This document shows positions 1-64,000 of a DNA stretch of 64,000 bases, piece by piece. Origin of the DNA: Apostichopus japonicus (taxonomy: Eukaryota > Echinodermata > Holothuroidea > Aspidochirotida > Stichopodidae); assembly GCF_037975245.1 (NCBI RefSeq), contig NC_092561.1, positions 19,961,508-20,025,507 on the forward strand. Direction: 5' to 3'. The translations under genes were made by a program, and so were the position numbers. The first letter of the stretch is position 1. The number at the start of each line of letters is the position of its first letter. Under the pieces are notes generated by a model. That model worked only from the letters and a program-made list of their open reading frames with translations. It was not told the origin of the DNA and ran no database searches.

Positions 1-773
1 ACAGGCAGGGGAACCAATGCTAGGGAGGGGTGGGGCAGGGGGCAGTGATGACTCGATCGATTTAACACCAATGATTTTTCACACATGTGGAATTTATGAC
101 TCAACATCCTTCTCCCCCACCCAGCTCCCCTTCCCCACCCAGGCACTACTTGACCTTAAAATGAGACAGGTAACAATTGTGTGGATATTCTATATGACAA
201 CAGAAAAGCTTGGGCATTTACGATAAACAGAAAGGATTGGAAGGGAGTAAGGAAAGCAAAAATCATGCAAGATATAAACTAAAATTCGTAAACACTGTAT
301 ACAAATAATTTAAAAAATAACAAGATGGTGTAATGTATACAAATGTTTAACTTTCACTTTACCAAAATGTGTACACATGTATGCCCATATCTTTTTCTTT
401 GAGTGGGGGAGGGTGGGTGGTGTTAGGGCGATTTCATGCAAACTTGACGCACAATCTAGCCCCCCCCCCCTTACCCACCCGCCAATTCTGTTCAATGGCT
501 TTCATTTATCAAACCCTCCTTCCTGTGGTTATGTTTTAGCAAACAATAGTCGCTCTTTACAAAACAGCCGCATGGACATTGCTAGTATTACTGTGCTACC
601 TCATTCCCAAACAGCTGTTACAATATGTCTGCGCCCAAGATCTAAAGACCTGCTGCGATGATCGATTAACACTGCTTTCTTTTTAAATACTATGCGAAAA
701 TAATTGTCCAGCGTAAATGTAGGGAACATTTGAGACAATATAAAACTGCAATTTTCTTCGTATTTCGCACAAA
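1..773. other. 5' flank of the METTL25-like gene, no gene seen
   Basis: No open frame here shows codon structure or a recognisable domain. The stretch holds C-rich and G-rich runs (around 400-480) and AT-rich DNA. The promoter and any untranslated leader of the gene starting at 774 should lie in it, but no TATA box or other core element stands out. Confidence 0.5.
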
Positions 774-2044
774 ATGGCAGTGTCAAAAGCTTGCACAGGC
801 TTGAGAAAAGTTCACGGTCTCTTGAACGATTTACTGGACGTGTTCAATGTGTACAAAGACGTACTCCGTTCAAATACTGTGGATTTCTACACCATTAATC
901 GAATAGACCTACTCCGAAATGCGAATCCACGCCTTCTGGATGAAATGTCGAAACTGTCTGGAGATGGACTAGTGAGATTAGCGTGTGGAGAGTTTGATCT
1001 CACTGAAGAGAGAAAGAATGATAATTTGTGTGATCGAAATTCGGAGGAAACTTTCCCCGAAGTGTGTAAATTATCTCAACAGTCCCAGATTCGTTGTGAA
1101 CGACTTGAACACGAATGTCATTGTTACTATCCCAGTGCAGGATCGTTTACCAAAAGTTTGGCGCTAGAGAAGGACGCAAGTATTCTTGTAAAACCCAAGG
1201 AATTTATGAACTTGAAAAAGTCACATGAAGTTGCAGAAATGTCTCACCTTTGCAGTTCTCTGATACGCCAGCAACAAATTGAAAAGGTATCTATATATCC
1301 TAAGCCTACACTACAGTATATCAGTGCTACAGACATGCCAGTTATGGTCTAGACCTACTAAAACTACGTATGTTGATCACTAAATAGCAGATCATATGGG
1401 AGATACTTTTCTTAAATATTTCAAAAAATCTATTAGGCCTAGCTGGCCTATACAACGTAAGCACAAAATCAGAAAGCCGCCTACTTAAAGAAAATTTCAC
1501 ATTCAAACGAACTAATGTATTATAGTTATAAATTTTGATGAAGGTTACTGCAGTATGAACCTGAGGAATACTAATAAGTATACACAATTGGTTTGATTTG
1601 ATTCATTATTAATATAGCTAATTCTATTATTTTAATTCCTGTTTCAACCGCAGGTCATTGATATCGGGAGTGGTAAAGGCTACCTCAGCCAATACCTCAC
1701 TTTACAGTTTGGTGTACGTGTAATTGGGATAGACTCCTCAGATACCAACACACACGGAGCCAAGGAAAGAGGCAGGAAGCTTTTGAAACATTGGAAGACC
1801 TTCATGCGAAGGTCTGCAGAGCAGCAAAATAAGTTGTATCCTAAGGAGGTTGTGGACCCAATGGGGCAGTCAAGGTACGGTAGGTCCCTGATATGACAGA
1901 CCTGTGGAATATCTATTTCAGGCATGAGACTCTTCCGCGGAAACGTGGATTTCCGATTTTGTTTTTTCATTTTCGCTTTTTTTTCTCGTAATTCGCGTTT
2001 TTTATTATTTTTTTGATTTGATTTGATTTGATTTGATTTGATTT

Positions 2045-2101
<57 letters not shown>

Positions 2102-5100
2102 CCAACATGCTGGACTGTGAAGGGAAGGAACACCGAATTTGACCAGTGGTGGAATCAAGTAGCACAAAGCAAGCAAAAAAGCCATTTTTTGATTCAAAAA
2201 AGCTAATGGATAAATTATACAAGCAGAAATTCCACACTTTTTTGGCGAGTTACGTGATGTGATAGATTCCATCTAGAGTCCACCATTTTGCATCTAACCC
2301 CTCCTTACCTGACAAAAAATTTCTAAACCCCTCCCCCAGGACGGCGATCGATAAATTTCAGATTTTTTTTCCCTGGCTCAGTCTCATCCCTGCTATTTCA
2401 GTGGCAGGAATTGTCAAGTGTTGTACTCAAGTAACTGTAACATGAATCCATGTACAAACAAAATTAGTAAGATACAACTGCCCCACAATGAGTACCTTAG
2501 GATGCAGATCCTGTGTATCATTACTATTTCCAATTAATCAAATGTATCATTTAAACAACTGCATACAATTAATGATTATAATATATGAATTAACGTTGTC
2601 ATATAATCATGATCATGATTTGCTGATATTTTCTATTTCTATTTATATATTTTTTCTATTTATGTGCTATTGTTAACTATTTTTTTCTTTTGCTATGTTT
2701 TCTATTTATTTTACATTTTCCTCTATTTAATAAGCAGCGTCGAAGAGACAAACGACAACTCGGAAGCTATTGAACCTGAGATGGGGGACGGTTGTACGAC
2801 CAACGAACCCGACGAGTCTCGCAGTTTAGACTCGACCAGCGAATCAGCAGAAGCCATGCGGAATGTACCTAGATTGTCGTCTCTAGCCAAAGTAACTATG
2901 ACTGGGAATCAGGAGAAACCAGACGTGAATAATTTGCCCCAGCGGAACAAATACTCGGACATCGAGAGTCACAGAAGTCAGTTTGAGCCAGTCACGGCAT
3001 TTGTCAGTAGCGCAACAGACCTGGCAAGTTTGACTGCATCATTGGATGTCGATGAGGGAAGAGCCTTTGAAACCGATGTAAGTGACAGTTTGACATCTGT
3101 AGGTGGTAAGCCCCTGAGGGAGAACAGGTCATATCATCCTCCCCCACCCCAACTCCCACCCACTTCCCTATAAAGGAAGCTTTTCCTGTACAGTATATCA
3201 ATAAAAACTGTACAGATTCAATAAGCGAAACAAATTAACACTACACAAGGCTATCCTACCATTCAGTGTGGAGGTACGTTAGATTGTTGCAAAGCTTTTT
3301 TTGGGAATGTGGTTCTGCTGCAGTTAGTCAGTTTTTGCCATCTTGTTTTCCATATCTCAAATACTGTATATGCAATATGGCAGACTGTGTCCATCCTTCA
3401 ATAAATCGTTTAATGTACCTAGGGTTCCCTACTTTACTTCAAGTCGTGTTTCTTATCCAGTCTTGATAGTTATTGAGGGTTTTTAACCATGTGGCTTGGA
3501 CATGCCGCAAAACAGGGTGGCTTTGCACGTGCTGCTATTGGTGGTCTTCCTGCCGGTACTTGTCGGGGCCCTGGCAGACCTCGTCTTCGATGGGTCGACG
3601 ATATTATTTCATGGTCAGGACTGTCATCTGCCGAACTCGTCGATGCTGGCATACGACATGTTAAAATCAAACCAATGACAATTGTACATCACTATTATAA
3701 TTTGCCTAGTAGAGGGCTTCGACGGGTTCTATCCTATGAAGAAAGATGATGATTATAACTGTTACATAGGCAGCTTTATGTGGACTCTCCATCTGCTCAA
3801 GGTCAGTTTCCTATTTGTATATCCACAGATATGAAATCTTCTTTCAACCCCTGAGTCCAGTTACATACTGTATATATATGTTAAATTACACAAAAACTGT
3901 TGTTGTGTATTTCAGCCGTTCCTCTTAGTTGGACTTCACACGTGTGGGGACCTCGGCGCGACGCTCACACAGCTATTCGTGGACTGTCCTTCCGCTGTTG
4001 CCATGTGCTTAGTGCCTTGCTGTTATCACTTTGTAACCGAGGAATTCGAGCCCAAGGAGAGCCGATTCTGGAAAGCTCCGTCAGAACTGAACCAATGGGG
4101 ATTTCCCATGAGTCAGTACCTCAGAGGGAAGGAAGTAAATATCGGAAGAGATGCCAGGATGCTTGCATGCATGGTACGTAAATGTTTACAGACTGTTGGA
4201 GGACAAAAACTATTATCCTAACACACTGTAGTATACCCAAACTGGAGCCTATACCGCAATTTTATACTATTGGCCTCAAAGAGTAACCAGAAAGTTGAAA
4301 GGGATAGAGGGAAGGAAGTAAATATAAGAGGAGATGCTTAGAATTAGATGCTCACATGTATCGTATGTAAATGTTTACAGACTGTAGGGTAATAAGATTG
4401 GCCTGAAACAATAGCAAGAAAACTGAAAGGGAATATGAATATGTAAATAAAGGGACAGAGAAGTCACATAGTTGAAACATTATCTGTATTCTATTTGTTT
4501 CATTGGTTCTAGATTAGTTTTAAGTTAATTGGTTTTGTATGGCAAGTTTTATTGTTAAATCCATATTGCTGTTTTAAGTCGTATTTGTTTTTCTGTAAAG
4601 TGCCTTGAGGCCTTCGGGCATTAGGCGCTATATAAATGTCAATTTATTATTATTATTATTATTATAATTTGCAACTTTGCAGGCTCAAGAACGGATGGCT
4701 GTCGACGGTAAAATACCTATCAGGGCACTATTTTTTCGTGCTGTGCTGCAGGTTCTGTTACGAGACCACTACAGAATTCCCTCCAGGTATGTACAGTACG
4801 TCACCTAACATTAGAGGTCTCACAAAGTTCATCCACAGATTGTTAAAAGGTCAAAGGTTAGCAAGAGCTGTTTGTCATGCGTTGTGATGCCTCACAAGTG
4901 GCGTGGACAGGCCATGTTTATATAGTCTTCATATGTCTTTACGAAGATTTTGAAATGAGAATATGCATTTCTTCTTTGCATAAATTTTTCTGGACCCCCC
5001 CAATTGACCTTGGGGTCCATTGAACCCCCTCTTTCAAGCCAGGCCTACACCTCCACTCGTACATTTTGTTAATTTTCCACACCTTTATGATTAACTTTAC

Positions 5101-6932
5101 TGAATATTCTACTTTTAAGCTGTCCATGGTTATCAATATTACTGATCCAAATTTTTTTGCTTCATGGCTTTGCCTATGATCACAGTCACAATCATCTGCC
5201 AACTTGTGTTTTTTTATTCCACAGAAAAGAAGCAGTTGGTAAACTGGCTAGTAAATGTAAAGACTTTGTGGAGTATGCCCGGAGGGCGATGACAAAACTG
5301 GGCTTTGAACATGAGAAGGTTTGTGAGTCAGACATTTCAAATTTGGATACAATATTAGAGGCACCCTCCAGTATTGACTAGACTGTTTAGGAACAATTTG
5401 AATACGGCAGCCTTTCAATAGTGTACGTTTTTCATTTGGTCAAGTTGTTGGAAACCAAATGAGAGTATTTTTGCTTTTCTTAATAGATGACTGATGAAGA
5501 AATAGATCAGTACTACCAAACCTATCTTGAGAAGATGAACTCGCTGGAGGTCTTTACCGCTGCGAGATTAGCATTTTCAAGGATGGTCGAATCCCTCTTA
5601 CTCTTGGACAAGTTGTGCTTTTTATTGGAACAGGTAGGTACCTCGAAATATTTTCATTCTCTTCACTGCAAAATTTGTAGAGAGATCAGTGTATTTAAAG
5701 ACGTAACTCAACAGATCTAGCTAAAGGAATTATTTATGATTTTCGTGTTTACTTCAGGTACATTAGATTTGGGTATGAGTAAATTAGTACTGCTAAATAC
5801 ACTTCAAATTGCAGCATGGTTTGATGGATTAATATTAAAGGTAACTGTAACGGTCGTGGCAAGACGAAAATAAGGATGATTTGTACAGAAGTCGGAGTCA
5901 CCGCAATTTATTCGATTCGCAGACGCACAGACTCCATGGCTCTGTAAAACTATCGAAATACAAAATAGAAAACTTACACTACTATTATCATTTTATAGTT
6001 TGTTTTTCGACACAAATAAAACTAGACAAATTCCACTATTGCACAGTCGTCAACCAGCAAACACACACGAAGAAAGCATTTAACTTATAATATATAAACA
6101 CCAAAATACCTCTTTTAGCCCTTTAACATCGAGAACATCCAAAAACCACTTCAACTGGTCCCTATTACAAACAGCATTATATTACGACCAGCATTCATTA
6201 AATTTCTAACCATTTTGCAAGTAATTTCAGATGGCTAAATATCTGGCATGTAAAACACTGTATACTAGTAGACGCAACCAATACCAGTAGTCCTTTCTTC
6301 GTGTGCGCCCAATATATGCAAGGATGTGCCCACGCTGGGCGGCCCCGCCCAGCAATAAAATTTACCGCCCAGCACTGTCTTCAAAATCGTGAATCCTGAC
6401 CAGCACTATTTACATCTAAAATCCCGACATTCCCTAACATTATATTCAACATAAATTGGGCCTAGCCTATGCCAAAATCATACAGACTAATAATGCATCA
6501 GTTACGCATGCGAGGAACATTACTTACGGCTCTCAATCGATCCCTTGTAATTTCGTTGAAAACAAACTAATAACTTTTACCAATTTACCAACAGTTTAAG
6601 AAAAAAAGAGTAAATTGTTAGCAAAACTAGTACTTGTGTATCAGTGCTTAAAAAGCTACAAAAGTGCCAGCATTTAGCATCTGAGCACCTTTCTCAGACC
6701 ACTCCCCCAGGACGGCGATCAGTATACCCGACACTCAGGAAATCTTGGGCACATCCCTGTATATGTATATATACCACATTGAAAAATTAAGCTTCTCCTG
6801 TTCAACTGGGTAACCCTTTCTCTCTCTTTCCAGCCTGATGTCGAATCAGCATCTATAGTGAGGTTGTTCGACCCAGTCCAGTCTCCAAGGTGCTATGCTG
6901 TTGTGGCCACGAAAAAGACTGCCAAGACATGA
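774..6932 (+). CDS. METTL25: METTL25-like methyltransferase-domain protein, 8 exons, complete
   Basis: Exons 774-1286, 1654-1874, 2738-3077, 3916-4173, 4683-4786, 5225-5318, 5487-5633 and 6834-6932 all have GT-AG borders and join in frame to 591 aa, close to the length of vertebrate METTL25 (about 600). The start ATG sits in a good context (CACAAAATGG). A SAM-binding motif I, VIDIGSGKGYLS, opens exon 2 (aa 172-183). GLHTCGDL (aa 364-371) and CCYHF (393-397) in exon 4 are family hallmarks, as is the C-terminal LFDPVQSPRC (570-579). The region between exon 2 and exon 4 is a polar, poorly conserved linker (exon 3). The family (METTL25/RRNAD1) consists of predicted SAM-dependent methyltransferases; the substrate cannot be told from sequence. 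Introns 2, 3, 4 and 7 contain transposon remnants. The gene looks intact. The related METTL25B/RRNAD1 is the main alternative identity. Confidence 0.9.
1919..2392. mobile_element. MITE copy A in METTL25 intron 2
   Basis: The ends CAGGCATGAGACT and AGTCTCATCCCTG form 13-bp inverted repeats with one mismatch. They are flanked by a 6-bp direct repeat, CTATTT (1913-1918 and 2393-2398), which fits a target-site duplication. Inside are a (GATTT)n run with a T tract of about 50 bases (2013-2099) and the motif CCCCCAGGACGGCGATC about 60 bp from the right end, shared with the copy at 6319-6759. There is no coding capacity, so it is non-autonomous. Confidence 0.75.
3480..3690 (+). pseudogene. Fragment of a non-LTR retrotransposon reverse transcriptase C-terminus
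   Basis: The frame from 3489 reads MWLGHAAKQGGFARA, then GTCRGPGRPRLRWVDDI, then a segment ending in SAELVDAGIRH. This matches the usual C-terminal tail of LINE ORF2 proteins (GHV-R--, GRPR-RW-DDI, then an AxxR-type helix). Only about 65 codons remain, with no upstream RT core, inside METTL25 intron 3. It is a dead 5'-truncated insertion. The clade is not resolved. Confidence 0.65.
4575..4670 (+). repeat. Retroposon 3' tail (GCGCTATATAAATG, TTA repeats)
   Basis: The segment GTAAAGTGCCTTGAGG, then GGCGCTATATAAATG, then (TTA)n is a common 3' end of LINE/SINE retroposons in many animals. It lies in METTL25 intron 4, just before the acceptor of exon 5. The body of the element is not recognisable. 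Confidence 0.55.
6319..6759. mobile_element. MITE copy B in METTL25 intron 7
   Basis: The 14-bp inverted termini CAAGGATGTGCCCA and TGGGCACATCCCTG differ at one base. They are bounded by the perfect 6-bp duplication TATATG (6313-6318 and 6760-6765). The inner motif CCCCCAGGACGGCGATC near the right end is shared with the element at 1919-2392, so both belong to one family with 6-bp target duplications. The left part is rich in GCCCAGC words. There is no open frame. Confidence 0.8.
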
Positions 6933-7585
6933 CCACTTCCATAGCTCTTGTGAGAATTTCATTGCAGCCGGTATGTTTGGAAGACTAACTACTACGGCCG
7001 TCACAGAGCTTGGACCTGACCGTTGGTTGGTCTTAGCCTTGGAAAGAATGGCTCCTGTGATGTATGGTGACGTGGTTTCGATCATGATGTTACGCCCACG
7101 GTATGCAATGATGCCAGAGAGGAGACAGAAAGAGAAGTTGCGACTGGTTCAATTCGTCTGCCATGCGATGGCTTATTCTTGCGTGGTTTGCATTCATGTG
7201 ACAGTAGCCAGGAGGAAGGTCCTTCTGATCCTATTTGGTTTAATACATCGATACAGTGAGATGTCAGCAAGAAGGAAGACAGTTTAGTGAAAACTTGCTC
7301 TCTTCTCGTGCGATGAGTCTGGTGAGATAATGTCCTCCTGTAGTGTTTACTTTGATGCTACAGTATGCAATGGTTTCCAAGAGGAAGGCTGTTAAATCAT
7401 GAACGGCTCTCTCATAGGCCATGACGGATTGTCATGTATATACTGTGGTTTACATTGATGATATGCGATAATTGATTGTAATACTGTTTTATCATGAGAG
7501 ATTAAAGATAGTGAGATCATACAAAATACAACTTTGGCTCATATTTTTCTTCTTTCATGAGTTTGGTTTTATATACATTCTTGGT

Positions 7586-7591
7586 AATAAA
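7586..7591 (+). promoter_or_regulatory. Poly(A) signal AATAAA, METTL25-like gene
   Basis: The first canonical AATAAA downstream of the stop at 6932 would give a 3' UTR of about 0.67 kb. A weaker ATTAAA lies at about 7501. Confidence 0.5.
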
Positions 7592-7599
7592 TCTTAGTC

Positions 7600-8374
7600 A
7601 CATGTCGAGCACCTGAAAGGAAAAAAAAACCACCGATAAAAATCACCAAGTAACGAAAGGTTTTTTCCGTGTATGGGGGGGGGGTGGCAGTTATATGGGG
7701 TTACAGTCATTTATGACAGGGGTAAGCAGATTTTGCAAAAACGTATTATGTTTCACGAAAATTTGTTGCTACATATTGCTATGTACACAAATGACGAAAC
7801 CTTAGAAAGAGTACATATTCTTTTCTCCAGATTTTATCCTGTTACCTCAGCTCCTTCGTTTTGTGGCTTTAAATATCGAATTATCTACGATCCCTCTTGT
7901 TGCATTAATCTGGAGTTGTATTACTAGGTTGCTCAGTTGCTAGGTTGTACACCCCACCCCCCCCCACCTTCTCCCCGTCCTTTCAATCCCACATGGAGAA
8001 AATATTTTAAAGTAGTTAGTAGCACAACTTTGCATGTGGACTTAATTATAGAACTAATGTATAGCATATATATATGCCTCCTAATTCACCACTTCATGTG
8101 TAAAAATATTTAATATCTTTTACTTGAGAACACGGAACCTGAGACCCTGTATACTGGGATTGGGCTTCACTGGTCTCAGGGCTACACATCTCCTTAAAAT
8201 CCTGGAACCTCCCACTGAATATCCCCAGAAAAAAATACCCAGAAATGTAGTAGACGTTAAATGGTACACTCAGAAGTATATTCAGAGGACAATCGAAAAC
8301 AGAGGACTAAGTCCTTTAACTAGCTCTAAGCGCAACGTTGTGTCAATTAATCATACTTTTTGACATGTTTATGT
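7600..8374. other. Intergenic, no gene seen
   Basis: AT-rich DNA with G and C runs (7675-7684, 7960-7970). The open frames are short, without domain or splice support. Confidence 0.5.
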
Positions 8375-9480
8375 GAGGTTGCAATGGGGATACACACCCC
8401 ACCCAGTGGTCTTACCAGCAGTGGTGTTACCAGTGGTGTTATCAGTGGTGTTACCAGTGGTGTTACCAGCAGTGGTCTTATTTCGGAGGTTGAAAAAGGG
8501 ATACACACCCCACCCATAGCAGTGGTCTTATTTCATAGGTTGAAAAAGGGATACACACCCCACCCATAGCAGTGGTCTTATTTCGTAGGTTGAAAAAGGG
8601 ATACACACCCCACCCATATCAGTGGTCTTATTTCAGAGGTTGAAAAGTGGAAACACACCCCACCCATAGCAGTGGTCTTATTTCGTAGGTTGAAAAAGGG
8701 ATACACACCCCACCCATAGCAGTGGTCTTATTTCGGAGGTTGAAAAAGGGATACACACCCCACCCATAGCAGTGGTCTTATTTCATAGGTTGAAAAAGGG
8801 ATACACACCCCACCCATAGCAGTGGTCTTATTTCAGAGGTTGAAAGGTGGATACACACCCCACCCATAGCAGTGGTCTTATTTCGTAGGGGTGAAATGGG
8901 GATACACATCCCACCCATAGCAGTGGTCTTATTTCGTAGGTTGAAATGGGGATACACATCCCACCCATAGCAGTGGTCTTATTTCAGAGGTTGATAAGGG
9001 GATACACACCCCACCCATAGCAGTGGTCTTATTTCAGAGGTTGAAAAGGGGATACACACCCCACCCATAGCAGTGGTCTTATTTCAGAGGCTGAAAAAGG
9101 GATACACATCCCACCCATAGCAGTGGTCTTATTTCAGAGGTTGATAAGGGGATACACACCCCACCCATAGCAGTGGTCTTATTTCAGAGGCTGAAAAAGG
9201 GATACACATCCGACCCATAGCAGTGGTCTTATTTCAGAGGTTGAAAAGGGGATACACACCCCACCCATAGCAGTGGTCTTATTTCAGAGGCTGAAAAAGG
9301 GATACACATCCCACCCATAGCAGTGGTCTTATTTCAGAGGTTGATAAGGGGATACACACCCCACCCATAGCAGTGGTCTTATTTCAGAGGCTGAAAAAGG
9401 GATACACATCCGACCCATAGCAGTGGTCTTATTTCAGAGGTTGAAAAGGGATACACACCCCACCCATAGCAGTGGTCTCA
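8375..9480 (+). repeat. 50-bp minisatellite, about 21 copies
   Basis: The core word GATACACACCCCACCCATAG followed by CAGTGGTCTTATTTC and (G/A)GAGGTTGAAAA recurs every 50 bp (for example at 8491, 8541 and 8591). Units differ by a few bases (GTAGG, AGAGG or ATAGG; TTGA or CTGA). The right half shows a higher-order alternation of two variants. The left end is preceded by short GTGGTGTTACCA repeats (8400-8480). Confidence 0.95.
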
Positions 9481-10121
9481 TATCGTCCTCAACTGAATGG
9501 GACTCCCCGACAACCAATTTCCTTCCAACAATTTTCACAAAAACTAATGGGGACGTGCCCCAGCGCCTCGATTGGCTAAACGGAATGTGATGTATATGTA
9601 GAGTAGGCCAATGGAGAAAATCATCGTAGTAAATAATCGAGGAAAATTGTTCTTATTTTTTTTTTGATACGCAGTTTTGGTAGTGACGATGACATATTCA
9701 TAAACATGCAAAAAGGGAAAAATATAGATGTGAAATGACTCAAAGTCAATAATTCTTTTCTTAATATTAACAATATTGTTTGAAATCTAAAAACATGCAT
9801 TTTCATAATTTTATTGTAGTGTCATACACTTTGTTACCATTTTAGGGAATTTATGGATCCTGTACGTACCCCATTTTCACATCTGCTCGATGACAGCAAT
9901 ATTTGGTAATATAATAAAAAACAATGGAATCGATACCTTTTGTACCAAGTAGATGGCTAATAGACCGTGAAGTGACATGACATCAACTGTTTGCAATCGA
10001 TTACAAAATCATATGCCATTTGGAGCATGAGCAAATTGTGCAATCAATCAGCCACCTGGCGATTCAGACCATGACATAACTCTCTGTCAGTGCTTTATTG
10101 AACCAGGGCAATTTACGTTAT
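9481..10121. other. Intergenic, no gene seen
   Basis: AT-rich sequence without supported frames or recognisable repeats. Confidence 0.4.
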
Positions 10122-11136
10122 CATAGGCGTACGAGGCGGGGGGGGGCAGGGGGGCAGACTGCCCCCCAAATTTCCAGAGGACAAGAAATTCGGGCAAAAG
10201 TCCTGAAAAATTCGGGCAGCCTAAGAGGAGAAAAAAAATTATATATAAATATGTAGTAGCTTGCCCGAATCTTTTTCATATTTTTGCCAGAAAATTCCGT
10301 GGAGAGCGTTCTGTGTTATTTGTTTTGTGACATTAATATTAATATAGGCCTAATGATTTTCTTTATTTAGCATCATGATGCCCGAATATTTCCGTGTAAC
10401 ACCACCGTAAGCGCAGCTCATCTGGGCTACCACGCTTTTTGCACTATCGCCCAAAATTATTAACAGGGAACGCCGCTCACAATCGTGGTGACAAGCATGC
10501 ATGGAGATTAGCAGTCTCTGAAGTGAAAAAAAAACCGCAGTAAACATTTTTTTCTAACTAGTCAACTGTATACCTGGACATCCCAGACATGAGTATATAT
10601 AAGAAACATTTTCTTTATCATGTTTGGTGGGGGGGGGGGGGGAGTGCCTACAAGCCTAAAAGTACAGGTTTATCATATTCTTTGTTATTTTTTACACTTT
10701 TTTTTTGAGGCAAATTGCAGTCTCACCCGACACAGCGACATTTTCCCGCCTACGTGTCGTTGAACAATGTATGTTTTTCTAGAGGTAGCTGAGTACTGTG
10801 TTAAAATAATAAATACCGTAACTAAATAGGAGTTAAAAAATATACTGTCCTAGTTTTCCCCGTCAAAGTGATGTTACCATTTTTTCTTCTTCTAATTTAC
10901 CAAATTTTTGAGGAAGTGTAAATTTCTAAACGTGAGATTATAAAATAAAGAATGTTTAGATGCAACTTGCAAGGCCTGAGAAGTGCCATTTCCGGCAGTC
11001 TGAGAGGCATATTTTGCCAAAAAAATTCTTGTACGCTACGCGCCAACCGATGGTGGCGCTCCGCTTAGTGTCACGGGAAATTTCGGGCACAAAAGTTTCT
11101 GCCCCCCCAAACCGAAATGGTCCCGTACGCCTATGC
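10122..11136. mobile_element. 1-kb non-autonomous inverted-repeat element
   Basis: The 12-bp perfect terminal repeats CATAGGCGTACG (10122-10133) and CGTACGCCTATG (11124-11135) enclose about 1 kb without coding capacity. ACGTTAT occurs directly left (10115-10121) and again at 11137-11143, one base beyond the right terminus, consistent with a 6-7 bp target duplication. G runs lie just inside the left end and C runs inside the right. The right part (10970-11080: AAGTGCCATTTCC, TGGTGGCGCT) is related to 41430-41530. Confidence 0.7.
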
Positions 11137-11143
11137 ACGTTAT

Positions 11144-13838
11144 GGAGTCACAAGGAGGTGCAAGATGAGATTGCGGGGTGTGGGGTGGAATGAGATGGGT
11201 GTATAAGCAGTACCAATATATTATACAAGTATCTAATCCCATTGCCATCCCCCCCCCCCACCACCACGTTCGAGGGGTGCGGCATGGTATATGGACCTCC
11301 CTGAATATTTCCAAGCGAGACAAACCGTTTTATCTATTTTTAGGTTTGCAGGTGGGGAGGGTAGACCCGGATTTTGTAGTGTGGGGATGTTCATTCTCCA
11401 CAGTTCGTAGGACAAACTTGCATGTCGACGTTGTTATTCTAGTCTAAATGTGCCTCAGAATGTACCGTTTTCCATCTTAGTAAGGTTTATTTTTTCCCGT
11501 GGAGGATGCCCAGACCAACCTCCTCCCCCCCCCCGTCCCACCTACATATGGGAGTCGGCTTCAACGTCCACAGGGCCACTTCAGCTTCTTTTGAAAATCA
11601 TCGATCCGCCCTTGCAGGGAGAGGGAACGCCAGGGGGAGGGGTATAAGGGGAGGGTGTGAATATATTTCGCAAAGGGCTCAGATGCAAAATGGTGCTATC
11701 ATTTCAATTTTGTTAAGCTACATTCGTGTACTAAAATTTTCCTTTTTTGGTACAAAAACTTTACCAATTTTGAGGGGGAAAAACGAAAAATAATGTGCTC
11801 GCCTGTAGTAGCTAACTCCTACCCACCCCCCCCCCCATCATCGGCCTCATGCCCCAGGTCCGGGTATACATTTAGATTATTTTGTTTTTGGCTCCCTTTG
11901 ATTTTCACCGTCGCCCATCGCGACCCAAACGATTCTGTGGGGGATCACTCTTCGCCCCCCCCCACCCCAGCGGTGGCTACGTCAATCAGGGAACGCAACT
12001 ACCGGGGTTTTGGGGGAGAGGGTAGAGCATGCTCATGTGTGAGTCGGCTACAGTTCCAATCCTCCTACATGATGATGAGAGACGCCAAACATGTTGAAAT
12101 GAAACAAACATGTGCCCGCGGTAGCCCAACTTTAAAGTAAACATCATCATGCCTGTTGTGCAACTTTCTCCCGTCGCCGACGGATGGTTAGTTGGTCATA
12201 GGGAATACAAAAATATCGTTTAGACCAAAACAAACGCCAGTGTTTCATAATTGTCAAAAAGTATCTCAAGGAAGTAATATAGAAACAAAAACAAAGTTGC
12301 CGTTTTGACGAGATTCAATTTACTCAGCAAAAATGGGTGAACTTGACGAAAATACCCTCTAAGTATTACATGTTTCCAAATGCGCTAGAAGGTAACTTTT
12401 CAGAGTATTTTTATGCTTTACAAAGATATGGTAGACCGATATATTCCCAGTATGCAAAACGGAGCGGGAAGTTTTTGTCAGGATTTCAAAATCCCAGTAG
12501 GCCATGCAAACGGTACTTTTCCATATTTGTACCGTTTTACCGTGATGTTAGAAAATTTTAGTCTAAAATTACATTGTATCTTGTTTACTAGTGTTACCGT
12601 TCTGTTACCATACACCGCCGTAACAAAAGTGATCATACAAAACGTCACATGTTTATTACGGTGCTTCTGAAGGAACACACGAGTTGTAGACTAACCGTCT
12701 AGATATCTCGATAAATTAAACCCTTTTGTGTAGAGTTATATCATGTCAGTGTAACTTCATAAGTCATCACTGAAATATCCGTCGGTATTTGTCGTGTTGC
12801 CGTAGTTAAGTAGGCTATCTAATGCAGCCGACGCTGCAACTTAACTGCTCGTTAAGATATCGTAATTTCGTGAAACCTGACAACTCCACAAATAAATATA
12901 TCGTACCGTTTTTGATGGGTTTAGTTGTCAAGTCAGTGCAACCATGGTCGTGTTACTCGTATAGCTTCATAAGCTAGGCGCATCAACTCGAGAATTTGGC
13001 ACTTTTCCTCCAAGAAGTTGTCACATTACCATATAACTTGTCAAAAACTCAACATATATATCGTTATTATGTTGTGTTGTCATGTTACAATAAACATAGT
13101 AGGTCTATAATGTCTCTTCAAAACTACCGTAGTTACTTGTTTTGACACTTCGTTTTAAGTCGTACGATGTTTTTGTATATGTCATTCTGTGCAAAAGAGA
13201 TTTATTAATAGCGGTGATTGCCAGAGCGAAATGTTATTGCTCACAGCTGCCTGAGCGTCAGGTTATGTTTGTACACAACAATGATCAGAAACAGTGTCAT
13301 ATAATTACCCACAATTTATAGATCAACCCCACCTTCTCGTGACAAACAGATGAACACAACAGAGGTCAAATTGCACGTTACGGGCTTCCCCTTCATTCGT
13401 AAAGTGCCACGAGTTAATTATTAGCAACGAGTTAACAGAAGCTACGAAACATCACTCAATCAATTTCAAACGCACTTGTGTGAACTTTCACTTCACAGTG
13501 TTACAGTATAGCCTAACTAATACGTACGGGGGTTTTATATGTAATATATTTCATAATTAATTAATACCAGAAGAGGACTGCCTGATTTGCGTATATCTAT
13601 ATATATATAAAACATCTATAGCTTTTTTGTCGCCCGTCCACGAAATATCCTTTACCATTATCGGGTGGTGGTTATTCATTTGTTTATGGTTAATCTATAT
13701 ATTTTGATTACATGACTTTGTGTGTATGTACGTACCGTCCGCATACCCTAATTAATTTAAAAGGATTACTAAAGTTATTCGTATCCTTACTCTTACTGCC
13801 TTAAAACAAACCCCCCCCCCCCACACACACACACATAC
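11144..13838. other. Intergenic, no gene seen
   Basis: Several C or G tracts (11250, 11527, 11826, 11957, 13810) and AT-rich DNA. The segment 11520-11650 (GGGAGTCGGCTTCAACGTCC) resembles words at 45440 and 57800, so it is probably a dispersed repeat. None of the frames has splice or domain support. Confidence 0.45.
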
Positions 13839-13839
13839 A

Positions 13840-14190
13840 CTCACTACCCCTCCTCCACCGTTCATCACCATCTTTCTGACAATTTATACGTATACGTTTT
13901 TCTTGAATTTACATTATAATCGTTTAAACCACCTCATTTGTTTTAAGGTGACTATAAACTTAAGATCTATGCGGCGGGGGGGGGGGGGACACAAGTACCA
14001 ATTTCGGAGAGCCTCCGGTTGGTTTCATTGTATGTCATCTTACTTTGTGTAACTTTGACCAAAACATAAAATCTTCACACGTAGTTTGTATAAGTTGCTT
14101 AAAGAAGTTTACTATATGTATACCGTGTTACCCAATAATCTCATGGCACTTGAAATAAAATCATTTCTTCCCCCCAATATAGGCTACACT
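13840..14190. repeat. Dispersed repeat, copy 1 of a direct pair
   Basis: This stretch and 14947-15285 are diverged copies. Shared words include TTTCTGACAATTTATACG, ATCGTTTAAACC, GGTGACTA-AAACT, AATTTCGGAGAGCCTC and AATCTCATGGC. Copy 1 is interrupted by a G run (13976-13988). Confidence 0.7.
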
Positions 14191-14946
14191 TTCTTCTTTT
14201 TTTTTTTCCTTTTTTTTGGGGGGGGGGGGGTTCCTTTGATTTCTTCAACTTTAAATAAATGTCGTCACCCGGGTGCCTTAAATGAATAATTTCGTAATTT
14301 ACAAGTGTCACACGACATTTAGTACCGACCGACTTCAAGTCTGAACTTGCAGATATTGAAACTTTAATTCAACTTCACAATTTTAGAAGGAAGTAATATG
14401 CAGTCACTGTACTTGCAAACGTTATATCACATCCTGTTTTAGTTTGAAGGCCGAAAACTATCTCACGGAAACTAAAAATGTGGTCGCGAAAAAATAGTTT
14501 CGGTTGGTCGCGCGGGAAATTTCCAAAAGTCGGAGACATTCTTAGATTTCGGAGTCAGTGCCGATTGGAGATCGATAATATTTTTTTTGTTTTTAGTATC
14601 ACTGAGGTCCATGGTCCAAGCTAGCGTAATTAACCTGTCATGCATTATGTGGCTTCCAAACTGAGGATGCTGTTCTGGTGGGTCGCGGCCCACTGCCGCC
14701 ACGGAGGATCCTGGGTGGTGGGCCTAAAGGTGTGCGGGACCGCTGCGTAATTAGTTACACCAAGGTGATGACTGCACGTAAATTATATATTTCAGATAAT
14801 GATGAACCAATATAGCAGGGTGCACATGAGATATAAATGACTCCCTCTTGATTCATCTACCTTTCATACACCACTCCTCCTATATTACCCCCTCCCTCTC
14901 ACACTTCCCCAGCCCCCCCCCCCCATCCCGCTACCCCCCTCTCCCC
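14191..14946. other. Intergenic spacer between repeat copies, no gene seen
   Basis: Contains T and G runs (14205-14230) and, at 14829-14905, a segment beginning AGATATAAATGACTCCC that recurs at 26102-26180, on the far side of the large transposon. Confidence 0.5.
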
Positions 14947-15285
14947 ACTTACTACCCCTCCTTCATCACCAACTTTCTGACAATTTGACAATTTATACGT
15001 ACGTGTTTCTTGAATACATTTTTTAATCGTTTAAACCCCCTCATTTGTTTAGGTGACTACAAACTCAGAACATGTAGTACCGAGTAAAAATCACCTTAAA
15101 CCAATTTCGGAGAGCCTCTGGTTGGTTTCGTTGTATGTCGATCATTATAACTGTGTCCCTAAAAATAAAGTCTTCACACATATTTTGTATAAGTTGTTTA
15201 AAGAATTTTGCTATACCGTGTTACCCGATAATCTCATGGCCCTTGAAAAAAAAATCATTTCTTTCCTCCGTTAGGCTATACCGTT
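14947..15285. repeat. Dispersed repeat, copy 2 of a direct pair
   Basis: Diverged copy of 13840-14190, ending at about TTAGGCTATACCG. Differences are small indels and substitutions, so the duplication is not recent. Confidence 0.7.
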
Positions 15286-15619
15286 CAAGAGCGTAGGAAC
15301 CGGGGGGGCTGGGGGCACCAGCCCCCCCAGTGAAAAATATGGGGGCGGAAGTATCATTCCGCCCACCCCCACCCCCCCCCCCCGCTCCGCAAGTCAGAAA
15401 ACCCCTTTTTCATTTCCAAATGAGAAAAAAATCTCATTTGGAGCACCAAATTGCATCTAAGGCCAGGTGAAAATGCAAAATTATTTACAAATGGAGTGGG
15501 CGTTGAAGTGTGATATATTGCATCAAATTGCATCTGAGGCCACCTGGAAATGCAAAATAATTCACAACCCCCCCAGATAACATCATGCTAGCGGTCCACC
15601 GGCGGCCCGCCAGCTGCAC
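15286..15619. repeat. GC-run repeat next to the transposon end
   Basis: Starts GAGCGTAGGAACC with alternating G and C tracts (GGGGGGGCTGGGGGCACCAGCCCCCCC is a short inverted repeat). TTGCATCTRAGGCCA is repeated at about 15450 and 15529. It resembles the left end of the GGCGTA-type elements seen elsewhere in the window; no right end was found. Confidence 0.4.
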
Positions 15620-16165
15620 CACTGGCGGTCCACCGGCGGGGAAAGCCGGCGGAACGCCAGAGATTTGGCCGGCTTAAATCCGGCGGTCCGCCGGCGACAA
15701 CGCCGGCAGACCGCCGGTGTACCGCCAAAGAAACGCCAGCGTACCGCCGAAGAAACGCCAGCGTAACGCCGGTGTACCGCCGAAGAAACGCCAGCGTAAC
15801 GCCGGTGTACCGCCGAAGAAACGCCAGCGTAACGCCGGTGTACCGCCAAAGAAACACCAGCGTACCGCCGAAGAAACGCCAGCGTACCGCCGGTGTACCG
15901 CCAAAGAAACGCCAGCATACCGCCGGTGTACCGGCAAAGAAACGCCAGCGTACCGCCAAAGAAACGCCAGCGTACCGCCAAAGAAACGCCAGCGTACCGC
16001 CGGTGTACCGACAGTTTTCCACCAGTAAACCGCCAAAGAAACACCAGAGTACTGCCGGTGTACCGCCAGTGTACCACCGGTGTACCACCAGCAGACCGCC
16101 GGAGAAACGCCAGCTTACCACCGGTGTACCGCCAGTGTTCCGCTGACATTCTGTCAGAGAGAGCC
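15620..16165. repeat. Left subterminal repeat array of the EnSpm element
   Basis: Units of 33 and 22 bp built from CGCCAGCGTAACGCCGGTGT and ACCGCCRAAGAAA are arranged in tandem. They are variants of the terminal word CCGCCAGCG. The array is open in several frames on both strands, which makes long repetitive frames that are not genes. Such arrays usually bind the transposase or accessory protein. Confidence 0.85.
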
Positions 16166-16387
16166 GCTGGCTATCCGCAAGCCTAATATCCAGTGTTCTG
16201 GCGACCTGCTAGCCCAAATCTGGTATTCCCCCAGCAACCTGGTAGGCAAAACCTTGTCTTTGCCAGCCTACTCTTCGCCAGTACTACTAGAACAGAGCTG
16301 TTGGTCCACCTGCAGATTTTACTGAATTTCACATGCGGTTTCATATTAAGAAATAATGACTAACACAGTGAAATAAGTTGCTATCAT

Positions 16388-16393
16388 TTTATT
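16388..16393 (-). promoter_or_regulatory. Poly(A) signal of the DUF4806 gene
   Basis: AATAAA on the minus strand lies 68 bp past the stop codon at 16461. Confidence 0.55.
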
Positions 16394-16460
16394 ATGCCTA
16401 TAAATTACAAAGCGAAAAAATGAGTTTCAGCGTTAAATGTTTCAACAGCACTAAAGAAAT

Positions 16461-19400
16461 TCACTCGTCAACTGTTTGTGGTGTAGTCCGAGATTTTCGC
16501 CCTCCCTCACGATCAGATGCACCCTTCAGAAATCTCACGACCGCTGCCTGAATGTCAGATGTAGTCGATTGGACAGTTGCTTGATTCCTTCGTACAGCTT
16601 CTGTTAATACGAAACATATTACACTTTATAAAAGATTGCATCTACACAAGCAGTAAACTGAAGGCAATAATGAGTCTCACATTATGAAAACAATTGGTTA
16701 AACTAAAACTACGTAACTCACCTTGTTTCAGTGATATATTAAATATTACATTTGCCTTTGACAGTCACCTTCTATTTTATACTGAACACATGCATTACTG
16801 TTGCAAATCTTGGTCCATCAATTGGGAAATTGGTATATAGAAAGTGACAATGGACTGGTCAATAAAATCATAGGGTGAAAAAACTTAAAAATCAATGCTG
16901 AATGCTGAATTACCGCTGCATCTGAAACAAGACATCTTATGTTAACATATATTTGTAGTAACTTTTTAAATGAGCAGAATTCAATGCAAATTAAAGCAAG
17001 AATCCTAGTTAATCGGGTGTTGCATTGAAAACTTGGCTGTTCCACAAGTCAAATGCACAACCCCCTTCACACAACTCAAGTTTCTTTTCACTCACTGCTT
17101 ATACAAAAATGTACATAAACTCACTCTCAATTATGTTCCTCATATGTAGCTTCGCAAAGGCTGTTTTCTCAGTTGTACCTGTCCAGTTCAGTTTGGTAGC
17201 AACTGCATTTGACAATACATCCCCCAGGATTCTTTTGACACACTCCTTCAACGTGTTGCCACCAAGAATTGATAGTCTTTTTAACTTCAAACAACAAAAA
17301 GAAAGAAAAGTCGATCAGAAACCATTACAGTTATTATTATACAAACAGAAATATTTAAGTTATGTTATTTCATCCCACACCTTGGCTTCTTTTCTGTTTT
17401 CTTATCAATATTTTAAGAGAAACTAGCAATGCAGTGCTGCAATGTTCCTTTTTTAGTCCAATCAAAACAAGATTGATTAAACAGCCAACTTTTGTAGGAT
17501 GCTCCGCAAGGCAAAGGAATTTCTAGCCAAACTCTTGTTACCTAGATGCCTTTATGTCTGTAACTACCTTAGAGTTTTTAATTGTCTCCCAGGAAAAGGA
17601 AATTAGCACCTCAGGAAATATTTTTATTTTTAACAGACCACTGACACATTAAAGCCTGACTGGTTTCAATTTTATTATGATAAACTAACATTATACTTTG
17701 GAAAATATGTTTTCTGATTACTTTCCTTACATTTTTATTCTGACTTACCAAATATCTTTCCAAAGCCTTGTTTGTTTCAATACAGTCATCCAGGTTAATT
17801 AACTCCTCCAAAGATCCCACAGGAATAGTTATTCCTTCAGGTAGAGCAAATTCTACATCTTCCTCTGGTCTTGCTACAGTCATGTATTTCAGCAGCATAT
17901 TGTTGACCCTGACTTGCTGCTTTAGTTCTTTAACGTCCGATTTAAGTTCAGTTAACAGCCTCAATATGGTACGGTTTGTTGCTGTAACGAAAAGTCAATT
18001 TGTAATGAGTACATCAACCATTAAAAATATGAGTGGAGTATATATGCTATAGAACATAAAATGTGTTTGATTCTTTGAAGGATCATAAAACACACACTAT
18101 ATATTACAGTACCTCTAATGAAGGCACTTTGCAGAAAGTTAGAAACATAAGGTACTATATTACTTCATCAGTTTGGGAATAAAGATGTTCGTCACTACAC
18201 CGCTACATGTACAGGGTTATCATCCATAAAAACATTATAAATATATATATATATATATATATAATATATATATATAATATATATATATATATATAATATT
18301 ACATGATATCTTTAGAGCATTGATTGGGTAAACCATATAGGCTATTTTTACACATCAATAGCATATATTCCATTATGCATGAGATGACATCTGTGTGACT
18401 GCCATGCAAACATGTTCCGCAGACTGCTTGTTATAGAACGTCTTTTGTTTTAGTTATTTATTATAAAAACAATGTACATACCATTGATGGCAAGGTTACT
18501 TTCTGTACAATATCCTGATGAAGGTGTTTCTGCAAAACCAGAAGAAGTTGCATAGGAAGAATTCAAAGAAGGCTGGGAGTCATTTGGGGATGACGCTGAT
18601 AGCAATGCTCGGCGTGAAGGAGTCAACAAAACAGATGACGTTGATGGTGGTAAAGGTGGACTGGGAGCAGCGACTAGATTATCATTATCGCTGTCCTCAT
18701 CAGCATCTTCATCCGAAGAAAGATATTTTCTGTTCACCCTAGGGGAAAAGCAAAGTTTATGAAAACCTATCATTGGTCGACTCTCAGATTCAACTTGGAC
18801 CAGGAGTTGTATCAATATTCAGTAATACATCTTAAAGTTGATTTATGAAATAAAAGTCAATTGAAATTTAAGTCTGTCTGTAGCAGTGCACACTTCATGT
18901 AACTTAAATAAATCATTGACATGTAAGGCATAAATTATTCATCAACTCACAATTCTGCCATTCTATCCAACTAAAAACATTCTGGAACATATCCTTTGAA
19001 ACGCCTATCCCTATCAGAAATGAGAGCAACACACAACTGTGAAGTACTGTATGTCCAGAGCATTCTGTCTGTTAACTTAATAGTCTGCTGTATTGGCCCC
19101 AGGTTTATGGCACCCTCCATGATAAAAAGTTTCTGGAGATTGCACAATCAATCTGTCACAGTCGTAAAAATTACCTAGTTTTACCAGTTATTCTGCACCA
19201 TATGACCTTTTTCCTTGTATCTGGATTTTTGTGTTATCACTGTTTGGCAAAGAATACTGTAGCCATGTAAGAATATGTTATCACACCTTGTTAACACAAT
19301 AAAAAACCTCACTGTGTCAAGAAGTTGTTGACCTACACAGGGTACTTTGTCAAGTCTGGGTCATTTATAGGTATTGTTTTACAGCATAGGAAAAACGGAT

Positions 19401-20078
19401 TCCGTATCTGAATTCCATTGAAATAAATTATACACACCTCTTTCGTCTTTTATTTGTTGTTTCAGCATCTGATTGCAAGTCTGATGTGTCCTCAGCCCGT
19501 ATCATCTGCATGCGAGCCTTATCGTATGAATCTGTATAAAACAGGAAAGAACATTAATAATTCCTTTAATTTGCTTCAGCTTTGATATGGAAACATGTTA
19601 AAGGTAGTCTTTACAGGCTCCAAATTATTGCATGCTATAACTGCTAGAAGTTTCAAAAGTACTTTTCTGTAGGTCTTTACTCTCCAAATTGTTTTTAGAC
19701 ATTCTACATGAACACACTGAATGTCCCAGTGAGGTAATATTCCTCCTTGGTGGGAGTAAAAACAGTTTAGGAATTAAACCAAGGGTGACCATATTTAAAT
19801 AGCTAGCAAATTGATAAACTACCGCACATGTAGTACCTTTAAAATAAACTGATTTATTTTAAATTTCAGATAATTAAAACAACAATTAAGTAACACCATG
19901 TTAGATCAATAATGACAGCAACACATCTCACAATTAATTTAATTCTAATGTCAGTTTTGTCACAAGCTGTTCGAGAGATGTCCATTAGCTTCAAATATGG
20001 CTCCTGGAATCCAAAAAGTGTGGACCATTTGCAGATGGTGCATGTATTTTAGTATGTGAATTATCATAAATAAATTAA

Positions 20079-20109
<31 letters not shown>

Positions 20110-20176
20110 ATATGTATATGTATGTATGTATGTGTGTGTGTATATATATATATATGTAAATTATATATATATACAT

Positions 20177-20226
<50 letters not shown>

Positions 20227-20935
20227 TTTGTTATGTATGGGTATTGTATTCCAAGGATGCATTATTTGCACTCAAATGTTAAAAAGGGAATAAAGTTTGA
20301 TTTGATTAAGAAAAGTAGAAAACCATTCCCATCTTCCCCTCTTTTATTGTGTGTATGTATGTACAATTTAAAGATACAGTCTCTCTGTTTGGGGTTCGTA
20401 CCTGTTCAACTTCCCCCACCAGCCTGGAAAAGTTGTTCCCACATTGCATGGGTAATTCATAAGCCTGGAACGACATCTTAAGGAAATTTAAGAACTTTTA
20501 AGCAATTTTTCTTGTTTTTAAATTGACCTCATAACTGCAATTTGTTCCCCCAACTCACTGGCTTCTAACTTAGTTCCTGAAAATCCTGATCTGGAAAATT
20601 AGATAAATTGTGATAAAATCTGCAAAATTTGCTGATTTTCCTAAACTATAGTCTCAACTGGAGTTAAGAGAAAGCCAGTGCTGTATATTCAACACATTGC
20701 TGCAGAAATAAATGGTTTTTTAACTGTACTTACCAGTTCTTGACAATATCCTAATAGCATGAGTCGTCCAGTTGGCGCCTGGGGTTTCCTCCATCCTTAC
20801 AGATTTCTGGAACCTTAATGTTGACTTATATGGTGGCCAGTAGCAATTACTGTCATCTATACACCAGCTTATTGGTACCATGCTGACTCCATCTTCCTCA
20901 GTAAAAACAACAACAGCATACTTTGGTGTTTCCAT
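16461..20935 (-). CDS. DUF4806-domain protein of the EnSpm element, 6 exons, intact
   Basis: Exons 20935-20734, 19531-19438, 18738-18482, 17981-17749, 17284-17125 and 16600-16461 have consistent GT-AG borders and join in frame to 361 aa. The N-terminus (aa 1-67, [20 protein letters not shown]) is a small domain common in these proteins. It is followed by a basic and acidic linker ([23 protein letters not shown]) and a Ser/Pro-rich stretch. A short coiled-coil-like segment ([19 protein letters not shown]) precedes the DUF4806 region in exons 4-6, with GG at about 270-271 ([17 protein letters not shown]), [12 protein letters not shown], and the C-terminal [11 protein letters not shown]. The function is unknown. 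By position it may be the accessory DNA-binding partner of the transposase. The acceptor is one base before the ATG, so a leader exon lies upstream. Confidence 0.88.
18238..18298. repeat. (AT)n microsatellite
   Basis: About 60 bp of AT dinucleotides with two interruptions, in intron 3 of the DUF4806 gene. Confidence 0.95.
20068..20226. repeat. (AAAT)n and (TA)n microsatellite
   Basis: Tandem ATAA units (20068-20110) pass into GTAT/GTGT and then TA repeats (20180-20225), in intron 1 of the DUF4806 gene. Confidence 0.95.
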
Positions 20936-20971
20936 ACTGCAAATTAAAGTTAACAGTAAATAAGTTCACAA

Positions 20972-23064
20972 CTACATATTGTGCAGGAGAGGAATGGCTA
21001 TCTGTTGCTCTTTTTGGCGCAAAAGTACATACTTGTTAACAATGTCTGTGACTGCAACAACGTGCAACTGGTCAGACAAATTGGACACAGTATAAATCCC
21101 TAATATACATGAGTCCAATGGATATGTGAAAAATGAATCTTCACTCATAAATTTCCGAGCTAGAATATAGTCAACATCATTGCTGCGATATATGTTTTGT
21201 ACTACAACTATGTGTCGAGACTGTTGACTGTCAATTTGTACACAATTGTCCGCTTCGTTAAGTTTTATCGTGTAATCTTCCATGTGGAGCTCTTTATACT
21301 GAAAACATGGCCATCGATTAATAACTGGCAGGGGACCATCATTATGCGGTTTCTGGAGCCTATCATTCTCTTCAACTTTTTTGGGCTCATATGTTTGCTC
21401 TGACAATCGACGGATAACTTGCTGCAGTGGTGATGTGGGCTTGCGGATTAGTCTTTTTAAGGATTTCAGAAAATTCTCAAATGGAAATCCTGAAAAATTG
21501 TCGAGGGATCCATGTTGCTTAACATCACTGGCTAGATGTGATAAACAATGAACATTGTATGTCAACATGCTCTTGCCATACACAGAACCAAAATGTTGCA
21601 CAAATAGGACTATCAATTGATGGGCATAATCACAATGTGACACGGACAGAGACGGACTTATCAGAATAAAGATTCCAACAAAAAGTAGTAGAAAATTTTT
21701 GTATAGAGTACTTCGTAAGCTGCTGTGCAGGATAACTGGACCTGTATACAAAAGGAACTGCCTAAACTCTGTTGCTTTCCACCGTAAGTATTCCCTCATA
21801 GACCTGGGCTTTCGAGCAAATTCACAAGGAATAAATGACCTCAGGGATATTAATGAAGTTGACATGCCATCTATAACACGTGGTCCTAATCTTGTTTTCA
21901 ATGGACCCTTCATCCACAGCATAATGAGTTTTCTTGTGACACCCAAGCAAACAAGATGCATGTAGTCTTGTGGAAAACACGATACCATCCCTATGCCGAG
22001 TCTTAACAATGGAGTTGGACCATGATGGTGATTGATATCTAACATATTTTCAAATGAATGATCAGTACGCTGTGCAGCATCGGTATCTGGAAATGTTACT
22101 TTTTCTAAATACACTCCACGTGTGACACATTTGTCACATCCACTGTAACCACTGTGGCCCTTTATATTTTTTATTAAAGCACGTGCTGGTGCATCACACA
22201 CAAAAGATCTGACTTTGAAATGATATTTATTATCATTATATGTAATTCCTTCATGATTCAAATGTATTGCTTCCTCCACAAAGGCATTGAGGAAATCAAG
22301 GTTACGCGGCTTATGTTGTCCATAGAACAAAAACCTATCACAAAAGGCTTTCGTAAGGGGCAATTAGCAATCATTCCTAAAATTGGCCAAAACTGATCAT
22401 TTGAACTTTTAAACAGAGGAAGCCCATTAACATTTATTTGAAGCTCTAAGGAAGAATAAACATCAAAATCCACTCTTTTTAGAATTGCTAAGATGCCTTC
22501 TTCAATTCCAAAATGATAGTAAGAACCACCAGATACTAAAGTGTAAATATAATTCAATTTAGTGTGCAGTAGCGTTCTGGGGTCCTTCGGTAACTGTGGG
22601 TGTTGTTTTCTGAGTATTTCCAAGAGTTCAGCTAGAGATGAATGAGTTATTCCGTTTTGACTAGCCCAATTAGACAGGTCTAATTGTAAGGTATCTTCTG
22701 GAGTGTCACTGAAAGCAACATCAGTATCCGATGATGAGTTAGGGATTTCTCTAAAATCTTCATGTGCACCAAAATTGCACCTTTCACCATCTATGTGTAA
22801 ATTATCCTGTATATCTGGAGATGTACTCCTTTCACTGTTATTTTCAGATGAAGGAGCATTAGGTAGATCATCCTTTGGATAATAAGCGAGAATAGTATTA
22901 CTACTTGGAATTCTTTCACTATTAACTTCAACTGTGTCATCATGCAGCTCAAAGTTGTTGTAATCATTATTGCATGTTTCTTGTAAAATAGTGTTGACAT
23001 GCCCATCAACCTCATTTTGTATTTTCCTTCGTTTAGTTCGCCCAGGGATTTCAGAAAGGTCCAT
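20972..23064 (-). pseudogene. TNP2-type EnSpm transposase, single frameshift
   Basis: The frame begins at 23064 (MDLSEIPGRTKRRKIQ, a nuclear-localisation-like start) just after an acceptor at 23081-23082. It runs to about 22330, where an A5 run on the plus strand (22329-22333) coincides with a one-base frame change. The second frame continues to the stop at 20972, for about 695 codons in all. Transposase landmarks follow the break: FYGQHKPRNLDFLNAF, the zinc-knuckle-like GYSGCDKC, DYMHLVCLGVTRKL, HCLSHLASDVKQHG and FSGFPFENFLKSLKRLIR, as in the TNP2/CACTA RNase H-like family. Its role would be excision and insertion of the element. The break may be genuine decay or a homopolymer error in the assembly. 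The stop lies only 36 bp before the ATG of the DUF4806 gene. Confidence 0.85.
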
Positions 23065-24541
23065 TTTTTCTGTTAATATACTGCAAAAGAAAACACCCAA
23101 AAACAACAACCTACCTTTATTCTGTATTCATTACTTACAATGACAATCGCCACTTCAATTGAATTTAGTGTCAATTCCATTTCATTTCCAATTCCTACAG
23201 TGCCCCTATAAGGTCAAATCTACATCATCAAATGCAGACAAATCATGTAATTTGTAAAGTTACTTTGTCTGCAGAGCTTTTTAAAGAGAATAATAACTGG
23301 TAATTACCCTCCGCTTTCTCAAACTTGTATCTACTTTCATTGCCATTAAATTCACCTGGGAATACAAGAGGGGCAAATCGAACCTAAACTACCTCCACTA
23401 ACTGTGCTTTCAATGATTTATTGCCAAGGAATTTTAAACAGTTCCCCACAACACTGTAAACTTTTAACCCTTTAAAGTAACTTTCCATAGAGTTAAATAG
23501 TGGCATGCAGTATAGACACAGAATAGGGGCAGTTCAGCTTTTGGGCAAATGAACTTCACTTTAACCGAGGATTACTCCAATATAGGAGGTTATTTTCTTG
23601 GAATTCATGCACAGAATGATTCACCAGAAACTGAGCACATGGAATAGACCCAATGCAATGATTGCAAATTGACAGTAACCAAGAAAAAAGCAACAAGAGG
23701 AGATAAGGCAGCCACCATTTTTTAGTAGACTAGAGAGTAGAGGCTAGATATGGAATATTTTTCATCATCATGTTGCATGGTTGGTATCACTATACTCCAC
23801 AGGAAGTAAACATTGAACTTTAATGCCGATGATCTATTGTTCTCCAAAAAGCTTAATTTTTCACATAACATTTGAAGCCTAAGCACTAAACATTAAATCC
23901 CAAAAAAATTATCCACCAACCCATTCCTGATAAAAACAACCATACATATTCCCTAATAAAGTTTTATCATTTGAGTCTTTACCCTTTTTAACTAGGCCTA
24001 GCTAGGGGCCTATATACAAATTAAACAGTACATTATTTATCAAAAGTTATGGATGACCTGGATTTTTCAATACTGTAAGTTGTAACATACCAAATGATTT
24101 AAAATTAGGCCTAGCCTAGTAGTAGTATTTAGGAATATGATATTTAAAAATAGGAGGATTCCTTCCATAGTCATCTAGGCTACTATTATTTACAGTATTA
24201 ACCTAGATAGCAGTTTTCTTCTGATACAGTCGGCAAACAGATTTTTCGGCATAACATTGTGTAACCTAGCTATTATATTATACAAGCAAGATCATTAGTT
24301 TACCTTTATGTGTGATCGTTATTGCGTAAAACTTAGGCTTAGCCTAACATAATGAAAACCTACAAATGTAGGCTAGGTGTAATTTATACACCGCGAAAGG
24401 CTTCTCATTAACTTATAGCGATACATTCTAGCCTAACGCTAGATTACGTCTAAGTTTATTTAAAAAAATAGTCACTTCAAATACTTGCGAAATCAATTAT
24501 GTACAACTGTCAACCCTTAATAAGAAAAAAAAGGTACATAC

Positions 24542-24700
24542 CTCTTAAGCAAATTTGTATCAGCTAGGATTTTCAAAAGAATAGATCAGGATATCCGACG
24601 TCGAAAGAATTGTAACGCACTACGAAAGCGACCACTTTTCAAACTAGCTGCTATATCTGAAGACACTGAGCATTGCGGTTTAGCGATTGGATGCCAGTTA
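24542..24700 (-). promoter_or_regulatory. Putative leader exon and promoter of the EnSpm genes
   Basis: On the minus strand a good donor, AAGAG before GTATGT, ends at 24542. Upstream is a CCAAT-like word (GCATCCAATCGC, about 24684). This is the nearest plausible 5' exon for acceptors at 23081 and 20937, each of which sits directly before a coding start. The transcription start is not identifiable. Confidence 0.35.
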
Positions 24701-25189
24701 TACTAGACTCGTTCGATCAGTGAAAAATGTTTTCTGAACTGTTTTCTCTCAACTACGCTAAATTGTTGAATAATAAATACTTCTTTGGATAGTTGAAATT
24801 TATTAAAGTATTTGGAAATCGCTTGTTACGTTTAATATTGCTAAATATTTATTTCAGAATTTGAATTTGTTGAAAAGATTATTCTGTAAGTTGTCCTGTG
24901 GTTAGGGTATTACCCGCCCATTTTTCCAAATGCTTGCCAACATTTCTTCATGCGGTACCCGTCAGACTCGTTCGATCAGTGTTTTATTTTATTTTTTCCC
25001 CTTCAAATATATGTAGTGTATGATAATATATATTACATTGGATGGTAAGCAAAAAAATTTAACTACTTTTGTTAGCTCAATTTTTAATTACCTTAAAGCT
25101 ATTGGAGAATATAGGTTTTATAGCAAAACTATTATTTTGTTTGTGCTAGTGTGGTAAGGTAATTTCCCGCCAATTCTGCACAAAAGCTA

Positions 25190-25991
25190 TCCAATATTTC
25201 CTTCCGGCGGTACTGCTGTCGGCATTCCGCTGGACTTACAAGCCAGCTGTAATATCTATCGGTCCGTTAGCGGACCACCAGCGGTTGCCTAATTACGTAT
25301 TAGCCCAGCCGCACCTAAACCTGTCCTATATAGTACACAAAATCCAAGTATTCTTAATTTTCTCTCCACAGGAACAAATATATACAAAAAGAACAGGTAA
25401 AATAGTTTAATAGAAACTCATCTTTAACTAAACTTTCATATAGAAACGTAAGATTTGGACAGCCTGACCCGACGGTCAATGTGTATGTGTGCTTGTGTAA
25501 ATTGCTTAATGACTTTCATAACATACAATTTTCTACGTCGTTACGCTGTCGGTCTGCTGTCGGAATTCTGCTAGGTTTATCCAAGCAACAATGTCTATCG
25601 GTCCGATGGCGGACCTCCAGCGCGTAACCGCCGGCTTTTTTACGACGTCGATACGCTGTTGGTCCGCTGTCGGCATTACGCTGGGTTTTTACAAGCAGTA
25701 ATGTCTATCGGTCCGATGGCGGAACTCAAGCGCGTAACCGCCGGCTTTTTTACGACGTCGGTACGCTGTTGGTCCGCTGTCGGCATTACGCTGGGTTTTT
25801 CCAAGCAGTAATGTCTATCGGTCCGATGGCGGACCTCCAGCGCGTAACCGCCGGCTTTTTTACGACGTCGATACGCTGTTGGTCCGCTGTCGGCATTACG
25901 CTGGGTTTTTCCAAGCAGTAATGTCTATCGGTCCGATAGCGGACCTCCAGCGTTTTACCGCCAGCGTTTTTACGCCAGCGGACCGCCAGTG
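25190..25991. repeat. Right subterminal repeat array of the EnSpm element
   Basis: A 110-bp unit beginning TACGACGTCG is repeated at 25641, 25751 and 25861, with degenerate earlier copies at about 25200 and 25530. Each unit contains TACGCTGTTGGTCCGCTGTC and GGTCCGATGGCGGACC, variants of the terminal GGCGGTCC word. The array ends in the terminal inverted repeat. Confidence 0.85.
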
Positions 25992-26600
25992 TGATGCGTA
26001 CTGGGCCTCCCCCTAGACCTCTCCCCCAGGCCGGCCATCAGTCTTCAGCCCCCATTCAAAAGTACCTTCCTACACCACTGATACCGTTTTTGTTTTGTTT
26101 AAGATATAAATGACTCCCCCTTGATTTATTTACCTTTCATTCACCGCTCCTCCTATATTAACCCCCCATATCTCTCACCCTACACCAGCCCCTCACCCCA
26201 CCTCCCTCCGCAAGGGTAGAAGCTCAGGCTTCGTCCTTTAGATGATATATCTTTCTCTATATATAAATTACTTTTTTAAACTATTTTACGTTGGATGCAC
26301 CATGCAATCATATGTGTGCACGCACCATAGAAATTGAATATGGCACGCACACACAAACACGCCCACCCATGTAGCCTTTTCCCGACTAGCAGTCAGCATG
26401 CAAATTAAACGGCTCTGATTATGCGGTACATATTCTACACAGAGCCATATATGGAGACACGGCAGTCGGATTGTGTAGGAGGTAGTCCACGCTCTATTTT
26501 ATCTTTGTGGTTTCAACTGCTTCTACGGACTTTGCAACTCATGCATATTCCGCAATGTCACATCACATTGTGACTGGGTAAAAATACAATTCAATTTAAT
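25992..26600. other. Right flank of the transposon, no gene seen
   Basis: Holds a word CTCCCCCAGGCCGGCCATCAG (26018-26040) loosely like the inner motif of the MITEs at 1.9 and 6.3 kb, and an 80-bp segment (26102-26180) similar to 14829-14905. Confidence 0.45.
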
Positions 26601-26602
26601 GA

Positions 26603-26885
<283 letters not shown>

Positions 26886-29800
26886 ATTATAATTATAATA
26901 ATAACAATAATCATCAGCAGTTAGTTTTTACGATGCTTAAGCGACCACAAATGTGAGAGCAACCCGCAAGGGCTAATTATGCATGGATTGCAACTTTCAC
27001 GTCGGATGGCTTCCAAGTCAACATTTTAAGACAAATTTGGAATCTTTTCAATTTAGAAAGTCATTTCAGATGGGGGAAGCCGAACATTGCTCTTGGATGA
27101 AAACCCCACCTTACTATATGACCCGGCTGGGAATCGAACCCCCAATGTCGCAATAAGAGAGACGAGGAATTCTTAAGAGGCCCTCATGTCATAACGAAAC
27201 ATTGCAATAGTTTCATCATCATTGTTCAATACAACGTTAAACAATAACACAATCTAGGGTTTTAGCTGTGATAATTGAGAATTAATCCAGTGGGTTTTAA
27301 TTCAGTAGAATTACCTGATATATAGGCTAGAAATATAATCACTATGCTTGTTCGAAAATTAGAAGAAAAAAAAAAAAAAAACGATCTTAACTTGTACATT
27401 GGATAGCCACTCGACGTGAAGTGTAAGTTATATATAAGCCATTCGGCTTCTCCAACATGCATTCATGTGGCTACATGAATCATAACTGTCTTAAAGAGAG
27501 TGAAGACTCGCGCACAAAGAAACGTATAATGCCGGTAATCTGACCTAGTTTCGAATGAGGTGTAACAGAAGTGTTAGACACCACCGTCGATCCCAGAAAA
27601 TACACACATAGCTTGCTACCGTCGGTAATTAGACACTACTGTACAGTCAATACATACAGCTACGGTCAATATTCACAATGCAGTGTACATAGCAGCGATG
27701 GACACCTCAGCAGGGAGTTGTTGTGGAACTCCCTGATCTCAGGTCCAGATAAAATATAACAAGGTATTACGTTTCATTACTGTCTGCATTTTTTAACGAC
27801 AATAAGAAAACTTCACCTGCAAATTAACTTTTTCGGAGGGCGGCACGCGGTTTGGGGCGTGTCTTCAATGCCTTTAATTACTTGGCAGACCGATATGATC
27901 AAGATCTAATGTATTTGCCAATCGTATACAATAGACGTCTTCATATACACAGTATATCCATGGAGATTATGTGAACCAAAATATGGACTTTGATATTAAA
28001 CAATAAACGTATGAGATGTATCTATGTCCTATAAGACTAATAATAATATTAGCCGTGAGACTGGTTTATTATCCTAGCGATTGCAGTATGTAAAGTATAT
28101 ATAGTCTATCATCCTGCAGAGGACATTGACCTTTTAGCATTACAAGAACTTAAAAATACCCCGATTGAAAGACAGCTTCGGATTTAACGATCTCAAAGCA
28201 AACTATGCGTCATCGTGTAAGGGCAAGCTGAGTTGTAATATACTTTGGATCCTTGCGCATCTCCAGCCCTATATAGGGCAATGACTTCTACTTAACATCA
28301 TGCATTTTAGGTGTTGTTTAATAGATGAATTTGAGTGGTGTAAACGGCGAAGCTATAACCTGCCCGCCTTCCCCATCCAGCTTTCTTCTTCGTGTCCCCA
28401 CCCCCCCCCCACCCCAACATATCACCCAAAAAATATTGCAAGTTGGGATAAATTTGTATTCTAGACACGCCAAACATACCTTTCAGGATATGATAAGTTC
28501 AGTGTAATAAGGGGCGGAACCACGGTCACCTATGGCTGGCAAAATACCCCCAGACTAAAATCACCCCCCCCCCCCACACACATACATTGGCAGACTGAAT
28601 ATTACAAACACTCATATCGTATACATGTGTGTATATAAACATGTATGCATGTGCGGTACCACCTAACCAGTTGAAAATCATTCAACATGTTTTAAATGTT
28701 GGAAAATCACAGTACCATTTTGCATTTAACCACCCTCCATTTTACCGAATCTTCTCAAAGGGGGGAGGGGTGGCCTCTCCTCTTAAACCCATCCGCCGGA
28801 ATGTCAGCTCCCCTCCCCTTGCCACAATACAAAATGGTAGTTGCACCCCTCTTATATTACGGCATATGCCCTTGTTGTGAACGATATCTTCCATGTTAAT
28901 TCTAATGATTAATGTCGATATTGGAAAGAAACATTCCAGCTATCGAAGGCTAATGCAACCATTTATATCATTGATGTTTAAGAGTAAAATGAGGTATACC
29001 CATAGTTATATTATGTTCATGACGCCTTTTATATAGACCTATAGACTGCCGTTACTGTCAATTCATGCATGCGCTTACGCGATGACAAGGGCCCGGAGTC
29101 ATTGATCCCGCATAGGCCTGTATATCTACAAGCTGTGCATCGACCTCGTGACTAACTCATATCGTGATACTGGTCATTAGGGCTACAACCAGGCCCGCAT
29201 CCAGGCTGGGGCACGGTAGGACCTTCCCCCTCCCCTTACAGACTATTGTGAAGTTGGGTTTAGCCCCCCCCCCCCCTTTTGCCATTTCGATGCGTAGAAA
29301 AATCCCATTTGAAATTTGTTGTATCTCTCCCCTGTCCTCCCCTCCTCCACCCCCCCCCCCTACACTCCCAACTCGGAATTCCCAGCTACGGAAGCCTGTG
29401 TATAATCATTCGTAATTTTACCACACCATTCCCCCTCCCTTCAGATTCCAGCGATTCTGGGCTTATTCGATCTTTCCAATCGGTCCAAAAATATTAACTT
29501 TGGAAAACTTCCCCGTGCGTGAATCAGCATGCACAAGCAAACCAGATTTGAGTGGTTGGGATTACCCTCGCTGTAAGGTTTCTCTGGGAACTACCCAACT
29601 CTCTTTTATGGCGATTCATGATATTGGAATTCGGTCGTATGATGAGACTCAAATTTTATTGGCTACGCGCATTGAACGAGACGGCGCACTTGTCTAAATT
29701 TGTATTGTTCTGTTTTCTCTATATAGAACCGGATAATAACATAACTCATAAAACAGTTCTACTCCAGTTTTTGGTATTTGTCAAGATAGTTTTGAGCCTA

Positions 29801-31969
29801 TAGTCAATCCTACATCCGTCAAATCAAAATATTACCGATTATTATAAGACTTGGATGTGAAGGGTGGCTTGAGTGGGGTTGGAGTGTGGGGGAGTGGCGG
29901 TGAATGACTCTTTGAAAAGACCAGGAAATAACGAAATAGCTCTCTACAGACTAAAAATGCCATAAATAAAGCAAAGTGTCAATAAGACAGTTTCATATAC
30001 GTCATTATTACGTGTATCAATGTCCGTACTATACCAGGGCGTCAATCCCAATTGAAAAATGTAGGGGAGAGGGGGCATAAATGACTGAACATGGGGAAAC
30101 TGTAGGACCGCTATAGCGCCTTGACGCAAAGCCTCTAGTGGGGTCCAGGGACCCACCTTACTTCTAACAATAAACATAATAATAATAGTAATAAATATGT
30201 ATATATTGAAAGCTTAGCAATTTGAGATTCCCCGACGAAACAATTAAAGACCCTACTTTTCCTATGCTAACATATCAAGTTAATTATGTCCTTTTTAAAA
30301 GTATGCTGTATTGGCCCCAAATATGCTAGATATTCAAACATGGTCATCTTTGGTCAAAATTCTTAAACTGTTTTTAAAACAAAGTTCAAGGAAATTTTCC
30401 TCACTGGGAAATTCAGTCATCTTGCGTGTTCCTTAAAAAAATATCTGAGGAAAATTTGGAGAATCAAGAACTCGAGGGAGTAATGAGGAGGTACTTTTTG
30501 TAACTCCTAGCAGGTATAATTATAAATCGTGCTATAGTTTGGGGCCTATACTGACTACCATTAACGTTATTATAAAACAACCTTTCAATCATATTGACGT
30601 TATCTAGGCCTAAGCTGTGACGTGATAGTAACACGTGTCGAGGGGTAAATACAAACTGGTTGTGTTTCGAGGAAATGTTGTGCAATAGCGGTTGCCATTT
30701 AATTTGTGTTGCACGGCGTGGAAGTTGCAACCATCGTTGTTGCATTGCCCAACGCCTGGACGTATACAAGTATAATTGCTATGATGGCATGATGGAGTAA
30801 TTGTGTAGGCCCATGAATAGTCCGTAACATGGAAACGATTAACCAATCACCATTGGTAATTTGGAGAATTTATTGTAATATTATAGCTTTTGGTAAAGCA
30901 TATTTTATTAGCCTGTGTTTAGAGGCGTGTATTGTGAAAACTTGAGAATAAACTTTTCTTTCCCGCCTTCCCCCTTTATATTGTCCCCAATCCCTTACTT
31001 GACTCCAGGCCGCCGGGCAATAGCCTATATATACCCCCCCCCCCCCAAATAAGGCCTGACTTGCCTAGCTACGACCTGTAAATTTAAAACTATAAATCAT
31101 ATTTTACTTTGAGGAAAAGTATCAGCTGAGCAGTTTATATCATTTGTTTGTGCGAAAAATATAATTAAGTTATCGGTGTATTATTTAGACACATCCCTTG
31201 TGTTATTTCCTTTCCGGGCTCCCATCTCCTTGTAGCTCAGCTTTCAGTTGAGCTAAAACTATCGCGCGATTTTCCCGACTTTCTGTCACGTCTTGCCACC
31301 ATATGTTTGTACGTCTACCGTTTCGTCATGCAGTCATTCGATTTTGCTGAAATTTTGTGAGAGGTTTGTGTATGTTAAATGTCCATACATGCAATTGTAT
31401 TTTATAAATTTGAGGGTCATTTGAGGTCACGAGAGGTCATTATCCGGAAACGTAAGAAATGCCACTCGTACAGCTTTTGTCCAAATTTGCTGAAATGTTG
31501 TGGATTTATTTACATTTTGATGATCATAACGGAAGCTCTACAGAATGGAGTTTTGAGCCCTCACTTGACGACAAAACCATTTTCCTGAACAACTTTAGCT
31601 CACCACCTTTCAAATTTAAAGTTATATCCACAACATTGCAGCAGATTTGTGCACTAGAAAGGCTCTAAAAGGACTAGCATATTTTCACGTCTTCAGAAAT
31701 TTGTGGCAAAAAGTGACAAAACTTCGGCAGAATCGCAAGATCGCTATAGCTGATCACCTGAAACTTGATTCGGCTGAGCTAATAACCCAAGCACTATAAT
31801 GATCGATGTGGTTAATTTGTATGATAATATCAGCATATACGAGTTAAACATTTCATCATGATTTGCATATCTGTGAAAAAAACACATAACCACTATTGAC
31901 CATTTCCTTTGATTGAGCCAAGGTGTTTTTCGACCACACTGAGCAGATAAACCTGTCGGTGCTTTCCCG
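26886..31969. other. Gene-poor intergenic region
   Basis: No exon with domain or splice-frame support was found on either strand. C tracts occur at 28400, 28565, 29265, 29350 and 31040; they split several short proline-rich frames that look spurious. A segment near 27090-27150 (GGGAATCGAACCCCCAATG) resembles a tRNA-like GTTCGA arm in reverse complement, probably from a SINE. Confidence 0.45.
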
Positions 31970-32044
31970 TGACGTCATATTTATATTTAGTCGTCAGTAT
32001 GTGAGTATATATATCTACTGTATTATACATACACGCAGTCAGTT
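31970..32044 (+). promoter_or_regulatory. Putative core promoter of BID-like gene 1
   Basis: A perfect CRE, TGACGTCA (31970-31977), is followed by a TATA-like GTATATATATC at about 32005. An initiator-like TCAGTT lies at 32039-32044, roughly 31-33 bp downstream of the TATA, which is the standard spacing. Motif-based only. Confidence 0.4.
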
Positions 32045-32180
32045 GAACCAACAGACACGTTCTGAAGTTGATCTCTATCATCGACTATCGGATTCGGACT
32101 ATAATACAACACTCCAACTACCACAGGAGCAACATTTTAATACCTTCTACAGATTACTGCACGTAATAAAAAGGAAAAAG
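32041..32180 (+). other. Putative non-coding first exon of BID-like gene 1
   Basis: From the initiator to a donor (AAAAAG before GTGGGT at 32181) there is no ATG. The coding exon begins after an acceptor at 32835-32836 (TTATTACAG), 25 bp before its ATG, so an upstream leader exon is expected. Confidence 0.4.
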
Positions 32181-32861
32181 GTGGGTTGTTAATTTTATTC
32201 CCGTTTTAAGGTACTGTGCCATTAGGAGGAGCGCATACTGTACTACTGTACTTTGTTTTACCCACTTACATTTATCTTACTGCAGCCTTTAAGCCTTACT
32301 GTGTTTTGTGTTACTCGTGTAGGCCTAATATTTTACTATTACGAGTACTGATCGAGTATCCTAGTTGCACTGGTATTTCTTGCCTACGATTAGGCCTCTC
32401 AGGTACTATACTGAGAAATACAACAGCTTAAATGGTGCGGGGGGAAAACGTACTTTTCATGGGAAGGCAAAGTGCTCCCCGTCAAAAATGTTTGGTGCCC
32501 ATGTTTCCTGAAAGGATGTAGGCTAGGCGCTATATTGTATGTCAAACCATGGAGGTAAATGTGCAGGATTGCTGATACTTTTCATAGCTGATATACTGAA
32601 ATTTATGTATCTTATGCTCCAAGGGGGAGTCTCTCCTTCGACGTCCTGCACGCCAACATGGCTCTGCCCTCCCCCCTCCCCATGAAAGCTTGCATTACCT
32701 GAAAATATAACAATGTTCAGTCAAAAGAGAAACCCACATGCAGACCGCCTGTACCAAATGTATCGAAAGTGATGTGGCAAACTCATTTCCATGCTGATCT
32801 GTAAATTTGGCTATGGTTTTTAAAATTTTATTACAGAACTTTTGGTCAAGATTTTCAAGCA

Positions 32862-35800
32862 ATGGGAGTTCCTCGGAAGTCATCGGAGGTCGATTGTCAG
32901 ATTGAAACTAACCCTGAGAGTGTGTCACTGCCCACTACCGGTACAGTCGAGTGCGGTGACATGTTGAAACACAACCGCAAAGAAACTGTAAGACAAGAAA
33001 CGGAAGAAATCTTCAAACTGTTCATGGATCTGGAAGATGGTACAGGTATGTGTCTGTATTGACCTTTATGTCAAACATTTACCAGTGTAGTTATAAGACA
33101 ACTTAGCAATGCTGTGTTGCAACATCAATATAGAGAAAGAGAGATGCTTACCCCAGTAACAATCTTCTTTTTTCTTGATTTTATTTTTTATATATTGATG
33201 ATGATAGTCTGAGAAGTTGTCTTTATGTGTACAAACAAATTACTAAATATTACTGTACAGTACCTCCTGCCCTTCTTTCTCCTAAACTTACCCCCTCCTC
33301 TAGCTCTGCCACCACTCACCCCCTTCTCTTCCCTCTGAAAAGAAAATTAGTCTTGAAAAATTGTAAAAAAAAATATAAAAAAATTCACATCAAGAATTGA
33401 TTAATTTACGTTGATAATTTATGCAATTGGACATTTATGTAAGCTACAGTAGTACAGTACCACTCTATAGTAAATTGTACTCTTTTGTTGTCACGCGATG
33501 TCAAAGTCCTCATGTATGCACAGAACATCCAAAGTGTTGTCTCTAGAGGCAAGAGAAGTTCAGATATTACTGGTAAATAAAATACTTTAATTCAAGTCCT
33601 TTGAAGCTTGACATTACAAAGAAAGAACTCACTGAACAACACTGAAAGAAAATTGGTGATTACAGAAGCAACTGGAAGAAATTGGGCTTCCCCCTTAAAA
33701 TAAGATATGACTGCACAGTTATTATGCAGGACCTGACATGTGTAGACATGTTTCATGCCTGTGTAAACAGACAACACACATTACAGAAACTTGTGCATCT
33801 TTGTGCATGTACAGTAGACAGATATGGAGCTGACATTGTTGTACACTGTATGAAAAGTACTTACCCTGCACTGTTCCATGGCTGCACAGTAATATAACTA
33901 GTGACCTTTGCCTCATATTATCCAGGTTTGATAATTGATTTCATGCATGATAGAATTTCGTGGAATTCTACTGTACAACGTTTTGCACTATTCATGTATA
34001 AAGATATTTTGTTCCCCCTTTTTTTTTTTTTTTTACTGTCGGTCTACAGTACTTAGTTACAGTACGTAGTTCCTTATGTTCAGACATACTGTATGCTGTA
34101 CATGTTACAGTAAGCCTAGCGGAATACGTTCAAGTTGCTTATATATGGTATCACACACCGAAGACGTTTTTCAAATTCAAGCAAATTAGTCGATATATAG
34201 TTATACAAACTTACAAGACTTCAGATATATCTTTCTACAGTAGTTTTACATACAGTGACAAGCATTTTCAGTCTCTTTCGAAAGAGAACATTTCTAAAAT
34301 TCTGTGCTGTCAGTTGACTCTGGGTCCAGATATAATACAAGCAAGCATTGCATGATAGGAATTCAGTATCTAGAGTTCTGTGTCAAGAACAACTAACCTT
34401 CCCCCGGGTGCAGCTTTTTAAGAAGAATTTTGTTTGGGAGATATCCTACACTATAATCCTATACTCTCATGATCGTCAAATCCACTGGTACTGTAGGAGT
34501 ACAGAAACTATCCAGTTAATATATTCCAGCCCTTTAACAAATTTAACCTCTGAAGCAGACCCTGCTAGGATCGAAACGTCAGGCCCACTTACTTTTACAC
34601 ATGTACAGTATGATCGATAAGGGATACAGTTGATCATGAATTCCCCGGTGCGCAGCTGTGCGGGTCATCATTTTGAATGTTAATTCCTTGTTTTTTGTCT
34701 GTCCACACAGATGATCCCACTACAACTGCTAAACTTTTTCTTGGGAGTCCATCACTTGATTCGCAGACATCCATTGAAATGTCCCTAGACTTTGATACAA
34801 ATATAGAATCGGATGGATATAAGCCATCGTCCCTGCAGGACAAGGCCGCAAAAGGTTTGTTAGTCTTCATTTTCAAAGATTTCTTTCTGTAATTTCATTA
34901 AGCCTATTTCCTCGTCAATGTTGCCACGTACTGTACAGTACCTTATAGTGAAGCTTTATATCTTTATGATGTATTGCTTGATTTTGATGTAGTATGCACA
35001 TCAAATGTAAGCTAACAAAATCTTAGTCTGTGCAAATGTTGGTATGACCATATCCTTTACTGTAGATCTACACAAATGATATCACCAAAGAAAGTTATAT
35101 TAGTGTGTGTATGTGTGCAGAGGTCACACAGACACTATGCTAATATGGCCCACATAATCTGCAAAAATATGCATAATGCTCTCCAGCTACTGTACTAAAG
35201 ATATTTCATTGATAATATCTATTGCAATGTGTCCCATTTCGTATTCTGCCCCATTACCAGTTCAACCTAATCAGAATTAATGTTTTCACTTAATGTTTTA
35301 GTTATACACACCGATATCCACGATATCCGAGATCAAACGAAAGGTTAACAGATTATATAGCAGGTGACCAGCGGCCTATACCGATAAAAACAATCCACCG
35401 GTATTCTCAATCAATTGTAACCTTAGTATCACAATAACACAAATTTTCAAAGTTTGTATATATACACCTGGTTGTACTGTACAGTATAAACTGAGTTTTG
35501 TTATCTCCTGTAATTTTTTTTTCTTGGTCAGATGAGACTGATTCGGAGAGCAGTGAGGCAGATGCGAATGAAGCAAGCGGGGGAGAAAACAGCATCACCG
35601 ATATAAACAGTAGGGAAGAGTTTCTCAAAGCAGCCAGAATCCTGCAAGTTATCGGAGATGATATTAATAAAAAATACATTCAGGTGAGGAGAACCTATAG
35701 AACCATTTCATCGACAGAACCCAGACAAGTGCTGTTTGAAGCTGTTGTGGGAACAAAAATATACAGGTCAATTTCAGAGATTTATAAAAGTGGTCGCTAC

Positions 35801-36808
35801 ATGTTAATTGGGAGTCCAAATAATGACCAGCATTTACCCTTAATGCTTCAGTAAAGTCCCTTTCTAATAAAAATCTATCACTAATCAACTTCTAAAGCCT
35901 TTGTTATAAAGTTGGAGAATGGGGGACTGGAGTCTCTTCTCATCACAGCAGGGAGGAATTTGCTATTCACAATCATGATAAGTGGATAATTATGTTTACC
36001 ACCACATGGAGGTCTGTCTGGTCCCTTTGCAACCCCCCCCCCACCCTCCCCCACAATAGGTTAACCCATGGATATAATGAATTCTAGCAAAACAGTCGTT
36101 TGGGTTTTATGTTCATTGTTTTTGTCATCTCCATGGTAACTATACAGTATGTGATGAAATTGTTTTTCTTGAACTGTAGGCAGGCTAGTAATAAAGTCAT
36201 TCCACTAAAGGTTGAGTCGAATGTAACCAATGGTGAATAACCGTCCTGATTTGAGTAAAAGTTATCAATTGCAGGCATTTGTACAATCTCTTTGGGAAGA
36301 ACCTTTACAGACTTGTTTCAGGACTGTCACACATCTGAAAGTCAGACATGCACTACAATGCCGGTTGTGTGAGATAAAAGGCAAAAACATTTTGTTCTCA
36401 GAATTCTGTAGAACATTGTCTCATTTTCTTGAAAAGCCCATGCATGTGTAAAATGAGAAAAAGAAAATGATAAGCTTTGAAAATGAGTATAATTTGTCTT
36501 TCTTCTATCACATGCTTTAGGCTGACCCTGTGATGAAACAGTCACTCCAAAAGGTAACCAAAGAGATGTTGTCAACTGGTGCAGGGCATGTTTTTGAAGA
36601 ATCCCTGGACCAAGTGCTAAACGACTTTAACAAGTCTACTTTCCAAGAGGATAAGTACAAGGTAGCCCTGGTAATGCTGTGCACCCGTCAGGTGGTCAGG
36701 ACTATGAAGAAAGCTGCTGACTTTAGTGAGAGTACCAGCGTTCAGCTGGTTGATACAGCCATGACCTATATCTCCAGCCACTATCCCAATTGGAGAAAAA
36801 CTATTTAA
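32862..36808 (+). CDS. BID-like BH3 protein 1 (255 aa, 4 coding exons)
   Basis: Coding exons 32862-33045, 34711-34854, 35532-35683 and 36521-36808 join in frame (phases 1, 1, 0). The N-terminus has an amphipathic helix, TVRQETEEIFKLFMDLEDG, placed like helix 1 of vertebrate BID. A polar acidic linker contains IESD before G97 (aa 93-96) and DETD before S114 (110-113), both caspase-like sites. The BH3 motif is ARILQVIGDDINKKY (aa 144-158), with the key Leu147, Gly151 and Asp152, and very like the BH3 of BAK. The final exon (aa 161-255) resembles the BID C-terminal helices: DKYKVALVMLCTRQVV as the hydrophobic hairpin region, then TAMTYISSHYPNW. There is no NWGR BH1 motif and no clear C-terminal anchor, so BAX or BAK is less likely. 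Predicted role: caspase-activated trigger of mitochondrial apoptosis. The family call rests on motif and architecture. Confidence 0.8.
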
Positions 36809-37039
36809 TGATCTGAGGAAGAAGAAGAAGACATGTCTCTCAGCTGTTTGGAAACAAAAAAACAGAAAACCTGAAGAGAAAAAAACCACATGTTATTTGA
36901 GAAGCTTCTACGGTGGACACCTCTGCTCGCAAGAAACCGATGAAATGTCAGCAAGTTATTTGTGCTAGCCTAGTCATTTACCTTATCCATCCTACCGTAC
37001 TGTATTGCCGACATTTCACATTGGATGAAGTAAAACGTT

Positions 37040-37570
37040 TACTATCTATAGAGGATTGCTGTGAGTGACGACTCACCGAGTCATGATGAAGACTAGCCTA
37101 ACAGGACAACATAGTGTAATCCACTTAGCCTATACCGATGTGAATACTCATCTCTGTGTCCAGAATTATCATCATTTACCCTATCCATCCTAACGTACTG
37201 TAATGTCGACGTTTCACGTTTTATCCACGACACCGTGCAATGAAGTAAAATGTTGACTATCTATAGAGGATTGCTGTGAGTGACGACTAGCCTAACAGGA
37301 CAACATAGTGTAATCCACTTAGCCTATACCAATATGAATACTCATCTCTGTGTCCAGAATTATCATCATTTACCCTATCCATCCTAACGTACTGTAATGT
37401 CGACGTTTCACGTTTTATCCATGACACCGTGCGATGAAGTAAAATGTTTACTATCAATAGAGGATTGCTGTGAGTGAAGACTAGCCTAACAGGACAACAT
37501 AGTGTAATCCACTTAGCCTATGCCGATTTGAGTACTCATCTCTGTGTCCAGAATTATCATCATTTACCAG
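37040..37570. repeat. About 200-bp tandem repeat, 3 copies, behind BID-like gene 1
   Basis: GAGGATTGCTGTGAGTGA recurs at about 37050, 37266 and 37460, followed each time by AGACTAGCC or a variant, ACAGGACAACATAGTG, CTCATCTCTGTGTCCAG and CATTTACC. The first unit has a 16-21 bp extra segment. It lies 0.25 kb beyond the stop, probably in or near the 3' UTR. Confidence 0.9.
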
Positions 37571-40500
37571 TCTTCTTGTCATCAAAGTCTCAGTGTAGGC
37601 CTAATTTTTTCCGTTGCCAGTTTTATCTTAAGGGAACAAGTTTATTACTCATGCACAGTGGTCATACAGTACAGTAGGGCGTAGGCAAGAGATGCAAATT
37701 CGGTCAGAAAACAGCAGTCTGTACCAGGATATATATATATATTCTTTTCTTTTCTTTTTTGAAACTATTGAAAGTCAGATTTTAAAAACAGTTTTATCAT
37801 AAAGTAACAAATTATGTTATGGAATTTTGTACCTTGATTATTACAGTAAAAATATAAAAATAATTTTCACAAGAAAGTCTTTTCATTATATTCTTTGATT
37901 AACTATTTGTTGACACAACAGTAAGTTGAACTAGAAGAAGAAAACCAGCTTTCTGCCTCTTTAGCTTAAAGTATTAATCATATAATCTTTAACATTTAAA
38001 GGAGGTTGTATTTGTAAAATATTTAACTCTCCGAAAGACATATGAACTATGCAAAATTTACCAAAAAACGTTAAAGAAAAAAATCAAAGAGCTTCCATTA
38101 ATCATTTAACCTGTAATAAATATTTCTACAGGTGTATTATATCATATGGCATTTCTTCAGGTGTATAACTGTAGGCTAATGAATTCTTATGTAATCTAAA
38201 AAATCAGTCAACCTACTCTGTGTAAATATTAATACATACCTGTCCTGTCATAGTAATGAGTCTGTGTCTTGTTTAATGACACAAAAGTCCAATTGATTGA
38301 ATCATTAATTCATCAATCATATATGTTTGTTTTAACTTACATATTCTTAGACCATAGAACTGACAAGGATTTCCGTAATGGAGAAGGTAGAGGCATAAAA
38401 AGGTCATGTGTAAATCAGTGACACTGTGTTTCAGATTTAATTCAATTAATTTGTTGTTGCGCTTACTGTTGTATGCTATATGTATAACTTGTTAAAAAGT
38501 AATATTTAAGTTAAAAGATGGAGGGAAAATGTTGTTGAGTACATAAAAAAGGTGTATGGTTGGTAGCTTAAACAGCTGGTTTATGTAAGTTTAATAGAAA
38601 TCTATGGCAAAATGTTTTGAAGTAGGTGCATGCCCTTAGGGCACAACTTGAGACAGAGGAAAGGTATAGAGTGTTCCCGGGGGGAACTGAAATATTGTAT
38701 TCTTGCTTGGGTTGAGTTGTATCTGCCAACAATTGTCTTCCAATGCTCTTACATGTTGAATCAGTTCGAACTGCTTTTGTTTTCTTTTGCTTTTTTTTTT
38801 GCGGGGGGGCATTCCTCTAGTTCCTTTGGTTGTCAATTCTTGATTTGTTGCTAAAACTAGAGTAGCAAAATAACTTAAAATGTGAGATGATTTAATTAAC
38901 TCCACTTGTCATATCCCCAAAATTTTGAATTTTGTTATTAGATACTATTTTAGGAATGAATTTAGGCAGAAGTTTAAACTTGATATGTTATAGAAAGTCC
39001 AAAAAGAAAACACATATTAGTCTGTACGTACTTGTCTAGTCTGAAATTCTGAATCTCGATTGTTGACTTTAAAGGATCCATTTGCAAAATTGTGAAAATA
39101 CTTAAGAGAAAACACAAGTTGGACTGACAAGAGGCACAGTGGTCTTAACGGTCTATACCATATCAGAGTTAACTTTATGTCTAATGTCATTCTGCAATAC
39201 AAACGTGAATGTTTCTTATTCTTGGGGGGGGGGGGGGCGGTGGGGGAGGGGAAAGAATTGCTTAATCGATTGTAACTAACTATTTAAGTATACATAGAGA
39301 CACTTAATGAGGCCTGGTTTCTTAATTTTGACTTGTTTCAGTAATATTTCAGAGTTGTTTATGCAGAATTGCTGGCCATATGCAGCATACAATTAAGTAA
39401 GGCCAGTAAAGTAATCAGGGAAATCATTAAGAACCACCTTCTTTTCGTGTTTGTTGGATGATGTCGAACTCAAACTACGAATTTAATTGTAACTACAGTA
39501 ACAAGTTGTACATAATATGACAAATACATTTCTAATAAATTATATCTTCAGGCTGCACATTAAGATCATTGATCTTGCATTTTTTGAAAGTCCCTATAAT
39601 ATTCAGAAAGGGTACAAGGAATATTTTTGGGGGAGTAGGGGGGGGGGGTTGGGTTACGTGCCTTTGGGGGTTTGGGGTAGGGGCCTTTGGGGGTTTGGGG
39701 TAGGGGCCTTTGGGGGTTTGGGGTAGGGGGCGTCAGTGTCTTTCAAATTCTTCTTTAAGAAAGATGATATTCGTAAAAATATGAAATTAATACAGGTGCC
39801 AAAAAAAAAAAGCTTTGATTGGGTTGCATTTAAAAATGACATAATACTTTCATCACGTGTTATGTCTAAACTAGTTTGGTAAAGTACATTACTTTCCCTC
39901 AACCAAGCTACAGTAGCCCTACCCTACCTCTTCCCCGCCCTCATGGTCCACCCCTTCTCCCCCCCCCCATTCTACAACCGCACTACCACTGTTTTCGACC
40001 TTCGCCTGTGTACGAACGAGCTTAGTTTCCTTTGTTTTGACATGGCCTGTTGTAATTTAAATGTATTTTTGTCACTGACTCTTAATTGGTAGGTGTTGCG
40101 AAGAATTGCGCCATATGAAGCACGTACAGGGAGCCCTCACTCACTTTGCGATCGGCTTTGGAAGTTCATAGTTCCTTTGTCGAAATAGTAATAGCATGTG
40201 ATAGGCAGAGTTCAGATAATATTAAACTACCTCAGTTGGTCTTCCATTTGCATAGAGGAACGTAGTGCGGGAATTGAGCTTACTCCTCACGTATACGTGA
40301 GGGGGTTGGAGGTGGCAACCCCCCCCCAACCCCCACCACACCCCTATAAGTATGACATCTTTATCTAAAGTAAATTTCGATTTGCTAAAATGAGAAGCTT
40401 GAACACATGGTGAAGAGGGCAAGAGGTACATGGGCGTGCACAGGTTAAGCATTGAAGCTCACAATTGCGTTTCTTTTTTTTTATTCCCTTCCACCACAAC

Positions 40501-41299
40501 ATGGTTATTACCTTCCTTCGTTGTGTTCATTCTTTTTATAGACTACGAACTGGAAATACCCTATAGGTGCTTTTCCAGTTCTACCGGATGCGCCGCGGTT
40601 ACGCATTTGAACATATTCCGTCACGGACCTAAGAACGTACACGTCTGAAGCTAAACTTATGTAGCTTTTTCAATTATACTTTCAACCGGTTCCTTAAAGT
40701 ATAAAGATGTAACTCATTTCCCTTTCTCATCCGCTCTTCATCAGGCTGTGTGACAAATTAACTGTTACTAAAGTTACGTGGAAATACCTGTCTTACACAC
40801 AACTCTTTTAATTAAAAAAAAAAATCCCCTTTGCCATTTAAGCCTAGGCTACCGTAACCACGCTTAAGTATGTAGTAAAAGAAGACGAAGGCGTCTAAAC
40901 TAGGTTGGGAATCAGTGGCGGCGCCAGTTAGGGGTTTAGGGAGGCTGGAGGAGGTGGTTATAAGATTGTCACAGTTTTGAATTTCATAAAAATTAAAGTT
41001 AAAATATTCATAAACTAATATTTTGTTTACCGATGAAGAGACAAACAATGGGGGGAATATTGGCACATTCACTATGAGCCACCGGTCCCCTCCCCTCCTA
41101 TACATTTTCCCGTGATGTGCATTTTTTATACAGGAGGGATTCGGCATAACTTTGGCACCCAAAAATCTTTACTTGCCCTCCCTACCCCTCAACACCCCCC
41201 CCCCCCACTTTTGAATGCTGTTGCAGCCATTGGGAGAACCCTGGCCATTTTATTAAACATCCAACTCACTTTGTAGTGAAAGACTTACAGCCTCGCAAT
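37571..41299. other. Intergenic between BID-like genes 1 and 2, left part
   Basis: AT-rich DNA with G runs at 38806 and 39223-39250 and C runs at 39959, 40320 and 41200. No supported exons. A word CAGTGGCGGCGCCAG (40914-40928) resembles the start of the repeat at 62241. Confidence 0.45.
39640..39733 (+). repeat. G-rich 26-bp tandem repeat, quadruplex-prone
   Basis: Three copies of CCTTTGGGGGTTTGGGGTAG follow a G8 run. The dense G4-5 tracts at short spacing fit the G-quadruplex pattern. Confidence 0.8.
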
Positions 41300-41631
41300 C
41301 AGGCACGTAGCCAAGGGGGTGGGGCGAAGGGGGCAGCTGCCCCCCCCCCCTTGAGCATATTTTTAATTTAATTTTTAATGTTTTTATGATATCGCTAGTA
41401 ATTCAAAGGAGAAAATGCTAAGATGAAACTAACAAGGCCTGGGAAGTGCCATTTCCAGCGATCTGTGAGGCATTTTCAGCCAAAATATTCTTATACGCAA
41501 TTCGCGCCAACTTGACATAGTGGCGCTACGTACGCTTAGATAGTTTGAAATGCCGTATCTACGGCTCTGATTGTTTGCCTACATTTTCGCCCCCCCCCCC
41601 CCCCCTTGGCAAATTCCTGGTTACGCTCCTG
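41300..41631. mobile_element. Small inverted-repeat element, G/C-run family
   Basis: The ends CAGGCACGTAGCCA and TGGTTACGCTCCTG are inverted repeats matching at 11 of 14 positions. A G run then C run lies inside the left end and a C run inside the right. The interior (AAGTGCCATTTCCAGC, TAGTGGCGCT) is related to 10970-11080. No target duplication is evident. Confidence 0.55.
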
Positions 41632-44600
41632 GAGGTAGAAACAGTTATCAAAGGTTGGGTTGAGGGGCAAGGTAGCTTAGTGACATTTTCCCCTGGCTGA
41701 TGTTGGTAGGGGTATGGACCTTACTAATGGACGGGCTATACACAGATCAAATCGATTACGAAAGAGAGGTATGAGCTGGGCTATTAAGTGTTTTTTGCCC
41801 CCCTCTCTTTTCCCTCCTTTCAACTTTTTGAGACTCTTCTTATCATATATTTGCCCCATTACACTCATACTTTTTCCCCACCAAAAGTACACAAAGTTCA
41901 ACCATGATGGGAGGCCACAAACATTCACTTTAGCCTACCTGTAACGTATTTTAGTGCACGTTCATTTTATATACTGAAGAAATGACAGTCACATTCATTA
42001 ATCTTGTGTAGGCCTATCCCCTAACATAAATAATTCATTTCAAAAGTCGAACACCACAGTCATTTGCTATTAGCGATTACTCAGGGAAGCCCCTCCCCCT
42101 CTCCCCTTAATTGTTTAAATTTTTTCCTGTGTCATTTACTTCCCAAATTGAACAAAGTAAGCGTTAGTTGAACTGTATGTAGACCGTGTACACGCCACAT
42201 AAATAGGGATATATCTATGTTGCTATATAGTTCTGCGCAAGAGTGGTGCATTACCAAACTATACATCACTGTATACACATGGGGAATGTTCAAATCACAC
42301 TTGTTTCACCTGAAAACTTTCGTAGTTTTAAAGCATTGTAGATCATCAGTCCGAAATGGATGCTATGCAACGCAACAACTTGTCACGGCTTGTTCATTGA
42401 AAAAGGTACTTTCCAGAGTAGCTATAAAAGAAACAGATCAAAAACTCGTTCACGTGAGCGTTGTACGTGCGTGCATATAAGATAATAGATCAATGTTATA
42501 TGTATCATGCAAAATGACATTGTGATATATAGCTATATGCAACGGACTAAGACTCCACAGTGTCGTAGTTACATACAAGACTTGAGTCGATGCGTATCAG
42601 GACTTATCACCAGTGATCGATGAGTTTGGTAAGTTCAAAATATGAATCAAATCACAATAGGCTACTTCTTCGGTGTATTCAATTGGTCACCTTTGGAAAA
42701 GAACGCGTGCTATATAGAGCAGCTATTATTGTGGAGAGGAAACTTAAGCTGTTAGCGCTATATCTGTATAATCTACAGGAGTTCGCGGATAAAGTTTACT
42801 GGGTGTACGTTTGTTTATCTTATGATTACCGTTACTCAACCTGTACTTAACTATACAGCTACATATGCTACACCGAGCCATTGCACTCTTCAGTAGTATA
42901 TTACGAACCGTATACGGGTAGGCCCTATATGTATGAATTGTGCGTGGAGCTCTGTTCTTGGTTAGTCAAGCGGAGCGGTTGTTTATATTTATGCTCTAAA
43001 GATAATGAATCGACATGCCAGATTATATCAAGAATTGTCATAATATGAAACCTTCAAGAATCTCGAGGTTCCTGCAATCTTATACCTGTCTCAGCATGAG
43101 GAATCACTGAGCAGTTATTAATACTTCAGCATCTTTCATAATTTGAACCCTTTTAGTGATTTTGCGATTTAAAAAGATGGATTGATTGTATGATTACAAG
43201 TGGATGGTTTTGGTTAGTTTGTTGAAAGTTAAGCATATTAGAACGGCCGTTAATTGTGACGAGTGCACCGTGCGATTTTGATTGGCCCAGAACACAGTCT
43301 GTTCTAAATATATACGAACTGAACAACAATGTCAAATATTGTGAAAGAACATCATTGGAAAACACCGTAGCAGCCACGATGAAGCGGGACTAACGGGGTG
43401 GGAAAAATACTGGTAGGATCTTGGGAGAGGGGAGGGGGTTGGGGTCGCAATAGGGACGGGAAAATGCATTTATGTGGTTAATTGCGTTTACAGTTCATTA
43501 ACAATCTTTGAAATGTATAAGTTGATGTATTAACTGTCGTTTGCCATCTGGCAGTCGAACATTTTCATATAAGCACTCATCAATAATTAACTGTACACGT
43601 CCTAATTCCTACCTTCAAATTCACAAAAAGGAGCTTCAGGCATATAGGCCGTACTAATAACTCGTTGCTGTTTATGAAATGGCTGTTTTCTGCCATTTCC
43701 AGTTCGAAGTCTAAGTGGACGCGTTAGTCGCACGATCGTCCTATGTTCAATGTAGTTTCAATATATAACCAGTATGTAGGCCTATTAGGCCTATGTATAT
43801 TGTATGTATGATTTATATATTATGTACACGTTAGGACATACATGCACGTTTCCGACCCATGGTTACCGTGCATGGTTACCGCCTGAAGCTCAGCCAGTGG
43901 ATCTGTAATTAAGCTTAAGTAGCAATTAAATGATTTCTTTCAATTTTTCTAATGACGATATGGGGACCATGAGCGAGAAAGATTTGGGGAACAACATAGA
44001 GAGATCACACACGAAATTTCAAAAGTGTGTGTGTGTGGGTGGGGGGGGGGGGTTGGATGTATTCACGTGTATAAATTCTCCCGTTGCCCTGGATCAATGA
44101 GAAATTAATGTGTTGTTATTTTCATAATATTTTAAGTAATAAAAGTCTATCCGTCTGAGCACCGTAAGTCAAAACGATTTCATATACTCTTAATTGCTGT
44201 GTTTTTGTTATTATTGTACTGTTATAATATTGTGTTATAATAACGATTCTTGCCAGCGGCATTTGAAAATGAAAATATTTAAGTCACTTCTTGTCTGAAT
44301 TCTTGTATAGGGGGACCTACACCTAATACAGATATACTAGCGTATGTGGTGTGTTATTATATTAGATGTGCACAATGTGGGAATGCCTGTCAAATATTGG
44401 TGGTTTGCTATTTTTATATTTGCTTTCATATTCAGATAAGGAAGTGAACAAAGTGCGTTGCATTGTCGAGTGCCACTCTGTGTATACTGTACTGTTGGGC
44501 GTCGACCTCTTAAACAGACTGTTGTACTAAATGACACCAGCGTACGTTATTCGAAGTTCGGTGAGTCATTTCATTATATGAGTGACTTAAATTTGGTTGC

Positions 44601-46262
44601 ATGAGTAAAAGGAGTCTGCGGTCTCTGTTTTAGATCGTAGATTTATCAGACGCACCCTCAAATGCAAAGTAGCTTTCTAACACGAAGACCGAAAGAGACT
44701 CTCAACGATCATTATGGTCATGCATGGTGCAGTAGGATAGGCGGGGTCTTTTTTTTGGCGGAATGAAACTACGCTAATGGTTACAATCCTAGGCCTACCA
44801 GCCTACCCATACATACATGGAATGTAAACGGTGGGCATACTGTACGCAACGTCACGCGATGATGAGTGGGTATGACGTCACAGAGTCAAACTGATTTCGT
44901 AGTTGACTTAGTCAATCATCATGCCATGAGCTGGGGTACTAAGTCCATGTGACGTCATCGGATATTCGTGGTACATGTGTAAAGGCTCTAGTTTCACTTC
45001 ACCGCAAGCCTTTTTACAGACACACCTTATAATGACACTACAGTGCTGAAAATTGACCACAGTGTAAACAAAATAGACTTAGGTGTACTTATTACAAAAA
45101 AAGCGTCATGCTTTAGCGGCTAAAGCATGACGTTTTTTGGTTTAGCCTATATAACGCTTAAATATCTGCCAATTAAATTGGTTCAGCGTAGTCCTGTAAT
45201 ATCTCCATTTTTCTATGACAATCTAATAACGACAATTTAAAAAGGCTTAAGTAATAATCATAACTAATAATAACAATTGCTGCAACAAGGCGAATAACAC
45301 TATTGAAGGTTACCGTATACAAATGAAAGAGTTAGATCCAATTCAACGGAGGAGGTAGAATGAGGCCGTGGGGCCATGGACCCCTACCTCCCAACGTCAT
45401 TCGACGAATATTAGTCCCCACGGAAATATGTCCCAACATGGGAGTCGGCTTGAACGACCACAGGGCCAAATCCCTTTCTCAAATAATGTCCGCAACTAAA
45501 CTCCTGTACACTAAATTTTCAAAATTAGAAAGAAAAATACATTTTATTTGACTAAAGAAAATTAATTTGACGATGTTTGAGATTTGGGATGGTTTCCATT
45601 GATTCTTGCAAGAATATTTCTTCTATTATTATTATTATGATTATTATTATTATTTATGGGTGTTTTGTTCTTTTTTCCTTCTATATATCTTCTTACAGAA
45701 AATTTCTTCGACACCTCCACTTATTTAGTTATATTCTCGTAGCTGTTCACTTATAGTTTGTTTATTGTATGATTGTGTTTGTATTCACTAATGTTTTATG
45801 TTTACTGTCGACGGGAAATAATTTCCGTTTTTCTGTTTTCTGAAATGGACAATAAAGTTTCTATCTATCTATCTTAAGTTGATGTTCCCGTTTATGTGAA
45901 GTTGAAAGAAAATGTTTTGGCTGAGATATTATAATTTATGAAATAATAGGTTTCAATTTAGTCCTGCACCAATGGGCAGATGTCATCAGTAATGTAGCCT
46001 TAAAGGAGCATTTCATAGATTTAATATATTTAATATATTTTTGAAGCTGAATATCTTGAAATCAAGAACAACTAGAAACATTCAACTGGCATTTATTCTA
46101 CCAATTTTCTTTAGACTATAAAATGTGAATACTAAAATTCTGCCTGTTAAAAATTCAGACCGTAAAGAATCTTTTTGAATTTATGTCTTTCTATCAAGGT
46201 ATTCACCAGTCTTCTATACTTGCAAGAGGTGGAGAGAGAGGGTGGAAAACCCCACCAACAAA
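41632..46262. other. Intergenic between BID-like genes 1 and 2, right part
   Basis: No gene is supported. It includes a near-perfect palindrome (45104-45132), a G run at 44041-44052, a segment at 45350-45470 sharing GGGAGTCGGCTTGAACG words with 11550 and 57800, and a retroposon-like tail at 45700-45880 ending ACAATAAAGTTTC(TATC)n. Leader exons of BID-like gene 2 may lie near the right end but cannot be placed. Confidence 0.45.
45104..45132. repeat. Near-perfect palindrome (14-bp arms, 1-base loop)
   Basis: CGTCATGCTTTAGC, G, GCTAAAGCATGACG. The arms extend outward as A-run and T-run (AAAAAAG and TTTTTT). It could be the centre of a folded-back MITE, or a cruciform-forming site. Confidence 0.85.
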
Positions 46263-49200
46263 ATGGACCAGCAACCATCGGGACCGCAGACAAGATCTAT
46301 GAAAAGACAAAACTCTAGTACAGTTGAGCATGTAACCAACAGATTGGATCGAGTGTCAACGGAGGAAGTAAAAAAAGATCCAGTTGTTAACATCAGTCCT
46401 CCAAGAAAACACAAGCTATCTACTTCAAAAGATCCTTCCAGTAAGAAGAAAATCAGACAACAGTCGAGGAATGAGCAAGATGTGAGAAAGATAACTAGAG
46501 CTGTGTTAAAAATAATCCTAGAGGTGCAGGACAGTTCAAAGAAAACCCCTCGAAGGAAACGTAGCAGGCAGCAGGGAATCAGCCCACCATTGGCCTGTAA
46601 CTTCAATGAAGCTACAACCGCCACCAAAACTGTAGGTAAGTACATGGGGCAAACTCACAGGGGTGGTGGGAATCAGCCCACCATTGGCCTGTAACTTCAA
46701 CCAAGCTACAACCGCCACCAAAACTGTAGGTAAGTACATGGGGCAAACCCACAGGGGTGGTGGGAATCAGCCCACCATTGGCCTGTAACTTCAACCAAGC
46801 TACAACCGCCACCAAAACTGTAGGTAAGTACATGGGGAAAACTCACAGGGGTGGTGGGAATCAGCCCACCATTGGCCTGTAACTTCAACCAAGCTACAAC
46901 CGCCACCAAAACTGTAGGTAAGTACATGGGGCAAACTCACAGGGGTGGTGGGAATCAGCCCACCATTGGCCTGTAACTTCAACCTGCCACCGCCTACAAC
47001 CTACAACCGCCACCAAAACTGTAGGTAAGTACATGGGGCAAACTCACAGGGGTGGTAGGAATCAGCCTATCCTTGGCCTGTAACTTCAACCTGCCACCGC
47101 CTACAACCTACAACCGCCACCAAAACTGTAGGTAAGTACATGGGGCAAACTCACAGGGGTGGTAGGAATCAGCCTATCCTTGGCCTGTAACTTCAACCAA
47201 GCTACAACCTCCACCAAAACTGTAGGTAAGTACATGGGGCAAACTCACAGGGGTGGGCTCCAGGACTTTTTTTTATTTTTTATATAAACGAAGGGTAGAG
47301 TTTAGGTCTTGGAAATACATGTCATGGCTAGTCTATAGGGAAATCACAAAAATAGGTTGCGCGAGGACAAAAAAGCTAAGCAGGACTATGTAGATATATA
47401 TATATATAAAAACCGTAATTGTAATCTTGTTGCTATTTTGTACTTGATTCTTTCTTCTCTGCAACATCATCAATTCCAGAGAAATCTGAGACAAGTGGAC
47501 CCTCATCCCTTGACTTTGGAGGTGCAATCGAACCTGACGGTAGCGATTTGTCCGCCGGCGATGGTCCCATTGAAGCAGATGGTGGTAATGCGAATACCAG
47601 TGATGATGGCCAACAAGGAAAGAGTTCTATGGGTAATATCTTCTAAGCCTCCCCCCCCCCTCCACTCCCTCGTCGACACAGGTATGATATGGAGGAAGGG
47701 CAGGATTCAGATCGGGGAGAATTTCAATGATGGTGGGAGTGCCTCTTACGGCGACACCAAGTCCGCTTGGAAACTTGATTTAGAAATGTAAAGGGCATAC
47801 CCTTCTCCACTCCGGTGACCCGCCCCCTCAAACCTGACGACATAATAATAGGCCTATATTAAGTCAGCTTTATGTCTGTGGTCATTACAAATCATACTGA
47901 AACCAAATTAGCTCTCGCAAACGTAGTCAGGGAAATGGGCACAGGCTTGGTTTGAAAGTAGTATAGTGGGGTTCATTTTGGGGTTCTTTTTACGCGAAGA
48001 GTTCCCGCTCTACACTTAAAGCCCAAAAGTGTCTAATGCTGATTTGTGACTGGACCTACCAATGTGTGACTCGTATCACTGACAGTGAAATTTGTATCCA
48101 TTCTTCTTGTTTCAGATCCAAAGGTTGTTAAAGAAGCAGCTGCAAACCTTAGAAATATTGGAGATAAAGCAAATAAAGAGGTAAGAGACACAGCTCTTTG
48201 TATGCCAATATAAGTTACAAAAGTTCAAGTTTTTGGTTTTATGTTATCACATTCAGTTGAGAAGGTCCCTTTCTCTCGTTCAGGATGCTTAACTAATATG
48301 TTATTCAAGTTATTGAAAGTGCAAACCTAGAGTCAGGTGTGGAGAAGATCCGGAGCAGGTTGGTAGTTTTTTGTGAAAAACCCCAGTGTGCCTCCTTGAA
48401 GTGCCCGTGTTTGGCGAAAAGGACCCTTTTTGCTCATTTTGTTATGTTATGTTAAAAAGGGACATTTTATTATGTATTAAGTATACCCTGTTGTTCAAGG
48501 AAAACACACTATCATACTGGCATTTGTACAGTTTTGTGCAGAGGCTCGATTTTGTCCGAAAGCTTTGTTGTATAACGTGGTTTCCCCCTTGACAATCATG
48601 TAACGGTTCTCACCGTTCTTCCGAAGGTTTGCCCCTTTCCCAGATTGAACCCTCTCTCCCACCGTCCCTGTCTACACTTACTGTATAATGAGAGCGAATT
48701 GAAGCATCCGTACACCAAAGGCCAATGCTTTGCGATCAATTTATGTAAGTTATGGCACACACAAAAGTTAAACTAAAACTTAAAAAATTATGAATACAAG
48801 AGAACGGCAAGAGATATCCCAGTGCTGCCACCAGTAGGCTGGGACGTGTTGCGTGGTTTTATACATTTGTAGGTTTTTGTTTGAGTAAATCTAGCAGGTG
48901 GTTTGATCAATGTACAGTGAAAGACCTAACCAAACACTAACAGCAATTCAACGCTTCAAGCTTCGTGTGCAGAATAGCCTATTATTTTTTATAGAAATCA
49001 GTAAGTTCATGATTGTCCTGGACTCGTTTCTGGGTTTAAGATATGACAGGCTTTTGACAAGGTAACAAAGGGTAATGAACAGCACAGGGTCCAATCCAAT
49101 TCCATTTTTGTCATACCATTTTCGACTAAATGTTGTTCCTATTGTCATCGGCTGTACTACTACTGATCTTCAATTCATATTCTCGTCACCAGGCGAAGCA

Positions 49201-49459
49201 ATTAGTTTTGGAAGCAGCTTTGAAGATCGTGAAAGAAGGAAGTTACAAGAAGTACAAAGAATGTTTGACAATTCTGATCGACGATAGCCAAGCTCAAATA
49301 TGTGATGGATCGGAACGTTCCGTAGTAGCTGTCGTATGCCTTCTAACACAAATGGTAGTAACAAAGGCCAAAGATGCGATGGTATCAGATGCAACCGTGG
49401 ATGAAGTAGTAGAAGCTGCAACGGAATACATCGTTGAAAACCATCCGACTTGGGTGTGA
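46263..49459 (+). CDS. BID-like BH3 protein 2 (285 aa, 4 coding exons)
   Basis: Coding exons 46263-46635, 47480-47632, 48116-48180 and 49193-49459 join in frame with phases 1, 1, 0, the same order as gene 1. The first exon (aa 1-124) is basic, with SPPRKHKLSTSKDPSSKKK and KKTPRRKRSRQQ stretches that look like nuclear localisation signals; no BID-like helix 1 is obvious. Exon 2 encodes an acidic Gly/Ser linker with two sites of the I-E-x-D/G type, IEPD before G145 and IEAD before G159. Exon 3 is a separate BH3 exon, EAAANLRNIGDKANKE (aa 182-197, Leu187, Gly191, Asp192). The last exon gives the helical C-terminus, with VVAVVCLLTQMVVTKAKDAM and ATEYIVENHPTW aligning with gene 1. The ATG context is strong (AACAAAATGG). 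The first donor is copied downstream in a tandem repeat. The function is inferred as pro-apoptotic; the nuclear signals are unusual for BID. Confidence 0.75.
46575..47258 (+). repeat. 94-bp tandem repeat carrying seven copies of a splice donor
   Basis: The unit includes GGAATCAGCCCACCATTGG, CCTGTAACTTCAA, AAGCTACAACCGCCACC and AAAACTGTAGGTAAGTACAT. The junction GTAG before GTAAGT occurs at 46632, 46726, 46820, 46914, 47021, 47128 and 47222: spacing 94, with two 107-bp units that carry a CTGCCACCGCCTACAAC insert. The first copy is the 3' end of coding exon 1 of BID-like gene 2. Confidence 0.95.
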
Positions 49460-49735
49460 TGTATGATGGCGAGGAAGCCAATAGACTACTATCAACTGCA
49501 GCAAGTTGGTTATTTACTGAGGTTACATCACCCTCTGCTAAGAAACTGACCGCGGGATCTAAGTTCTATATACTGTACAGGCTTATTGACGTTATGTCAG
49601 TTTAAGGAAGATTTAATGATAACATTTAGAAATACGGGAATGCCTCATAAGGACGGATGTATGTATGACGGCTGTACATTTCTGTGGTGAGACTGCCTCT
49701 TTACATTACTAGGTAGCCTAGGCCTACTCTGTGCA

Positions 49736-49741
49736 AATAAA
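49736..49741 (+). promoter_or_regulatory. Poly(A) signal AATAAA, BID-like gene 2
   Basis: Canonical hexamer about 280 bp past the stop at 49459. Confidence 0.5.
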
Positions 49742-50579
49742 TTTACTTGGGCCAACAAAACTGCGTAATAATGGTAATTTAATTAAAGCCATAACTGGGG
49801 GTACAATTCAAGTCTTGGTTGTACAGTTTGTTAATACTGCATTTGTGTATCAAGTTTTGTGATAATTGAAAGTGAGTGTACTTTCAATTCGACTCTCAAT
49901 CTGGTAGGCTGGTACCAAAATTACAGAGTGATAATCGTCGTGTGTCTTTGGGTAAAGGGTTTTCTGTCTGATTGCGGGGGTGGGGGAAAGATATTTTAGT
50001 TAGGCCTATATATTACAGCTCAAGTAAACTTGGTTGGTGTGTTTCCTTGAAATATCCAAGGAGTTCCGATAACTTTGTAAGCATTTCACGCATTCCATTC
50101 TTTCGTAAATCTTCATAGATAGCTGACCCATACAATTAACAATTTGATGTCAGCTGGGCCGATACTTGTAATGATCATTACTAGGTATAGACTTTACCAT
50201 TGACACAAAGTTGCAAGAAGCTCAGGGAACAAGATTAGTTTCAATTCTTGAAATGGTTATGTAAAAGCTCGTGAGTATAATAGTTGTGTGCGTAGTCTAT
50301 GAAACTATTGCGATCATCTATTTAAAGTAAATTATTTGGCATTTTGCATAATCTTGCTACATTTTCTATAAATATGAAATGCATATGTTTTAATAATTAA
50401 CTTAAAGCAGCTTTGGAGTTGATGATTGGTATATTAAAACATGTTTATTAAAATCCATTAACAATTCGTTAACTCCACAACTCGCATTTTATTTTAAGTT
50501 TGTAATACGAAAAGCATGCCAGGATCTCGATATTTCCACTCATTTCATATAGCTGCACGCATAAAAGTATACTATTCTG

Positions 50580-51000
50580 TGTTGTCTGGTGTAGGCCTAT
50601 ACCTGCTTCCTTAGGTATTACTCTGCAGTTGTCAGGTGTTCCTCTGCTTGCCTAGGTATTACTCTGTGTTGTCTGGTATTAGCCTGCTCACCCAGCGTTT
50701 ATTCTGTGGTGTCTGGTGTAAGCCTGCTTGCCAAGGTATACTCTGCAGTTGTCTGGTGTAAGCCTGCTTACATAGGTATTACTCTGCGTATATGCTGTTG
50801 CCTAGGTATTATCGTTGGTGTCTGGTATAGGCCTAAGCCTGCTCACTCAGCGTTTACTCTGCAGTTTTCTGGTGTATATGCCTGTTGCCTGGGTATTATG
50901 GTTGTTGTCTGGTGAATGCCTGCTTACCTAATATTTCTCTGCAGTTGTCTGATGTATGCCTGCTTGCCAATGTATGTATTACTCATTGTTGTCTGGTGTG
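50580..51000 (+). repeat. Degenerate minisatellite, units of about 40-60 bp
   Basis: The words TTGTCTGGTGTA, GCCTGCTTGCC and AGGTATTACTCTGC recur about nine times with variable spacing and heavy divergence. An old tandem array. Confidence 0.8.
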
Positions 51001-51902
51001 AAATGATGGGACCCATAAACAGCTGCTAAAACCGTGATAATAGCACACCTGCGGGAAGAGTTCGTCTCCAATATTATATATATATATATATCAAGGTTAA
51101 ATACGTGCCTTAATTCATGCTTGAACCAATTGTTTGATTGTTGATTGACGTTCAGAGGGTCAATTATCAAGAGTATACGTTGTAAAGAAATATAACGAGA
51201 ACACAAAAGGAGGCACAAACCCCACTTTTATCTTTATCATATATTGACAGTGATCTTTGCGAAGCAAATCTTCTTGAACAACTTAGAAATCTAACCTACT
51301 TTGCTCCGTTTATAAGGTATCGTATAATTTAGAATATATACTTTGGGTGCTGTTAGTTTGTTAGCCTATAGTGCCACTATGATCTGAAATATTTTGTTGT
51401 TGTTTTCTTTCAATATTTTCAAGGTACTGTATTTTGTTAACAGTACTTTGAATTTCAATAATGTAGAGTCAGCCTTTGCCAAAATCCCCCTCCAGTACAG
51501 TAAAATAAGCAATAACAATAAATAAAGCAAAATACACAATAAATATGAAAGATTCATTGTCACCATGATGTCATATTTTAGACTTGATCAAGTCGTCGGC
51601 CTTGTATGTGAAGGCACATTAAATCTGTGATATCTTCCAGTATGGAGTTTTTCTTAGCTGTTTGGTGAAGGTAATAATAATATTTATGTCTGTCACTCAA
51701 ACCAATAATGATGGTAGATAGTTGGTGTCTCATTTTTTATAAAGTGATTCTCGACAATGTACAACCTATCAATGTTTACATTATGTTTACAATGTTCTTT
51801 TAAGAATCCTGCAAAATCCTGCAAGTTTATTGGTTGTTTTTCAAAAGACATGGAAGTAAAACAATCTTCAATATTTCAAAAAATTGTTGTTATTGGTATA
51901 TG

Positions 51903-52126
51903 CAGTGGCGTACCAAGGGGGTGGCGGTCCGACCCTGTTACCAGGGGGCTACATGCCACACACCCCATCAAGAAAGCTCTGCCAAAGATAGCACCATTTT
52001 ACATATAAACCAGCTTATATGAAAGAAAAATGCTCCAAAGGGGAACCCTCCTCAGGATGGCATCACCTGCACAGGGTGACAAAGGAAGGATCCTCCCGGG
52101 GGCCAACTTATCTAGGTACGCCCCTG
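51903..52126. mobile_element. Small inverted-repeat element
   Basis: The ends CAGTGGCGTACC and GGTACGCCCCTG are 12-bp inverted repeats with one mismatch, the CAGKGGCGTA-type terminus common in marine invertebrate genomes. The interior has ACCAGGGGGCTACATGCCAC. No convincing target duplication (GTATATG at left, GTTATAG at right). Confidence 0.65.
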
Positions 52127-53579
52127 GTTATAGGTGTGACTATTTGTTCAGTTAATGTACATTGTGTCACCCAGTTTATATCAGAGATTATAGTGACATT
52201 CAAACTGATCAGGGACACACAAATATAACTATAGTGACACCCTCAGACATGACACCCACATATACTACATGACGCCCTATAGTAGATCGTTAACGCCCAA
52301 ATATAGATTTGGTCGAGCTGAAATGGATAAGTGACGCCGCGATCGGCCAGTGACGCTTATATCGGTAAGTGACGGCCTGACGGTCACGTGACATGAAAAC
52401 AGCAATCTTTTCCGATCAAACAATGTTTCTCTGAGTGAGAGTAAAGTAAGACATATATCTAGTCGGTGTAAAGCTTATTGTGTGCCGACAAATAGGTACA
52501 GCGGGCACACCCACGGGTACCAGGGGGCTTCATGCCACACCCCCACCGAACAATCTGTAGTGATCAAACAAAGTTTCTCTAAGTGAGAGTAAGCTCAGTA
52601 AACTACAATAACACGGTATGATATCTGTTGCGGTGGATGTTTCCCCGTCGTTAACGTTGATTATAGAATGTTCTCAACAAAATTGTTCTGTTTCTAGTTC
52701 TATAATTTATACATCGCTGTAAACTTTCAGTTGCAAAATACTTACTAATTTTTCCCGAATCTCCCTATTTGTTTACATAAAAAAATGTTAAATCTCCCAA
52801 ATTTTCGTGACAGACAGGAACTTGGCAGATCTGAAAAAGTGATGTTTTTATCCATCGTTATCTGAAACTATATAGTGAACCCTGTAGCTTCTCTTTCCCC
52901 ATATGCCACTTACTAATGATATACTAACACACATGTCAGCTTGTCGAACTATTTCGCGTGTCAGGCCTTATATTTGTTCGTATTGATAAATGTATATAAA
53001 CGGTGGGTTTATCTAATACAGTATCATGATATTATATGTGAACAAGAACAATGCGTATGCAGCAACTCGGCACGTTGTTGCCTCAGATTATAACACCAGT
53101 CGAACTTTGTATTATTTAAATACACAAACCCAACGTAAAAAGGTAACTATATACACTGGCAGCTGATAAACTATATGTATAGGGTTGTTATACATTCATG
53201 AATTCAATTGAAACGATAGTGACATTTGATAAACTTAGGCTAAACAGAGGTGTGTAGTTACCGATAGTCTTACAGTGTATAGGACAGCAAGGTGACGGGC
53301 TTATCCTATAACAAAATCCTACCTTTATATTTATTTTAATCTAGTATGCATATCGAGCAGCTGGCCTAAGGACAGCTCAACTTCATGCATGTATTCTGGC
53401 CGCAAGTGTATGATCCATTGTTGTTGTTGATGTTGTTGTAATATATTGCGAATATTGACCTACAAGGTTTATTGAGTTCGCTATTGCCAAACATTTATGA
53501 TTCCTCAACGAAAAGGGAGATAGCTAATTGTTTATTTCATCACAAATGGACGCCAAGTGAAGCAGCACGATAATTCAGT

Positions 53580-55972
53580 ATGATGACGTCTTATGATAAT
53601 AGTAAAATCAAAGAGGATACGAGGTACATTCTAAACCTCCTTCTGCTCGATGAGGGCCTATCGTTTAATCAGCGTGATGATGTATCCATTCTAACCTCAA
53701 GTGTATCAGTCGGTACACTACAGGCTACGCCGGGCACTACATGGTCTGATCAACAAGGTAAGCTGGGAATCACTTAGTTGAGCTAGTTAGGGCAGTTGTC
53801 TGAAATTAAAAGAATAGTCCAGGTCCAAAATTTCGTTTTAATATTTTAGAGACGAAGTCTATTGTATTGGATAGGGTTACTAGTTTGTCTAAAGGGGATG
53901 TGAAGTTTATAAAATGCCAATACTTATGGTCAGAGGCGTAGGGGGCGGCGGGGGAGGGGGGCTGCAGCAATTTTGGTTATATTTTTTGGACAAGTCGTTA
54001 CAGCCCCCCCCCCCCAAATCAAATTGGGCGCCTATGCCTGTGGTACATACACATTATGGATGCATCCAATCGTGGAGTATAAAATTAGACGTACATTTTC
54101 GAGGAAAACCAAACATTATTTATCATTCTGCAACAATGACGTCACACCTGTTTGCTGCAAGTTCACTTTTGGTACGAAAGTTGGCAACTTCAACTGTCAA
54201 TATCTCAAAAACGGTACTTAGGGATTGAATGCAAATTTCACCAGAATGCTTAGATTATGTTCCTCTTTAACACATCAAAACGAAATTTTGACCTGGACTA
54301 TTCTTTTAACTTGTAGCGAATGGGAGTTGATTTAGTTGGCATAGTAACGACTGTTCGAGGGAGTGTTCAAGTGAGCGGGCGAATGCGGCGGGCGAATGAC
54401 TTGATGTATTGACGATTGTTTGGAGGGGGGGGGGGGGGGGAGGGAAGGTCGAATGGGCGAGTGAATGAGTGGATCACTGACAAACAGAATAAGGAAATAA
54501 TTGGGTAACAAATAAATGTACAAGTCATGTATTTTGTGAATGGATTGACGAATGAACGGACGGACGGACCGATGGATGGATAGATAGACTAATGTGACCA
54601 GACATATCCGATTTTCGGAGACAGTCTCCGATTCAAATGTTTGGTGCCCGATTAACATGTGTCTCCAAAGATGTCTCCGGTTTAACAACAAGTCTCTGAT
54701 ACTTTAAAATACGACATTTCATTCACAAGAAAAATCTAAAAATGTTGCTAAATCTACCTTCCTGCCCGTTATACTATAATCACACATCATTGAAAAACCA
54801 AAGATAGGCTATACACAAATTCCTCGCACAAACTACTTTAATGCAGGGTAGGCCTATCCTATCATATACGCGGAGTAATGTATACAAGCGTAACAGTGTT
54901 CCCTACGACGTAGAAATCGTGTTACTCATACTGACCTATACAAGCCTACACTCTTGATTATGTCATGTCTGTGCTCTACCAGCTTTTCTCCTCTAAGGGG
55001 AGAGACCCCTCCCCAGGCCGCGAGAATTTTAACAAAAAGTGGTCACCTTATAGGATAGTCGGATGGATTGAAAGGTTGAGGCTGGTTGCTATGGATTTAT
55101 GTATTAAGGTTTATCTGCTGAAACTTTCTCCGTAATAGAGAAATATGTACCTCCTGCTGCGACCTCATCGAATTTCTTGTCACCCAAGTTAAACGACGTA
55201 GAGATTACTGAAGCCCCTTTCACCAAAGAAACAGTTTATCCCGAATACACACCAGGTGCATCGAAGCATTACAAGCAGGACCAATTGGACAAGATTGCTG
55301 AAGAAATAAAACGGATCGGAGATCAACTGAATCCGAAGGTAAGCTCATGCTCCCCCGTGTACAATTAATTGCAGATATCCTTAACTAAAGGGATGGATCG
55401 GTAACTGACATGTCATGGTTTAATAAAAATGCTGGCCATTTTTCTGCATCTATAGGTGAAAGCCGTATCCTAATAGCATGTTGCATGGCGAAGATATGAT
55501 TTTTATGTAAGACCACACCGTCAGACCAAATTTTAATATTTGTTAGGAAATAAACGTTTATTTCGTTGAGTGAATCCATGAATTTAAATATGAATGAAAA
55601 TCTTTTTGGCAACGTGATAAGTCATTAGCTATTAATTTGTCATCTATCAATTTTTTCGTCAATATTTTCTTTCATTTACTACAGATAGAAAAAGAACTTC
55701 AAAACCTATTACTGAAGAAGGTGCTCCTATCTTCATCTCAAGTTGCGTATTCCACATTTGAAGAATGGATCAAGGAATTCTTGACGGAGCACCAGTACAG
55801 CCTGGTTGATAAAAGCGACAAATACAAAGTCCACCTGTTTCTGATGTGTGTGAAATTATCACTGAAGACTGCCACGAAGCAACTACATGTTACATCTAAC
55901 GCATGTCAGAGACTTTACGACTTCAGTGTCAACTTTGTCGTTATAAACTTTCCAAATTGGATGAATGTATAA
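53580..55972 (+). CDS. BID-like BH3 protein 3 (221 aa, 3 coding exons)
   Basis: Exons 53580-53757, 55139-55338 and 55685-55972 join in frame (phases 1, 0). Two ATGs open the frame (53580 and 53583). The N-terminal helix KIKEDTRYILNLLLLDEG matches helix 1 of gene 1 in place and pattern. The linker (aa 60-105) is Pro/Thr-rich and has no I-E-x-D/G or D-E-x-D site. The BH3 motif DKIAEEIKRIGDQLNPK (aa 110-126, Ile116, Gly120, Asp121) ends exon 2, directly before a phase-0 intron as in genes 1 and 2. The last exon is 288 nt, exactly as in gene 1, and shares DKYKVHLFLMCVKLSLKTA and VNFVVINFPNW with it. Predicted BH3-bearing, BID-like regulator of apoptosis. The lack of caspase-like sites suggests different control. 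Confidence 0.78.
53931..54040. mobile_element. Very short inverted-repeat element in intron 1 of BID-like gene 3
   Basis: Starts CAGAGGCGTAGGGGG and ends GGGCGCCTATGCCTG, with G runs inside the left end and C runs inside the right. TGGT flanks both sides (53927-53930 and 54041-54044). It looks like an internally deleted member of the GGCGTA-terminus elements. Confidence 0.45.
54350..54600. repeat. Simple GAATG-type and GGAC repeats with a G run
   Basis: GAGTGN and GAATGN words (54355-54475), G runs at 54425-54440 and GGACGGACGGACCGATGGAT (54558-54577), in intron 1 of BID-like gene 3. Low-complexity DNA. Confidence 0.6.
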
Positions 55973-56376
55973 TGTATTGACAATATGGCAGGGATAACAA
56001 CACCAACAACAAGAAAAGAGTAAAAAGAAAATGAGAAATATTATCAAAACATGGAATGGTCGGACGAAATGGCGAGCACCGAAGCAGCTACAATATATTT
56101 AGAAAAAGAAATTGTTGTCAAAAGTATGTTGAAATTTACCGATGTAACTAACATTGGCCCTTTGCCAACTAAGTATGGAAACGGCTAATTTGAATAATTT
56201 GTCGTATAGAGTTCAGTAATGATATCGTATTTCCTACAAAGTATATGTAATCACGGTTAACCACGGATGTCTACGTATGTCAGAAAGATTCACTCACGGT
56301 AGGTCAAACCAAATTTAACTTGCAGTAGGCCTAAAGATGTATAATACTGACATTTTCTCGATAACAAAATCGATGA

Positions 56377-56382
56377 AATAAA
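56377..56382 (+). promoter_or_regulatory. Poly(A) signal AATAAA, BID-like gene 3
   Basis: First AATAAA after the stop at 55972, about 400 bp downstream. Confidence 0.45.
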
Positions 56383-58410
56383 TCGGTTCGTGCGTGACTT
56401 TATGGAAGAGTTACCGTACTATATCCTTCCTCAAAGGATTAAAATGTATTTATTGTTATTGTTGTTATTGCTTCACTTCTTAAAGGTCAATATTATTGAC
56501 CTGAAATATTTTTCAGTTTGTTTTCAGTTTACTGATTCACATAAGTGCTCAGCACCAGTTTTATTATCCAGTTGCATTATCCAGTCTCCATTATCCGGTC
56601 TTATGATCCAGTCTCATTTAACACGAGACTGTCATCGTGTTATCCATGATGTCGTTCTGTCATGGAGTAACGAATTCCCTAAAATAAACAAAATCCAGAT
56701 ATTTCATGTCCTATTGCTCTTTCGCAAGCAAAAGAGCTATAGGAACACATTCAGACAACGATTCCGGAATTGCAGTTCCATTAGGTACATCTGTGTGAGA
56801 TGTGGTTCGGAGCTGTGCGGAGCGGGAGCGGTGCGATGCGGTGCGAAGTGATGCGGTGCCGTGCGGGCGAGACAACTAGGTATACATGTGAACTGCTTCC
56901 ACGATGGTATGGCATTTTTGGAGGCCTAGATTCACGTGTCTTACGCCTTTCTTGGTATCGCATATAAACACTGGATGATGCAAAGTGGGTAGGCCAGATG
57001 TAGACCAGAAGAGGAGGAGAGTAGGCTCGTTGGTTCCGTTTTCATGTTATACGTGCACGTACAAACAGTATAACGTACGTTCGGGTGGGTGTATAAACTT
57101 TAGAAACTTAAAAATACTAGAAATTTTCTTGACCTTCAAAATGGGTACTCCATCTCATGTAAAATGGTATCAATGACTTTTGTCTCTCCATTGACTAGTA
57201 TATGACCTTGTTAATTTAAGCATCGAAATGAAATTACTATAAGTAAAATATTTTGAGATCCATTTAATAGCTGTTGATATGTCCAAAATATGTCTTGTGT
57301 TCATGATTGCATCCATGCCTGTGAATCAGGGCTGTAAGTAAGAGACCGGGTCTCTGAGTCTAGCTAAAGTCTAAGCCCGCGGCAAGTCTGCACCAAAGAC
57401 AAGTCCGAGACCAGATTATTCCGTGTGGACGACGTACGGGCCATGAACTACGATCTTTCGCAGATAAGAAACATTTTCACTTCATTCTGTCTGTTGCAAA
57501 ATATGGACCGATACCTTTATAATTGATTTTAAAGTAGTTTAAACATATTGCAGTGACATTGATTGAACATTAATATATTTAATGATCTGACAATGGTTTG
57601 ACCAAGCTAAGTGAACACGTCAATGTGCAGGTATATCACAATTTCGATATGATAGTATGCAATATATTGAGCGGAAAACATCATTAATATAACCTAGAAA
57701 CATTTTGCATTCATAAATATGCCTCACAATTCACCATTTGCCATCTAAATGTTTTTCTTTCTGAGAGAGCACCCCACCCCCAGAACCCCCTACACAGGAA
57801 TCGGCTTCAATGTCCCATGTGAAGCACCCTCTTGTTTTATAAAATCCTTGAATCGACTCTCGCCATCCCACAAACTTTCACGCTCTAACCTAGCTCATCA
57901 AAACGTCACTATCTTGCGTTTTAGAGTTATTTAAATAGACATAATATAATCTAAGAGTGCCACACGATGTACCATTCGTTGTATATTAAATAGGACTTGG
58001 CTTCAATGACACCAGGGCAGCGCCCCAAACCTTTATAAAGCTATTTGATTCCTACCTAAGACAGTAGGGAGAAACTCAAACTTGGCCCCTCTTCCTGTGC
58101 ACGACAATGAATCACATGTTTGTGACCATGACATTTATCACCAATTTGCTTACAATTGCAAATGACTCCGAATTTTCAGAAATTAGACAATTAGATGGTT
58201 CCCATTTATCGTTCATAATTTAACTCTTCGCAATTATAGCGTAATATTTCACAAGCGCTATGTTTCTTTTAAGAACCCATCCACGCTCAGCTCACTCGCC
58301 GACATAGATGTGTCACATGACTGACCTTAAATGACGTCATGAGTCTATTTAACACAGTGACACACACGTCATCTCAGGAAGTATTTGAGAATCATAATAT
58401 ATCCGGCTAG
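56383..58410. other. Intergenic, no gene seen
   Basis: The open frame at 56390-56851 has no recognisable domain and ends in a GGTGCGATGCGGTGCG simple repeat (56820-56870). The segment 57770-57900 shares GGAATCGGCTTCAATGTCC words with 11550 and 45440. No further BID-like exon was found here. Confidence 0.45.
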
Positions 58411-58606
58411 TACGGAATCCTACAAAGGACATGCACATTGACGTTTTCATGAGTTGCAACGACTCGTCAATAGCACGAAAATCCGAAACATGACGTTATG
58501 TCGAGATGCATGAACTAGTCAAGATGGCAAAAATATGAAAATTGACGTTTTGTTGAAATGCATCGCGACAAAACGTCAATGTACATGTCCCTTCTACGCT
58601 TCCGTA
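58411..58606. mobile_element. 196-bp MITE with long terminal inverted repeats
   Basis: The left end (58411-58447, beginning TACGGAATCCTACAAAGGAC) and the right end (58570-58606) are inverted repeats of about 37 bp with five or six mismatches, both including ACATTGACGTTTT. Inside, GACGTT(T/A)TG words followed by GAGTTGC or GAGATGCAT are repeated about three times. No clear target duplication. Confidence 0.75.
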
Positions 58607-60189
58607 GGTCAGACTATAATGTTGCAATGCATCATTGAATCATAAGTCTAGATTTGTTGTTTCTGGGTATATATATATATATATATAGTTTCAGATAGCA
58701 ATTTGCGCTCATATCATGAATTTATGTAGTCCTCATTTAAATAAATATGGATACTGATGCAAATTATAATCAGGTAATCATATAGCTACGGATGTCGGGT
58801 CTGGCCATGGTACTTACAATAACCGACCAACACAAAAGAGATATTTACACCCGACCGAACGGCATTTGCCGATCTGTGTCATGAGCATTGTCATTAACGC
58901 GGCTACACAATTTACTGCGTTCTCCTATTTTCGTGCTTCCCCTATTTTCGTGCAGTACGTACATGCAATATAGCGTTAATCCTACATCTAATTTAGGATA
59001 GCCTTACTGCACAAAAATACGGGCCCATACCCGCGCGTTTAGAATAGCCGGCACTAGATAAAATCTCACTAGCACTACTATATTTCTAGCTATTAAAAGA
59101 CTAGCAATTAAAAGACATATAATTCTATACTGGCAGTGATAACTTCAACCTCGACGGGTGAACACCCACACATAATTATATAACTAAGCAACTCTCTATA
59201 TCTAACCAAGCGACATATCTAAACACCTCTCAATCTTAAGCTTACCAAGAGACTTAGATTTTGTTCAAGGTTTTTACCAGTAGGGTAGGGGCTACACTGA
59301 TCAGGGTGAAGCACAAGCTAGGAACCTTCATGAAAGGGACAAGGGAATCCAGTATTTGTAAAATGCCAGTGCGGCGTGGCCCTGGGATCGTTGAAGCTGC
59401 CTTCCACGCGGGGGAGTGGTAGGCACCATCCCAGGAAAATACAATGTTTAAAACTCATATGGTGCAGTCGAAGGTATATTTAGACTATAAATCAGGTTAG
59501 TTTATAATAAGCACTAGAAGTGGTTTGCTTTTCACCCAAAGAATGTTAAAAAAAAATCCCCCAAAAGGCAAATAAAAGATGCCCGCCAATAGTCGTTCAG
59601 ATAGATCGTCTTATTAAATTGTGACAAGTTTTTTTCAGCGCAAATTTTATTGATCATCGTTTCAAGATTCCAAAGTAGTAATTAATTTTTTTCTGCTCGT
59701 TATAGAGTAAGGGTTCTCAATTTTATATGAGCAAAAGAGTAACATAGCATTTGTGAGTGTAGAAATAAAATATGATTATAACTATAGATTACGCAATTCA
59801 AAGGGCTGACCGGTATAGGTTGCTTAAGCATCAGTAAGGCCTTTATTGCTCGTAAACACCGTACTAGTGCAAAAGTTTGGGCCCGGTTCGATTTTCTGAT
59901 AGTGGCCCTGAAGCATTCGGTGGCAGCATCCGGCCCTCGAATCACCTGTTGAGAACCTCATTAATACTATTGGCATTCATTTTGGCATTACTATTGTGAT
60001 CGCATTATACAAGCTGCTTTTCAAATTTCTATCTTCAAGTTCGTTCCTAAATGTTATGAGCATGAGTCTATCTATGACTAGTGACTCTATACTGGTGCAA
60101 TAACCAGGTTGTAAATATATGTTTTAACTGTATCACTAAAAAGCTACAACGAAAGTTATTTAATATTCAAGTCAGTTTACTCCTTGTAG
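58607..60189. other. Intergenic, no gene seen
   Basis: A short (TA)n tract at 58670-58687, AT-rich DNA and one hAT-like remnant (59709-59960). No supported exon. Confidence 0.45.
59709..59960. mobile_element. Possible hAT-like remnant
   Basis: AGGGTTCTCAA at the left and TTGAGAACCTC at the right form short inverted ends of the hAT-like GGTTCTCAA type around 250 bp. The interior contains GGGCCGGATGCTGCCACCG on the minus strand. No 8-bp target duplication was found. Confidence 0.4.
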
Positions 60190-63100
60190 ATCAGTTTGGA
60201 CTGAAATAAACAGCCGATGGTCCGTAGCCTTTTTCTGTAGCAGCCCTCACCTGAAACGAATAGGTTTTGTAAGGATTATTGAAGGGGAAGGTTATTTGTT
60301 TCTGTTCAGTGATACCAGTGATTGGTTGGCTCTGGTAACCCTCACGAAAAACATATGCGAAACTAACGATATCCCCGTTGCGCCCTCTACATGCCGGATC
60401 ACTCCATCGCAAAGTAACGCTCCTTGCTTTACGATTTAAAGAAGCCGTGAGATTCATTGGTGGACCAGTTGGTTCTTGAAGAAGAAGAAAAAGAAGAAGA
60501 AGAAACAAAGAGAAGAAGATAATGATTTAGATTAATATTCATACTGGTTAATAAGATTTGGAATCTGTAAACCTATAACACAACTATGACCAGTATCTAA
60601 TTTTCTTACCCATAAATTTTTTTCTAGTATGATTTGGAAAGTGACAAAGGTACTAATGTATACCATCATGTGTGCACCAAAGAGACTGGAATGGTTAGGA
60701 CGATCAGATGTCGGTTGCGAATTTTTCATTTGTGATTCATTATCTACTTGTATAAGTTTTGCATGGAAACGATTAGGTATTTCCTTGTCAATTTGTTTTA
60801 GTGGATAAACACCGCCTCGTATACGGAAACCATAAGGTGAAATGGCAAAACATAAGCTGTCGAGTTATCATAAATCGGCAACAAGACAAAATTTGTGTCG
60901 TCTTGTCGAGTAGTATTCAATTTGGCAGGAATCTTTTTTTTTCTCTCGAGATATCATGGTATACTATCTCGACATCTCGTATGTCCCCTTTTGGAGGGGA
61001 GGTGACTCATAGGCAGTGGCACAGGATTTCAAACATGGCGGATCAACTTCCAAAAATATCCTCGACAAGTTGACATAGGTAAGGGGCTCTGACTCGTTGC
61101 AACGGACTGTACGGTGTGAGAAGGGGGGGGGGGGGGGTGTCTGGACGTGAAATGGTGCAGTCGGATGGGCTTCTTTCTATTAATAGATTAGGTTCATGAT
61201 TAAATTTATAATTAACTTTTTACCGGCAAGTTTTTGCTTATAAATAATCGTGCCATTTGGTATGCAGATGAATCGAATTCTTTAACAGGGTTGAAGCGGA
61301 ATGTTAAAATTCCTCCGACTGAACAAATTTCCTCCTCCGATTCCCCAACCCTCCCAGCGTTCTCCAGTGATATATCAACTGAAGAGACTGACAGGTCAAT
61401 TTGCATTTCATGTAGTTTTACTGGAGATGTGGACCATTTTATTGAACACCGTCTAGGGTGAGGGGACGGTAACATTTTGTTTAGTCAACAGTACATTGAT
61501 GCAACCTGGTGCTTTATTATGGCAAGCATCTCAACTTATTTTGTGACATGTGGGATTTGTTAACGTCCGCTTGCAGCACGAAAGTCCACTAATTAATCAG
61601 GCAACAGGTGGACCTTTACAGCAACCCCTACAGCAAGCGTTTTCATTGTAGTTACCGTTGTGTAATAAATGTATAACTCTTGTATCATTGATATATACTT
61701 ACTTGTAGAGTCTGTTCGCACTTGCAGTGATTTGTGATAGTGGCCTGTTCGTGTTTGCACTGTCAAGGTGACGTTATATAAAGAGAAAGCGTCCAGATAT
61801 GTAGCTTCGTATTGTCGCGTTGCGCCACCAACTTCAATCATTATGGGATCAGCCGAAGACTGTTCACAGCCCATTACATCCAGTTGTTGGAAGGAAATAT
61901 GTTGATTGACTATACCGCAAGAATCTACCGCACCGAGGTAAGACCACGTGACATCTACATTTGCATAAGAATCAAGGTTGGACTCGGATGACACGCGAAC
62001 GTCAATGTCCGTTACATCTGAAATGAAATTCAAACAATGTTATATGAGAACTAGAGGTGCTGATTGTAAGACGCGTTTCAAACCGGAAGATTCATTAGTG
62101 GTCGGTATTTCCGGCGAATGAAGTGTAAATGTGCTTGTACCATTTACAAATAATTTAAATGTAAACATAAAATCCCAATATTAGTAATTGTCGAAATCAC
62201 GCCAAGTCGATAGTTAATCGATTGTTAAATACTTTATATGCAGTGGCGGCACCAGCTTAGGCAATCGGGAGGTGGGCGGCAACAAGGAATGTGCATTCTT
62301 GGGGGGTTAGGGGAGGGAGGGGAAACAAGTTAGGGAGGTGCCCCTCCCCTGTGGGAAGTTTTCTACAAGCGAAATGACTTAGACGCAAAATGGTCATTTG
62401 ACAATTTTCCACATTAATGAATAACATTACATGCCGCTGATTCTAATACAGACTATTAGCACAGCTTTGTATATTTTGGAAAATTACCAAATCTGTTTGA
62501 GGAGGGGGGGGGGGGAGGGCACAGGTGGCAAGGGTAACTGGGGGAAAATCCCCCTCATAGCCCCCCTCCCCACCCCCGTAACGACACTATTTATATAAGA
62601 GTATATGATGTATGGTACGATACTAAGACGAGTTCTAATCTTCGAATCTGAAGTAAAACATGGACAATAAACAAACTGCTGATTATATTACTATACGGAC
62701 ATTATACTTTAGTACACACTGTAACGATAAAGTTTCAACTCACCGGGACAAAGTTGTGCACTGAAGAACCTGTTGAGGTCGCGACAGGCAAGCTCAGTAG
62801 ATTCATATCCTGTATCCTGGAAGGAAAAGGCGTCCGTCATATTGAACTTTCTGATATTCTTTTCGTAAACAAACAAAAGCGAATCCATTGTGTCCCAACA
62901 AATCTTAACGTCGTCGATAAACTTCAACATTTTTGCTTGAAAGGCGTCCACGAGAGCAGGCGTAGCTCGCCCAGATGATGTTACAATCCCACTAGCTACT
63001 TCGTTGCAGAGTTCATATCGATTGGAAAAACCAAGGTAAGATAAAGTAAAAGCACGAACATCCCCTTCCAGACTTGCGGTGATTGGTCCAAAAACCGATG

Positions 63101-63998
63101 AAAAGTACTCGTACAATGCATCATAATCCTGGCAGACGTTATGAAGAATTGGCAAAAATTCAGCTAGGTAAGTTTTAACAGAAAGACGAACCACCGTCTG
63201 AAGGTTATTATAAGAGTTGTAAAACTCGTTTGCAGATTCACATATTTCCCTTTTAGAAATCTTTTCTAGAGTTAAGAATTTCCTTGCCACTTCAACACCA
63301 GTTGAGAGCACATAATAAAGGTCGGGAATTCTCAAGGAGTTCGGATGTCCAATGTTCTGCAAGGCGACCGTTCTCTGCAGACACATTTGTTCAATGAATT
63401 TGAAGTCCTTGCTAAATAGAGCTGCGCATAATTTAGACACATCCGCCGCGTATTCAGGAAAGATTTGAACAATAAACGACTCAAATACGGTACAAATGAC
63501 ACCGAACCCTTCAGAAAGGGTACTTGATCGTCTAAAAGCTGCCAAAACGCTCGCACCATCTCCAACAGAGAATCCCGGGAGAAGTTCGCCAGAGTGAATC
63601 GAATTTTCCAAGGTCCATGTGTCCATATTTTTGCCAGGTGGAACAGAGTAAGCAGTTGGGTCAGTTGAAGAACTCTCAACGAGGGAGATGTTGCTGCAGA
63701 ACTGCCTGGCGAATGAACTAAAATCTACTCTTGTGTCATAGTTGAAGCTCTTATGAACCCTTGCCCCTACGTCTCGGGCAAAAGATCTTAGTAGCCACTC
63801 ACATACTTCACCATCAGTAAAACTCACATAGACTCTATCCAAGAAATTAACTGCTCTTTTGAGATAGTCCTCCCACACTGGGTTTCGTGAAAGAAATTGA
63901 CAAAAACCTACTTCAGCGGGGGCAATGCGGTCAAATACCGACGTCAGGTTTCTTGACTCTACTTCTTCGCAAATGTTATCTCTATAGACCCATTCCAT
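60190..63998 (-). CDS. Fibronectin type III repeat protein, partial (runs off the window)
   Basis: The largest exon runs from the right edge to 62744 (about 418 codons seen, phase-1 donor). It encodes a Cys-containing, probably extracellular segment with N-glycosylation sequons (NLTS, NISL) and no domain I recognise. Exon 62017-61703 (phases 1 to 1) is FN3-like (VDVTWSYLGAVDSCGI, YLDAFSLYNVTLTVQTRTG). Exon 61420-61224 continues in frame (LHEMQIDLSVSSVDISLEN, ILTFRFNPVKEF). Exon 60474-60190 is a clear FN3 domain (PTGPPMNLTASLN, VTLRWSDPAC, YKTYSFQVRAATEKGYGP). The donor at 61223 is phase 0 but the last exon needs phase 1, so an exon is missing between them or the 3' structure is wrong. The frame from 60474 reaches a stop at 60190 but may instead splice at CAG before GTGAGG. 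Likely a cell-surface receptor or matrix protein; whether kinase or phosphatase domains follow cannot be seen. The 5' end lies beyond the window. Confidence 0.65.
62240..62589. repeat. G/C-run dispersed repeat in an intron of the FN3 gene
   Basis: Begins CAGTGGCGGCACCAG and ends CCCCGTAACGACACT, weakly inverted. Long G runs (62505-62517) and C runs lie inside. The start is shared with 40914-40928. Confidence 0.45.
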
Positions 63999-64000
63999 AA

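Follow-up and report, generated by a model that had tools for sequence, protein, structure and literature searches.

BID is a cell-death switch coupling protease signals to mitochondrial death and has been regarded as restricted to jawed vertebrates, and BFK (BCL2L15) is defined by the presence of BH2 and BH3. According to PMC8814693, a basic residue opens helix 5 of BID in place of the Trp of NWGR. As to the distribution of Bid, a 2022 survey (PMC8998228) places the first one in cartilaginous fish and describes it as apparently absent from lamprey and hagfish. The echinoderm BH3-only candidates in the same survey, e.g., a protein of 118 residues from S. japonicus, came from Bim, Bad, and Bmf seeds and were predicted to be disordered (PMC8998228). 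The proteins described here resemble these candidates as BH3-bearing echinoderm proteins but differ from them in length (169–285 residues in the six complete models) and in being predicted to be folded.

The window, i.e., the whole stretch of 64,000 nucleotides analyzed from Apostichopus japonicus (of which we take S. japonicus to be a synonym), harbors three plus-strand genes joining in frame: A (32862–36808), B (46263–49459), and C (53580–55972). The range given in the initial annotation was exact at both ends, 32862 being the ATG of A and 55972 the stop of C. All introns of the three genes are bounded by GT/AG and have the phases 1,1,0 (genes A and B) or 1,0 (gene C), and the joined frames contain no stop. 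The final exons encode 95, 88, and 95 residues in A, B, and C, respectively, and close with YPNW, HPTW, and FPNW, just as they had been described. The likeness of the joined proteins is beyond chance, judging by their BLASTP E-values (6.6e-11 for A–B, 1.1e-9 for A–C, and 8.4e-6 for B–C). That these are real spliced paralogs is backed independently by the proteins P0001, P0004, and P0005, which carry the joins; the outcome named beforehand as fatal to the proposal, i.e., BH3 exons not joined to the last exons, did not occur.

Exon 1 of gene A (32862–33045; plus strand, as are all exons below) encodes the N-terminus with the predicted helix 1 (VRQETEEIFKLFM), which is weakly similar to VAQDTEEVFRSYV of BAK and is covered by P0001. 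It is followed by exon 2 (34711–34854), encoding a flexible linker with SLDFDTNIESDG and a candidate caspase site, IESD↓G, by exon 3 (35532–35683), encoding an acidic linker and the BH3 (AARILQVIGDDINKKY), and by the last exon, 4 (36521–36808), which harbors the predicted helices 3–8, lacks NWGR, and ends in YPNWRKTI. The joined protein of 255 aa is 97% identical across 255/255 positions to P0001 (255 aa), whose source contig of 1,048 bases is too short for unspliced A; hence, the exon joins of A are backed. With BAK (BAK1) and the BAK candidate of A. japonicus (L027+L022), A shares a BAK-like BH3 (IGDDIN) and helix 1, and its own best PDB sequence matches are BAK, none of them significant (E 0.21 and up). 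Identification of A as BAK was set aside, however: neither A nor the rest of the family possesses NWGR, GGW, or a hydrophobic tail anchor, and the trees contradict it as well (see below).

Gene B starts with a basic N-terminus and the predicted helix 1 (VRKITRAVLKIILEV) in exon 1 (46263–46635), continues with a linker containing SLDFGGAIEPDG and IEADG in exon 2 (47480–47632) and with the BH3 (AAANLRNIGDKANKE) in exon 3 (48116–48180), and terminates in exon 4 (49193–49459), which encodes helices of Bcl-2 type by homology, has no NWGR, and ends in HPTWV. Its joined protein (285 aa) is identical to P0004, an “uncharacterized protein” of Apostichopus japonicus in NCBI. In gene C, helix 1 (IKEDTRYILNLLLLDEG) is predicted in exon 1 (53580–53757), exon 2 (55109–55338) combines the linker with the BH3 (IAEEIKRIGDQLNPK), and the last exon, 3 (55685–55972), encodes Bcl-2-type helices without NWGR and ends in FPNWMNV. 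The joined protein comprises 231 aa; P0005 (A. japonicus BSL78_24603) corresponds to C except for four substitutions and the use of a later acceptor of exon 2, at 55139, which makes it ten residues shorter. Scanned singly against Pfam, the exons matched neither BID nor Bcl-2 (the BH3 exon of C came nearest, with a BIM-type BH3 at E 0.17), so the joined proteins are needed for such comparisons.

The initial annotation had envisaged an expanded family in an echinoderm genome, and the family is indeed larger than the three genes it listed, comprising at least seven (A–G); seven is a lower bound, since two last exons, those of A and P0003, were the sole genome queries. The BH3 motif L/I-x3-G-D, noted earlier in A–C, is present in all seven members, with 95–107 residues from its G-D to the C-terminal end. 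The lack of NWGR also holds throughout: the W of the BH1 column is found in 0/7 family members vs. 8/8 multidomain rows of the same alignment, and none of the seven has the BH2 GGW. The last W is followed by 1–5 residues, leaving no space for a tail anchor; weaker evidence comes from the hydropathy of the last 45 residues (0.07–1.39 in the family; 1.39, 1.68, 1.84, and 2.44 in human BAX, BCL-XL, BOK, and BAK, respectively). All seven proteins therefore differ from the BAK/BAX effectors, which have the NWGR BH1, the GGW BH2, and the C-terminal anchor. One residue past the column of the NWGR Trp, which is missing in 7/7, K or R occurs in A, B, C, F, and G and P in D and E; in this alignment, BID and BFK are themselves offset. 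The closing W is not diagnostic of BID: its counterpart in BAK, BAX, and BCL-XL is the W of helix 7/8, and BID has Tyr at this position of the alignment.

Ahead of the BH3, a conserved block, IE(S/P)D(G/S), is present in A, B, and D, and judging by its sequence IE(S/P)D↓(G/S) is a putative caspase cleavage site. No caspase-like site was found in the linkers of C, F, and G. The linker exon of E was not found, nor were any early exons in the ~17.6 kb preceding its BH3 exon; E may be a truncated copy.

The family belongs securely to the Bcl-2 superfamily, and the second outcome set beforehand against the proposal, the absence of a Bcl-2/BID fold from profile searches, did not materialize. The best PDB match of the family profile was mouse BID (E 2e-5), with human BID far lower (E 0.47) and BFK below mouse BID. 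The gathering cut-off of Pfam BID (25.0 bits) was passed by one of the six proteins scanned, the 169-residue G (25.1), i.e., by a margin of 0.1 bit; F (22.9), B (17.9), C (13.9), and P0003 (11.4) stayed below it, and P0001, the relative of A, had no match. Matches to cystatin, parvovirus coat, TRH, FF, and other unrelated Pfam families were weak and below the cut-offs. The exon-by-exon search of the whole genome with Pfam BID gave no match, nor did it give any in 14/14 controls, so it says nothing on the absence of BID. With hhalign, the family reached 95% against a mixed multidomain Bcl-2 alignment, 88% against mammalian BID, and 21% against human BID alone, next to 78% for BAK, 76% for BCL-XL, 41% for BAX, 15% for BFK, and 3% for BOK; five shuffled BID alignments did not exceed 1.2%. 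The bit scores of C and D (8.4 each) and P0003 (8.1) were in a near tie with those of the A. japonicus BAK (7.8) and human BAX (7.4). In the protein-database searches, the named rows among those listed came from A. japonicus and mammals, apart from two cloning vectors, and many others bore no name; the listing of the third search covered 120 of its 234 matches.

The Bcl-2 fold of the family is a prediction: the AlphaFold models of A and C (overall pLDDT 61 and 56) resemble Bcl-2 folds, and all 50 listed VIA rows of each model were members of the Bcl-2 family; BID was missing from the 50 listed rows of either model, an absence that is no evidence. For these two models, a Foldseek search yielded nothing at E <= 0.001. 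The top match to A was human BFK (E 0.24, prob 0.97) and that to C was BAK; the structural rows listed did not include BID.

Of 12 PF00452 genome matches, L018, L019, L020, L027+L022, and L028 were taken into the trees. The family grouped together with BID and BFK against the multidomain Bcl-2 proteins, and in the best tree it stood beside BID+BFK; the support was 82/97 under other column trimming. This grouping was kept without the BH1/BH2 columns (91/95) and lost without the BH3 columns, when BID moved to the other side. A clade of the family and BID to the exclusion of both BFK and L028 is 7.4 log units worse (p-AU 0.062). A clade of the family and BAK was rejected in four of five tests (p-AU 0.008, 0.009, 0.002, and 0.008) and retained (p 0.45) when BFK, L028, and the BH1/BH2 columns were removed. 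L028, a gene of the same genome with GGW and no NWGR, sits within the branch of the family; no BH3 exon of L028 was identified with confidence.

Taken as a claim of BID over BAX, BAK, and BCL-2, the earlier assignment agrees with the architecture, the best match of the profile in the PDB, and the majority of trees; as a BID-specific one, as against BFK or an independent loss of BH1/BH2, it is weakened by BFK as the top Foldseek match of A, by the higher hhalign value of the multidomain alignment, and by the BAK matches of A. A BID/BFK type is favored, short of proof. With BID, the family shares a BH3 within a predicted Bcl-2 bundle, the lack of BH1, BH2, and tail anchor, a similar distance from G-D to the end (102 residues in BID), motifs of the aspartate cleavage type in the linker (of A, B, and D), and the best PDB profile match. 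It differs from BID in the low identity (~25% or less), the long N-terminus of A, B, and D, the near-terminal W in place of Tyr, the lack of the BID-type last ten residues, the copy number of seven or more, and the three members without a cleavage motif.

Most likely, with a probability of about 0.62, these genes are part of a family of soluble BID/BFK-type Bcl-2-fold proteins, at least seven in this sea cucumber, that serve as latent pro-apoptotic activators. Each would consist of helix 1, a linker that is long in the majority of them, the BH3 helix, and a hairpin core devoid of BH1, BH2, and tail anchor, the BH3 being packed within the bundle of the resting protein. Cutting of the linker of A, B, and D at the putative site by a caspase-8-like protease would let helix 1 depart, and the BH3 half would move to mitochondria and engage BAK/BAX-type or pro-survival partners, like tBID. 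Members lacking the site (C, F, and G) might be controlled by expression, by another protease, or by partner binding. More tentatively, and with doubt prevailing, the family could descend from a BID-type gene of the deuterostome ancestor, which was lost or went unrecognized in other lineages, whereas in sea cucumbers it gave rise to two branches, one released by a caspase at the conserved IE(S/P)D site and the other devoid of it.

The same architecture could have arisen by convergence, an unlikely course of events albeit one of some weight: in the echinoderm lineage, a multidomain gene (BAK-like or L028) would have been stripped of BH1, BH2, and the anchor before it duplicated, giving rise to look-alikes acting as BH3 activators or sensitizers without specific kinship to BID. 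The BAK-like BH3 and helix 1 of A (below significance), the hhalign preference for the multidomain alignment, the dependence of the BID grouping on the BH3 columns, and the position of L028 agree with such an origin, but the rejection of the BAK clade in all but one of the tests and the persistence of the BID-side grouping without the BH1/BH2 columns argue against it.

Kinship to BFK rather than BID would make the proteins weakly pro-apoptotic, BH1-less, and caspase-activated. BFK lacks BH1 as well, falls on the family's side of the tree, was the top Foldseek match for A and the second match in the PDB sequence search with G (0.071), and, according to PMC8814693, has a core like that of BID with caspase sites ahead of its BH3; still, it retains the BH2 GGW missing in 7/7 members and scores lower than mouse BID in the profiles. 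BFK rather than BID is an improbable assignment. It has also been considered, as a very improbable case, that the fast-diverging members are decoys or inhibitors that use the BH3 or the groove to bind pro-death partners but do not kill, or that they act outside apoptosis. The lack of the linker site in C, F, and G and the excess of amino-acid over silent changes in the BH3 exons of recent copies (5 and 0 in D/E, 9 and 2 in F/G, small numbers) would fit decoys, but the L/I-x3-G-D retained in every BH3 and the dN/dS of 0.30 in the last exon of D/E speak against them.

The presence of BID-like genes in a sea cucumber suggests that a death trigger of the BID kind may have arisen before the vertebrates. 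A BID/BFK-type family that is folded and BH1-less in this animal would imply that the design either dates to early deuterostomes or arose twice; should the BID-type ancestry be true, the route from a protease to mitochondrial death via a folded BH3 protein would predate vertebrates. The co-occurrence of motif-bearing and motif-less members in one genome represents a natural experiment on why BID should be a substrate of proteases.

As to gene order, human BID lies near ATP6V1E1, and a V-ATPase subunit E gene is located on the contig of the cluster (C1) too, at 0.85 Mb; since this contig makes up 3% of the assembly, the two loci are 19 Mb apart, and one neighbor was examined, the synteny is only a hint. 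The partial exons L021, L023–L026, and L029 were left out of the trees. One of them, L021, an A. japonicus Bcl-2 exon outside the alignment, is also without NWGR and has TAHR.

The three plus-strand BID-like BH3 genes, A (32862-36808), B (46263-49459) and C (53580-55972), comprise exons that join in frame and free of stops, as the initial annotation had claimed. A and B share the intron phases 1,1,0, C has 1,0, and the penultimate exon of each gene encodes the BH3 motif. The E-values of BLASTP between the joined proteins (A-B 6.6e-11, A-C 1.1e-9, B-C 8.4e-6) identify these genes as paralogs. The database protein P0001 is 97% identical to A across all 255 residues (7 differences); its source contig of 1,048 bases must be spliced, since gene A spans ~3.9 kb of the genome, and it holds all three exon joins of A. 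The NCBI entry P0004 from Apostichopus japonicus, labelled "uncharacterized protein", is identical to the product of B, and the product of C is the same as P0005 of this species save for a later exon 2 acceptor in P0005 and four residues. The window, C1:19961508-20025507 of its assembly, is accordingly assigned to A. japonicus. The 3' end of exon 1 of gene B and the adjoining splice donor (CTGTAG|GTAAGTACATGGGG) recur about seven times in a 94/107-base tandem array (46574-47256) that extends into intron 1; P0004 shows the use of the first donor.

The last exon of the related protein P0003 matched seven loci (A–G) among eight candidates scored in the genome that holds the window, so the expanded family proposed initially extends beyond these three genes and numbers at least seven. 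The further copies are D (C1:10.05 Mb), E (C1:10.12 Mb, minus strand; loci L003/L006/L017, C1:10.12-10.14 Mb), F (C8:35235236-35235463, minus) and G (C8:35217204-35217434, minus). The intron phases recur in the gene models for D (1,1,0) and for both F and G (1,0). The protein of G equals P0006, whereas that of F departs from P0008 by just two residues at a single acceptor; these two genes lie in tandem, and their DNA is 82-86% identical over the two longest matching stretches. E is possibly a truncated copy: its BH3 exon (78% identical to P0003) and last exon (91%) were found, and the earlier exons were not detected within ~17.6 kb upstream. Substitutions between the recent copies, small in number, agree with the suggested fast divergence: dN/dS amounted to 0.73 in exon 1 and 0.77 in the last exon of F/G and to 0.30 in the last exon of D/E, with replacement and silent changes in the BH3 stretches of 5 and 0 (D/E) and 9 and 2 (F/G). 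They do not demonstrate positive selection.

Membership of the family in the Bcl-2 superfamily is close to certain; its position therein is a subtler matter. Against all PDB chains, a four-sequence family profile retrieved mouse BID at the top (8.7e-6), then BAK (0.011); with seven sequences, mouse BID (2.0e-5) was followed by a mouse BID BH3 peptide (0.004), mouse BAK (0.005), Hydra Bcl-2-4 (0.007), human BAK (from 0.01) and human BID (only 0.47). The claim of a BID rather than a BAX, BAK or BCL-2 type held for the best PDB match. In hhalign, a mixed multidomain alignment (95%) outranked mammalian BID (88%), followed by BAK and mouse BID alone (78% each), BCL-XL (76%), BAX (41%), human BID (21%), BFK (BCL2L15; 15%) and BOK (3%), with five column-shuffled BID alignments at ≤1.2%. 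The latter comparison shows homology to the superfamily without singling out a branch. In Pfam (cut-offs: BID 25.0 bits, Bcl-2 31.4 bits), the BID and Bcl-2 scores were 25.1 and 24.3 for G, 22.9 and 24.4 for F, and 13.9 and 16.8 for C; B (17.9) and P0003 (11.4) matched BID only, and P0001 matched neither. An HMM of 100 protein-database sequences, each with a precomputed Pfam BID domain, scored A, B, C, D, F, G and P0003 at 19.4 to 8.1 bits. All of them exceed the A. japonicus BAK (7.8), with which the three lowest are almost level, as well as human BAX, BAK, BOK and BFK (7.4, 5.0, 2.8 and 2.6); the highest score among 360 shuffles was 4.9. The reverse search with a family HMM ranked mouse BID first (27.7), then human BAK (20.5), A. 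japonicus BAK (17.7), L028 (16.6), BCL-XL (13.6), L018 (13.0), human BID (12.9), BFK (12.5) and BAX (7.4; best shuffle 7.3), L018 and L028 being Bcl-2-type exons of the same genome.

The architecture is BID-like in length: counted from the G-D of BH3 onwards, the seven members have 95-107 residues vs. 102 in BID and 103 in BFK, in line with the initial annotation. Its "absence of NWGR" was likewise borne out, the tryptophan of this BH1 mark occurring in 0/7 aligned family members and in all 8 multidomain proteins aligned with them; in 5/7 members the next position is K or R. The BH2 mark GGW is also absent from all seven rows. As described in PMC8814693, a core without BH1 is common to BFK and BID, a basic residue replaces the NWGR tryptophan, and both proteins have caspase sites ahead of BH3. 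Loss of the NWGR tryptophan is not confined to the BID/BFK side, since it is also missing from L021, an incomplete Bcl-2 exon of A. japonicus outside the alignment. The closing P-(N/T)-W motif is present, but its tryptophan aligns with that of helix 7/8 in BAK, BAX and BCL-XL, whereas BID has Tyr there; the family proteins end 1-5 residues past it, ahead of BH2.

Could the resemblance to BID reflect merely a common loss of NWGR and GGW? Trees were built from 22 rows covering the BH3-to-helix-8 core, with a small comparison set. They separated the family, together with BID, BFK and L028, from eight multidomain proteins with support of 95/97, or 82/97 when the alignment was trimmed after BH2. 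The split was kept without the BH1 and BH2 columns (91/95; 86/89 with BFK and L028 also omitted), so the grouping is more than a shared loss. It does lean on the BH3 columns: upon their removal the split was lost (38/93, BID on the opposite side), and keeping the group together cost only 0.3 log units (p 0.48). Of five tests, four reject a clade of the family with BAK (p 0.008, 0.009, 0.002, 0.008) and one does not (p 0.45); a clade with BID excluding BFK and L028 gave p 0.062.

The ordinary Bcl-2 genes are distinct loci: the PF00452 search yielded 12 matches at E ≤ 0.1, 9 of them over its cut-off and none of the 12 at the seven family loci. L022 (above the cut-off) and L027 (below) make up the BAK candidate, with NWGR and GGW. 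L028 (C1:5414639-5414884, minus), below the cut-off, has WIDSQGGW without NWGR and was placed within the BID-like branch; it is a candidate for a BFK/BCL-G-like gene or for a relict of the BH2-bearing ancestor of the family.

The exon 2 linkers of A, B and D contain the motifs SLDFDTNIESDG, SLDFGGAIEPDG and SLKFTSDIESDS, respectively. When the three are compared over 12 residues, at most 6 columns are identical, a value reached by 0/300 shuffles (highest 4); after shuffling, the respective linkers contain [ILV]-E-x-D-[GSA] with a probability of 0.01, 0.02 and 0.05. In human and mouse BID, the loop ahead of BH3 contains LQTDG, the caspase-8 site, and IEADS or IEPDS, the granzyme B site. Cleavage is predicted for the linkers of A, B and D; those of C, F and G have no site of this type. 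Overall, we consider a latent activator of BID/BFK type the most plausible reading (probability roughly 0.6), and true orthology to BID a tentative one, somewhat short of even odds.

According to PMC8998228, Bid does not appear before Chondrichthyes and is apparently missing from lamprey and hagfish, and echinoderm BH3-only candidates (from Bim/Bad/Bmf seeds) were predicted to be disordered; its methods name an Apostichopus genome among those searched. PMC8917759 mentions oyster annotations without BID and states that BID is not yet identified in molluscs. Among the top-ranked results of our literature searches, with subscription papers mostly outside their coverage, none described an echinoderm BID.

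The gene for V-ATPase subunit E (C1:846673-849730, minus) is a single marker on the contig of the window, 19 Mb from the cluster; its human counterpart, ATP6V1E1, lies next to BID. Within the window, a 463-codon open frame (20975-22363, minus) with a sub-threshold match to the transposase-associated DUF4218 and a 289-codon frame beside it (22261-23127, minus) are probably a DNA transposon. Fragments of neighbouring genes include a Methyltransf_32 exon (3835-4218, plus) and a fibronectin type III exon (60194-60526, minus). Tandem arrays lie at 8468-9478, 15699-16143, 25535-25974, 26597-26911 and 37087-37568; those of the window include a 50-base unit repeated 20 times, a 110-base unit repeated 4 times and (TAA)105, and a 194-base unit is repeated 2.5 times directly past gene A.
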